The position numbers were made by a program, and so were the translations under genes. From positions 15,826,352 through 15,890,351 of the forward strand of contig NC_037600.1 in assembly GCF_003073045.1 (NCBI RefSeq): a stretch of 64,000 bases of DNA, in the 5' to 3' direction. Origin of the DNA: Pomacea canaliculata (taxonomy: Eukaryota; Mollusca; Gastropoda; Architaenioglossa; Ampullariidae). The notes beneath the pieces are model-generated. The model did no database searches. It worked only from the letters and a program-made list of their open reading frames with translations, and had not been told where the DNA came from. Positions 1 through 64,000 of this stretch are shown in pieces (within the stretch, counting starts at the first letter, position 1; each line of letters starts with the position of its first letter).

Positions 1-22
1 ATAGTAATAGTGATAATAACAG

Positions 23-53
<31 letters not shown>

Positions 54-180
54 GGTGGTAATAATAATAGTAATAGTGATGATAACAGTGATGATAATAA
101 TAGTGATGATAATAATAATAGTGATGATAATAATAATAGTGATGATGATAATAATAATAGTAGTAGTAATAGAAACAATA
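1..180. repeat. Trinucleotide microsatellite (ATA/GAT/GGT mix)
   Basis: Interrupted tandem trinucleotides: ATA/GTA, then GATGAT, a short GGT run, then long stretches of GATAATAAT. Any open frame here is low-complexity Met/Ile/Val and is not a gene. The tract runs off the left edge. Confidence 0.9.
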
Positions 181-1584
181 GGGACAGGGTAGTATTATGA
201 ACAGCGTGTGGAAGAGTGCCATTGCTCGGCGGTTGCTAATCACAGGTGTTAGTGCCATGTGTAGCTAATATCCTTTGCTGTAGTCATGCAGTCTGGCCTA
301 CTACCCAGATATTTATTTGGGTATCTGATTTATAACTGAATGGAAAAAGGTAACTAGGGGAGACGACTTCACTCAATACAGCCATGAGTTGACTTTTGTT
401 TCCCTTGAGCGGCTCTTTGGCGACCAATGTAATAAGTAGTGTCCTTCTCAAAACCGCAGAACAGTCCGAGCATAATGAGAAACAGAAAACCTTTGATAGA
501 AGAAGATTGTCTTTAAAATCTAACAATCGTTTTCAACATTAAAATGCAACTTAACAAAATGCACCTGTGTAAAAACTTTCATTCCGTACTTTAAGTTATA
601 CAAAGGGAAGAATAATCTTTATATGTAAACTCCTAGAAATTCAAAACAACTTACAGAATCAAAAGCCCCAAAACACTCAAATACATCCTGACCCAGAGTT
701 AACATCCTTTACAGGTTCTCAAGTGAATGGTTTAAGCTCTTCCATTCTGCATTTGCCGCCATAAATGTTGATATTATGTCGAATATTTCTGTTGATGTAC
801 CCACTCTGATAATATACCCACTCTGATAAGTCAGATTGTCAGTCTTTGGATCAGCCTGTGTAATTCAGTGACCAAAGCCACGTTTTCAAGAAACGTTTAA
901 ACAAGGACAATGCCGTCTGATATGGACTTTTTATTGTTTTCATTTTAATCGAGACTAAAAAAACTCAGGAGGAGCAGATGGGTCCCACCAAAGCTCGATG
1001 GTTAAATATCTTTCCTTATAGAAGTTTGTTTTTATGGATACAAGATAAGAAAAATATTATTGTAGGCCTACGAAAAGTTGCGGATCCGTCCTGACTGTAG
1101 CTGCTAGACCCTGGATAGACTGATCTTGGTGTAAATGTGCCTCATAAATACGAGGCCAGGGGGTTATATCCAATGGTGCATTTACAATGAACAGAGCATT
1201 CAAGCACTTCTAACACGATCTGTCATAAGAATTGGGATATTCAGGTGTGCGCCATGTTTGCGTCACAGGTAACTTGAAATACGAGTTTTGAATAACAACT
1301 CGGAGATTGCCTATTATATAAAGACTGAGATGAAAAGATAAGTTAACAGATTCTTGTGATATCACAGGGTCTATAGACAGCGACTTGCGAACACTCCTTC
1401 TACTGAGGGTACGAGCACAGACTCTGCAAGAAAATTTTTTTTCCATTTCCTTTTAATATCCCCTCCTTTATTTTCTTTCCTTTTTTCTGTCACAAACCTG
1501 TTCATAAGCCATTAAGGTACAAAGTGCACGGAAAACAGAAAAAAGTTGGCAGGTGGGGACCGATTTCCTTGCGAATGTGGGTGT
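181..1584. other. 5' flank of the array, no gene seen
   Basis: AT-rich sequence without a convincing coding exon. Several stretches recur upstream of other array copies: the ~155-bp block at 1072-1228 (also near 7822, 27675 and 36575) and the polypyrimidine-rich stretch around 1430-1500. Short open frames on the minus strand have no recognisable domain. Confidence 0.6.
1072..1228 (+). repeat. Array-specific upstream block, copy 1
   Basis: A conserved block beginning with the motif TGCGGATCCGTCCTGACTG and continuing through a CTCATAAATACGAGGC-like motif to a segment ending in ATCTGTCAT. The same block, 80-90% alike by eye, lies at about 7822-7970, 27675-27840 and 36570-36706, each 0.6-0.9 kb before non-coding exon 1 of a SABATH gene. 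I cannot assign it to a known element. Confidence 0.6.
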
Positions 1585-1660
1585 TGAGCTTCCTATGGCG
1601 GCCACGTGGTTGTGATGTAACGGCGCCATACAAAGTCTCCACTGGTATAAACTGTAAAGG
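1585..1660 (+). promoter_or_regulatory. Candidate promoter of SABATH copy 1
   Basis: Contains ATGGCGGCCACGTGG (a YY1-like GGCGGCCA plus a CACGTG E-box), GTAACGGCG and a TATA-like TATAAA at 1646-1651. The same order of motifs recurs at 27982-28052 and 36753-36825 even though copy 1 is otherwise strongly diverged, which suggests constraint. No start site can be proven from sequence alone. Confidence 0.35.
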
Positions 1661-1749
1661 TTAAGGGTCACAGAAGGCTTTTTTTATGCGGTTTTATGTT
1701 GTGCTTAAATGTTCTCTTCAATCTGGAAAATACCGGACGGCTTGAAGCT

Positions 1750-1889
1750 CGTTCCTTCTGAAAACCTTTGCAGAAAAAAATTTCTCACACAGGGTCGTCA
1801 CGGTATTCACACCCAGAGGACTCCACCCGGCGTTCAGACCTCGAAAGACAGCGGGGGCGACAATTACGATGTTCCCTACCTGATATACG
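1750..1889 (+). other. Putative non-coding exon 1 of SABATH copy 1
   Basis: Homologous to exon 1 of copies 2, 5, 6 and 7. The shared core is CACACCCAGAGGACTCCACC, then AAAGACAG and CCTGATATACG before a donor (TACG|GTGTGT here, TACG|GTGAGT elsewhere). Indels between copies break any common frame and the next exon carries in-frame stops before the shared ATG, so it reads as 5' UTR. The 5' limit is a guess. Confidence 0.55.
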
Positions 1890-3375
1890 GTGTGTGAGCT
1901 ATTTAAAAGTTTTCCTTTCGCAGAAGAATATATGTTTTTCTTTCAAGACCGATCACTAAGTCAATGAAATTTCAATCTGGTTGTCAATATTGACGCATAA
2001 AAAAACAAACTTCACAATAAGTAGAAGCATTTCTGTAAAATCTGTTTTTCCCTTGTCCTCCATGTGGACTTCTTGCAGCAGCTTCTCTCGCAACTTCGGA
2101 CAAGGTTTTATTGTTGCATGCAACACCTTGCTGCCTTCATGAGCTCTGTTCTGTACAACTTTTCTCAGAAGTCTCTCTGTTGTTTTGTTGTGCTGCAGTA
2201 TAAGCAGGGAAGCAAAGTGGACAGAAGTATGTCTTTCCTCAGACGAGTACTTGACTGGACAGACACGTATCGTCGTTTGTATCGTCGGCTGCCGGCGACC
2301 TGTATACCCGTCCTATGGCCGATTTAATGTTCATTTAGTGAAGAGTACTTTCCCACTGACTCACCTGTGAATATTTACTTGTCCTTAAAATGTTAAAGAA
2401 GAAAACTTTACAAGGTAGATCACGAGCTCGATGACTCACTCCAGCAATCACATCCTGACAGATACATTTACAATTACAAAAAGGCACATTGCAGAATGTC
2501 ATTCATTCAGTTTTTAGGAATGAATAATAAAAAAATTGCAGAATGTCGATCAATTTATGCAGCAATTTAAAGATTTGAAAAAGCTGGGTGTGTAATGCTC
2601 TCGTGAGCTGCAGTGGTTATTCAATGTAATTTTTAAAACCTTTTATACGTTTTGAACTGTCGTCACAGCCTTTTCACACCTGTCAGAGTCTCGGCACTTT
2701 AATAATAATAATAAAAGAAAGTCGCTCGTATTGCGCCTTATCCCTACCCAAAGTACAAGCTCAAGGCGCTTCACAAAAATAATTTTTTACAGCACACTCT
2801 ACTGAAAACTTGATATCCAGATCTTCAGCCCTGCGGACAGTCTACTGATACTAAGCTGCATGTTATTCTCTTAGAACAGTTTCTATATAATAATAATTCT
2901 GGAATCGAAGAAATTGATCAGAAGTGTTTTTTCCCCTTTTAATCTGACTATGATCACTTACACATTGAAAACGTAGATACTAGCTTCCTATGAGGCCACC
3001 TGTCAAAGACCTGAATGTGTTCACAATTGTATGGAATTAGTTTAAGAATCACTGAAAAATATCTGAATTCTTGAAGTAAGATCATCAGGTTAGTTTAACA
3101 ATCACTGAGAAATAGATTATACTCAAGAATTTTCGGATTAAAATAATGGAAGCAGCCATCAGCATGTTGGGGTAGTCACAGCCAGTTCGCAGGCTCTGGC
3201 CCCCTCCGAGTGTGGAGGGAGAGTTGTGAAGGCCAATGAGTCACACCTGTCCGCTACCTGATGTTGAAATCACTGGGTGGAGTCACTCACCGACTGCACA
3301 GTACTGGCTACCTGGAGTGCAGTGAAGCTTCTGCACTCTTCACGGACGGTTTGCACTGTCTGGACTACAGGTAAC
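1890..3375 (+). other. First intron and 5' UTR of SABATH copy 1
   Basis: Intronic sequence without a coding exon. A stretch around 2700-2830 (ATAATAATAA followed by motifs such as GCGCCTTATCCC and AAGGCGCTTCACA) looks like the 3' tail of an old interspersed repeat. A short pyrimidine tract and CAG at 3370 just before GTAACATG may be the acceptor of exon A. Confidence 0.45.
2700..2830. repeat. Possible interspersed-repeat remnant
   Basis: An (AAT)n tract next to a GCGCCTTATCCCTACCC...AAGGCGCTTCACA stretch. This is typical in form of short retroposon tails in invertebrate genomes, but I cannot name the family. Confidence 0.3.
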
Positions 3376-6300
3376 ATGTTGAAGACTGTCATCCCTCGTC
3401 TTGTCAACGTCACTGCTGCTTGTCACCTGCCATGTCTACATCCGACATCACTGTCACTGTCTACTCTGCAGCCAGCGACAAGAAGAGAAATGCCAGAAAA
3501 TACCACAGACATCAAGACACCTTCCTTTCAATACTTCTGGCAGCCAGGTTCTGGTTACTATGGTGAAAGTCTCGGAAGAGTAAACAAATCTGCGACTGAC
3601 CTTTGTGACGAGTTTGTCTTATCTCATATAGGTATGTAATTATTAAATAGAGACTTTTATTCAATATAAATGTGAAGACATATATATATATAAATTTGTG
3701 TAACATGTTTTCTCCCAAATGAGATACGAATGACAGATGACCTGGAGTTAGCTTGGTCTGCACGTTGGGAAAACGTCCTTAAACAGGTTTTCAGGTCCTT
3801 ATTTTCAGGGTGGTTAGACCTGTGTGAACATTAGCTTCTCTTGCGATAAACTCACGGTAACACAAATAAAAAAAGAAGTTTTTGCTGAAGAATAAAAAGT
3901 TTTATCAATACAGAGCGGGAGCGCTTGGTGAAGGCAGGGTGAACCACTGGCAGTGCTTTCTTCTATTCATTCAGTTCCCTTTACCTGGAGAGAGAGAGAG
4001 GGACGAAGTCCAAACCCGATGGACTGAGAAAATACACAATGACTAATATCTCGAGATTTTTGCACATAATGTAGTTTAGGGTCGTTCTCTTGGCTTGATA
4101 ATGTCTCGCTATTAGCATTGGAGGACGACTTCAGTCTTTTAAAGTTGTTTTTTTGCAAATATTATCTTAACAGTATAGCTACAAATAAAATATAAAAAAT
4201 CAATTTAAAATTTACGCTCGTCACGCTCTGCCTGCAAATCACCATTCAAAATTATAACCGAATTTTCTAGAAATCATTGTGACCATCTAGAGGCTGTCGG
4301 TTCAGATCCTCTCTCAGGACACTGTTTCTGTATATCACAAACGCTTGCAGGGCTTGGCATCGAGGGTATCCTCCAGGTTTTCTGGTTTCCTTCCCTCAAT
4401 TTCTGCCATACTGCGAAATCACTTCAAGGTGGAAGAACTTTCCTACTAAATATAACATCTTTGATAATTAAGGAATAGTTTTGCAACATTTTGATTTTAC
4501 TGTTTTCTAGATTTATTGCCGGTGCCTTCACCAAAAGGAGTGTTCACCATTGGTGACTATGGGACCTGCGATGGGTCAGTGTCTTTGCATCTTGTAAACA
4601 AGATCATCGGCAAGTACCAGAAATAGTAAAATTTAACTTTAGTCGCTAGTCGATGAAGTTATCGTTATCACAATGTAACAAATATGAAAGCGAAAATTGG
4701 ATGCTTGTGAAGTATGACTGATAACTAGCAAATGATAAGTAAGCATTTTGAATCGACTTATTCATTCGTATAATTCACGGTTGATTATTGTTTCAGAACA
4801 TTTAAGAAAGAAACATGGACCCGACCTGAAGATTCAAGTAGTTTACCAAGACCAACCACATAACGACTACAACAGTCTTTTCAAAACAGTTTACGGTAAT
4901 CTTTTTGTATATATCTCTCACATAATGTTAATACAATATCATGAATTCTCAGTAAGGACAGAATAACCTATTTTTGAACTATTTTCTGTCATTTAGACAA
5001 AGCATCATACATGTCCAAGTTCACCAACGTGTTCCCTTTGGTTTGTGGCACTAATTTCTACAAGCAGTGTGTTCCTGATGACACGTGTGACATTATTGTT
5101 TCTACTTTCGCCACACACTACCTTAGCGAAGACAGGTGAGCTAAACAAACTGATGCTCATTACAAAACAAAATAAAAGCAGTTCATTTCAAGGTCTATTC
5201 ATGTTAGTTCGAGTAAAAATAATTGCCATTCCCCCGATTACCTAGCATTTATTTAGCTGTAAAATTCCTTTATTTCATAACTATTTACTATTTATAAATG
5301 TACACGTGAAGAACTTTTTTTTTCATTCATCATATTAAAAAATGCGAACCATTTCTAAATAATAATATAAATACTATAACTGTGGTTCAGTCATGTGAGA
5401 TGCTCCAATACAATGTTCCCCTGGCGGTCGACATCAGAAGAAGAGCTGCGAGCTCATGACGAGGCTGCAGCACGTGACTGGCAGACGTTCCTCCTCCACA
5501 GAGCAGCAGAACTCAGACAGGGTGAGTGTGAGGATATCTCACAGGTGTCTCCTTTAGTGATGAGATATAGAGAGGGGTGGTGATAAAAATATGATATCCA
5601 ATTGAAATTATAAATGATAATGATACCAATGTGATTAGGACCTCAGGCTAATTAGTTCTCAGCTGTGATGACGACGCTGTCAGATGGGGCATGCCACCCA
5701 TAACTCTGGGTTAATGTCATGATGATGATAATGACGATTATAAAAGTTGTGATGATGATGCTGTAATGGTTTCAACAATCACTCCTTGACATGAAAAGTT
5801 ACAGTTAGGGTCGACATAATAATTAATGTATGTTGTGTAGTGGTTGTGTCCATGTCAAAGCTTTATGAAATGAAGATACCACAATAATAATGAAATCAGT
5901 AACTAAAAAAATAGAACATCATTAAGATGCTAAAACAGATAATTAAAATAGCTAAAACCTTTTTTAATTGAAAAGTCCTTTTCGTGTTCTGCAGGTGGTC
6001 TTCTCTTTGTGTTAATGCCGGCTAAAAGCACAGCCAATGTCTCTTGTACACGAAAGGAAAATCTGCGAAGGACATTTGGACTAATTTTTGATTTGCTGTG
6101 GAACGAATTTCTACGCAAAGGGCTTAATAACAAGAGTAAGTAAAACATAAACCACTAAAACATTTCTTCTATTGAGCTTTAATTTAATTTAATTTAAGGT
6201 TTGACAATGATAAACATCCTAAGAAGTATATATATATATATTACAAACCACATTTTTTGACGAGGAATCAAACGATGCTGACAGTTGGAAACACTCTTTA

Positions 6301-7213
6301 GAGTGCCAGCTATTTCTGAGATTGAGTGAAAACATAACTATATATATATATCGTTACAGGAGGAGTTCCAGTCATGCACTATTGCGATGGCACTTCGGAC
6401 TTTACACGAAATAAAAGCTCCTTTTGAGAATGCCATTCTCCCAGTCCCACAAGCTGGTCTGAATTTGTTGAAGGAACCTGAAGAGTTGTTCACCGCTTGT
6501 TATGCCAAAACAATGTGGCGACAAAACCTGAAGACACGTGAGTATACAATATTTGTACATTATCTACCTTTCTTACTTTACACTTGTAGTGGAGTAATCT
6601 GTGAGAGACTGGCATACTATATGTCAGACTATAATTTATGAGAAAGGAGGGCTCTACTACCACAGACTGCTAGACGGTGTTGAAAAAATAGTTCGTGTGA
6701 TTAGAGCAAACAAAGTGTTCAAATATCATATAAAGAGACGCATCTCTGGCGAGAACAATCATCATTTCAATGTTACAAGATTTTTCTTTAGGTTTGCCAC
6801 ATGCTGTATTATTAATATTTTAAGAACGATTTTAATATTTAATATTTTTAGCCATGTCCGTTTATAAAACTTTATATTTCAAAACATAACGAAAACTTAT
6901 ACCATTATTTATTTATATTTTAATAATGATAAAAGTTCAGTTGTAGATTAATTAATGTTTGTTAGAGTAACATTTTTTTATAGATGGCGTTGACGACAAA
7001 AATCTGTTTGCTCATCTCCTGGCAAAGGGGTTTAGTGTTGTGCTAAATGGAACCTTGCGGAACACCTTCAGGAACACACGCAGTGCTGAGGAACAGTCGA
7101 CAATATTAAAAGACTACTACGAATGTTTCACTCAAAAACTGGCATTGGCGAACCCAGAGGCTTTCCAGAGTGAACTTTTTGTCAGCAGACTTGTTGCTCA
7201 GAAGTTAAAATAG
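3376..7213 (+). CDS. SABATH-like methyltransferase, copy 1 (most diverged; frame break F/G)
   Basis: Eight exons: A 3376-3631, B 4511-4609, C 4797-4895, D 4997-5135, E 5391-5521, F 5995-6135, G 6360-6537, H 6984-7213. Family motifs are present: FWQPGSGYYGE (N-terminal substrate/SAM segment), FTIGDYGTCDG (SAM motif I), NDYNSLFKTVYG, ...CGTNFYKQCVP, RDWQTFLLHRAAEL and a C-terminal helical domain ending LVAQKLK. It belongs to PF03492, which transfers methyl from SAM to carboxyl or ring-nitrogen groups; the substrate here is unknown. Exon B ends in a GC donor (CG|GCAAGT) where all paralogues have GT. Exon F is highly diverged, and its only good donor (AAGA|GTAAGT) leaves phase 1 while exon G needs phase 0, so no canonical GT-AG join is in frame. 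A base error or real inactivation are both possible. Poly(A) signal AATAAA at 7273. Confidence 0.75.
4270..4440 (+). mobile_element. tRNA-derived SINE remnant in intron A-B of copy 1
   Basis: Contains a B-box-like GGTTCAGATCC followed by CTCTCAGGACACTG and a GGTTTTCTGGTTTCC motif, the layout of a tRNA-headed SINE body. It is absent from the same intron of the other six copies. No target-site duplication was recognised. Confidence 0.4.
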
Positions 7214-7466
7214 TTTCTTTGCTGTACTCATGTCTAGCAGACCAACCGATGTCTGCTATATACTGCTTTTGTAATAAATCAAATGTGTAATACCCTGTCA
7301 GTGTCTTTTGTGGAATTCTTGCATTGTTCTTTCTTGTTTGTGTAGTGATCTTTTTGTTGATGTTTTGCATTTTTTATTTTAGCTTTGCTTTATTTATCTT
7401 TCTGTACATGGATAACGCGGTATTGACATTTTATTGTCACTCAAGAAACAAACGAATTCAAACTTC

Positions 7467-7560
<94 letters not shown>
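7467..7560. repeat. (TTG)n microsatellite
   Basis: About 31 uninterrupted TTG units. It produces long poly-Cys and poly-Asn open frames that are not genes. Similar tracts sit at 34972-35074 and 42462-42524. Confidence 0.95.
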
Positions 7561-7821
7561 GTACTGTCATCAGGTGCAGCCTGGCCACAGTGTTTTGAAA
7601 AAAAAAGAAATAAAGGTATATTTCTTTGCTGTCAAAAACCAACCTTCGTGATCTTTTATTCCTGAGTGAGTCAGGAGTGCATGCCGCCACACCCTCTACA
7701 CAATTTTTCAGGCCAAGGACCTTTTAACACTCTCACTGTCGACATTTCTTCAGGCCTATTAAGCACCACACACATTCACCTTTACAGGTCACGTGTTTTC
7801 TTAACGGTCGTGCCTACCTAG

Positions 7822-7970
7822 AAGTTGCGGATGAGTCCTGACTGTAGCGACTAGACCCTGGGTAGACTGACCTTGTGGTGTAAATGTACCTCATAAATAC
7901 GAGGCCATGGAGGGTATATCTAATGGTGTATTTGCACTGAACCACTCAGGTATTTTTAACACGATCTGTC
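7822..7970 (+). repeat. Array-specific upstream block, copy 2
   Basis: Same block as at 1072-1228: TGCGGATGAGTCCTGACTG...CTCATAAATACGAGGC... It lies about 0.6 kb before exon 1 of copy 2. Confidence 0.6.
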
Positions 7971-8289
7971 AACAGAAAGTTCATCTCTTTCTTCTTTTCT
8001 TTTAATATTTTTTTCCTCTATTTACTTTCCTTTGTTTCTGCCATAAGCCTTTTTCATTCGCCATTTGGATGTAAAGTGAACGAAAAACAGATAAAAGCTG
8101 GGAGATGGTGAGCGATTTTCTTGCGAATGTGGGTGCGAGTGTGAAGAGTTCGCCCATGTCAATACACCCCGTGTCGACTGAAAAGTTACCGCGACCTTTC
8201 TCAACCATCCGTGACACGTTGTAAGGACATATAGCATATTCGAACCCCAACTGTTCAATGCAGAAGAGAGACGAAGACTGCGCTCGGAA

Positions 8290-8450
8290 TCCTCCGGAAA
8301 ATACCGGACAGGCCCGAAGATCATTCCTTCTAAAGTTTTCTCGCACGAGGCAGTTACGGTCTGGTCTTCACACCCAGAGGACTCCACCCTGCGTTCAGAC
8401 TGCGAAAGACAGTGGGTGCAGCAAGTACGATATTCTATACCTGATCTACG
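8290..8450 (+). other. Putative non-coding exon 1 of SABATH copy 2
   Basis: Shared core CACACCCAGAGGACTCCACC, then AAAGACAGTGGGTGC and CCTGATCTACG, ending at a strong donor TACG|GTGAGT. It would join the acceptor TTGCAG|ACAGCAGACGAG at 9144. The reading frame differs between copies, so UTR is more likely than coding. The 5' limit is approximate. Confidence 0.6.
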
Positions 8451-9241
8451 GTGAGTGGTCTATGAAAACAAATCTTAAATTTTCTTCTTTCGTAGAAGAA
8501 TAGATGCTTCGTTAACGACCGATCAGTCAGTCAATTAAATTTTGCATCCGGTTGTCAATATTGATGAGTTTACAATATAGTCTTGAGTTTGCAGCAGCAT
8601 ATACAAAGATTTGTTTTGACCAACCATGTGACTGGCTTTATTCGTGTCCCCATGTACCTTGTCACCCTTCGTGATTATATCGTTCGTCAAGGACCTGCTC
8701 ATAGTGCACAAAGGTCAGCTCTTGGCTTTACATTGGCAGTGAACTGAGTGGTTTTCTTTGTCAAGATAACTCATTCCCCTTCGTAACCATTTCATTAACT
8801 TATAAACCAGGTGTCCCATGGTTTGTGGCAGGAGAGCCTGAGGGAGTAGAGCAAAGAATACCAGGTGTACAGGGCACAAACACCTGTAATTATCAGATGA
8901 GATCAACCTCTTTTCCGCTCGTCTCGTAATTAATGCCACTCCCTACCTTGTAAACCCCTTCCCATATATACTCACGTCTTATTCCTCTACTCCACAAAAG
9001 AAACATGTTTTAAAAGCAAAAGTAACATCAAAAATAGTAATAAGGGCGAATAAGCACAGCTTGTATACTTGTAGAACACATTATGTAAACACGATCTCAG
9101 ACGCAATTTTTTTACTTTAGCAGCTTTTGCTTTCCTGTTGCAGACAGCAGACGAGTTTCACAAGCTCCTTGAACATTCCCTGTGAGTGGAGAGGTTCAGT
9201 GCAGTATGTGGATCTCTTCACACCTGAAGGGCGCTGGTAAG

Positions 9242-10440
9242 ATGCTGAAGACTGTGCTCCCCCGTCTTGTGACCACGACTGCCGCTTGTCGCCCGCCATG
9301 TCTACATCTGACGTCACTGTCATCTCTACCGTCAAGGAAGAGGTCGTCAGATGGCGCTGCTACGTCAACGATGAGAAGAGAGATGTCTGGAGATGTAGCA
9401 CGTGCCGAGACACCTTCCTTTCAATACTTCTGGCAGCCTGGTTCTGGCTTCTATGGCGAAAATCTCGGAAGAATGACACAACCTGCGGCTGACATTTGTG
9501 AAGAAATCATTCTATCTCATATTGGTACGTGAGTTTAACAAACATCGAATGATTGATGATTGATGATTGATGACCCACTTTTCTATTTTATGTATGATAT
9601 ATATTTTTATCTTCTAGACGCCGTGCCGGTGCCTTCACCAAAAGGCGTGTTCACCATTGGTGACTATGGAACGTGTGATGGGTCAGTGTCTTCTACGACT
9701 GATACAGAATATCATCGGTAAGTTTAAAGAAGCAGCGCAAAGGGGAACGAGAGCAGTAACTGTCATCATTAATCTATGATATTATATTTATGCAAATTAT
9801 GTCCTTTCCTTCGATGTCTAGAAGACTATTATATTTGTAAAACAAACAGAAAGGAGCTAATAATAAGCATGACTAGTGACAAAGAACTAATAAGTTACTT
9901 GTCTTTGTAGTATTATTAAATAACAGACTAATACGACGATTATTTATTGCTTCAGACCACTTGCGAAACAAACATGGACCCGATCTGAGATTCAGGTGTT
10001 GTACGAAGATCACGCATCCAACGACTTCAACAGTCTCTTCAAAACTATTTACGGTAATTGTATTTAAAGGGGGAGCACTGAGTCTCTCGTCACTTCTCTA
10101 TTATCTAACCTACACAACTATTTCTACAAATCTAACAGATGAATTCCCTTTTATCTAACATACTCAATTTTTCTAGCAATTTAACAGACGATATTTTGTC
10201 TCTCTGGTAGGCCAAACCTCGTACATGACCAAGTTTACCAACGTGTTCCCCCTGGTATGTGGCACTAATTTCTACAAGCAGTGTGTACCTGACAACACCT
10301 GTGACATCATCATGTCCTCATTCGCCGCGATGTATTTGAATAAGGAAAGGTGGGTCGGACAATGAAGCCTAAAAACAAAAAAAACCCAAATCAACTGATG
10401 TTCAAAATATAAAACCATTTTCGATCAAATAATATATTGT

Positions 10441-10494
<54 letters not shown>

Positions 10495-12665
10495 GTGTGT
10501 GTAAGTTAGTTATAATCATTATTTTGTATCGATGTTTACATGGATACCTAGTGCTCGTTATGTAATCGTCACCTTTATTTAACAAACGTTTACTATTTAA
10601 GAAATGTTCACTGAAAGGTGTTTCGCATTATTTCTCTTTGTTCTGATAAAGGTTCTCTCACAAGCAGTAGATTAAGAAACGTTGTTGAAGACTAATGTAT
10701 ACTTGATAATGTAAATGAAATCACTGTGTTTAGTTACGTGAGATGCTCCAATACAATTTTGCCCTGGCGGTCGTCATCAGAAGAGGAGCTGAAAACTATC
10801 CGCGAGGTGGCAGCACGTGACTGGCAGACGTTCCTCCTCCTAAGAGCAGCAGAACTCAAACCAGGTGAGTAGGTGGAAGTTAGAAAGGTATCTGTAATCC
10901 TTCTGAAAGTGAGTGAAGAAAAGAAATACGAAGATGATGGTGATGGATGGTGATGATGATTATTATTATTCACATGTTATGATGACGCTGTTGAGGGAGT
11001 GATTATAATATCACACAATGACAGGAAGAGTAACTTTTAAAATGTGTGTACTAAACTGTGTGGACGTTAATAACAGTAACTGTGTCCAGACCATTGTAAT
11101 GACATTGTGACTGAAGCCAAGACTATAATGTTGATATAGGTGATAAGGATGGCGATTATGAAACATGTATAACATCATCGATTCAATCTAACAAACTCCA
11201 CAATAATTCAAAGCAGCTATGTAAAAATGCATTGTTTTTCTTTTGTTCTCCAGGTGGACTTCTTTTTGATACTCAGACTGCTAAGCTCCTGGGGAGCAAC
11301 CCTCCACAGACTCGCACTTTGACCTACCCTCTCTCTGAAAGCGACACTGGAACAAGACAAGATAGCTCTCAAGATATTTGGACTTCTTTTGATTTGAGTT
11401 GGAAGGAATTATACGCAGAAGGAATAATTACAAAAGTGAATAAAACATACAATAATAAACTTATTCTTGATTTTACACTTTTGCCGTGTAACGGTAACTA
11501 TAAGTTTCGATATTGCATCGAACACAGTTTGATTACCTTGAACCAATCTGTTCGTGGTTTTAGTCAAGTCAACAATGTCTGAAACAGCTTTCATTAAGCG
11601 ATGTTCCAAACCAAATTATTGTATCTAAGGACCATTAAGACAAAAAATTGCAGATTTTCAGTTCTCGATGGAGTTTTCTATTTGTCCAATCAGTTCAGAC
11701 TAGGCCTCTTCTGAAGACACTGTGTCCCCAAAACCTCGATGTAGAAACTAGATTGGTCAAAGGTCATTTATCAAGAGATATTATTAAATACGTGTTAATG
11801 ATTATATTAAATTGAAAGATTATCTTGTTATGGAAGAGGCCTCGCTTAAGCAGTACTGAAAAATATCTCAATCTCTCGATGTCTAGTTGTATAAGAAATC
11901 AGAAATATTAAGAATTGTGAAGGAAGAGATCAAGATTGACATTCACCTTTACAATTTATTTTTTAGGAGGAGTTCCAGTCGTGCACTCTTCCGCTGGTGT
12001 TTCGGACTTTACAAGAAGTAAAGACTCCTTTCGAGAATGCCGCCATGTCTCCAGTCCGACAGGCTGGTCTCAACTTGATAAAGGACCCACAAGAGTTTCT
12101 CACTTATTGTCCTGTCAAAACACTGTGGCGACAAAAGCTACAGACTGGTCAGTGTAAACAAAATTTCATTTTATCTTTTTTTTTATTTTTATTTTTTTAT
12201 TTGTTTTGCCTTGTCTCTGGAAAGATTACTGCGTAAAATTTTCTATTAATTTTGGATTTAAATAAAATAGAGGTAAGCATTTTATTTATAATAAAATTAA
12301 ATTAAAGACCAGCAATACTGTTAAGTAAGGACTGAAACTAAGGTCAAATCATCTTTTGACGAGAACAAACATTTATGTGTTGTATTGTCTGTGAATGTTT
12401 ACTCATTTGTTAAGTGGTGCATGTATTTTTTGCAGATGGCGTTGACGACAGAATGATGTTTGCTCAACTTCTCGCAAAAGCATTTTGTCTTGTGTTAGAT
12501 GGGACTTTGAGGAACACTTTGAGAAACACAAGACCTGCTGAGGAACACTTGCCCATAATCCAACGCCTCCAGCAGAAGTTCATTCAAAGAGTTGCTGCCT
12601 TGAACCCAGAGATTTTCAAAAGTGAAATTGTTGTGAGAATCCTTGCTGCACAGAAGTCAAAATGA
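9242..12665 (+). CDS. SABATH-like methyltransferase, copy 2 (compensated frameshift)
   Basis: Exons: A 9242-9524 (5' UTR part from 9144), B 9618-9717, C 9956-10053, D 10211-10349, E 10734-10864, F 11254-11435, G 11967-12147, H 12436-12665; 447 codons, open throughout. Domain order as in copy 3. Exon B has one extra T near 9691 and exon C lacks one A near 9989. Together they restore the frame but replace 20 residues just after SAM motif I (from LRLIHKVI... to ...PDLK) with unrelated sequence, while motif I (GDYGTCDG) and IQVLYED stay intact. Exon E is also unusual (SNTILPWRSSSEEELK, FLLLRAAEL). Catalytic competence is doubtful. An upstream in-frame ATG exists at 9206; I chose the ATG shared by all copies (MLKTV). 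The intronic CRE/TATA block of the other copies is missing from intron E-F. Poly(A) signal at 12671. Confidence 0.82.
10445..10500. repeat. (TC)n microsatellite in intron D-E, copy 2
   Basis: CT dinucleotides ending in GTGTGTG. The tract is at the same intronic place in copies 2-7 but varies in length and interruption. Confidence 0.9.
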
Positions 12666-13861
12666 CTGGCAATAAAATAACTAAAACTTCCTTCTAACTG
12701 TTGTGTCCAGACATTAGCAGTTTTATTCAGATGGACAAGTGTAATTGCAACATGTTAGCAACACTTTTTTTTCAGTAATATAACAGCGCATTGTTTAGAA
12801 ATTGTAGACTTAGTGGCTTTGAGAAAAGTGTTTAAATTACGAAGAAAGTTTCCGCAGGACAGATACAGAAAAATACATCGTAGTTAGGATTTTTATTATT
12901 ATTATTTTTTTACGTTATTTTGTTTTGTTTAGTAAACAGTGGCAGACTCTTACAGGCAAATCATTTTGTTTATTTGTGTGAAAGAACACGCAATTGTCTG
13001 ACCCTGCAAGTGTGTTCGAAAGGGAGTGAGCGAGAGACACTACACGTGTCGTGACACAAACCAACCGTAAGTTGATCGACAAGAGAAGGAAATTGAAAGG
13101 CTAACTAAAAACACTTTCAATTTTTAAAAACTGGTAAAGAAGAAGACAAGCAAATTATCTAAAAAAAAAAAAGGAGCCACAAGAGCTTCCTCGTGTAGAA
13201 AAAATGTGAGCATAAAACCCATCCCATTAACAACAATAGAACCCGAAAACCTCATGACAGTTGTGCCGAGATGTTTGTTGTTTAATTGGGTAAAGGGACG
13301 TAGACATGGTGCGTGCGTGCAGAGTTAACTGTAGAAATCATACACCCCGTGTCGACAGACACCATTGCCGCCACCTTTCTCAACACCAGCATATACAAAG
13401 TTTTGTTTTGACCAACCATACGACTGGCTTTATTCGTGTCCCCATGTACCTTTGTCACCTTTGTTATCATATCGTTCATCAAGGAGCTGCTCAATGTAAA
13501 CAAAGGTCAGCTCGTGGCTTTACATTGGCGGTGAACTGAGTGGTTTTCTTTGTCCAGTCATTCACTTTCGTAACCATTTCCTTAACTTATAAACCAGGTG
13601 CCCCAAGGTTCGCGGCAGGAGAGCCTGCGGGAGTAGAGCAAAGAATACCAGCTGCACAGGACACAAACAACTGTAATTAGCAGCTGCGAGTAACCTCGTT
13701 TTCACGCGTCTCATAATACTACCCCTTCCTACCTTTAAAATTCTTGACCCACAATTATTCACGTCCTTATTTATATACTCCGTTTACTTGTAGAGCGCGA
13801 TGTGCAGTCACGATGTCAGACGCAATTTTTCACTGGATCAGCTTTTGCTTTCTTGTTGCAG
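12666..13861. other. Spacer between copies 2 and 3 (exon 1 deleted)
   Basis: Contains the shared spacer segment (CAGTGGCAGACTCTTACAGG...) and the CCGTGTCGACAGACACC motif that in other spacers precedes exon 1. Here the latter jumps directly (near 13383) to the CAGCATATACAAAG segment that normally follows exon 1, so exon 1 and its donor are absent. No other gene is visible. Confidence 0.65.
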
Positions 13862-13955
13862 ACGGCAGACGAGTTTCACAAGCTCCTTGAACATTCCCTG
13901 TGAAGTAGTTCAGTGCAGTAGTTTGCTCTCTTCACACCTGAAGGACGCTGGTAAG

Positions 13956-16900
13956 ATGCTGAAGATTGTGCTCCCCCGTCTTGTGACCACGACTGCCGCT
14001 TGTCGCCCGCCATCTCTACATCTGACGTCACTGTTATCTCTACCGTCAAGGAAGAGGGCGTCAGATGGCGCTGCTACGTCAACGATGCGAAGAGAGATGT
14101 CTGGAGATGTAGCAGGTGCCGAGACACCTTCCTTTCAATACTTCTGGCAGCCTGGTTCTGGCTTCTATGGCGAAAATCTCGGAAGACAGGCACAACCTTC
14201 GGTTGCCATTTGTGAAGAAATTGTTTTATCTTATATCGGTACGTGAGTGATTTTATTTAAATATTTTTAATTTCGGAAGACTGATTTTTTTTTTTAAAGT
14301 GACTATGGGAAATGCCGCCAATTTATATACATTATTTCTTACTATGGCAGCAGCATAGTGCCGTATGTGTTTGTGTGTACTGAGCAGTAATTCAACGAAA
14401 CTGAAAACCTGCTGTTGATTTTTCTATCTACTAGACGCCGTGCCGGTGCCTTCACCAAAAGGCGTGTTCACCATTGGTGACTATGGAACGTGCGATGGGA
14501 CAGTGTCTCTACGACTGATACACAAGGTCATCGGTAAGTAAAGAAGAAGCGCAAAGCAGAATTGTCATCATTAATCAATGGTATTATATTTATGAAATCA
14601 TGTTCTTTTGATTCCAATACTTGTCAAAAAAAAAAACCAGAATAACAATAATAATTAAGCAGGACTGGTGACGAAGAACTGACAAATAAGTACTTGTCTT
14701 TGTAGTATTATTAAATAAGCAGACTAATAAGACGATTATTTATTGCTTCAGACCACTTGCGAAACAAACATGGACCCGATCTGAAGATCCAGGTGTTGTA
14801 CGAAGATCACGCATCCAACGACTACAACAGCCTCTTCAAAACTATTTACGGTAATTGTATTTATAGGGGTGAGCTCTGAGTCTCTCGTAACTTTTCTTTT
14901 ATCTAACACACACAACAATTTCTACAATTTAACGGATGACTTCCCTTTTATCTAACATGCTCAAAAATTTTCTAGCAATTTAACAAACGATATTATTTTG
15001 TCTCTCTGGAAGGTCAAACCTCGTACATGACCAAGTTCACCAACGTGTTCCCCCTGGTATGTGGCACTAATTTCTACAAGCAGTGTGTACCTGATAACAC
15101 CTGTGACATCATCATGTCCTCATTCGCTACGGTGTATTTGAGTAACGAGAGGTAGGTAATACAGAGCAGCACTTCATTAAAAAAAAAACGTAAAAAAGCC
15201 CAAATCAACTGATGTCTGTTGCTGTGATATAGCCCTAGCTGCTGACACGGCATTAAACACAAATAAATAAACAAACTGATGTCTAAAATATATAACCATC
15301 TTTGATCAAATACCATATTTTATTTCCTCACCCTCTCGCTCTCTCTCTTTCTTTCTGTCTCTGTCTCTGTCTCTGTCTCTGTCTCTGTCTCTGTCTCTGT
15401 CTCTGTGGCTCTCTCTCTCTCTCTCTCTCTCTAAGTTAGTTGTAATCATTATTTTGTATCGATGTTTACATGGATACCTAGTGCTCTTTATGTAAAAGTC
15501 ACCTTTATTTAATAAACGTTTAATGTTTTAGAAATGTTCACTTAATGGTGTTTCGCATTATTTCTATTTGTTCCGTGTAAAGATTCTCACACAAGCAGTA
15601 GATTAAGAACCGTCGTTAAAATTAATGTATACTTGATAATGTGAATGAAATCACTGTTTAGTTACGTGAGATGTTCCAATACAATGTTCCCCTGGCGGTC
15701 GACATCACAAGAGGAGTTGCGCGCTCACCGCGAGGCTGCAGCACGTGACTGGCAGACGTTCCTCCTCCACAGAGCAGCAGAACTCAAACCAGGTGAGTAG
15801 GTGTGTAGCGGGCACGATGTTTGAGATTTGGGTGTGAAACTCCAACACAAATTCGTCAAATTCGTTCTTTATTTTGATGTTAAGAATATTTTTCTAGCTA
15901 GTCTCCTCCTTCGGTCTTTTTCTAACGTCGTCCGTTTTCCGTCACATTTTTGTCGTCACCTTTTTGTCGTCACCCTTATTTTGACATCACAATGTATGAC
16001 GTCACACCTCCAGCCCACCACACACCCAAACCAGAACTCAAAATAACTATGTAAATACACATGACATTCCCCAGCCCCCAAATGTCATGGGTGATACAGG
16101 TGGAAGTTAGGTGTCTGTTATCCTTCGGAAGGTTATGTGCAGAGAGGGAGTGAAGAAAAGAAAGAAGGTGATTATCTAGTGAGTCGTGTTAGGTCTCGTA
16201 TTGTCTCGTGTACAATGGTGTCTTGTGTCTGACGTCTTGTGTGCGTCATTTGTCCCACGTCACTTGAAGCAGAAAATGACGTCATATAAAATAGAAAGGA
16301 AGTTGCTCTCAAAATGGCCAACTAAGGGGGAAAATAAAAGTCTTCGTCCGCCATCTTCTTTATAACTCTCAGTGACAGTCCTCTGAACTTGTGCCTCTTC
16401 GATTCATCTATAAATCTCTTCATCCTCATTCTCGTCGTCATCTGCAAGGTCTTCTCGAGCGTTGTGTGTGTGCGTGTGTGTGTGTAATACGTCATACGTA
16501 CGCAAGGTAAGTTTACGTTCGTCATTTACAATGATGCTATTGTGATAAAGATGACAAAATAATGTTAAAACAGGTGACTAGGATAGCGAGTATGAAACTT
16601 GCGTCACACCATCAACATAATAAAATAAACTCAATAATAATTCGAAGAAGCTAAACATTTCACATGTTGTTCTTCAGGTGGACTTCTTTTCGATGTTCAG
16701 GCTGCTAGACTCCTGGGGAGCAACCCTCCACAGACTCGAACTTTGACCTACCCTCTCGCTGAAAACTTCACTGGAGTGGGAGTAGAATGCGTCCAAGATA
16801 TTTGGACTTGTTTTGATTTGAGTTGGAAGGAATTATACATGGAAGGACTAATTACAAAAGTAAATGAAATATAGAATATTAAAATTATTCTTGTTTTTAC

Positions 16901-18323
16901 ATTTGTGCCATGTAACAGTAACTGAAAGTTTAGATACTGCATCGAACACAATTAGATTACCTTGAACCAATATATTTCTGTTATTAGTCTGGTCATCAGT
17001 CGTATCTGAAACTGCCTTCGCTAAGCCATGTTCCAAACCAAATCCATATATGTTTACAAGAAACATTAAAACAAAAAAATTGCTGGTTTTAAGTTCTTGA
17101 TGTATTTTTTCTATTTGTCCAGATCAGTTCAGACTAAGAGCCCTCCTGAAGTAACTGTGTCCCCAAACACTCGATGTTAGAGTAGAACCTAAATAGGTCC
17201 AAAGTCATTTATCAGGAGACACCTTTATACATATGTACCCTATAATGATTGTATTGAATTGAAAGATTATCATGGGAAAAGTTTGGGAAAAGTGAGAATA
17301 ATGAAAACAAGAAACCTTTGACAACGGCAGACACGATGTTTAGTAAAGTACGACTTCAGTCAAAGTAATCTTCACTAATCTTACGAATTCTAATAATCTC
17401 TTAGAAATATTTAGGATAAAAAGAAATTGAACGATGTCTTCTTATGGAAGAGGCTTCGTTTAAACAATACTGAGAAGTATTATCAATTTCTCGATTTATG
17501 GTTGTATAAGGCATCAGAAACATTAAGAATTGTGAGCGAAGAGATCAGGATTACATTGACTATTTCAATTAATTCTCTAGGAGGAGTTCCAGTCGTGCAC
17601 TCTTCCGCTGACATACCGGACTTTACACGAAATAAAGGCTCCTTTCGAGAATGCCGCCATGTCTCCAGTCCCACAGGCTGGTCTCAACTTGTTAAATGAC
17701 CCACAAGAGTTTATCACTCATTGCTCTGTCAAGAAACTGTGGCGACAAAAGCTACAGACTGGTCAGTGTAAACTAAATTTCATGCTGTCTCATTTTTTTA
17801 CCTGACAAACATACTTCTCTGGAAAGATTACTACGTGAAAATTGTGAATTAAAATAGTAAAATACAAAATGTACAGTAAGAAATTTAACTGTATGCAGTT
17901 TTTCACGACCTCGTAAAAAAGAAATATATGTATGTTTATTAAAGACCAACTTGAACGGTTTGCGTTTTTTGTTTGTTGGTTGGTTTTTTTTATAGATATT
18001 AATAAGGACTGAAAGTAAGGTCAGTTCGTATTTTTGTGTTGTATTGTCTGTGAATGTTTACTCATTTGTTAAGTGGTGCACGTATTGTTGCAGATGGCGT
18101 TGACGACAGAATGATGTTTGCTCAACTTCTCGCAAAGGCATTTTATCTTGTGTTGGATGCGACTTTGAGAAACACTTTGAGATACACACGACCTGCTGAG
18201 GAACACTTACCCATAATCCAACGCCTCCAGCAGACGTTCATTCAAAAAGTTGCTGCCTTGAACCCAGAGACTTTTAGAAGTGAATATGTTGTGGTAATTC
18301 TCGCTGCACAGAAGTCAAAATGA
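13956..18323 (+). CDS. SABATH-like methyltransferase, copy 3 (intact)
   Basis: Exons: A 13956-14238 (UTR part from 13862), B 14435-14533, C 14752-14850, D 15013-15151, E 15662-15792, F 16678-16859, G 17581-17761, H 18094-18323; 447 residues, phases 1-1-1-2-1-0-1. Residues 1-40 lack acidic residues and are rich in R, S, T and L (possible mitochondrial presequence). Next come FWQPGSGFYGENLGR, VFTIGDYGTCDG (SAM motif I), KIQVLYEDHASNDYNSLFK, the region VCGTNFYKQCVPDNTCDIIMSSF matching the plant GSFYxRLFP...HSS segment, RDWQTFLLHRAAELKPGG, and a C-terminal cap (ELYMEGLITK, FRTLQEVKAPF-like, LLAKAFYLVLD). SAM-dependent methyl transfer is inferred from the family; the acceptor is unknown. Markers WTCFDLSW, CSVKKLWRQ and SEYVVVIL are shared only with copy 6. 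Poly(A) signal at 18413. Confidence 0.87.
15319..15432. repeat. (TC)n / (TCTGTC)n microsatellite in intron D-E, copy 3
   Basis: CTCTCT tract containing an internal array of about nine TCTGTC hexamers, a variant not seen in the other copies. Confidence 0.9.
16220..16506 (+). promoter_or_regulatory. Conserved CRE + TATA block in intron E-F, copy 3
   Basis: Palindromic TGACGTCA at 16277-16284 directly followed by TATAAAAT (16285-16292), with an upstream CCCACGTCAC half-site. About 220 bp downstream lies a donor-like CGCAAG|GTAAGT at 16506. This resembles a small promoter plus first exon inside the gene. The block is repeated in copies 4-7. Confidence 0.4.
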
Positions 18324-19651
18324 CTGGCAAATGTATAATACATTCTTGCACTTTACTTATGCTGGCTTAGTTAGGATTTTATTATTATTATTTATGTTAT
18401 TTTGTTTTGTTTAATAAACAGTGGCAGACTCTTACAGGCAAATCATTTTGTTTATTTGTGTGAAAGAACACGTAATTGTCTGACCCCGCAAGTGTCTTCG
18501 AAAGGGAGCGAGAGACACTACACGGTGTCCTGACACAAACCCAACGGTCGTGATCTCTTTTATTGCTGAGTGAGACAAGAGTGCATGCCGCCACACCCTC
18601 TTACACAATTTTTACAGACCAAGAACCGATGAACACTCTCACTAGTCGACCTTTCTTCTGACCTATTAAGCACCAACACGACATTCACCTTCGCAGGTCA
18701 CGTGTTCTCGTAACCCCCTTACTCCCCCGTGCACTATTAGCGATTTTAGTAAGTGGATCAGCGACACCACCCAGTTCATTCCTAGTAAGGATGTACAACA
18801 AAAATATCATTTCTGACGAAATGTGATTTACCCTCAGACAGAAGACACCTTCACCGGAACAACCTGTCTAACGACATGAGTCTAGCTCCTCCAATGCCAC
18901 CAATAAAGACAGTACCCAGCATATAAAACGTCCACTGAAAATAATATACCCGTGAAATCCCTTTGACGTCTGTCCAATTTCACTTTAGCTCTTTTAATTA
19001 GTTAATTAAATTGATTGATTGTTGCAGCGTTCCTAAGTTTGAAATATTGCATCAGGTTGTCAATATTGATGAGTTCGCAGTATAGTCCTTAGTTTGTAGC
19101 AGCATATACAAAGATTTGTTTTTACCATGTGACTGGCTTTATTCGTGTCTCCAAGTACCTTGTCACCTTTGTTATCATATCGCTCGTCAAGGAGCCGCTC
19201 AATGTGAACATAGGTCAGCTCGTGGCTTTCCATGGGCAGTGAGCTGAGTGGTTTTCTTTGTCAATCAGTCCCTTTCGTAATCCTTTTCCCTTAAAATCAC
19301 GTGCCCCAAGGTACGCGACAGGACGGCCTGCGGGAGTCGAGCAAAAAATTCCAGCTGCACAGGGAACGAACACCTGTAATTAGCAGCTGCGATTAACCTC
19401 GTTTTCACGCGTTTCATAATACTACCCCTTCCTACCTTGTAAACCCCTCTCCCACAATTACCCACGTCCTTATTCCTCTACTCCATATAAAAAAAAAATA
19501 ATAATAAAAACCTGCTTGTAAAAGCAAAAGTAACATCAAAAGTAGTAATAGGGACGAATCAACAGCTTGTTTACTTGTACAGCGCAATGTGTAGTCGCGT
19601 AATATCATTTGCATTTTTTTCACATAAGCAGCTTTTGCTTTCCTGTTGCAG
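18324..19651. other. Spacer between copies 3 and 4 (exon 1 deleted)
   Basis: Carries the shared spacer segments (CAGTGGCAGACTC..., TATTAGCGATTTTAG..., GATTGTTGCAGCGTTCCTAAG) and then joins at about 19040 to the segment that follows exon 1 elsewhere (CAGGTTGTCAATATTGATGAG). Exon 1 and about 1.9 kb of upstream sequence are missing relative to the spacer before copy 5. No independent gene is visible. Confidence 0.65.
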
Positions 19652-19749
19652 ACGGCAGACGAGTTTCACAAGCTCCTTGAACATTCCCTGTGAGTGGAGT
19701 GGTTCAGTGCAGTATGTCGCTCTCTTCACACCTTAGGTGCGCTGGTAAG

Positions 19750-21638
19750 ATGCTGAAGACTGTGCTCCCCTGTCTTGTGACCACGACTGCCGCTTGTTGC
19801 CCGCCATTACATCTGACGTCACTACCGTCAGGGAAGAGGGCGTCAGATGGCGCTGCTACGTCAACGATGCGAAGAGAGATGTCTGGAGATGTAGCACGTG
19901 CCGAGACACCTTCCTTTCAATACTTCTGGCAGCCTGGTTCTGGCTTCTATGGCGAAAATCTCGGAAGACTGACACAACCTTCGGTTGACATTTGTGAAGA
20001 AATTATTTTATCTTATATCGGTACGTGAGTGATACGATTTTATCTCAGTATTTTTAATATCGGTAGACTGCTTTTTAGTGACTATGTGACATGAACCCAA
20101 TTTATACACATTATTTCTTACTATGTCAGCAGCATAGTGCAGTGTGTGTGTGTGTAAGGCACCAGCATAGTTCAAGAAAGATTATAGAAAGCACATCTTT
20201 GAACTAAAATACCCAATCAGCAAAGGAAGATTGGGGACACGTGTGACCTATGTCATGAACTAGGTGTGTCGCCTGTAGAATTTATTCATGGAACTCAAGC
20301 CGAAGGTGAATGATTTTGATGTAGGCATGAAAGTTTCGGATCACTTGGAACTCGTTTCATTTTTATTTTTGCCTTTCAGTATAGACCATCGGAGAGATAG
20401 TATTAAATTTTTTCTTCTGTATTGTTATTTGTATTGTAACAATTAAAACGCAACTGGAAGCATTCAACGGGGATCTCGGTGCACACGTATGTCTCGGTAA
20501 AGACAACTGAGTGGCTAACAGACGGACCTCTAGCAATTCACATTGACCACCGGAATGTGTGTGCTGCACATTGTCGCTTTTTAAGCTTTTCTAATACAAC
20601 TCTAAAACAAGGAAATACTTTTTTTCTAAAAAAAAACAACATTCACGTCTCAAGTTGTCTATATATCATGTTTCATGTCTCTGTGGTTATCAAGAAACCA
20701 TTTTTTGTAGAATTTACTAACCCCTGATCTCGATGAAACGGAATAGCCTGCTGTTGATTTTTCTATCTTCTAGACGCAGTGCCGGTACCTTCACCAAAAG
20801 GCGTGTTCACCATTGGTGACTATGGAACGTGCGATGGGTTAGTGTCTCTACGACTGATACACAAAGTCATCGGTAAGTAAAGAAGTAGTGCAAAGGGGAA
20901 AGAGAGCAGTAATTGTCATCATTAAGCAATGGTATTATATTTATGAAATCATATTTTTTGATAGCTATATTTGTAAAACAAACGAAGAACTGACAAATAA
21001 ATACTTGTCTTTGTAGTATTACTAAATAAATAGATTAATACGCGATTATTTTTATCTTCAGACCACTTGCGAAACAAATATGGACCCGACCTGAAGATCC
21101 AGGTGTTATACGAAGATCACGCATCCAACGACTACAACAGTCTCTTCAAAACTATTTACGGTAATTGTATTTAAAGGGGTGAGCTCTGAGTCTCTCGTAA
21201 CTTTTAACTTTTCTACAAATTTAACAGACGAATTCCCTTTTATCTAACATTCTCAATTTTTCTACCAATTTAACAGACGATATTATTTTGTCTTTCTGGA
21301 AGGTCAAACCTCGTACATGACCAAGTTCACCAACGTGTTCCCCCTGGTATGTGGCACTAACTTCTACAAGCAGTGTGTACCTGACAACACCTGTGACGTC
21401 ATCATGTCCTCATTCGCCACGATGTATTTGAGTAACGAGAGGTGGGTCATACAGAGCAGCATTTGATTTAAAAAAAAGTAAAAAAAGCCCAAATCACCTG
21501 ATGTCTGTTGCCGTGATATAGCCCTAGTTGCTGGCACGGCATTAAACACAAATAAACAAACTGATGTCTAAAATATATAACCATCTTTGATCAAATACGA
21601 TATTTTATTTCCTCTCCCTCTCGCTCTTTCCCTCTCTT

Positions 21639-21697
<59 letters not shown>

Positions 21698-24514
21698 GTA
21701 AGTTAGTGATTACCATTATTTGTATCGATGTTTACATGGATACCTAGTGCTCTTTATGTAAAAGTCACCTTTACTTAATAAACGTTTACTATTTTAGAAA
21801 TGTTCACTGAAAGGTGTGTCGCATTATTTCTATTTGTTCCGTGTAAAGGTTCTCACGCAAGCAGTAGATTAAGAAACGTTGTTAAAATTAATGTATACTC
21901 GATACTGTGAATGAAATCACTGTGTTCAGTCACGTGAGATGCTCCAATACAATGTTCCCCTGGCGGTCGACGTCACAAGAGGAGCTGCGCGCTCACCGCG
22001 AGGCTGCAGCACGTGACTGGCAGACGTTCCTCCTCCACAGAGCAGCAGAACTCAAACCAGGTGAGTAGGTGGAAGGTAGGTGTCTGAAATCCTTCGGAAG
22101 ATTATGTGCAAAGAGGGAGTGAAGAAAAGAAAGAAGCTGAGTTGTGGTAGGTCTCGTGATGTCTCGTGTCCAATGGCGTCTTGTGTCTGACGTCTTGTGT
22201 GCGTCAGTTGTCCCACGTCACTTGAAGCAGAAAATGACGTCATATGTAAGAGAAAAGCAGTTGCTCTAAAAATGGCCAACTAAGCGGGGAAAGCAACCGT
22301 CTTCGTCGCCATCTTTTTTATAACTCCTTCAGTGACAGTCCTCTGAACTTGTGCCTCTTCGATTCGATTCATCTATAAATCTCTTCATGCGTACGCAAGA
22401 TCAGTGTACGTTCGTCTATTATAATGATGCTTTTGTGATAAGGATGGAAATGACGAGGAGGAGAGGGATGGATTGATGAAGATCGTTGATGATGATGAGG
22501 GGTGGATGGATGGATGATGGTGGATGATGATGACGTATGCGCCACTGTATGAAGCAATGGTGAATATGACTCAAAATGTTCTGATGACACAATGACAGGA
22601 AGTGTAACGTTCAGTATGCGTGTGATAAACTGTGTAGACGTTAATAGCAGTAACTGTGTCCATAACATTGTGTCCACAACATTGTGACTAACGACAGGAC
22701 AATAATGTTAAAATATGTGAGTAGGATGGCGATTATGAAACATGCGTTACATCATCAACATAATCAAATAAACTCAACAATAATTCGAAGAAGCTATACA
22801 TTTTATATTGTGTTCTCCAGGTGGACTTCTTTTCGATGCTCAGTCTGCTAAACTACTGGGGAGCAACCCTCCACAGACTCGAACTTTGACCTACCCTCTC
22901 GCTGAAAACTTCAATAGAGTGGGAGAAGAAAGCACCCAAGATATTTGGACTTCTTTTGATTTGAGCTGGAAGGAATTATACGTAGAAGGATTAATTACAA
23001 AAGTGAATCAAACATAGAATGTTAAAATTATTCTTGTTTGTACATTTGTGCCATGTAACAGTAACTGAAAGTTTAGATACTGCATCGAATACAATTAAAT
23101 TACCTTGTACCAATCTATTTCTGTTATTAGTCTGGTCATCAGACGTATCTGAAACTGGCTTCGCTAAGCGATGCTCCAAACCGAATCAGTGTATATTTCC
23201 AAGAAACATTAAGACAAAAAATTGCAGGTTTTCAGTTGTGGATGGAGTTTTCTATTTGTCCAGATCAGTTCAGACTAAGAGCCCTCCTGAAGTAACTGTG
23301 TCCCCAAACACTCGATGTTAGAGTACAACCTAAATAGGTCCAAAGTCATTTATAAGGAGACACCTTTATACATATGTACCCTATAATGATTGTATTGTAC
23401 TGAAAGATTATCCCGGGAAAAGCTAGGGAAAAGTGAGAATAATGAAAACAAGAAACCTTTGACAACGGCAGACACGATGTTGAGTAAAGTACGACTTCAG
23501 TCAAAGTAATCTTCACTAATCTTACGAATTCTAATAATCTCTTAGAAATATTTAGGATAAAAAGAAACTGAATGATGTCTTGTTATGGAAGAGGCTTCGT
23601 TTAAACAATACTGAGAAGTATTATCAATTTCTCGATGTATGGTTGTATAAAGAATCAGAAACATTAAGAACTGTGAAGGAAGAGATCAAGATTGACATTG
23701 ACTCTTTCAATTTATTTTTAGGAGGAGTTCCAGTTGTGCACTCTTCGGCTGACACTCCGGACTTTACAGGAAGTAAAAGCTCCTTTCGAGAATGCCGCCA
23801 TGTCTCCAGTAAGACAGGCTGGTCTCAACTTGATAAAGGACCCACAAGAGTTTCACATTCATTGCCCTATCAAAACACTGTGGCGACAAAAGCTACAGAC
23901 TGGTCAGTGTAAACTAAATTTCATGTTATCTCATTTTTACCTGACAAACATACTTCTCTGAAAAGATTACTACGTGAAAATTGTGAATTAAAATAGTAAA
24001 ATACAAAATATACAGTAAGAAATTAAACTGTATACAGTTTTTCACGAGTTCGTAAAACAGAAATATATGTATGTTTATTAAAGACCAACTTGAACGGTTG
24101 TGTTTTGTTTTGTTTTGTTTGTTTTTCTTTAGATATTAATAAGGACTGAAACTAAGGTCAAATCGTCTTTTGACGAGAACAAACATTTATGTGTTGTATT
24201 GTCTGTGAATGTTTACTCATCTGTTGAGACCCTAGACTACAGCTACTTCCCAACCCTGGTTAAGTGGTGCTTGTATTTTTGCAGATGGCGTTGACGACAG
24301 AATGATGTTTGCTCAACTTCTCTCGAAGGCATTTTGTCTTGTGTTGGATGCGACTTTGAGAAACACTTTGAGAAGCACACGACCTGCTGAGGAACACTTG
24401 CCCATAATCCAACGCCTCCAGCAGAAGTTCATTCAAAAAGTTGCTGCAATGAACCCAGAGACTTTCAGAAGTGAACCAGTTGTCAGGATCCTTGCTGCGC
24501 AGAAGTCAAAATGA
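19750..24514 (+). CDS. SABATH-like methyltransferase, copy 4 (intact)
   Basis: Exons: A 19750-20020 (UTR part from 19652), B 20774-20872, C 21062-21160, D 21303-21441, E 21930-22060, F 22821-23002, G 23722-23902, H 24285-24514; 443 residues. Exon A is 12 nt shorter than in its paralogues because of in-frame deletions in the Ser/Leu-rich leader. SAM motif I reads GDYGTCDGLVSL, with Leu where the others have Ser or Thr. All other family motifs are intact and all intron phases match copy 3. Markers SHVRCSN in exon E and SEPVVRIL in exon H are shared with copy 7. Intron A-B contains an extra segment of about 0.55 kb also present in copies 5-7. Poly(A) signal at 24616. The upstream ATG at 19714 is in frame but not conserved. 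Confidence 0.87.
21603..21698. repeat. (TC)n microsatellite in intron D-E, copy 4
   Basis: Nearly pure CT dinucleotide tract, the longest of the six homologous tracts in the array. Confidence 0.92.
22190..22400 (+). promoter_or_regulatory. Conserved CRE block in intron E-F, copy 4 (degraded)
   Basis: TGACGTCA at 22235-22242 is kept, but the TATA element has become TATGTAAG and the downstream donor is changed to GCAAGATCAGT, so this copy of the putative intronic promoter looks disabled. Confidence 0.35.
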
Positions 24515-24821
24515 CTGGTAAATGTAAAAATACATTCTTATACTTTGCTCACTTGCTAAAGCCACATTTTATCACTATTTCTAGAAAAAATATTTAATGA
24601 TCACGGTCGGCCATAAATAAAATTGAGCAAATTTTTAGATATAGTAACAGAAATTTATATGTTCTTGGAAACTTTAGTGCTACAGTACATTAAACTAAAT
24701 GCTGATATCATAGTCTTTAAAAGGAATTAAACGTATTTCCATTCATGAGGCCCCCGTAACTTGAAAATCATTTTCACTTTCACTGCTATTTTGACGATGT
24801 CTTTTTTGCTATACACGGAGA

Positions 24822-24925
24822 ATTGGCTATTCTGGGTTCATATCTCGTGTCAGGCACACTGTTCCTTCTGCGTGTGATAATCGTTTACAGGGCCGGCTGC
24901 TTGGCCGTGATGTAGCTGCTGTCTC
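24822..24925 (+). mobile_element. Degraded tRNA-type SINE (3' of copy 4)
   Basis: GGGTTCATATCTCGTGTCAG (B-box-like) followed by GGCACACTGTTCC and GTTTACAGGGCCGGCTGC. This matches the body of the complete SINE at 48681-48985 and has the same degraded neighbour at 49911-50015. No intact A-box or tail is visible. Confidence 0.5.
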
Positions 24926-27674
24926 CATGTTGTCTACACGATCTCTGATGGAAGCAGCTGTGGCCCGACCCACGAAGTCCTGTGCAGATTTCTGAAATGA
25001 ATTTCAACATAATGTCGTGTACAGTCACATATGAAAATGAAAGAAACTTTCCAGAAAATACCCTTCCGACTGTTGTGTGCAGACATCATGATTTTTGTGC
25101 AGATTGAACAAATATGCAACATGTTGGCAATAATTTGTTAGTTATATAATGGTGCATTGTTTAGAAATTGTAGACATATTAGACATATTGGCTTTGAGAA
25201 GAGTTTAAAATTGTTTTTAATAGCCGATAACTCAAAAACACAACAAGATGTTGATTGACCCAATAGTTTTGAGTCGACTATATTTTTGCATGCAAAATAA
25301 ATCGGCTGGTTTTCAGAAACCAAGAGGTCTGTGTTTACTTTCCGTGTCAAAGTCCATGCGTGAGACAACAATGTCTGCAAATTAAGATATTCTTCACACC
25401 TAAACATCATAGGTTCTATATTCAGGGTGTATATGCCCCGTATAGTGCTTATAAGTTTGTCGATTTGGGGGTGGGTAAAATAAGGCCTTAAAAGTAATTT
25501 AGTGAAAATCTCCTTATAAATAAGGAAGGTGCTTATTAGTCCTTATGTTTTGTGTAAAGTGTGTTCACATTAATCGTCTCCTCATAGTCCTGTCACAGTG
25601 TAGGGGACATAACTACTGCTGTCTTCAAAGGCCAGACTTTTGCTGTCCCTCATCAAAAAATGAGTCTGACTCGGGAGGGGAGAGGTGAGGATACTTGACA
25701 AGCAGGCCTGACGAAAAGGAGGAGGGTGCAGCCAAGGAGGTCTGGCGTACCCCGGCCTGCAGGGAGGGAAGTGGGGTTGACAGGTGAAGGGATGTATTGG
25801 TTAAGGGGGATAGGAAAGTGACCGAAAAACAAAATCTGTAATAAAAGAAATAAAATGAGTGACAGATGACCTGTAGTTTTGTCTACACAGTACAAAAAAC
25901 ATTTTTGCATGGTCCTTAGAAAAGATTTCCAGGTCCTTATTTTCAGTGTGGTCAGACCTTTTTAGTAATATAACGGTGCGTTGTTTAAAAATTGTAGACT
26001 TAGTGGCTTTGAGAAAAGTTTTTAAATGATCAGGAAGGTTTCCGCAGGACAGACACAAAAAAATACATCGTAGTTAGGATTTTACTATTATTATTTACGT
26101 TATTTTGTTTTGTTTAGTAAACAGTGGCAGACTCTTACAGGCAAATCATTTTGTTTATTTGTGTGAAAGAACACGTAATTGTCTGACACCGCAAGTGTGT
26201 TCGAAAGGGAGTGAGCGAGAGACACTACACAGTGTCTTGACACAAACTCAACCGTCGTGATCTCTTTTATTGCTGAGTGAGTCAAGAGTGCATGTCGCCA
26301 CACCCTCTTACACAATTTTTCCACGCCAAGGACCTTTTCAACACTCTCACTAGTCGACCTTTCTTCCGGTCTATTAAGCAACAACACGACATTCACCTTT
26401 GCAGGTGACGTGTTCTCTTAACTCCCTTAATCCCCCCCCCCCCCTTGCACTATTAGCGATTTTAGTAAGTGGATCAGCGACACCACCCAGTCCGCTCCTT
26501 GTAACGATGTAAACAAAAATATCATTTCTGACGAAATGTGATTTACCCTCAGACAGAAGACACATTCCCCGGAGCAGCTTATCTAACGGCACGAACCTTA
26601 CTCCTCCAATGCCACCGTTAAAGACAGTACCCAGCATATAAAACATCCACAAAAAGTGATACCCGTGAAATCCCTTTGACGTCTGTCCGATTTCACTTTA
26701 GCTCTTTTAATTAGTTAATTAAATTGATTGATTGTTGCAGCGTTCCTAAGTTTTACTGACTCCAGGGGACTGGGTATGTGGGGGACAGGGTATAACTCCT
26801 GCTACACACGTCAACATAACCCTGGAGGGGAACAATATGATGATAATCACACAATCTCTCTCGTTCCACTACACAGCTCACGAGTCCCCATCGCTGCTCT
26901 TCCCCGAACAGCGGACTTAAGAATCTCTCATTTAACGTACAACAAAAAAGATTTCTATAACAGATAAACATGTAAATACATACAATAAAATGACTCCTCT
27001 TAAGCAGTGGTTCTCAAAGTGTTGTCCGCGGACTGCTTGCTGGCCACACTCATGTCAGGTGATCCACGTCTGACAGTCATATGTCAGCAAAGTGATGTTT
27101 AAATCGCCAGATACACTAATTAGTCCAGTCTTGTTTTTACACGAGTTAAAACATTTTATCAATGCCCAACTGCTCGTTCGCATAAAAAATAGCAAGTAGC
27201 TCTCAAGCAACATTTACCCTATTGAAACTCTGAAAAAATATAATACTGGCGAAGTGAATCATTTTATTTAGTGCTTCAGTTGTGAGGGGTGAATCATTTC
27301 TTTTATTGGTTTTTTAAAATTGCAAGTGGTGTATCATTTCATTTAGTCTTTTTTAACTATCGTATGATGTTTTATTGTTTTTTTGTTGTAAACATAAGTA
27401 AACTAAAAATCTTGTCTTCATACTACAGGCCTCTTCACCCGACCTTCACGCTTCACTCCCCCCAAACACACCCGCGCACCTGTCGCTAGTCGACCCACTC
27501 TCGCTCTCCTCCGGTCACGGGGCCGGTACTTATCCCCCATCGCCAGCCTCTACCCTCCCTGTGTGCGTGTGTGTGCGTGTGTGTGTGCGTGCCATCTTCC
27601 ATCCTACTCATATGCGATGTCCCATACTATCATAGATATAACGTAATAAAATATTTTTGAAATGTTATGGTAGG

Positions 27675-27840
27675 CCTACCTAGAAGATGCGGATCCGTCC
27701 TGACTGTAGCGAGTAGACCCCGGGTAGACTGACCTTTTGGGGTAAATGTGTCTCATAACTACGAGGCGGGGGGGAATATATGCCATGGTGCATTTGCACT
27801 GAACGAAGCACTCAGGTATTTTTAACACCATCTGTCATCA
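27675..27840 (+). repeat. Array-specific upstream block, copy 5
   Basis: Same block as at 1072-1228 (TGCGGATCCGTCCTGACTG...CATAACTACGAGGCG...), located about 0.8 kb before exon 1 of copy 5. Confidence 0.6.
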
Positions 27841-27981
27841 GAAAGCTCCTCTCTTTCTTTCCTTTTTCATATTTTATACTCTATTTACTTTCTTTTGATT
27901 CCCTTTAAGAAGCCATTTGGATATAATGTGAAAACAGAAAGAAGTTGGCAGATGGTAAGCGATTTTTGAGAATGTAGGTGT

Positions 27982-28052
27982 AAGCTTCTTATGGCGGCCA
28001 TGGCGATTTTAGTGTAACGGCGACACACAAAAGATTCGTCTAGTATAAACTT
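27982..28052 (+). promoter_or_regulatory. Candidate promoter of SABATH copy 5
   Basis: AAGCTTCTTATGGCGGCCATGG, GTGTAACGGCG and TAGTATAAACT with TATAAA at 28044-28049, the same order as upstream of copy 1. It lies about 0.5 kb before the exon 1 donor. Confidence 0.35.
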
Positions 28053-28369
28053 TTTTGTTTTGGGAGGGGGGGGGGCTGAGTTTTGTGATTCGTTCTGAAA
28101 TTGTCTTTTCCTGTGTAAACGTCGGTTCACTTTGAACATTACAGTCTGATGCAGCATTTTATAGGGTGATGGACAAGAGAAGGAAATTGAGAAGCTACTA
28201 AAAACACTTTCAATTTTTAAACAACTGGTAAACAAGAAGACATGGAAATTATCAATTATCAAATTCATTGCAGAAACCATACACCCCGTGTCGACAGACA
28301 CCATTGCCGCCACCTTGACACGTTGTGAGCACATGTAGCATCTTCGAACCCCAACTGTTTGCAGGCAGA

Positions 28370-28541
28370 AGCGAGACGAAGACTGCGCTCGGAAAATACC
28401 GGACAGGCCCGAAGCTCGTTCCTTCTGTAAAGTTTTCTCGCACGAGGCAGTCAGGGTCTTCACACCCAGAGGACACATCCCTGCTTCAGACTGCGAAAGA
28501 CAGTGCATGCGACAAGTACAATATTCCCTACCTGATCTACG
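28370..28541 (+). other. Putative non-coding exon 1 of SABATH copy 5
   Basis: Contains CACACCCAGAGGACACATCC, AAAGACAGTGCATGC and CCTGATCTACG before donor TACG|GTGAGT. It would join acceptor TTGCAG|ACGGCAGACGAG at 29240. The 5' limit is approximate. Confidence 0.6.
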
Positions 28542-29333
28542 GTGAGTGGTCTATTAAAACAGTTCTTCAAGTTCTCTTTTCGGAGAAGAATAGATGCTTC
28601 GTTAACGACCGATCAGTCAGTCAATCAAATTTTATATCAGGTTGTCAATATTGATGAGTTCCGGTATCGTCTTTAGTTTGCAGCAGCATATACATATTTT
28701 TGTTTTCACCAGCCATGTGATTGGCTTTATTTGTGTCCCCATGTACCTTGTCACCTTTGTTATCATATCGCTCGTCAAGGAGCCGCTCAATGTGAACAAA
28801 GGTCAGCTCGTGGCTTTCCATGGGCAGTGAGATGAGTGGGTTTTTTTTGGTCAAATCATTTTCTTTTGTAATCCTTTTCCATTAACTTATAAATCACGTG
28901 TCCCAAGATACACGGCAGGACGGCCTGCGGGAGTAGAGCAAAGAATACCAGCTGCACAGGGACAAACACCTGTAATTAGCAGCTGAGATCAACCTCTTTT
29001 TTACGCGTCTCACAGAACTACCCCTTCCTACCTTGTAAACCCCTCTCCCACAATTACTCACGTGCTTATTCCTACACTGCGCTAACAAAAAACATGCTTG
29101 TAAGTATGTATACTTGTAAGTAGCATCAAAAATAGTAATAGGGACGAATCAACAGCTTGTTTACTTGTAGAGAGCAATACGTAGTAGCATAATATCATTC
29201 GCAAGTTTTTACTTGAGCAGCTTTTGCTTTCTGTTGCAGACGGCAGACGAGTTTCACAAGCTCCTTGAACATTCCCTTTGGAGTGGTTCAGTGCAGTGTG
29301 TGGCTCTCTTCACACCTTAAAGGAGCTGGTAAT

Positions 29334-32300
29334 ATGCTGAAGACTGTGCTCCCCCGTCTTGTGACCACAACTGCGGCTTGTCGCCCGCCATGTCTACATC
29401 TGACGTCACTGTCATCTCTACCGTCAAGGAAGAGGGCGTCAGATGGCGCTGCTACGTCAACGATACGAAGAGAGATGTCTGGAGATCTAGCAGGTGCCGA
29501 GACACCTTCCTTTCAATACTTCTGGCAGCCTGGTTCTGGCTTCTATGGCGAACATCTCGGAAGACTTGCACAACCTTCGGTTGACATTTGTGAAGAAATT
29601 GTTTTATCTCATATCGGTACGTGAGTGATACGGTTCTAATTCAATTTTTTACCATCGGTATCCTGATTTTTGAAAAGGGACTGTGGAACATGTCACCAAT
29701 TTATACACATTGTTTCTTACTATAACAGCAGGATAGTTCCTTGTGTGTGTGTAGGGCACAAGCATTGTTCAAGTAAGATAAAAGAACATCTTTGATTGAA
29801 AATACCCAAGCAGCACAGAAAGATTGGGGACACATGTGACCTATGTCATGAACTTGGTGTGTCACATGTAGAATTTATTCATAATGCACTGGCCGAAGCT
29901 GAATGCTTTTGATGTAGGCATGAAAGTTTCGGATCACTTGTAACTCGTTTTATTTTTACTTTTGCCTTTCAGTATAGACCATCGGACTGCAGATAGTATC
30001 AAATTTTTTCTTCTGCATTGTTATTTGTATTGTATTGAATTTATTAAGTACTGAGCAGTAACTCAACGGAACATAATAGCCTGCTGCTGATTTTTCTATC
30101 TTCTAGACGCCGTGCCGGTGCCTTCACCAAAAGGCGTGTTCACCATTGGTGACTACGGAACATGCGATGGGACAGTGTCTCTACGACTGATACACAATGT
30201 CATCGGTAAGTAAAGAAGCAGCGCAGAGGGGAATGAGAGCAGTAATTGTCATCATTAATCAATGGTATTATATTTATGACATAATGTTTTTTTGTAATTT
30301 CTATATTTCTAAACAAACAGAAGTAGAATAGTAATTAAGCAGGACTGGTGACGAAGAACTGACAGATAAATACTTGTCTTTGTAGTATTATTAAATAAAT
30401 AGATTAATACGCGATTATTTATTGCTTCAGACCACTTGCGAAACAAACATCTACCCGATCTGAAGATCCAGGTGTTGTACGAAGATCACGCATCCAACGA
30501 CTACAACAGCCTCTTCAAAACTATTTACGGTAATTGTATTTATAGGGGGAGCACTGAGTCTCTCGTCACTTCTCTATTATCTAATATACTCAACTATTTG
30601 TACAATTTAACAGACGATATTTTGTCTCTCTGGAAGGTCAAACCTCGTACATGACCAAGTTCACCAACGTGTTCCCCCTGGTATGTGGCACTAATTTCTA
30701 CAAGCAGTGTGTACCTGACAACACCTGTGACATCATCATGTCCTCATTCGCCACGATGTATTTGAGTAACGAGAGGTGGGTCATACAGAGCAGCACTTCA
30801 TTAAAAAAAAAAAAGTAAAAAAAGCCCAAATCACCTGATGTCTATTGCCCTAGTTGCTGGCACGGCATTAAAAACAAATAAACTGATGTCTAAAATATAT
30901 AACCATGTTTGATCAAATACGATATTTTATTTCCTCTCTCTCTCTCTCTCTCCTCTCTTTCTTTCTTTCTTTCCCTCTCTCTCTCTTTCTCTCAGTAAGT
31001 TAGTTATTACCATTATTTTGTATCAATGTTTACATGCATACCTAGTGCTCTTTATGTAAAAGTCACCTTTACTTAATAAACGTTTACTATTTTAGAAATG
31101 TTCACTGAAAGGTGTGTCGCATTATTTCTATTTGTTCCGTGTAAAGATTCTCACACAAGCAGTAGATTAACAACCGTCGTTAAAATTAATGTATACTTGA
31201 TAATGTGAATGAAATCACTGTTTAGTTACGTGAGATGCTCCAATACAATGTTCCCCTGGCGGTCGACGTCGGAAGCGGAGCTGCGCGCTCATCACGAGGC
31301 TGCAGCACGTGACTGGCAGACGTTCCTCCTCCACAGAGCAGCAGAACTCAAACCAGGTGAGTAGGTGGAAGTTAGTTGTCTGTAATCATTCGGAAGATTA
31401 TGTGCAAAGAGGGAGTGAAGAAAAGAAAGAAGATGATTATATAGTGAGTCGTGTTAGTACTCGTATTGTCTCGTGTACAATGGTGTCTTGTGTCTGACGT
31501 CTTGTGTCTGACGTCTTGTGTGCGTCATATGTCCCACGTCACTTGAAGCAAAAAAATGACGTCATATATAAGAGAAAAGCAGTTGCTCTCAAAATGGCCA
31601 ACTAAGCGGGAAAACAACCGTGTTCGTCCGCCATTTTCTTCATAACGCTCTCAGTGACAGTCCTCTTAACTTGTGCCTCTTCGATTCGATTCATCTATAA
31701 ATCTTTTCATCCTCATCCCCGTCGTCATCTACAAGGCTCGTCGAGCGTTGTGTGTGTGTGTAATACGTCATGCGTACGCAAGGTAAGTGTACGTTCGTCT
31801 ATTACAATGATGATATTGTGATAAGGACGAGAATGATGAGAATCTCAACCTTCTGTACAGGGTGAAGAGAACTAAGCACATCTTGAACTTCCACTGAGAA
31901 GTCATGAGCCTCGAACCGAGCAAAGAAAGCATTAAGAGCATTAGGCAGGGCCTTACTCTCAACGCCTGAGATCGAGATTTTGGCTTTCGACCCCTTACTC
32001 CGATCGTCAATATTGGCCATGTTGTTGAGTCCCTGCCAAGCTACTCGGATGTTACCTGTAACAAACTGAGACTCTATTTTTGACTTGTGTTTCACCTTGA
32101 CCCAACGGATAGCATCATGGACCTCTCTATTTACCAATCTTCTGTCGTGGGCAGAACCCGTGAAGAACACATGTTTCTTTTTGTTACGCACTGCTTTTAG
32201 GCACTTGGTCATCCAAGGTTTGTTGTTAGGATAAAACATGAACTGCTTTGATGGAATGGTGCAAACTACACAGAAGGAGATATATGAAGGGATGGTGTTT

Positions 32301-34592
32301 ACTAAGTCGTCCAGATTAGGACATGCTTCTAAAAGTCATCCCAGTCAGTACATTCATCACAGCCTTGACATAGAAACTAGGACTAGGAGGATGAAAAAAA
32401 TGGAGTTCGGATATTTCGTTGAAATCTGCAATGACAACTTATTTATTTAATATATACCCAGAAATTTTAAGTATTGGACCTTCATTACCATTTGACGGAG
32501 ATCCAAACTACTTGTATCTTTACTCCTGTGTGTTAAATTTCTGTATTTCTGTATTTCTGCCTGCCCTTGTGAGCGAAGACAAATTTCTGTCCTGGGTATC
32601 CTCGACAGACAATAAAGTAGGTTCTGATTTTGATTTGATTTTGATTTTATTTGAATGAGGATGGATGGATAATGAGGATTGGTGATGATGAAGGGTGGAT
32701 GGATGTATGATGGTGGATGATGATGACGGATGTGCCACTGTATGGTGAATATGACTCAAAATGTTCTGATGACACAATGACAGGAAGGGTGGCGTTCAGA
32801 ATGGGCGTGATAAAATGTGTAGACGTTAATAGCCGTAACTCTGTCCATTACATTGTGTCCATAACATTGTGACTAAAGACAGGACAATAATGTTAAAATA
32901 GGTGAGTAAGATGGCGATTATGAAATATGCGTTACATCGTCAACATAATCAAATAAACTCAACAATAATTCGAAGAAGCTATATATTTTATATTTTGTTT
33001 TCCAGGTGGACTTCTTTTCGATGCTCAGGGTGCTAGACTCGTGGGGAGCAACCCTCCACAGACTCGCACTTTGACCTACCCTCTCGCTGAAAACTTCACT
33101 GAAGCGGGAGAAGAAACCGCCCAAGATATTTGGACTTCTTTTGATTTGAGCTGGAAGGAATTATACGTAGAAGGATTAATTACAAAAGTGAATGAAACAT
33201 AGAACATTAAAATTATTCTTACTTTTACATTTGTGCCATGGAACACTAACTGAAAGTTTAGATACTGCATTGCACACAATTAGATAACCTTGAACCAATC
33301 TTTTTATGTTATTAGTCTGGTCATCAGTCGTGTCTGAAACTGGCTTTGCTACGCGATGTTCCAAACTAAATCCATACATGTTTCCAAGAAACATTAAGAC
33401 AACAAAATTGCAGGTTTTCAGTTCTCGACGGAGTTTTTTATTTGTCCAGATCAGTTCAGACTAAGAGCCCTCCTGAAGTAACTGTGTCCCCAAACACTCG
33501 ATGTTAGAATAGAACCTAAATAGGTCCAAAGTCATTTATCAGGAGACACCTTTATACATATGTACCATATAATGATTGTATTGAATTGAAAGATTATCAT
33601 GGGAAAAGCAAGGGAAAAGTGAGAATAATGAAAACAAGAAACCTTGACAACGGCAGACACGATGTTGAGTAAAGTACGACTTCAATCGAAGTAATCTTCA
33701 CTAATCTTACGAATTCTAATAATCTCTTAGAAATATTTAGGATAAAAATAAACTGTATGATGTGTGATTCCATAAAGAATCATAAATATTTAAAATTGTG
33801 AAGGAAAAGATCAAGATTGACATTCCCCTTTACGATTTATTTTTTAGGAGGAGTTCCAGTCGTGCACTCTTCGGCTGACATTCCGGACTTTACAGGAAGT
33901 AAAGGCTCCTTTTGAGAATGCATCCATGTCTCCAGTCCCACAGGCTGGTCTCAACTTGTTAGAGGACCCACAAGAGTTTCTCACTTATTGTCCTTTCAAA
34001 GCACTGTGGCGACAAAAGCTTCAGACTGGTCAGTGTAAACAAAATTTCATGCTGTCTCATTTTTTTACCTTACAAACATACTTCTTTGGAAAGATTACTA
34101 CATGAAAATTGTGAATTAAAATAGTAAAATACAAAATGTACAGTAAGAAATTTAACTGTTTACAGTTTTTCACGAGCTCGTAAAAAAGAAATATATGTAT
34201 TGAACGGTTTGCGGTTTTTTTTTTTAATTTTTTTTTTTTTTTTAAGATATTAAAAAGTTCTGAAACTAAGGTCAAATCTTCTTTTGACGAGAACAAACAT
34301 TTATGTGTTGTATTGTCTGTGAATGTTTACTTATTTGTTAAGTGGTGCATGTATTTTTGCAGATGGCGTTGACGACAGAATGATGTTTGCTCAAGTTCTC
34401 GCAAAGGCATTTTATCTTGTGTTGGATGCGACTTTGAGGAACACTTTGAGAAACACACGACCTGCTGAGGATCACTTGCCCATAATCCAACGCCTCCAGC
34501 AGACGTTCATTCAAAAAGTTGCTGCATTGAACCCAGAGACTTTCAGAAGTGAAATTGTTGTGAGAATCCTTGCTGCACAGAAGTCAAAATGA
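29334..34592 (+). CDS. SABATH-like methyltransferase, copy 5 (intact, LINE in intron E-F)
   Basis: Exons: A 29334-29616 (UTR part from 29240), B 30107-30205, C 30431-30529, D 30637-30775, E 31226-31356, F 33006-33187, G 33848-34028, H 34363-34592; 447 residues, all phases preserved. Distinguishing residues: RNKHLPDLK in exon C (Leu for the usual Gly), AELRAHHEAAARD in exon E, FDAQGARLVGSN in exon F, CPFKALWRQ in exon G and SEIVVRIL in exon H, the last shared with copy 2. Intron E-F is enlarged to 1.65 kb by a LINE fragment (31841-32653). Exon A has no upstream ATG because a TAA interrupts the UTR frame, supporting MLKTV as the start. Poly(A) signal at 34758. Confidence 0.87.
30933..30994. repeat. 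(TC)n/(TTTC)n microsatellite in intron D-E, copy 5
   Basis: CT dinucleotides with an internal TTTC run, at the homologous place to the tracts in copies 2-4. Confidence 0.88.
31500..31782 (+). promoter_or_regulatory. Conserved CRE + TATA block in intron E-F, copy 5
   Basis: TGACGTCA at 31557-31564 followed by TATATAAGAG at 31565-31574; donor-like CGCAAG|GTAAGT at 31782. It has the same geometry as in copies 3, 6 and 7. Confidence 0.4.
31841..32653. mobile_element. 5'-inverted LINE fragment (jockey/CR1/Rex1-like) in copy 5
   Basis: The left part (31841 to about 32390) codes on the minus strand for the stretch between endonuclease and reverse transcriptase of a LINE ORF2 (NNKPWMTKCLKAVRNKKK, WQGLNNMA, LNAFFARFE), with a frameshift near 32240. 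The right part (about 32390-32653) is in plus orientation and ends like a LINE 3' UTR: GACAATAAAGT followed by imperfect TGATTT repeats. Opposite orientation of the two pieces is the signature of twin priming during insertion. Paralogous introns in copies 4, 6 and 7 show the empty site within a GATGAG-rich tract, so any target-site duplication is short and ambiguous (ATGAG). The exact clade is uncertain. Confidence 0.75.
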
Positions 34593-34971
34593 CTGACTGC
34601 CAAATGTAAAATACATTCTTATACTTTACTTATACTAGCATAATGGATGGACAAAGATGGACACGAGAATTCGGTTGTAATGCCGAGTTCCAAGTTTGTC
34701 ACTGAAATACTTTCATTTCTTTCGTTCTCTAGATATATTCGCGAAAAAATAACTTTCAATAAAATACACTTAAAACTACCTTCTAACTGTTGTGTCCAGA
34801 CATTATCAGTTTTATTCAGACGGACAAGTGTAATTGCAACATGTTGGCAACAATTTTGTTAGTATTATAACAGTGCATTGTTTAGAAATTATAGACTTAG
34901 TGACTTTGAGAAAAGTTTTTAAATTACAAAGGTTTCCACAGGACAGATACAGAAAAATCGTAGTTAGGACT

Positions 34972-35076
<105 letters not shown>

Positions 35077-36569
35077 TGTTGACTTTTACAGGCAAATCAT
35101 TTTCCTTATTAGTGTGAAAGAACACGTAATTGTCTGACCCCGCAAGTGTGTCCGAAAGGGAGTGAGCGAGAGTCACTACACGGTGTCGTGACACAAACCC
35201 AACCTTCGTGATCTTTTATTCCTGAGTGAGTCAGGAGTGCATGCCGCCACACCCTCTTACACAATTTTTACAGATCAAAGGACCTTTTAACACTCTCACT
35301 GGTCGACCTTTCTTTCGGTCTATTAAGCACCAACACGACATTCACCTTCGCAGGTCTCGTGTTCTCTTAACCCCCTTACTCCCCCGTGCACTATTAGCGA
35401 TTTTAGTAAATGGATCAGCCACACCACCCAGTTCATTCCTTGTAAGGATGTACAACAAAAATATCATTTCTGAAGAAATGTTATTTACCCTCAGACAGAA
35501 GACACCCTCCCCAGAGCAACCTATCTAACGACATGAGTCTAGCTCCTCCAATGCCACCATTAAACCAGCCTATAAAACGTCCGCAGAACGTGATACCCGT
35601 GAAATCCCTTTGACCTCTGTCCAATTTCACTTTAACTTTTTTAATTAGTTAATTAAATTGATCGATTGTTGCAGTGTTCCTAAGTTTTACTGACCCCAGG
35701 GAACTGGGTCTGTGGGTGACAGGGTATAACTCCTGCTACCCACGTCAACATAACCCTGCAGGGGAACAAGATGACAATAATCATATAGTCTCTCTAGTTC
35801 CAATACACAGCTCACGAGTCCCCTTCCCTGCTCTTCCCCGAACAACGGACTTAACAACCTGTCATTTAACGTACAACAAAAAAGATTTCTATAACAGATA
35901 AACATGTAAATACATACAATAAAATGACTCCTCTTAAGCAGGTGTTCTCAAAGTGTTGTCCGCGGACCACTTGTTGGCCACACTCATGTCAGATGATCCA
36001 CGTCTGATAGTCATATGTCAGCAAAGTGATGTTTAAATCGTCAGATACACTAATTAGTCCAGTCTTGTTTTTATACGAGTTTTAATTTTATCAATGCCCA
36101 ACTGCTTTTTCGCATAAGAAATAGAAAGTAGCTCTCAAGCAACTTCTACCCTATCGAAACTCTGAAAAAATATAAAACTGGCGAAGTGAATCATTTTATT
36201 TAGTGCTTCAGTTGCAAGTGGTGAATCATTTCATTTAGTCTTTTTTTAGATATCGTGTGATATATTATTGTTTTTTCGTTGTAAACGTAAGTAAACTAAA
36301 AATCTTGTCTTCATACTACTGGCCTCTTCACCCGACCTTCACGCTTCACTCCCCCAACACACACCCGCGCACCTGTCGCTAGTCGACCCACTCTCGCTCC
36401 CCTCCGGTCACGGCGCTGTCACCCGGCAAGTACTGACCCCCCATCGCCAGCCTCTACCCTCCCTGTGTGCGCGTGTGTGCGTGCCATCTTCCATCCTACT
36501 TATATGCGATGTCCCATACTACCATTGATATAACGTAATAAAATATTTTTTAATTGTTATGGTAGGCCT

Positions 36570-36706
36570 ACCTAGAAGATGCGGATCCGTCCTGACTGTA
36601 GCTAGTAGACCCCGTGTAGACTGACCTTTTGGGGTAAATGTGTGTCATAACTACGAGGCGGGGGGATATATGCCATGGTGCATTTGCACTGAACGGAGCA
36701 CTCCGG
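36570..36706 (+). repeat. Array-specific upstream block, copy 6
   Basis: Same block as at 1072-1228, ending slightly earlier; about 0.6-0.75 kb before exon 1 of copy 6. Confidence 0.6.
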
Positions 36707-36752
36707 TAGAAAAAAGTTGGCAGATGGCAAGCGATATTTTTGAGAATGTGGG

Positions 36753-36825
36753 TTAAGCTTCTAATGTCGGCCATGACGATTTGAGTGTAACGGCGACTTA
36801 CAAAGGTTCGTCTAGTATAATTTTT
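36753..36825 (+). promoter_or_regulatory. Candidate promoter of SABATH copy 6
   Basis: AAGCTTCTAATGTCGGCCATG, GTGTAACGGCG and TAGTATAAT (36815-36820). The GGCGGCC core is mutated to GTCGGCC and the TATA element to TATAAT, so it may be weaker than in copies 1 and 5. Confidence 0.3.
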
Positions 36826-37149
36826 TTTCTTTTGGGGCGAGGGGGCTGAGGATTTGTGTTTCGTTCTGAAATTGTCTTTTTCTGTGTAAACGTCGGTTCA
36901 CTTTGAAGCATTACACTCTGATGAAGCATTTTATAGGGTGATGGACAAGAGAAGGAAATTGAGAAGCTACTAAAAACATTTGAATTTTTAAAACTGGTAA
37001 AGAAGAAGACATGGAAATTATCAATTATCAAATTCATTGCAGAAACCATACATCCCTTGTCGACAGAAACTATTGCCGCCACCTTTCTCAACCATCCGTG
37101 ACACGTTGAGACCACATGTAGCATCTTCGAACCCCAGCTGCTTGCATGG

Positions 37150-37325
37150 AGAAGCGAGACGAAGACTGCGCTCGGAAAATACCGGACAGGCCCGAAGCTC
37201 GTTCCTTCTGTAAAGTTTTCTCGCACGAGGCAGTCAGGGTCTTCACACCCAGAGGACTCCACCCTGCGTTCAGACTGCAAAAGACAGTGGGTGCAACAAG
37301 TGCGATATTCCCTACCTGATCTACG
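37150..37325 (+). other. Putative non-coding exon 1 of SABATH copy 6
   Basis: Contains CACACCCAGAGGACTCCACC, AAAGACAGTGGGTGC and CCTGATCTACG, ending at TACG|GTGAGT. Partner acceptor TTGCAG|ACGGCAGACGAG at 38024. The 5' limit is approximate. Confidence 0.6.
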
Positions 37326-38117
37326 GTGAGTGGTCTATTAAAACAATTCTTCAAGTTCTCTTTTCGGAGAAGAATAGATGCTTCGTTAACGACCGATCAG
37401 TCAGTCAATGAAATTTTGCATCCGGTTGTCAATATTGATGAGTTCAAGGTATCGTCTTGAGTTTGCAGCAACATACACAAAGAGTTGCTTTGACCAACCA
37501 TGTGACTGGGATTATTCGTGACCCCATGTACCGTTGTCACCTTTGTTATCATATCGTTCGTCAGGGAGCCGCTCAATGTGAACAAAGGTCAGCTCGTGGC
37601 TTTCCATGGGCAGTGAGCTGAGTGGTCTTTTTGTCAAATCATTCCCTTTCGTAATCCTTTTCCATATACTTATAAATCACGTGCCCCAAGATACGCGGCA
37701 GGACAACCTGAGGGAGTAGAGCAAAGAATACCAGCTGCACAGGACACAAACACTTGTAATTAGCGGCTGCAGAGTCACACCAACCTCTTTTTCACGCGTC
37801 TCATAATACTCCCCCTCCATGCATTGTAAACCCCTCTCCAACAATTACTCACGTGCTTATTCCTCCACTACGTGAAAAAAAACTGCTTGTAAAAGCAACA
37901 TTACCATCAAAAATAGTAACAGGGATGAATCAGCACAGCTTGTTTACATGTACAGCGCAATACGTAGTAGCATAATATCATTCGCAAGTTTTTACTTGAG
38001 CAGCTTTTGCTTTCCTGTTGCAGACGGCAGACGAGTTTCACAAGCTCCTTGAACATTCCCTGTGGAGTGGTTCAGTGCAGTATGTGGCTCTGTTCACACC
38101 TGAAGGGCGCTGGTAAG

Positions 38118-40090
38118 ATGCTGAAGACTGTGCTCCCCCGTCTTGTGACCACGACTGCCGCTTGTCGCCCGCCATCTCTACATCTGACGTCACTGTCATC
38201 TCTACCGTCAGGGAAGAGGGCCTCAGATGGCGCTGCTACGTCAACGATGCGAAGAGAGATGTCTGGAGATGTAGCAGGTGCCGAGACACCTTCCTTTCAA
38301 TACTTCTGGCAGCCTGGTTCTGGCTTCTACGGCGAAAATCTCGGAAGACAGACACAACCTGCCGTTGACATTTGTGAAGAAATTGTTTTATCTTATATCG
38401 GTACGTGAGTGATTTTATCTAAATATTTTTAATATCGGTAGACGGATTTTTAAAAAGTGACTATGGGACATGCCGCCAATTTATACACATTATTTCTTAC
38501 AATGTCTGCAGCATAGTGCCGTGTGTGTGTGTGTGTGTGTATAGAGCACCAGCGTTGTTCACGAAAGATTATAAAGCACATCTTTGAACTAAAATACCCA
38601 AGCAGCACAAAAAGATTGGGGACACATGTGACCTATGTCATGAACTTGGTGTGTCGCCTGTAGAATTTATTCATGGAACTCAAGCCGAAGGTGAATGATT
38701 TTCATGTAGGCATGAAAGTTTCGGATCACTTTGAACTCGTTTCATTTTTTTTTTTACTTTCAGTATAGACCATCGGAGTGCAGATAGTATTTAAATTTTT
38801 TTCTTCTGCATTGTTATTTGTATTGTAACAACTTAAAACTCAGTTGGAAGCATTCAACGGGGATCTCAGTACATTCGTATGGTTGGTAAAGACAACTGAG
38901 TGGCTATCAGACGTACCTCTAGCAATTCACTTTGACCACCGGAAAGTGTGTGCTGCACATTTTCTCTTTTTAGGCTTTTAAAATACAACTTAAAACAAGG
39001 AAATATTTTTTTCAAAACACACACACACGTCCCATGTTGTCTATATATCATGTTTTATGTCTCTCTGGTTATCAAGAAACCATTTTTGTGGAATTTATTA
39101 CGTACTGAGCAGTAATTTAACGGAACATAATAGCCTGCTGTTGATTTTTCTATCTTCTAGACGCCGTGCCGGTGCCTTCACCAAAAGGTGTGTTCACCAT
39201 TGGTGACTATGGAACGTGCGATGGGTCAGTGTCTCTACGACTGATACACAAGGTCATCGGTAAGTACAAAGTAGTGCAAAGTGGAATTGTCATCATTAAT
39301 CAATGGTATTATATTTATGAAATCATGTTTTTTTTTATTCCTATATTTGTAAAAAAAAAAAACAAAAAAAAAAAAAAAAAAAAACAAAAAAAAAAAAACA
39401 GAATGAGAATAATAATGAAGCAGGACTGGTGAAGAAGAACTGACAAATAAGTACTTGTCTTTGTAGTATTACTAAATAAACAGTAAAATACGGAGATTTT
39501 TATTGCTTCAGACCACCTGCGAAACAAACATGGACCCGATCTGAAGATTCAGGTGTTGTACGAAGATCACGCATCCAACGACTACAACAGTCTCTTCAAA
39601 ACTATTTACGGTAATTGTATTCATAGGGAGCGCACTAAGTCCCTCGTAGCTTTTCTTTTATCTAACATACTTAAATATTTCTACAAATTTAACAGATGAA
39701 TTCCCTTTTATCTAAATTCTCAATTTTTCTACCAATTTAACAGACGATATTATTTTGTTTCTCCGGTAGGTCAAACCTCGTACATGACCAAGTTCACCAA
39801 CGTGTTCCCCCTGGTATGTGGCACTAATTTCTACAAGCAGTGTGTACCTGACAACACCTGTGACATCATCATGTCCTCATTCGCCACGATTTATTTGAGT
39901 AACGAGAGGTGGGTCGGACACAGAAGCACTTCATTTTAAAAAGAAACGTAAAAAAGCCCAAATCATGTAATGTCTATTGCCGTGATATAGTCCTAGTTGC
40001 TGACACGGCATTAAACACAAATAAACAAACAAACTGATGTCTAAAATATATAACCATGTTTGATCAAATACGATATTTTATTTCCTCCCT

Positions 40091-40128
<38 letters not shown>

Positions 40129-42461
40129 GTAAGTTAGTTATTACCATTATTTTGTATCGATGTTTACATGGATATCTAGTGTTCTTTATGTAATCCTCAC
40201 CTTTACTCAATAAACGTTTACTATTTTAGAAATGTTCACTGAGAGGTGTTTCTCATTATTTCTATTTGTTCCGTGTAAAGGTTCTAAAGCAAGCGGTAGA
40301 CTAAGAACCGTTGTTAAAATTAATGTATACTCGATAATGTGAATGAAATCACTAGGTTTAGTTACGTGAGATGCTCCAATACAATGTTCCCCTGGCGGTC
40401 GACATCAGAAGCGGAGCTGCGCGCTCACCGCGAGGCTGCAGCACGTGACTGGCAGACGTTCCTCCTCCACAGAGCAGCAGAACTCAAACCAGGTGAGTAG
40501 GTGGATTTTATACAGGTGTCTGAAATCATTTGGAAGATTATGTGCAGAGAGGGAGTGAAGAAAAGAAAGAAGCTGATTGTCTAGTGAGTCGTTTTATGTC
40601 TTGTTTTGTCTCGTGTACAATGGTGTCTTGTGTCTGACGTCTTGTGTCTGACGTCTTATGTGCGTCCTTTGTCCCACGTCATTTGAAGCAGAAAATGACG
40701 TCATATATAAGAGAAAAGCAGTTGCTCTCAAAATGGCCAACTAAGCGGGAAAACAACCGTGTTCGTCTGCCATCTTCTTTATAATTCTCTCAGTGACAGG
40801 CCTCTCAACTTGTGCCTCTTCGATTTATCCATAAATCTCTTCATCGTCATCCTCGTCGTTATCTGCGGGGGCTCGTCGAGCGTTCTGTTTTTGTGTGTGT
40901 GTAATACGTTGTGCCTACGGAAGGTAAGTGTACGCTCGTCAATTACATCGATGCTATTGTGAAAGGATGAGAATGATGAGGAGTAGGAGAATGAATCGAT
41001 GATGAGGATTGGTGATGATGAGGGGTGGATGGATGATGGTGGATGATGAGGACGGATGTGCCACTGTATGGTGAATATGACTCAAAATGACACATTGACA
41101 GGAAGGGTAACGTTCAGTATGGGTGTGATAAACTGTGTAGACGCTAATAACTGTGTCCATTCGATTGTGTCCATAACATTGTGACTAACGACAGGACAAT
41201 AATGTTAAAACAGGTGAGTAGGATCGCGATTATGAAACATGCGTTACATCATCAACATAATCAAATAAACTCAACAATAATTCGAAGAAGCTATATATTT
41301 TATATTGTGTTCTCCAGGTGGACTTCTTTTCGATGTTCAGGCTGCTAGACTCCTGGGGAGCAACCGTCCACAGACTCGAAATTTGGCCTACCCTCTCGCT
41401 GAAGAGGGAGAAGAATGCGTCCAAGATATTTGGACTTGTTTTGATTTGAGTTGGAAGGAATTATACGTGGAAGGATTAATTACAAAAGTGAATAAAATAT
41501 AGAATATTACAATTATTCTTATTTTTACATTTGTGCCATGTAACAGTAACTGAAAGTTTAGATACTGCATCGAACACAATTAGATTAACTTGAACCAATC
41601 TATTTCTGTTATTAGTCTGGTCATCAGTCGTATCTGAAACTGGCTTCGCTAAGCGATGTTCCAAACCAAATCCATATATGCTTACAAGAAACATTTAGAC
41701 AAGAAAATTGCAGGTTTTCAGTTCTCTAAGGAGTTTTTTATTTGTCCAGATCAGTTCAGACTAAGAGCCCTCCTGAAGTAACTGTGTCCCCAAACACTCG
41801 ATGTCAGAGTAGAACCTAAATAGGTCCAAAGTCATTTATCAGTCATTAACCTTTATACATATGTAACCTATAATGATTGTATTGAATTGAAAGATTATCA
41901 TGGGAAAAGCTAATGAAAGAATGAAGAATAATGAAAACAAGAAACCTTTGACAACGGCAGACACGATGTTGAGTAAAGTACGACTTTAATCGAAGTAATT
42001 ACGAATCTTACGAATTCTAATAATCTCTTATTTAGGATAAAAATAAACTGAATGATGTCTTGTTATGGAAGAGCCTTTGTTTACACAATACTGAGAAGTA
42101 TTATCAATTTCTTGATACATGGTTGTATAAAGGATCAGAAACATTAAGAATTGTGAAGGAAGAGATCAAGATTGACATTGACTCTTTCAATTTATTTTTT
42201 TTTTTTTTTTTAGGAGGAGTTCCAGTCGTGCACTCTTCCGCTGACATACCGGACTTTACAGGAAGTAAAAGCTCCTTTCGAGAATGCCGCCATGTCTCCA
42301 GTCCGACAGGCTGGGCTTAACTTGTTAGAGGACCCACAAGAGTTTCTCACTCATTGCTCTGTCAAGAAACTATGGCGACAAAAGCTACAGACTGGTCAGA
42401 GTAAAAAAAATTTCCTGCTGTCTCATTTTTTACCTGACAGACATACTTCTCTGGAAAGATT

Positions 42462-42527
<66 letters not shown>

Positions 42528-42925
42528 GTTTTGTTTTGTTTTGTTTTGTTTTTTTTTGTTTTTTTTTTTTTTTTTTGAGATATTAATAAGGACTGAAACT
42601 AAGGTCAGATCATATTTTGAATAGAACAAACATTTATGTGTTGTATTGTCTGTGAATGTTTACTTATTTGTTAAGTGGTGCATATATTTCTGCAGATGGC
42701 GTTGACGACAGAGTGATGTTTGCTCAACTTCTCGCAGAGGCATTTTATCTTGTGCTGGATGCGACTTTGAGGAACACTTTGAGAAACACACGACCTGATG
42801 AGGAACACTTGCCCATAATCCAACGCCTCCAGCAGACGTTCATTCAAAGAGTTGCTGCCTTGAACCCAGAGACTTTCAAAAGTGAATATGTTGTGGTAAT
42901 TCTCGCTGCACAGAAGTCAAAATGA
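38118..42925 (+). CDS. SABATH-like methyltransferase, copy 6 (intact)
   Basis: Exons: A 38118-38400 (UTR part from 38024), B 39161-39259, C 39512-39610, D 39770-39908, E 40362-40492, F 41318-41487, G 42214-42394, H 42696-42925; 443 residues. Exon F is 12 nt shorter (YPLAEEGEE instead of YPLAENFTG.GEE), an in-frame loss in a variable loop. WTCFDLSW, CSVKKLWRQ and SEYVVVIL tie it to copy 3. Intron G-H carries a long (TTG)n and (TTTTG)n expansion. The donor after exon G is G|GTCAGA rather than GTCAGT. An ATG at 38082 in frame upstream is shared with some copies only. The usual poly(A) hexamer after the stop is altered to AGTAAA near 43021. Confidence 0.87.
39347..39400. repeat. A-rich tract in intron B-C, copy 6
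   Basis: Runs of A separated by single C; not seen at this length in the paralogous introns. Confidence 0.9.
40084..40128. repeat. (TC)n microsatellite in intron D-E, copy 6
   Basis: Short CT tract, homologous in position to those in copies 2-5 and 7. Confidence 0.88.
40640..40923 (+). promoter_or_regulatory. Conserved CRE + TATA block in intron E-F, copy 6
   Basis: TGACGTCA at 40696-40703 followed by TATATAAGAG; donor-like CGGAAG|GTAAGT at 40923. Confidence 0.4.
42462..42576. repeat. (TTG)n then (TTTTG)n tract in intron G-H, copy 6
   Basis: About 21 TTG units followed by TTTTG pentamers and a T-run. Copies 4 and 7 have only the TTTTG part at the homologous place. Confidence 0.93.
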
Positions 42926-43640
42926 CTGACAGGCAAATGTATAATACATTCTTATACTTTACTTATACTGGCTTAGTTAGGATTTTATTATTATTATTAT
43001 TTATGTTATTTTGTTTTGTTTAGTAAACAGTGGCAGACTCTTACAGGCAAATCATTTTGTTTATTTGTGTGAAAGAACACGTAATTGTCTAACCCCGCAA
43101 GTGTGTTCGAAGGAGAGTGAGCGAGAGACACTACTAGACGGTGTCGTGACACAAACCCAACGGTCGTGATCTCTTTTATTCCTGAATGAGTTAAGAGTGC
43201 ATGCCGCCACACCTTCTTACACAATTTTTACAGGCCAATACCTTTTAACATTCTCACTAGTCGACATTTCTTCTGACCTATTAAGCACCAACACGACATT
43301 CACCTTCGCAGGTCACGTGTTCTCTTAACCCCATTACTCCCCCGTGCACTATTAGCGATTTTAGTAAGTGGATCAGCGACACCACCCAGTTCGTTCCTCA
43401 TAAAGAAGTACAACAAAAATATCATTTCTGAGGGAATGTTATTTACCCTCAGACAGAAGACACATTCCCCGGAGCAACCTGTCTAACGACATGAGTCTAG
43501 CTCCTCCAATGCCACCATTAAAGACAGTACCCAGCCTATAAAACGTCCACAGAAAGTGATTGGGTTGTGGGGGACAGGGTATAACTCCTGCTACCCACGT
43601 CAACGAGATACCAGACAGTCCCGAAGCTCGTTCCTTCTCT
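42926..43640. other. Spacer between copies 6 and 7 (upstream block deleted)
   Basis: The usual spacer sequence runs to about 43558, then joins a 45-bp stretch (GTGGGGGACAGGGTATAACTC...) directly to exon 1 sequence at about 43605. The upstream block and the candidate GGCGGCC/TATA promoter seen before copies 5 and 6 are missing. No independent gene is visible. Confidence 0.6.
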
Positions 43641-43754
43641 AAAGTTTTCTCATACGAGGCCGTCAGGGTCTTCACACCCAGAGGACACATCCCTGCGTTC
43701 AGACTGCGAAAGACGGAGCGTGCGACAAGTACGATATTCCCTACCTGATCTACG
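43605..43754 (+). other. Putative non-coding exon 1 of SABATH copy 7
   Basis: CACACCCAGAGGACACATCC, AAAGACGGAGCGTGC and CCTGATCTACG with donor TACG|GTGAGT. Partner acceptor TTGCAG|ACAGGCAGACGAG at 44454. It lacks the distal promoter-like block, so expression may differ from copies 5 and 6. Confidence 0.55.
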
Positions 43755-44552
43755 GTGAGTGGTCTATTAAAAATGTTCTTCAAGTTCTCTTTCCGGAAAA
43801 GAATAGATGTTTCGTTAACGACCGATCAGTCAGTTAATGAAATTTTGAATCCTGTTGTCAATATTCATGAGTTTACAGTATAGTCTTCAGTTTGTAGCAC
43901 CATATACAAAGGTTTGTTTTGACCAACCATGTGACTGACTTTATTTGTGTCCCCGTGTACCTTTGTCACCTTTGTAATATCACTCGTCAAGGAGCTGCTC
44001 AATGTGAACAAAGGTCAGCTCGTGGCTTTCCATGGGCAGTGAGCTGAGTGGTTTTCTTTGTCAAATCAGTCCCTTTCGTAATCCTTTTCCCTTAACTTAT
44101 CAATCACGTGCCCCAAGGTACCCGGCAGGACGGCCGGCGAAAGTAAAGCAAAAGAATACCAGCTGCACAGGACACGAACACCTGTAATTAGCAGCTGCAG
44201 TGTCACACTCACCTCTTTTTCACGCATCTCATAATACTACCCCTCACTACATTGTAAACCCCTCTCCCACAAATACTCATGCACGTCTTATTCCTCCACT
44301 ACGTGAAAAAAACCCTGCTTTTAAAAGCAAAATTAACATCAAAAATAGTAATGGGGTCGAATAAGCACACCTTGTTTACTTGTAGAGCGCAATGTGTAAA
44401 CACGATGTCAGACGCAATTTTTTACATGAGCAGCTTTTGATTTCTTGTTGCAGACAGGCAGACGAGTTTCACAAGCTCGTTGAACATTCCCTGTAGAGTG
44501 AGAGGTTCAGTGCAGTATGTCGCTCTCTTCACACCTGAAGGGCGCTGGTAGG

Positions 44553-47500
44553 ATGCTGAAGACTGTGCTCCCCCGTCTTGTGACCACGACTGCCGCTTGT
44601 CGCCCGCCATCTCTACATCTGACGTCACTGTCATCTCTACCGTCAGGGAAGAGGTCGTCAGATGGCGCTGCTACGTCAACGATACGAAGAGAGATGTCTG
44701 GAGATGTGGCAGGTGCCGAGACACCTTCCTTTCAATACTTCTGGCAGCCTGGTTCTGGCTTCTATGGCGAAAATCTCGGAAGACTGACACAACCTTCGGT
44801 TGACATTTGTGAAGAAATTGTTTTATCTCATATCGGTGCGTGAGTGATGCGATTTTATTTCAGTATTTTTAATATCGGTAGACTGACATTTTTAAAAAGT
44901 GACTATAGGACATGCCACCAATTTATACACGTTATTTCTTACTACGTCAGCAGCATAGTGCCGTGTGTGTGTTTGTGCGTAGGGCACCAGCATAGTTTAA
45001 GAAAGATTATAGAAAGCACATCTTTGAATTAAAATACCCAAGCAGCACAGGAAGATTGGGGACACATGTGACCTGTGTCATGAACTTGGTGTGTCGCATG
45101 TAGAATTTATTCATGGGACACTGGCCGAAGGTGAATGATTTTTATGTAGTCATGAAAGTTTCGGATCACTTGGAACTCGTTTCATTTTTATTTTTGCCTT
45201 TCAGTACAGACCATCAGAGTGCAGATAGTATTAAAGTTTTTCTTCTGCATTGTTATTTGTATTGTAACAATTTAAAACGCAACTGGAAGCATTCAACGGG
45301 GATCTCAGTACACTCGTATGTCTCGGTAAAGGCAACTGAGTGGCTAACAGACGGATCTCTAGCAATTCACCTTGACCACCGGAAAGTGTGTGCTGCACAT
45401 TTTCGCTTTTTAAGCTTTTCAAATACAACTCTAAAACAAGGAAATAATTTATTTAAAAACAACACTCACGTCACATGTTGTCTATAAATCATGCTTCATG
45501 TCTCTGTGGTTATCAAGAAACCATTTTTTGTAGAATTTACTAGGTATTGAGAAGTAATTCAATAGCCTGCTGTTGATTTTTCTATCTTCTAGACGCAGTG
45601 CCGATGCCTTCACCAAAAGGTGTGTTCACCATTGGTGACTATGGAACGTGCGATGGGTCAGTGTCTCTACGACTGATACACAAGGTCATCGGTAAGTAAA
45701 GAAAGCGCAAAGGGGAATGAGAGCAGTAATTGTCATCATTAATCAATGGTATTATATTTATGAGAACTTGGGTTTTTTTTATTGCTATATTTGTAAAACA
45801 AACAGAATGAGACTAATAATTAAGCAGGACTAGTGACAAAGAACTGACAAATAAGTACTTGTCTTTGTAGTATTACTAAATTAACAGACTAATACGACGA
45901 TTATTTATTGCTTCAGACCACTTGCGAAACAAACATGGACCCGATCTGAAGATTCAGGTGTTGTACGAAGATCACGCCTCCAACGACTACAACAGTCTCT
46001 TCAAGACTATTTACGGTAATTGTATTTATAGGGGGAGCACTGAGTCTCTCGTCACTTTTCTATTATCTAACATACACAACTATTTCTACAATTTAACAGA
46101 CGACTTCCCTTTTATCTAACATTCTCAAATTTTTCTACCAATTTAACAGACGATATTTTGTCTCTCTGGTAGGTCAAACCTCGTACATGACCAAGTTCAC
46201 CAACGTGTTCCCCCTGGTATGTGGCACTAATTTCTACAAGCAGTGTGTACCTGACAACACCTGTGACATCATCATGTCCTCATTCGCCACGATGTATTTG
46301 AGTAACGAGAGGTGGGTCATACAGAGCAGCACTTCATTAAAAAAAACCGTGAAAAAGTCCAGATCAACCGATGTCTATTGCCGTGATATAACCCTAGTTG
46401 CTGGCACGGAATTAAACACAAATAAACAAACAAACTGATGTCTAAAATATATAACCATGTTTGATCAAATACGATATTTTATTTCCTCTCTCTCTCTCTT
46501 TCTTTCTTCCATTCTCTCTCTTTCTCTTTGTAAGTTAGTGATTACCATTATTTTGTATCGATGTTTACATGGATAGCTAGTGCTCTTTATGTAAATGTGA
46601 ATGAAATCACTGTGTTTAGTCACGTGAGATGCTCCAATACAATGTTCCCCTGGCGTTCGACGTCGGAAGAGGAGCTGCGCGCTCACCGCGAGGCGGCAGC
46701 ACGTGACTGGCGGACGTTCCTCCTCCACAGAGAAGCAGAACTCAAACCAGGTGAGTAGGTGGAAGTTAGGTGTCTGTAATCCTTCGGAATTTTATGTGCA
46801 GAGGGAGTGAAGAAAAGAAAGAAGCTAATTATCTAGTGAGTCGTTTTAGGTCTCTGTTGTCTCGTGTTCAATGGTGTCTTGTGTCTGACGTCTTGTGTGC
46901 GTCATTTGTCCCACGTCACTTGAAGCAGAAAATGACGTCATATATAAGAGAAAAGCAGTTGCTCTCAAAATGGCCAACTAAGTGGGGAAAACAACCGTCT
47001 TCGTCCGCCATCTTCTTTATAACTCTCTCAGTTGTGCCTCTTCAATTCATCCATAAATCTCTTCATCGTGATCCTCGTCGTCATCTGCGGGGGCTCGTCG
47101 AGCGTTCTGTTTGTGTTTGTGTGTAATATGTTATGCCTACGGAAGGTAAGTGTACGCTCGTCAATTACAATGATGCTATTGGGTTATGATGAGAATGATG
47201 ATGAGGAGGAGGATGGATGGATGATGAGGATTGGTGATGATGAGGGGTGGATGGATGATGGTGGATGATGATGACATATGCGCCACTGTATGATGCAATG
47301 GTGAATATGACTCAAAATGTCCTGATGACACAATGATAGGAAGGGTAACGTTCAGTATGGGTGTGATAAACTGTGTAGACGTTAATAGCCGTAACTGTGT
47401 CCATAACATTGTGACTAACGAGAGGACAATAATGTTAGAATAGGTGAGTAGGATGGCGATTATGAAACATGCGTTCCATCATCAACATAATAAAATAAAC

Positions 47501-49577
47501 TCAACAATAATTCGAAGAAGCTATACATTTTATATTTTGTTCTCCAGGTGGACTTCTTTTCGATACTCACTCTGCTAAACTCCAGGGGAGCAACCCTCCA
47601 CAGACTCGCACTTTGACCTACCCTCTCGCTGAAAACTTCACTGGAGAGGGAGAAGAAAGCGTCCAAGATATTTGGACTTCGTTTGATTTAAGCTGGCAGG
47701 AATTATACGTAGAAGGATTAATTACAAAAGTAAATGAAACATAGAATATTAAAATTATTCTTGTTTTTACATTTGTGCCATGTAACAGTAACTGAAAGTT
47801 TAGATACTGCATCGAACACAATTAGATTAACTTGAACCAATCTATTTCTTTTATTAGTCTGGTCATCAGTCGTATCTGAAACTGGCTTCGCTAAGCGATG
47901 TTCAGAACCAAATGAGTGTATATTTCCAAGAAACATTAAGACAACAAAATTGCAGGTTTTAAGTTCTCGATGGAGTTTATATGTCCAGATCAGTTCAGAC
48001 TAAGAGCCCTCCTGAAGTAACTGTGTCCCCAAACACTCGATGTTAGAGTAGAACCTAAATAGGTCCAAAGTCATTTATAAGGAGACACCTTTATACATAT
48101 GTACCCTATAATGATTGTATTGTATTGAAAGATTATCACGGGAAAAGCAAGGTAAAAGTGAGAATAATGAAAACAAGAAACCTTTGACAACGGCAGACAC
48201 GATGTTGAATAAAGTACGACTTCAATCGAAGTAATCATGAATCTTACGAATTCTAATAATCTCTTAGAAATATTTAGGATAAAAAGAAACTGAGTGATTA
48301 TGGAAAAGGCTTTGTTTAAACAATACTGAGAAGTATTATCAATTGCTCGATGTATGGTTGTATAAAGAATCAGATATATTTTAGAATTGTGAAGGAAGAG
48401 ATCAAGATTGACATTGACTCTAACAGCTTATTTTTTAGGAGGAGTTCCAGTCGTGCACTCTTCGGGTGACATTCCGGACTTTACAGGAAGTAAAAGCTCC
48501 TTTCGAGAATGCCGCCATGTCTCCAGTCCGACAGGCTGGTCTCAACTTGTTAAAGGACCCACAAGAGTTTCTCACTCATTGTCCTGTAAAGACACTATGG
48601 CGACAAAAGCTACAGACTGGTCAGTGTAAACTAAATTTCATGTTATCTCATTTTTACCTGACAAACATACTTCTCAGATTTTTTGTTTTTTTTTTTTTTT
48701 TTTGCCCTTCGCACCTCCAGGTGCATCGACGACAGTTTACTGTTGTCGATGTTTTAGTAGCAAGGATTTGTTTTACGAGGTGGGGGCTGGCCCCACGCCC
48801 AACCCTCCTCCTTTTTCAGCCGGGCTTGGGACCGTCCTTGGCGGAGAGCAGCCAGCCCTGTAAACAGGTGCCACGTGCAGAGAAAGAACAGCGTGCCCGA
48901 GACGAGAAATGAACTCAGGGCAGCCAACCTTCACTGTATTGGTGACAGGCGCTAACAGCGCTAACCGTTGCGCCACCGGGCCGCCACTTCTCAGATTACT
49001 ACGTGAAAATTGTAAATTAAAATAGTAAAATACAAAATATACTATAAGAAATTAAACTGTATACAGTTTTTCACGAGCTCGTAAAACAGAAATAGATGTA
49101 TGTTTATTAAAGACCAACCTGAATGGTTTGCGTTTTGTTTTGTTTTGTTTTGTTTTGTTTTGTTTTGTTTTGTTTTGTTTTTGTTTTGGTTTGTTTTTTT
49201 GTTTTGGGGTTTTTTTTCTTTTATGAGATATTAAAAAGGACTGAACCTAAGGTCAAATCGTCTTTTGACGAGAACAAACTTTTATGTGTTGGATGTATTG
49301 TCTGTGAATGTTTACTCATTTGTTAAGTGGTGCATATATTTTTGCAGATGGCGTTGACGACAGAATGATGTTTGCTCAACTTCTCGCAAAGGCATTTGGT
49401 GTTGTATTAGATGGGACTTTGAGGAACACTTTGAGAAACACACGACCTGCTGAGGAACACTTGTCCATAATCCAATGCTTCCAGCAGAGGTTCATTCAAA
49501 GAGTTGCTGCACTGAACCCAGAGACTTTCAGAAGTGAACCAATTGTGAGGATCCTTGCTGCGCAGAAGTCAAAATGA
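44553..49577 (+). CDS. SABATH-like methyltransferase, copy 7 (intact, SINE in intron G-H)
   Basis: Exons: A 44553-44835 (UTR part from 44454), B 45593-45691, C 45917-46015, D 46173-46311, E 46620-46750, F 47548-47729, G 48439-48619, H 49348-49577; 447 residues, all phases preserved. Differences: DAVPMPSPKG in exon B, WRTFLLHREAELKPG in exon E, FDTHSAKLQGSN in exon F, and a changed C-terminal helix AFGVVLDG...LSIIQCFQQRF in exon H. SHVRCSN and SEPIVRIL link it to copy 4. Intron G-H contains a complete SINE (48681-48985). The exon A donor is GTGCGT rather than GTACGT. An in-frame upstream ATG lies at 44517. Poly(A) signal at 49705. Confidence 0.87.
46484..46528. repeat. (TC)n microsatellite in intron D-E, copy 7
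   Basis: Short interrupted CT tract. This intron is also about 80 bp shorter than in copy 4 just before exon E. Confidence 0.85.
46880..47145 (+). promoter_or_regulatory. Conserved CRE + TATA block in intron E-F, copy 7
   Basis: TGACGTCA at 46933-46940 followed by TATATAAGAG; donor-like CGGAAG|GTAAGT at 47145. Confidence 0.4.
48669..48997 (-). mobile_element. Complete tRNA-derived SINE with 12-bp target-site duplication
   Basis: The element proper is 48681-48985 on the minus strand. Its 5' head reads GGCGGCCCGGTGGCGCAACG with an A-box-like TGGCGCAACGGTTAG and a B-box-like GAGTTCATTTCTCG. The body follows and ends in an A-rich tail (T-run on the + strand, 48681-48702). Perfect direct repeats ACTTCTCAGATT flank it at 48669-48680 and 48986-48997. 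Copy 4 shows the unoccupied site at about 23950. It would be transcribed by RNA polymerase III; it does not encode protein. Confidence 0.85.
49132..49192. repeat. (TTTTG)n microsatellite
   Basis: About ten TTTTG pentamers plus degenerate units in intron G-H of copy 7. Confidence 0.92.
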
Positions 49578-49910
49578 CTGGTAAATGTATAATACATTCT
49601 TATACTTTACCCACTTGCTCAAGCCACATTTGATCATTATAGAAATTATAGAAATAATTTTAGAAATAATTATTTCTAGAAAAATATTTTGATGATCGGC
49701 CCACAATAAATAAAATTGAGCACATTTTTAGATCTAGTAACAGAAATTTAGATGTTCTTGGAAACTTTAGTGCTACAGTACATTAAACTAGATGCTGATA
49801 TCATAGTCTTTAAAAGGAATTAAAACAGTTCCATTCATGAGGCACCCGTAACTTGATAATCATTTTGACTTTCACTGCTATTCCGACGATGTCTTTTTTG
49901 CTATACATGG

Positions 49911-50015
49911 AGGATTGGCTATTCTGAGTTCATATCTCGTGTCAGGCACACTGTTCCTTTTCTGCGTGTGGTAATCGTTTACAGGGCCGACTGCTTGGCC
50001 GTGATGTAACTGCTG
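49911..50015 (+). mobile_element. Degraded tRNA-type SINE (3' of copy 7)
   Basis: Same degraded SINE body as 24822-24925 (GAGTTCATATCTCGTGTCAG, GTTTACAGGGCC), inherited with the duplicated flank. Confidence 0.5.
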
Positions 50016-50301
50016 TCTCCATGTTGTCTACACGATCTCTAATGGAAGCAGCTGAGGCAACAATGTCTGCAAATAGATGACTGAAAATTTGCTACAAACC
50101 TTTGATTACAAAAGTAGCCTTTAGTAAAAAGAAGCCCCGCTCAGTGCTTTAAACAACCGACGCAAAAGAAAATCCTTTTGTAGCGAAAATGGATACTGGT
50201 CTACACAAAGTGAACACAAAGTTCCTGTGGCTGTATCTTGAATGAAGTAGAAGATAAATAAATGACTGAAAACTCCTTAAATTTTCTACTAAACTGCATA
50301 T

Positions 50302-50761
50302 GCTTGTCGCTTATCCAGTGGATGGCATCCCTGCAGATGATGACGTCACAAGAGTGCTCAGCAACACACAGATTGTAGAATTTAGTGGCGCAGGTCAGAA
50401 TGAAGACTTTGTCCATTTTCGACAGGAAGGAGGCTCCATCTTCCACAATAGAAACAAAATTGTTTTCTGTAATTTAACGTGGTCGTTGTTATTTATTGTA
50501 TATGTTTTTGTTTTTTTGCTTTCATGCAGTAAAACTTTCATCATAATTTGTCTTTTTAAATCAATACAAGTATGTTTGCCAGCAAGATGCTGTATTTTCT
50601 ATTTCATGTATTTGTGAGACAAAATAAATGTTTATAAAAAAATTTAAAAAAAAGTATGTTTGCCAGGATGACACAAGCTTCAAAATACCGTAAATAGTTT
50701 TAAAGAGGCGGTTGAAGTCGTTTTTCTCTTGGTCTTCATAAAGCACTAGGATGTTCAGGAA
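50302..50761 (-). pseudogene. Inverted fragment of a divergent SABATH gene (exons C and D only)
   Basis: On the minus strand, exon C-like sequence (about 50761-50689) encodes ILVLYEDQEKNDFNRLFKTIYG and ends TACG|GTATTT. Exon D-like sequence (50439-50302) encodes a DGASFLSKMDKVF...CATKFYNLCV...CDVIICRDAIHWIS region with the family's F-Y and C-D-V-I-I positions. The order and phases match exons C and D of the array, but identity is low (roughly 40% for exon D by eye). The exon C acceptor and exon D donor are not recognisable, and no A, B or E-H exons are found nearby. The intron between them carries a tiny retroposed insert. This is a relic of a different family member inserted in opposite orientation. 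Confidence 0.7.
50568..50666 (+). mobile_element. Micro-retrocopy: ~69-bp mRNA 3' end with 15-bp direct repeats
   Basis: Direct repeats AAGTATGTTTGCCAG at 50568-50582 and 50652-50666 bracket a short segment with a poly(A) signal AATAAA (50623-50628) and an A-rich tail. This is the form expected of LINE-mobilised, strongly 5'-truncated mRNA. The source transcript is unknown. Confidence 0.55.
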
Positions 50762-52913
50762 AAATAATTATAAAAAGTGAGTGCAACATCAATCTGTAAC
50801 TAATTTAATCTTGGTTTTTTGACAAGTTTAAAGTAACAAACATTTCACGAGCTCCTGAAAAACTGTATACAGTCTAGTTCTTTACATTTTCTGTTCTGCT
50901 ACTTTACACTGACCGACCTGTAACTTTTGTCGTCACAATGTGCAACCATAACCAGAACTTATAACCAAATTTTAGATCAGGTAACTTAATAAATCAATAA
51001 CTAAACCTTTAAAAAAATTACACAAAGAAGGTGGCAAACCATACAAATATGCCAGGTTTATAAGGACAAAATTAATATTAAAAAGAAAACTGAAGGTCCT
51101 TTATCAGTAGAAACTGATATAGTACCTAGGGCTAAAAAGAAGTCTAGACATACACGATCCTGTAACCAGTACAATACACCTCCACTGCGGACTTGCAAGG
51201 CTTCCTGGACAGCAAGAGCAAGTGACCACAACAGGAAAGAAAGGGCGCCAGCAGCAGTAAACACATCTACTCCACATATTCCCCCAGACCCCCCATCCCC
51301 CACAGTGCCAAATCCCCTTTAGGTGGAAGCACTTTTCCTTCCCAAAATGAAAAAGATCACCATCACTAAGCTCTGCTTAAAGTAACGAATATTTAGTTGA
51401 CCGCCCTCCCCCCCCCCCCAGCCATTTTCTTGATTTTCGCACCACGTCTTCTTTTAGTCGATAGGATAATGACTCGGGGCGCTCGCAACAGGTTAAAACA
51501 AAGAACTGAAATGGGTTAGGCCTTTATTAATGTATATCAGGTAGACATTTATTTCAGTTAAGATATTCTTCACACATCATAGGTTCTATATTCAGGGTGT
51601 ATATGCCCCGTATAGTGCTTATAAGTTTGTCAATTTTTGGGGGTGGGTAAAATAAGGCCTTAAAAGTGATGTAGTGAAAATGTCCTTATAAAAAAAGGAA
51701 GGTGCTTATTAGTCCTTATGTTTTGTGTAGTGTGTTCACATTAATCTTCTCCTCATAGTCCTGTCACAATCTAGGGGACATAACTACTGCTGTCTTCAAA
51801 GGCCAGACTTTTGCTGAGACTCAGGAGGGGAGAGGTGAGGATACTTGACGACAAGGGGGAGGGTGCAGGGAGGTCTGGCGTACTCCGGCCTGCAGGGAGG
51901 GAAGTGGCGTTGACAGGTGAAGGGATGTATTGGTTAAGGGGAATAGGAAAGTGACCGAAAAACAAAATCTGTAATAAATGAATTAAAATGAGTGACAGAT
52001 GACCTGTAGTTTTGTCAACACAGTACAAAAAACATTCTTGCATGGTCCTTAGAAAAGATTTCCAGGTCCTTGTTTTCAGTGTGGTCAGACCAGTGTGAAC
52101 CTTGCATATCGTTGTAGAATTTTCTCAGAAAACTGGTTTTAACAACCTACAAACTCTATAACTACATTGTCCGAAATCTCTTTCATTTTAGCTTTGCTAT
52201 TTACTGCAGAGAATTTAAATTAACTTTGCATTATAAGCGATTGCTTTTTCTTTTCTGCTGGGGAACATTTAGTGTTTGCTCACTCGATCTCCCCTTGCCA
52301 CTCCGCCAGGTTGTCCATAACTGTTTCTGAAGCAGAATTTGATTGTTCACCTCAATAGCCCTTTAAACTGTGTCATGGGATCAGTGTGTTTACAAGTCCC
52401 TCGATATTTGTTTGAAAGTCTGAATTAAAGACTTCCATTAGGAGTGAGGTGGAGTTTCTCCAAGAAAATGGCTGCGTACCCCTTGTCAACTCTCCATCGA
52501 GGAGCTATGGTGTTACATCCCCTGAAGGCATTCTTCGGCAAAGAAGGAAGATTTATTTACACAAGGAAAAACAACACAAACCGTGTCGACGGGGAAGGAA
52601 AAATATTGTAAGTGACGGATTTCGCTATTGGATTTTATCGTAAATGTTAAATCATCTTTACAGTATAGTATAACGATCAGTTTATTGTTTTTATTTGTTA
52701 AAAACGTATGGCTTTCAATAAAATAATCGCTCGTGATGATGAGTTCAGTATCTATAATTATGAGCACGGATTCGATTTTGTAATGACGACTGAGACGTTT
52801 GTTATACAAAATTACTCAGCTTAGGCTGGAAAAGCAAGAGAAACATTTGAAGAAAGAATTTTATTTTATTTATTCTTATTTCACTTCAGCTGTACAAACG
52901 TATAGCAATAAAT

Positions 52914-52926
52914 GGTGCATGAGTGA
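52914..52926. repeat. Left target-site duplication of the RTE LINE
   Basis: GGTGCATGAGTGA, identical to 55891-55903. Confidence 0.92.
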
Positions 52927-54043
52927 TATCTTTTGTCGGTTCTTGTCATCCTCTTTACCTCTTTGTTCAGTTTTGCATATCTTTGTCTGTGTTGTTCCTT
53001 CAGGCGTTCAGATCTGGTGCTGTTGATTCTTTGTTTGGCTGACTTTCTCTCTTCTATCTTCTTCCATGTCTCTTCTCTGATCCACTGTTCTTTCTTTTCC
53101 GTTGGAAGCCCAGTATTTTCTCTCCTGATTCCTGTAAGACTCGATTGAAGTCGTCTAAGGTCATCTCTTGTTGGTCTCCTAGTGCCTGGAACCTGTTCTT
53201 TACTTCCATAGCAAAGGCCCTTTCGGTGGCTGGATTTTTTAGTTTGCCGGAGTCCACTCTCTGCTGACGTGCCTGTTTTCCTCGTGATCGACGCAGCTTC
53301 AGAGAAACTGTGGCTATCACAAGAGTGTGGTCACTGGCAATGTCTGCTCCTCTGTAGGCTCTAACATCTTGAAGTGAGCTCCTCCATTTTCGGTTGATGA
53401 TGACATGGTCTATCTGGTTCTTTGTGATCCCATCTGGTGATGTCCATGTTGCCTTGTGGATGTCTTTGTGTGGGAAGAGTGTGCCTCCAATCAGTAGGTT
53501 GTTTTCTTCACAAAAGTCTGCCAGTCTCTCTCCGTTGTCATTGATGGTTCCGATTCCATGTTTGCCCATGACATGCTCCCTGCAGGTGTTGTCACTTCCC
53601 ACCTTGGCATTGAGATCGCCGATGATGAGCAACATGTCGTGAGCTGGAACGCTTTCTGAGGCTGCTTGGAGCTGATCGTAAAAAGCATCCTTGTCTTCTG
53701 CCTCAGAGTCATTTGTTGGTGCATAGCAGGCTAGCACTGTCAGCTTGGTGTACTTGGAATGGAATCTTGCTCTCAAAAGCCTGGGTCCATAAGGCTTCCA
53801 TTCCAGCAGTGCCTTTTCTGTTTTCTTGTTGAGGAGTAGAGCTACTCCTTCAGAGTGCTGAGCGTCTGATCTTCCTGAGAACAAGATGGTATGTCCTGAC
53901 GCTAGTCTCCTCTTTCCCGTGCCGGTCCATCTGACCTCACTGACTCCCAGGATGTCCAAGTTGTAGTTGTCAAACTCCTTGACTAATTGGAGCATCCTGC
54001 CAGTCTGGTACAAGGTCTGGACGTTCCAGCACCCCACCCTCAA
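52927..54043 (-). pseudogene. LINE endonuclease domain (AP endonuclease-like), inverted segment
   Basis: Reads CWNVQTLYQTGR, then LDILGVSEVRW, YAPTNDSEAEDKDAFY, IIGDLNAKVG, IDHVIINRKWR and ADIASDHTLVIA, the ordered motifs of exonuclease-endonuclease-phosphatase fold LINE nucleases; animal databases often label such copies craniofacial development protein 2-like. This enzyme nicks target DNA to prime reverse transcription. The usual start is missing at the inversion junction. Near 53100 one base has been lost in an A-run (QRKRKNSGS instead of the expected KKEQW frame), after which the linker continues in another frame to the left end (KSAKQRINSTRS...EVKRMTRTDKRY). Confidence 0.85.
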
Positions 54044-55862
54044 GAGGTAAAGAGGATGACAAGAACCGACAAAAGATATCACATAGAGAAACTGGCAGAT
54101 GAAGCAGAAAATGCAGCAAGTAAAAATGACCTGAAGACACTGTACAAGATAAACAAACAGCTAAACAACGGGTTTAAGAACAGTGATGTGCCAGTGCAAG
54201 ACGTGAACGGTAATGTCGTCGAGGGAGAGGCAGGAAAACTACAGCGCTGGAGGGAGCATTTTGAGTCAGTTCTGAACAGACCAGATCCCCCTCAGCTTGC
54301 AGACATCCAGCCAGCAGCTATAGACCTTGACATCTGCACAGACCCACCAAGCCTGGAAGAAGTGACAGCAGCAGTCAAGACAATGAAGAGCGGCAAAGCA
54401 CCAGGGGCAGATGGAATAACAGCAGAGATGTTGAAAGCAGACGTGAATGTGACAGCTCCCAAGCTGACTGAAATCTTCAGGCAAATTTGGGAATCAGGGC
54501 AGGTCCCTGTTGCGTGGAAGACAGGGCTCATCTTCAAGTTACCCAAGAAAGGAGATCTTGGAGACTGCAATAATTGGAGGGGCATAACACTTCTTTCCCT
54601 CACCAGCAAGGTCTTCAGCAAGATTGTTTTGTCAAGACTGACGGCAACTCTTGAGAAAGACCTCCGACCACAGCAAGCAGGATTTCGCCCTGGGCGATCC
54701 TGCTCCGAACACATCTTCATTCTGCGACAGATTCTGGAGCAGAGCAACGAATGGAACACACCGCTGTACATCAATTTCATCGACCTGGAGAAGGCTTTTG
54801 ACAGCATCCACCGCGAGTCCTTATGGAAGATCCTGAGGCACTACGGAGTCCCTGCAAAACTTGTTCAGGTCATTGCAATGCTGTACAGCGATTTCAAATC
54901 CCAGGTTGTCTGTGACACGGAGCTCACAGACCCCTTCAACGTCAGTACCGGGGTGAAGCAGGGCTGCATTCTGTCGCCGTTCCTCTTCATCCTGGCCATG
55001 GACTGGATCATGAAGACTTCCACCGACAGCGAGAGGAGAGGGCTCAGATGGACCATGACTATGACAGCAACAACAGCACTGGAAGACTTGGACTTTGCTG
55101 ATGACATTGCCCTGCTGTCACACCGCCACCAAGATATGCAGGAAAAAACAAAGGCCTTCTCAGAAACAGCTGGAAACCTTGGCTTGAAGGTCAGCACAAA
55201 AAAGACTAACAGTATGAGAGTGAACGCCAGAGTCCAAGACAGCATCAAACTAAATGGAGAAGAGATTGAGGAAGTTGACAGTTTCTCCTATCTTGGGTCC
55301 AAAATGTCAAACACCGGGGATGCGGAGGTGGAGATTCGAGCCCGACTGGCGAAAGCCAGTCAGGCCTTTGCCTCACTCAGGAGCACATGGAAGGCAAAAA
55401 ACATCAGCCAGAAGATCAAGCTGAGAATCTTCAAGTCAAATGTGATCAGCACCCTCCTTTACGGATCAGAATCTTGGAAGATGACCAAAACCATCAGTAA
55501 CAAGCTTGACGTCTTCCAAAACAGATGCCTCAGGCGCATACTTAACATCTTTTGGCCAAACACCATCACCAACGAAGAACTCCACCGAAGAAGTGAAACC
55601 GAGTCCATCACCACGCAGGTTTCAACGAAGGCGTTGGCGATGGATTGGACATGTGCTCCGCCAGCAGACAGCAGACCTTTCCAGAGTCGCCCTACGATGG
55701 ACTCCAGACGGCCGAAGAAAACGAGGCCGCCCAAAGGAAACTTGGAGAAGAACAGTGGAAAGGGAGATGAAAGGAAAGGGCTGGACATGGGGTCACCTAG
55801 AGCGTGTTTCAGCTGATCGACATCGGTGGCGGACTCTGGTTGAGGCCTTATGTGCAACCTGA
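54044..55862 (+). pseudogene. LINE reverse transcriptase domain and C-terminus
   Basis: Starts in the linker (EVKRMTRTDKRYHIEKLA) and continues through KSGKAPGADGITAEML, LIFKLPKKGD, WRGITLL, QAGFRPGRSC, the palm motif FIDLEKAFDS, GVKQGCILSPFLF and the catalytic FADDIALLS with both aspartates (about 55093-55104). It then runs into the thumb and YLGSKMS and LYGSESW. Near 55620 the frame shifts by one base; the conserved RRRWRWIGHVLR and KRGRPKETWRRT segments continue in the next frame to a stop at 55860-55862. It would copy LINE RNA at a nicked target but cannot make a full product as it stands. Confidence 0.9.
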
Positions 55863-55890
55863 TGCACAAAGAGGAATAGATAGATAGATA

Positions 55891-55903
55891 GGTGCATGAG
55901 TGA
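55891..55903. repeat. Right target-site duplication of the RTE LINE
   Basis: GGTGCATGAGTGA, identical to 52914-52926. Confidence 0.92.
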
Positions 55904-56526
55904 GGATCAAACGCAGCACTAGCAGATGTGTCTGTGGGAAATACAAATATGTACTGAACGCGTCCAAAGAATTTATACAGTTTAACTGTCTCGGCTTCAT
56001 TAATTCTCAATATCAATCTTTCTCTTTAAGTTTGGCTTTCAAAACTTTCTGTACACAGAGGTATTTATCAGTTGTAGAGGATCAGGGTTTACATTAACAT
56101 ATGCTGTAAAGTTTAGCTGTTTTTTAAAAAAAATATATGGCATACTTCTGTACAACATCCCATATCACAATATGCAAATCACACAAAATCTGAGAAATGA
56201 GGTAGATTTACTGAAAGTACCTTTTTTGGTTCACCAGTGGAAAGATTTTTAAGGGTAAATAGATAACTAAATGGTTAAGGTACTGTCCCCTAAAGCTGGA
56301 GGTGCATACTTTATGGAGGTAACCAAAACATAGCCAGTTTGATACTTGTGTTGTGCAATATACACATTCCAGTTGTCTCAGCTGTTAAATGGATTTTGGA
56401 CCAACTGATTCTCCAAATTTCCCAGCAGAGTGTTAAAGAATTATCTTGACTTTTCTTTCTTGACTATTTAATTTACTATTTTAGATGTCTAATGTTTTTC
56501 CTGAAAACATGTTACTTTAATTTCAG
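55904..56526. other. Intergenic / upstream intron of the VAMP4-like gene
   Basis: AT-rich sequence without a convincing exon. A good acceptor (TTTAATTTCAG) at 56526 implies that a non-coding first exon of the VAMP4-like gene lies somewhere upstream, but I cannot place it; the LINE may sit within that first intron. Confidence 0.5.
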
Positions 56527-56548
56527 CAAGTGCATGTAAGGGTTCAAC

Positions 56549-58986
56549 ATGCCACCCAAGTTTGTTCGCAACCCAGGCACTTCTGAATATGCCTCTTCAG
56601 CAGAAATAGAAAGGGTATGATTGGGAAAGAGGGCTGTAGAAAAGAGATGTAATGAATGTTACTCTTTGGTCATTGTTTATTATTTACATTCATACGTTTT
56701 TTGTTTTCTTTTAAATTCTTGTATTTTATGCTACCATCAGTAAATTTTGATTTGAATTTTACTTGAAGTCAGCATGGTATACTGTTGTAGGCTGAGATTT
56801 TAAACCTTGCTATCTTTCTTAAGTTGCATCAATGCAAATCTTTTAAGACTGATATTTATCATTTACATTTTATTAAAAGGTAACAATTTTAAACTCGTCA
56901 TAGGTTGTTTGCTTAGAATTAGAAGACATAATAATACCAAATATCTGTTGTGTATGATTTTATTTCTGCAATAGTTTAAACATTTTCAAGATATTTGTAA
57001 TGCTCCATTTGCACACATATTTTTGTCAGAGAGCCCTTCTGGATGGAGATTCTGATGAAGAAGACTTTTTCCTAAAGTAAGTACATGATATGAAGTATGT
57101 ATAACAAGTGTTACTTGTTGGAAATAAAACTCTGGTCTTTGTTGAGAGAAAGAGAAACATTATAGGCATAAAATGTTCCTCCATGGCCTAGCAGATTTCA
57201 TTAAGCTAATCTGGATAAAGCTCTATGTATTGTTCTATTTATTGTCTTACAGGGGGCCAAAGGTTCGCACAGGAAATTTACGGACAGATCCTAAGCTTTC
57301 ACAGTAAGTTTTGTTTCCCATTCACAAATAAAAGCTGGCTACTTACTATACCACTGGATACATACCATACAACTTTTGAGGGAGGAAAGGAGTGAAGGGT
57401 ATTGTGTGCCTAATTCAAAACTATGGCTCAATCATGATGAGAGCAGTATGCCTGATACAGGGACACCCATTCCCTAAAAGTAGTTAGGAACTAGGAAGGG
57501 AGGGCACACATAAAAAAGTCAAGTTGCCTGATTTTCAGATCAGGAAATAGTAAATTTCAATCTGGCACAAACAAGGCTTTATTTTGGGGCAAAAAAAACT
57601 GGGACCAAAAGCAGCTTTGAGTCATTGCCATTGTGGCTACAACAGTGTTGATTTCATTTGACTCCATAAATTCTTGCAGGGTTAGAGGTCAGGTGGACGA
57701 TGTGATGGGCATCATGAAGGACAATGTTGGCAAGGTGCTGGACCGAGGAGATCGCTTAGAAGATTTACAGGACAAGTCAGGTACTCTGGTGTCACACAGA
57801 TTACATAACCATCCTTAAAGGTCTTTCTCAGAATGAATGTTTTTGCAAGACAGTTATAATATAAAGACTTTGCCGATTTACACCACCAAGCTTCTAACTC
57901 TGCAGACAATTTACTAGCCGTGGACATGAAGCTGAGGAAGATCCAGCTGCCAGCTAAATTTTGTTTGCTTCCAATTTTCCCCTGTTCTTTGTTGTGACAG
58001 ATTGTAGACCATCTTAAGGCATCAGTTCATAAATATCACTTGTTTGTTACTTTTAGCTCTCATAATAGGTTTTGATTTAATTAGACCAGTTTATATATGT
58101 AGTGTGCAGCATATGCAAATGTATGTTGTTAACTCATTCTTTTTTTTAGATAATCTAGCCAGCAATGCAGACATGTTCAGAAGTCGCTCCAGGAATCTGC
58201 ACCACACAATGTGGTGGAAGAATTGCAGAGTGAGTTTAAGTTTTTGATGTAGGGACTTAATCTAGCTTTATTAATCAGGAAGAGTGTTTTGAGCAAAATC
58301 ATGAAACATTTAAATAATTTATTCACTATTGTGCCAGTTCCAGCTGTAATTTTTTCCTGTTTTCTATCACATATACCTCTTCATTACAGACTATTAGAGG
58401 AACAGAGATGGATGCTTGAAAGCAATTTTGTTTAAAAAAAAAAATCATACAAATTGTTGCTGTTTTTCAGATGAAGATTCTGGTTGCCATTGTCATTCTT
58501 ATCATCATCCTAGTCATCTTGAGTAAGTGTGATAATGTGTAGTGTTTTATATATACACACACACACTGCAATACAAGGCGTTAGCATTAGGAAGAGTTTA
58601 TACTGGGACTGTAATCATACTGTATTAACTCTTTACATTTCAGGATTTCTTTTTTACCTAAGCAGATATAGTTCTTCAACTACGTAAGCTTGAGTAGACA
58701 TTAGAGAGTTAAGTGATGCACCATCTATGGTACTGTGACAGTCCATATGACAAAGATAAAAGCATGTTTTAGATATACAGGAACATCCAGTTTCCCCCAC
58801 TTTGTCATAATCTATTTTTAAGATCTATGAAGAACCTGGAAAACATTTTTGCAAAAGAAATTTTGGCTTGAAAATGACACGAATAAAAACTTTATGTAAA
58901 TGAAAGTGTGGCAACATTTCCCTGTTGCAGTTCCCATCATCATCCACTACACCAGCCAGAAGGATGACAATAATCCTGGAAACTAA
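56549..58986 (+). CDS. VAMP4: VAMP4-like R-SNARE (vesicle-associated membrane protein)
   Basis: Seven coding exons: 56549-56614, 57030-57076, 57253-57303, 57680-57780, 58150-58229, 58471-58522, 58931-58986; 150 residues, all phases consistent. It begins MPPKFVRNPG as VAMP4 does, then ERRALLDGDSDEEDFFLKGP. This keeps the dileucine plus acidic cluster that in vertebrate VAMP4 directs recycling to the trans-Golgi network. The SNARE motif spans about residues 50-110, with the zero-layer arginine within VLDRGDRLEDLQDKS, followed by the basic-aromatic MWWKNCR and a C-terminal Ile/Leu/Val-rich membrane anchor (ILVAIVILIIILVILIP) with a short tail. As an R-SNARE it would pair with syntaxin and SNAP-type Q-SNAREs in endosome-to-Golgi fusion. 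A 5' UTR acceptor is at 56526; poly(A) signal at 59275. Confidence 0.92.
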
Positions 58987-59245
58987 CATACTTGTGAAGA
59001 AGCATTCCTTGTGACCTTTTCAGTCAGTTTTTTTTTAATGTTGATCAGGCTGTACAGATTCCATAGTGAGGGACTTGATTTACTGTGATAAATGTGCTTA
59101 TTGTTTTAGGGCTGACTGCATTGTATGCATGTATATATTTACTGCAGATTAAGCAGTTGATTAAGAGAACTGAGCTGTATATGATTTGTGTTTATAGTGC
59201 TTTCATATAATTTACAAAAAGCAAGACAGAATGAATGTTTCATTC

Positions 59246-59280
59246 TTTATTTGCACTTGCTTTATGTGGGAAAAAATAAA
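59246..59280. terminator. Crossing poly(A) signals of the convergent VAMP4-like and ASS genes
   Basis: AATAAA on the plus strand at 59275-59280 (VAMP4-like) and AATAAA on the minus strand at 59246-59251 (ASS). Cleavage 10-30 nt past each would make the two 3' UTRs overlap by several tens of bases. Confidence 0.5.
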
Positions 59281-59560
59281 ATGTTTTGGTAGAATCAATG
59301 TGGAAGAGTTTGTAAAAATTAAAATTCCTTTACCAACACCAAATATGGATTTCTATATTCTTTAGTGAGAGATTCACTCCCTTTGTCCATATTCATGAAG
59401 ACTTTTTAGCTTTACATTTGGTTCAGAAGAGGTCTGAGACAGTGTAATCTTAATAATATAGACACGAGTCTGTTACTGAAGAATGGATTGCAGTCATAAA
59501 TCCTTTTTCTTTAGCTCTTGCAGCTGTATGCTGAAAGTAGACTGATAGTTCTTGAAATCC

Positions 59561-62500
59561 TCAGTTGGAATTAGAACGAAGTCGGGCATACTCTTGCAGC
59601 CTGTGAAACAGCAGTATTAGTTTTATTCACTTTCATGTTCATGGAGTAAATTGTGCAAAATCCATGTACAGATGTCATTCTTTTCCTATTTATAAAAAAC
59701 AGAGAAAATGTTACCCACCTGAGTGCATTGATTTTAATAAAGCCTCCTGCATCTCTTGGTTCGTATCTCCTTGAACATCATGGCTGCATAAAGAGCATCA
59801 CAATTATAAACAATGTTATATAATAAAATTGTTAATATATGTACATTTAATGACTAGCTTTCAGGCTTGCATGGGTTACCACCATCAGCTTAATTAGCTT
59901 AATGCATTCATAGCCCCTGCCCAATCTTACATACAGCTCTTAACAATCAAACTTCACTGAGAAAATCCCAGCAGTAGTTTAGTATTGTACAGAAGTCTGG
60001 GTGCATGATAATGACTACACATGCTGCAATCTAAAAGCTGTGTGCAGGACCTCACCTGACTAGTTCTTCATTATACAGCGAGAATGGTGACCTGCGACCC
60101 ATGATGTAGACCCCACCTTTGTAGAGTTTGATGCGAACAGTCCCAGTCACCCATTCCTGACTCTTGCTGATGCAAAAACGTGTAAATTCACATTCAGGGC
60201 TGAACCAGAAACCTGTCAAAAAGTGAAGAGAGGGGGGAAAATGTTTGATCTTCTCAGCTTGTTTCCATAAACTGTAATTTATTTCTCTCTAAATAAGCTG
60301 TAGTCACTAGTGGTTATACCAAGACCCACCTTTATACACCTGGTCTGAAAACTTGATGTCCAGATCACGTTTGATTTTCCTTACTTCCTGAAAATACACA
60401 GAACAGTTAAAATTAAAAGATCTTTCAACGTTTCTGTGGAATGGAGAAACAGCTGTGCAAGATACTAGATTTTTTTTTAATCATATTATACATCACACTT
60501 AATGCTCTTGTTCAAAAACTGATTATTGTTTACGCATCTTCAAAGTATAAAAGAATACTGTAAGTCTCAGTTCATTCATACATTTATATCCGTTGTCCTA
60601 TATGAAAAAGCATCTGTAGCAATGTATTTAATAATACAAGATACCTTTCTACATTTGTTTATAAATGGGTTTCATGGGGGTACTCCAGTGTCAAGTCATA
60701 AGCAGACTAATATCTGGTATTTTCTATCATCAAACTGTTAGCAGTGCATGCTGATGTGGAAAGGGAGTGAGGGAAAAGGAGTACCTCAACCCTCATGACA
60801 ACAACCAGCTGAATATTATTCATTCAGCTCTTATACACAAAACCACCAATGTACAGTTTAAGTCTGATGCATAAACATACCCTATCCATAGTGAAGACTT
60901 CAATGTCAGTGTGTGCTTCAATGAGGATGGTGCCACCTGGTGTCTCATAGATTCCTCGAGACTTCATCCCAATAAAACGATTTTCCACTAGGTCAACACG
61001 TCCAATACCATGCTTCCCCCTTTGAAAAAAAGAAAAAAACTTACAAAAAACAATTTAAGGAAAACATAAACATGCACATTATTAATCTATAAACAGAAGC
61101 TGATTTCTAGTGCAGATTAAAAGTGTAATGACATTAACTTACCCTACTGTATTCAAGTAAACAAACAGGTCCAAAGGTTCTGTCTTTTCTGTACCATCAT
61201 CAATGTTTTTAACACGCACTGGCACACCTGGGACAAGAAAAGTTCCTCAATTGTTTCACAGCTAGATCATTATCATGAATTATTAAAAGGGACAAATAAT
61301 CACATCTCTCAGTAACATAAGAAAAATATTAAGTTGTCATGAAACGAGAAATGGTTTCAGATATTACCAGAAATATGTTACCCAACTTATTCATTCGTCG
61401 TACATTACCATTCACTTATTTTTTAATCTTCTTTTAGGTATGCAAAAGAGCAGATTTACATACCTTTCTCAAATTCGATTTCAATTATCTCAGGCTTATC
61501 AGGTGCATTCTCTGGGTCCTGTGTCATGTTGAACAGGCCGTCAGGTGCTGGGTTATAGGGGTTCTCAAGGACTCCACTCTCATAGCTATGCAGATGCCAT
61601 GCACACACATATACACCCCCAAAATGAAATATGGGGCATACATCTAGCTTCACTGATGTGGTGAACAATGGTCAGAGTTTTGATCAGTTGTATTGATAGG
61701 CGAAGGTGAAATATAAGAAGATAATTTATTTGTGAAAACAAAACTCAGCATAAAATTTAATATTTTAGTTCTTAATATATTATTTATGCTTACTGCACCC
61801 ACTTAAAAATGTGTTTCATGTGAAATCAGTATTTTATAATAAGCTTTCTTATTATATCACTATTCTAACTCCAAGACTTACGTAACATCATACGACACTT
61901 ACCTTATGTGCATCAGATTGGCATCCATGCTCCATGGTGCTTTGGGTGTCACAGGTAAGGTATACCATGTAACTGTTCATGCATGCACACACACACACAC
62001 AGAAAAGTGAAATAGTTCAAGCAGCTCATTCAAAATGCATCCTTATTGCCCTATTACACAACAGCAAGCTCAGCAGCATCAAAAGACAATTTTTTCAGAG
62101 GTGATTTCACTCACAGTCATAAAGGTTTAATTTAAGAAGAAAATGTGCTTGACATCTATGCAGGCTACTTCTGGCTCTGGAGCACAAAAGAAACAGTTAA
62201 CAAACTTTTTACTTGAGCACAGTACTTACACCTGATACAGCACATCTTACCTTGGCATATTCAAACAGCTCAGTTCGTCCTGGAAAACGCTTATAAAATT
62301 CAGGTTCTCGCCATGGTGAAATGACCTGAACATAGGATATCCAACTATACTTTGCATGCACGTCATTAACTTCATTGCTTAAGATATCTTTCCCTCCATT
62401 AGTCTGCTAAAAATCTCTTCCACATTTGAGATATACAAAGCATTTAAATATAAAACTTGATTATGATAATAATAATGATGAGAAAAGATCCTAGTTTTTG

Positions 62501-63658
62501 CTCTCTTCTTAATACAGCTATAACTCAAAAGGATACATAGTTAATTTCCAAACACAACAAAGCATAAAATAACAAACAGTTCAATGTTAACCCTCACATA
62601 AAGAGGTAGCTAGCCTTTTTCCCCAAAATTAAATGGATCCAATCTTACATTTTAACCAAAACACAAAATTTGAATGTTTTCGCTGCATTTATTAGTCATG
62701 CAGTCATGTTTTTCTCAAGATGACATTGTGAAATATTATTGAAAGTTTTGTCTTTAAGTGTTAAACTGTATGATACAAAATGGAAACAGACACCTTATAA
62801 AAAAAAGCATTCTTTATTATTTATCTTTATCTTTATCTTTTTTTTGTATGGCATAAAAACAGCTTTAATCTTGCATCAACATTTTTTTTAAATGTTATTA
62901 GTGATTATAAAGATCAGCAAAAGCAAGTTTTGAACCTTGATTCCTGGATGCAGTGCATAGGATGTGAGCTCAAAACGGATCTGGTCATTGCCTTTGCCTG
63001 TGGCTCATGCGACACATATTGTGCTCTTCATCTTTTGCAATTTGCACCATCGCCCTGTTGCATCATGAAACTCAAGCTATCAGTAAGTCCATTCTGTTCA
63101 ATATTAGACAACTGCATGTAAAGAAAAACATAAATACTCATATACTCCTCTGACTGATAGTGAAAGCTTATGTTATTATGGATGATCCACCTAATATAAA
63201 TTTGTTGATATAAAAAGAGCTCGCAGATTTATTGAATTTCTAGTCCTGCCTGTGGTTGCCTTGGCAGGACCAGACATTTCCCACCCCTGCATTTAAACCA
63301 TTCTGAGAAAGGAATTTTATTCGTAATAAAAAAATTGGAGAGAAGTTTGAACATATTTGTTTCACGTAACAAATTTGAAATGAAATACACGTGACTATCA
63401 CCAAAATCTCTCTCATTAAATGTAACAAATGTAACTCCTTCCTAATCTGTTCTTCTCCTCTCCACTGTAGAGTTGTACCAAAGTGGAAATAAAAGTAAAA
63501 TGTTTTAATAGAAACATGCACAGAGTTACAAACCTTGCAATGAGAGGCCTGGCAAGGGAGGTACCCAGAAGGTAGCGATCTTCATATTTGGCATTCGCTT
63601 GGATTGCTGGCCAAATGAACTCTTCTACAAATTCACGTCGAAGATCAGGTATCACTAC
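59561..63658 (-). CDS. ASS1: Argininosuccinate synthase, 3' eleven exons (5' end beyond window)
   Basis: Exons on the minus strand, in gene order: 63534-63658, 62936-63054, 62251-62325, 61903-61972, 61464-61585, 61143-61227, 60881-61019, 60330-60387, 60056-60212, 59719-59783, 59561-59600. The enzyme joins citrulline and aspartate with ATP to make argininosuccinate (urea cycle, arginine and nitric-oxide supply), in the cytosol as a tetramer. Landmarks are [110 protein letters not shown]-type and [10 protein letters not shown], all close to vertebrate ASS1. The N-terminal ATP-loop exons (SGGLDTS) lie past 64000. Single bases are missing near 63026, 63006, 61958 and 59764, each in or beside a short homopolymer or repeat. 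Splice sites and the rest of the protein are normal, so error in the sequence is the simplest reading, with recent inactivation as the alternative. Confidence 0.93.
62815..62843. repeat. Short (TTTATC)n tract in an ASS intron
   Basis: Three to four TTTATC units followed by a T-run, in the intron between the exons at 62936-63054 and 62251-62325. Confidence 0.75.
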
Positions 63659-64000
63659 CTGTCGACATAATCAACTAAACTGATTATCCTGTATCAAAGA
63701 CTGCATGCCTCCAATGAAAAGATATGCCAACTAAAAAGATTTTTCAAGTAATATTTGTGTCGTCTACTTTGGACTGTACCAAACAGTGTGGCTGACAATA
63801 AGAAACTTGTTTTGCTTTTGGAAAGTTTAAGCTTCCTTTGTGATTTTGTGTGTGAAAGACAGCTATGGGTCCAGGATAGATTAGTGATTCCAGATTGGAC
63901 ATCTAAATGGAAAGTGTTTATACTAGCTTAATTAAGATAAAAGATTAGCTGGCCATTGTTAGTGCAAATGTTCTGATGATATCATAGCTGGAGATGTTAC
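63659..64000 (-). other. ASS intron to the right edge
   Basis: The acceptor of the exon at 63658 (TCGACAG on the minus strand) opens an intron that runs to the window edge. No sequence like the preceding vertebrate exon (VIAYLANIGQKEDFEEA) is visible here. Confidence 0.6.

Follow-up and report, generated by a model that had tools for sequence, protein, structure and literature searches.

A single-locus cluster of predicted PF03492 methyltransferases whose acceptor site appears altered and variable in Pomacea canaliculata

Plants use small-molecule methyl esters as hormones, volatiles and defence compounds, and within the SABATH family of plant methyltransferases acceptor chemistry can switch, as the xanthine N-methyltransferases illustrate. 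A tandem array of genes resembling this family lies within a 64,000-nucleotide stretch of the genome of the gastropod Pomacea canaliculata (hereafter the window), and raises the question of what such genes encode in an animal and why they have been multiplied. The initial annotation proposed seven plant-type carboxyl methyltransferases, five of them intact and near-identical, retained for dosage or for diversification.

The array and the cluster to which it belongs

As initially annotated, the array spans positions 3376-49577 (+), from the first ATG (3376) to the last stop (49577), and is composed of seven head-to-tail units, all of which share an identical layout of eight exons. Introns in the models carry a GT donor in 48 of 49 cases, the single GC donor belonging to intron 2 of c1, and end in AG throughout. 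The motifs quoted at the outset are likewise present, with minor variants (GSGYYGE in c1, NDFNSLFK in c2, FLLHREAEL in c7 and FLLLRAAEL in c2).

Five units are intact, being open without a stop and encoding 443 or 447 amino acids: c3 (13956-18323 (+); exons 13956-14238, 14435-14533, 14752-14850, 15013-15151, 15662-15792, 16678-16859, 17581-17761, 18094-18323), c4 (19750-24514 (+); exons 19750-20020, 20774-20872, 21062-21160, 21303-21441, 21930-22060, 22821-23002, 23722-23902, 24285-24514), c5 (29334-34592 (+); exons 29334-29616, 30107-30205, 30431-30529, 30637-30775, 31226-31356, 33006-33187, 33848-34028, 34363-34592), c6, in which exon 6 is four codons shorter (38118-42925 (+); exons 38118-38400, 39161-39259, 39512-39610, 39770-39908, 40362-40492, 41318-41487, 42214-42394, 42696-42925), and c7 (44553-49577 (+); exons 44553-44835, 45593-45691, 45917-46015, 46173-46311, 46620-46750, 47548-47729, 48439-48619, 49348-49577). 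The claim of intactness stands for these copies, but "near-identical" is slightly strong for proteins with pairwise identities of 89.0-93.9%; their introns diverge by 8-13%.

The remaining two units are damaged. In c1, the oldest unit of the array (3376-7213 (+); exons 3376-3631, 4511-4609 with the GC donor, 4797-4895, 4997-5135, 5391-5521, 5995-6135, 6360-6537 and, by homology, 6984-7213), exon 6 lacks 7 bases at one point of the alignment and 36 at another and carries two single-base insertions, a net change of -41 that breaks the frame. In c2 (9242-12665 (+); exons 9242-9524, 9618-9717, 9956-10053, 10211-10349, 10734-10864, 11254-11435, 11967-12147, 12436-12665), a +1 shift in exon 2 is followed by a -1 shift in exon 3, such that the frame is restored and approximately 20 intervening residues are altered. 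The former is probably a pseudogene and the latter possibly non-functional; c1, and perhaps c2, would appear to be decaying. A block duplication order was sought for the window units and rejected: c3 pairs with c6 (91) and c4 with c7 (93) in the unit tree, whereas the intron-only tree pairs c3 with c5 (58) and c4 with c7 (65), and because the two disagree no order is claimed.

Beyond the array, open frames within 50204-50767 (-) contain a diverged eighth family member, recognised by exons 3 and 4 only, with own-family profile matches of 29.9 and 26.3 bits and Pfam PF03492 scores of 15.4 and 15.3 bits, under the cut-off. It recurs as a genome-wide exon-4 match at C11:15876660-15876785 (-), equivalent to window positions 50309-50434. 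In total, searching the 440-Mb genome with exon 4 gave 37 matches, every one of them inside 605 kb of one contig, a count that rests on exon 4 and not on complete genes; stops occur in three of these matches. The seven-copy array is one end of a larger single-locus cluster.

Family membership and nearest relatives

The curated cut-off of PF03492 (Methyltransf_7) is 29.8 bits, against which c7 scores 88.1 and the spliced c3 protein 87.2 bits (the two of the seven copies scanned in full), while exons 1-5 of c1 reach 75.8 bits; with 88.1 bits set against 29.8, chance is excluded. The cluster genes are accordingly predicted by this profile to encode SAM-dependent methyltransferases of PF03492, the fold family of the plant SABATH enzymes and the mycobacterial FAMT. 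The plant SABATH fold proposed initially is therefore upheld as regards PF03492 membership, but the nearest solved relative is the mycobacterial fatty-acid O-methyltransferase, ahead of the plant SABATH enzymes: c7 alone matches FAMT (5f2k) at 66 bits (E 2.6e-17) and plant SAMT (1m6e) at 27-28 bits (E 2.3e-5). A seven-row profile matches the same structures at 470 and 134 bits, respectively, the high FAMT score being expected of a profile built from three snail and four bacterial rows, two of them mycobacterial, and also matches xanthine/urate N-methyltransferases (E 2e-24 to 6e-30).

Structural comparison, made on a bacterial relative (L001, a PF03492 protein from Acidimicrobiales), points to the same fold for that protein. 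Specifically, the best 28 PDB matches of the L001 AlphaFold model (mean pLDDT 68) are all FAMT or SABATH chains (TM 0.66-0.82), with FAMT as the best match (5f2o/5f2n/5f2k, 0.78-0.82; 1m6e, 0.74-0.75), and xanthine/urate N-methyltransferase structures are matched as well. Within the phylum of L001, PF03492 is patchy (7/198 genomes, that of L001 among them), and it was not found in any of 14 control genomes. An NCBIfam scan of three proteins returned nothing near a cut-off, and among 82 pattern matches in viral contigs there were no virus-borne relatives. No animal paper naming PF03492 was found among open-access titles listed; nine open-access papers name the family in their text and, going by title, none of them is about an animal. 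The snail genes are each interrupted by seven introns, and 30 snail loci form one clade separated by a long branch from the four bacterial rows; a recent bacterial origin would be one possible reading of a comparison that covers these four rows.

Donor site, acceptor clamp and selection

Firstly, the donor half of the protein is conserved. When CbSAMT numbering is read from the seven-row profile match, every window copy retains the equivalents of D57, D98 and F130, and these residues are invariant across the seven-row alignment. Other listed SAM contacts include L99 and S22 of CbSAMT, corresponding to L109 and S33 of AtIAMT; at the L99 position c1 has Gln and c2-c7 have His, the four bacterial rows also having a residue other than Leu, and placement of the S22 equivalent in the window copies is uncertain. 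Our own codon likelihood on c3-c7 yields dN/dS values of 0.25 for exons 2-5, 0.97 for exon 6, 0.83 for exon 7 and 0.76 for exon 8 (0.85 for exons 6-8 pooled), and a single omega compared with per-exon omegas gives 2dlnL 29.2 (4 df, p 7e-6). Between c1 and c3-c7, omega is 0.19-0.22 in exons 1-5, 0.33-0.50 in exon 7 and 0.40-0.59 in exon 8. Exons 2-5, the presumed SAM-binding core, are constrained and exons 6-8 near neutral. With kappa and relative branch lengths fixed, M2a over M1a gives p 0.007 for all sites, 0.057 for exons 6-8 alone and 0.28 for the remainder alone; positive selection on the copies is suggested, and gene conversion among them could mimic this site-wise signal.

Secondly, the acceptor site appears to be altered and to vary among these PF03492 methyltransferases. 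The Trp of the SABATH carboxylate clamp (W151 in CbSAMT, W161 in AtIAMT, W163 in CrLAMT; PMC13376665) is Tyr in all seven window copies, and the canonical residue is replaced in most of the 30 of 37 cluster members in which the position was read (Trp in 9, Tyr in 16, Phe in 2, His in 2 and Ile in 1). The same column holds Trp in 54 and Arg, which is real, in eight of 62 bacterial relatives, and Trp in the three plant structures aligned with the profile. Trp-bearing snail loci are deep branches on the tree of 30, and the eighth-member fragment retains the residue (AIHWIS). The FAMT acceptor motifs S-x-L-Q and QW/HW are absent from the window copies. A gap-free reading from the Tyr places V, M, Q, L, L, Q and L of c1-c7 at the Q25 site, with Gln in c3 and c6 only, and MAFFT places a different residue there, such that the placement is ambiguous; in one alignment reading, 18 of the 19 members whose exon 1 could be read have Arg three positions beyond the S22-like residue. 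K10 is either not kept or not placeable in the window copies, which read FWQPGS, and FWKPGS occurs in three of the 17 members covered, all three Trp-bearing (L083, L085, L087), where the Lys could be a K10 equivalent. The residue preceding the clamp (Q154 in MmFAMT, Ala in the mutant structure 5f2o) has changed eight times on the tree, sharing first rank in a four-way tie among 158 sites (median 1), while the clamp itself, with five changes, ranks 17th of 158 and is not the most variable; amino-acid change is faster in exons 6-8 and at the residue next to the clamp.

That the clamp Trp has been lost argues against a carboxylate bound as in the known enzymes. Of the initial assignment as carboxyl methyltransferases the family stands, but since every window copy has Tyr for the clamp Trp and the clamp Gln is apparently not preserved as such, the activity is a hypothesis. 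An array of ordinary SABATH-type enzymes forming small-acid methyl esters, as plant SAMT, JMT and IAMT do, and multiplied for dosage, would account for PF03492 membership, the three retained SAM-site residues and the strong constraint on exons 2-5; a Tyr at the clamp could still hydrogen-bond a carboxylate, and the classical clamp may persist in the part of the cluster where L083, L085 and L087 carry Lys before PGS (Gln in the other 14 members covered). We nevertheless regard this reading as unlikely, given a Trp in only 9/30 cluster members set against its prevalence in bacterial relatives and plant structures, and a Gln25 that is apparently not preserved as such. Diversification is supported in a loose sense by the contrast between exons 2-5 and 6-8; dosage is the poorer fit, given that the acceptor-site positions are not the same from copy to copy.

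Near-neutral exons 6-8 could also reflect relaxed constraint, and a partly decaying family, in which few copies matter and others drift after duplication, would be consistent with the broken c1, the two frameshifts of c2, the three stop-bearing exon-4 matches and the non-significant M2a on exons 6-8 alone. Five intact window copies, 34 stop-free exon-4 matches, strong constraint on exons 2-5 among the same recent copies and a hot spot beside the clamp within a conserved exon render such decay an improbable account of the whole. We would give similarly little weight to an acceptor that is not a carboxylate, with N-, phenol O- or other methylation: replacement of the clamp Trp in most members and the xanthine/urate N-methyltransferases of the same fold family, matched by both profile and L001 model, are in its favour, but no residue pattern indicating any particular other acceptor was found, and an Arg near the Gln25 position would suit an anion.

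With regard to copy number, twin loci lie approximately 100-104 kb apart and are 93.5-96.9% identical, and the cluster appears to have grown through tandem, inverted and ~100-kb segmental duplication, in line with the tandem duplication in an animal-type genome first proposed. That alternative haplotypes inflated the count is very improbable, for although a strongly heterozygous genome could come near such identities, c3-c7 are ordered on one contig with introns 8-13% different, the twin of c2 (L077) is without its frameshifts, and an inverted pair (L088/L089) exists.

On balance, we lean towards a single-locus expansion of PF03492 enzymes with a constant SAM half, a variable acceptor half and copies differing in specificity. 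The N-terminal half of each enzyme would bind SAM, and a pocket built largely from the C-terminal half would present a small acceptor to it, with methyl transfer through proximity and desolvation, the mechanism put forward for this family. The acceptor would most likely be a small, mainly hydrophobic acid gripped by an altered clamp, with Arg at the Gln25 position (in one alignment reading) and Tyr, Phe, His or Ile for Trp151, and specificity would differ among copies, much as it does in gene clusters for detoxification or chemical signalling. More tentatively, the locus may constitute a gastropod repertoire of approximately 30 PF03492 methyltransferases in which the clamp was re-made (Gln25 to Arg; Trp151 to Tyr, Phe, His or Ile), the neighbouring contact residue repeatedly changed and the C-terminal half diversified by selection: a signalling, defence or detoxification family not yet described in animals. 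An animal locus with 37 fold-family matches, a constrained donor half and a varying acceptor half makes animal PF03492 substrates testable; the clamp change provides a natural experiment on altered acceptor recognition by the fold, and the cluster may be an enzyme set with differing substrates.

Comparison with known systems

MmFAMT (5f2k) is 35% identical to c7 across 165 aligned residues, and its Q154-W155 pair lies opposite the snail MY/HW pair. MmFAMT keeps S-x-L-Q and QW, whereas the snail copies have the clamp Trp replaced and possess in addition a leader of ~45 residues, an extra loop of ~16 residues in exon 6, and introns. The N-terminal leader of the snail copies is basic, and a role in mitochondrial targeting is a conceivable reading of it. 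L001 is the best bacterial match found (27%, 97/354 columns), "best" being valid for what could be detected by scan patterns seeded with a FAMT stretch; it shares with the snail copies an SPV-QAGL block and the absence of the Gln of S-x-L-Q, and differs from the snail genes in its single uninterrupted frame and retained HW. The plant xanthine/urate N-methyltransferases (2efj, 2eg5, 6lyh, 6lyi, 8uzd) have the fold family in common with the snail copies. Lastly, the plant SABATH enzymes (CbSAMT 1m6e, CrLAMT 6c8r, AtIAMT 3b5i) share PF03492, the D57/D98/F130 positions and the FY and PGG motifs, whereas their W151 is not retained in the snail copies, nor, with less certainty, are their K10 and Q25, and they offer a further likeness in gene duplication with shifting substrates (PMC13376665).

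Gene models of the array and its neighbours

The window contains seven tandem methyltransferase units (c1 to c7), all on the + strand, for which the exons of each unit were located by conserved peptide anchors and then joined at splice sites. In these models 48 of 49 donors are GT, the single GC donor being that of c1 intron 2, and exons 2 to 8 show recurrent lengths of 99, 99, 139, 131, 182, 181, and 230 bases, with exceptions in c1, c2, and c6. The limits initially annotated for the array, 3376 and 49577, coincide with the first ATG and last stop of the models, the ATG at 3376 and its equivalents being assumed starts with a later conserved Met also present. Likewise upheld is the annotated count of five intact copies: c3 to c7 each encode a protein of 443 or 447 residues without interruption, with pairwise protein identities of 0.890-0.939 and intron identities of 86.9-92.1%. 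The reading frame of c1 is lost in exon 6, and c2 carries a compensated frameshift pair in exons 2 and 3. Exon 1 of each unit opens with a basic leader of ~45-57 residues (3376-3519 in c1) ahead of the conserved domain, within which c1 is identical to c3-c7 at 24-28 of 47-48 aligned residues; judged from sequence, this leader could be organelle-targeting.

Several other features accompany the array. Intron 5 of c5, at 1649 bases versus 389-885 in c2, c3, c4, c6, and c7, contains a 177-codon open frame on the - strand (31802-32335) that by eye resembles a LINE fragment and for which no Pfam family scored above cut-off. Long TTG microsatellites (about 31-37 repeats) lie downstream of three units, at 7467-7560, 34972-35081, and 42462-42550. 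Within 53054-55816, an endonuclease frame (PF03372/PF14529) on the - strand and a reverse-transcriptase frame (PF00078) on the + strand partially overlap, an arrangement suggestive of inverted LINE copies. The - strand of 60827-63670 holds argininosuccinate synthase exons; three of the four open frames tested exceeded the cut-off for PF00764 or PF20979, and the closest solved chain to one exon is the human 2nz2. This gene, the LINE-type frames, and the intron-rich structure of the genes are in keeping with an animal host.

The wider cluster

The whole-genome search set comprised a 440,159,624-base assembly of 24 contigs, in which the window corresponds to 15826352-15890351 of contig C11. A direct PF03492 search returned five exon matches, on C11 only, and a 46-residue exon-4 query returned at least 37 matches, every one of them on C11, from 15272120 to 15876785 (605 kb), a lower bound that counts exon 4. 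Of these matches, 34 lack a stop and 31 have E <=1e-10. They fall in two blocks, at 15.272-15.311 and 15.627-15.877 Mb, ~317 kb apart, and the 30 loci for which the DNA was read comprise 19 on the + and 11 on the - strand. Four pairs of loci lie 100-104 kb apart (L083/L085, L078/L075, L080/c1, and L077/c2), with 93.5-96.9% identity over 2530-3159 aligned bases, and a further pair, L088/L089, is inverted, with identity of about 95-97%; the cluster has thus grown segmentally as well as in tandem. Exons 2 and 3 of L077, the twin of c2, are free of frameshifts. Among cluster members, end-to-end intactness was seen for c3-c7 only.

Family membership and acceptor-site residues

The initial SABATH-type family assignment is borne out by PF03492 matches in a Pfam scan of the spliced proteins of two of the seven copies, c7 and c3 (88.1 and 87.2 bits; cut-off 29.8). 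Among PDB sequences, the top match of c7 is mycobacterial fatty acid O-methyltransferase (FAMT; 5f2k, 2.6e-17), followed by plant geniposidate, salicylate, IAA, and loganate methyltransferases (1e-5 to 6e-5). When bacterial genomes were scanned, 62 of 100 candidate stretches proved to be relatives, mycobacterial in nearly every case, a dominance biased by the seed, as the query alignment held a FAMT stretch. This FAMT-seeded scan gave its best match with an Acidimicrobiales protein (L001; 97 of 354 columns); the family is present in 7 of 198 genomes of that phylum, counting the one that encodes L001. An AlphaFold model of L001 (16 rows, mean pLDDT 68.4) has FAMT or SABATH chains as all of its 28 best PDB matches, the first five all FAMT (TM 0.78-0.82), a structural test of the bacterial relative.

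In CbSAMT, the substrate carboxylate is fixed by K10, Q25, and W151, and in AtIAMT the SAM/SAH-binding and catalytic residues are K21, S33, D68, D108, L109, and F140 (PMC13376665); for CrLAMT, Q38, H162, and W163 are named (PMC10420828). Profile alignment to the CbSAMT structure 1m6e places the Tyr of the snail 'ATMYLS' motif opposite W151, the clamp Trp, and all seven window copies share this Tyr. Bacterial rows carry Trp (54 of 62) or Arg (8 of 62), and 30 of the 37 cluster matches carry Trp (9), Tyr (16), Phe (2), His (2), or Ile (1); of the other seven, the one examined, the - strand fragment in the window, has Trp. In an exon 2-5 phylogeny with four bacterial rows as the root, Trp-bearing loci form the deep branches, followed by a 20-locus Trp-less group (support 91), with Trp lost separately in L093; support is weak for two of the deep nodes (49, 60) and for the majority of recent-array nodes (20-64). 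The clamp position changed 5 times, ranking 17 of 158 sites (median per site 1), and the preceding residue (M150 in CbSAMT, H162 in CrLAMT, Q154 in MmFAMT) changed 8 times, joint first with three other sites.

Additional acceptor-site positions vary. Alignment is uncertain at the Q25 position, where a gap-free reading from Tyr gives V, M, Q, L, L, Q, and L in c1-c7, and a reading guided by cluster locus L097 (Y-SDNSLAR ungapped against Y-AMNSFIQ) gives Glu in L095 and Arg in the other 18 of the 19 members whose exon 1 is readable. Neither reading shows the Gln conservation typical of the family, and Arg here would suit an anionic acceptor. The residue before PGS in exon 1 is Lys (FWKPGS) in three of the 17 members covered (L083, L085, and L087, all Trp-bearing) and Gln in the other 14, including Trp-bearing L095 and all Tyr/Phe-bearing loci covered. 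This Lys is possibly the K10 equivalent, and it and the clamp Trp may be two acceptor-site residues that changed together. At the CbSAMT L99 position, the window copies carry His or Gln.

Uneven constraint and proposed function

Under a codon model of c3-c7 with shared branch lengths, omega was 0.52 in the conserved portion of exon 1, 0.25 in exons 2-5, and 0.97, 0.83, and 0.76 in exons 6, 7, and 8 (0.85 pooled). Per-exon omegas outperformed a single omega (2dlnL 29.2, 4 df, p 7e-6), as did separating exon 6 from exons 2-5 (20.7, p 5e-6). Nei-Gojobori values for c3-c7 pointed in the same direction, as did comparisons with the older c1 (0.33-0.59 in exons 7 and 8 versus 0.19-0.22 in exons 1-5). 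Judged by the SAMT fold, much of the acceptor-binding cap would be encoded by exons 6-8. M2a outperformed M1a over all sites (p 0.007), but its gain was not significant when exons 6-8 (p 0.057) and the remainder (p 0.28) were taken separately. Uneven constraint along the gene is thus established; positive selection on c3-c7 is suggested.

In these copies the donor-binding half is conserved and constrained. By analogy with the family, the enzyme would place a small acceptor beside the methyl group of SAM; proximity and desolvation are the proposed means in MmFAMT and CbSAMT (PMC13223930). The pattern of residues and constraint suggests that cluster members would differ in acceptor, candidates being dietary or defensive acids, lipid acids, and signals. 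Very likely, these genes carry automatic annotations in databases. The string 'methyltransfer' is absent from the main text of the Pomacea canaliculata genome paper (PMC6129957). In plants, SABATH genes are already known to belong to this fold family, to duplicate, and to shift substrates; relative to the literature surveyed (titles, the starts of abstracts, and a few passages), what is new is the probable animal cluster together with its altered clamp.
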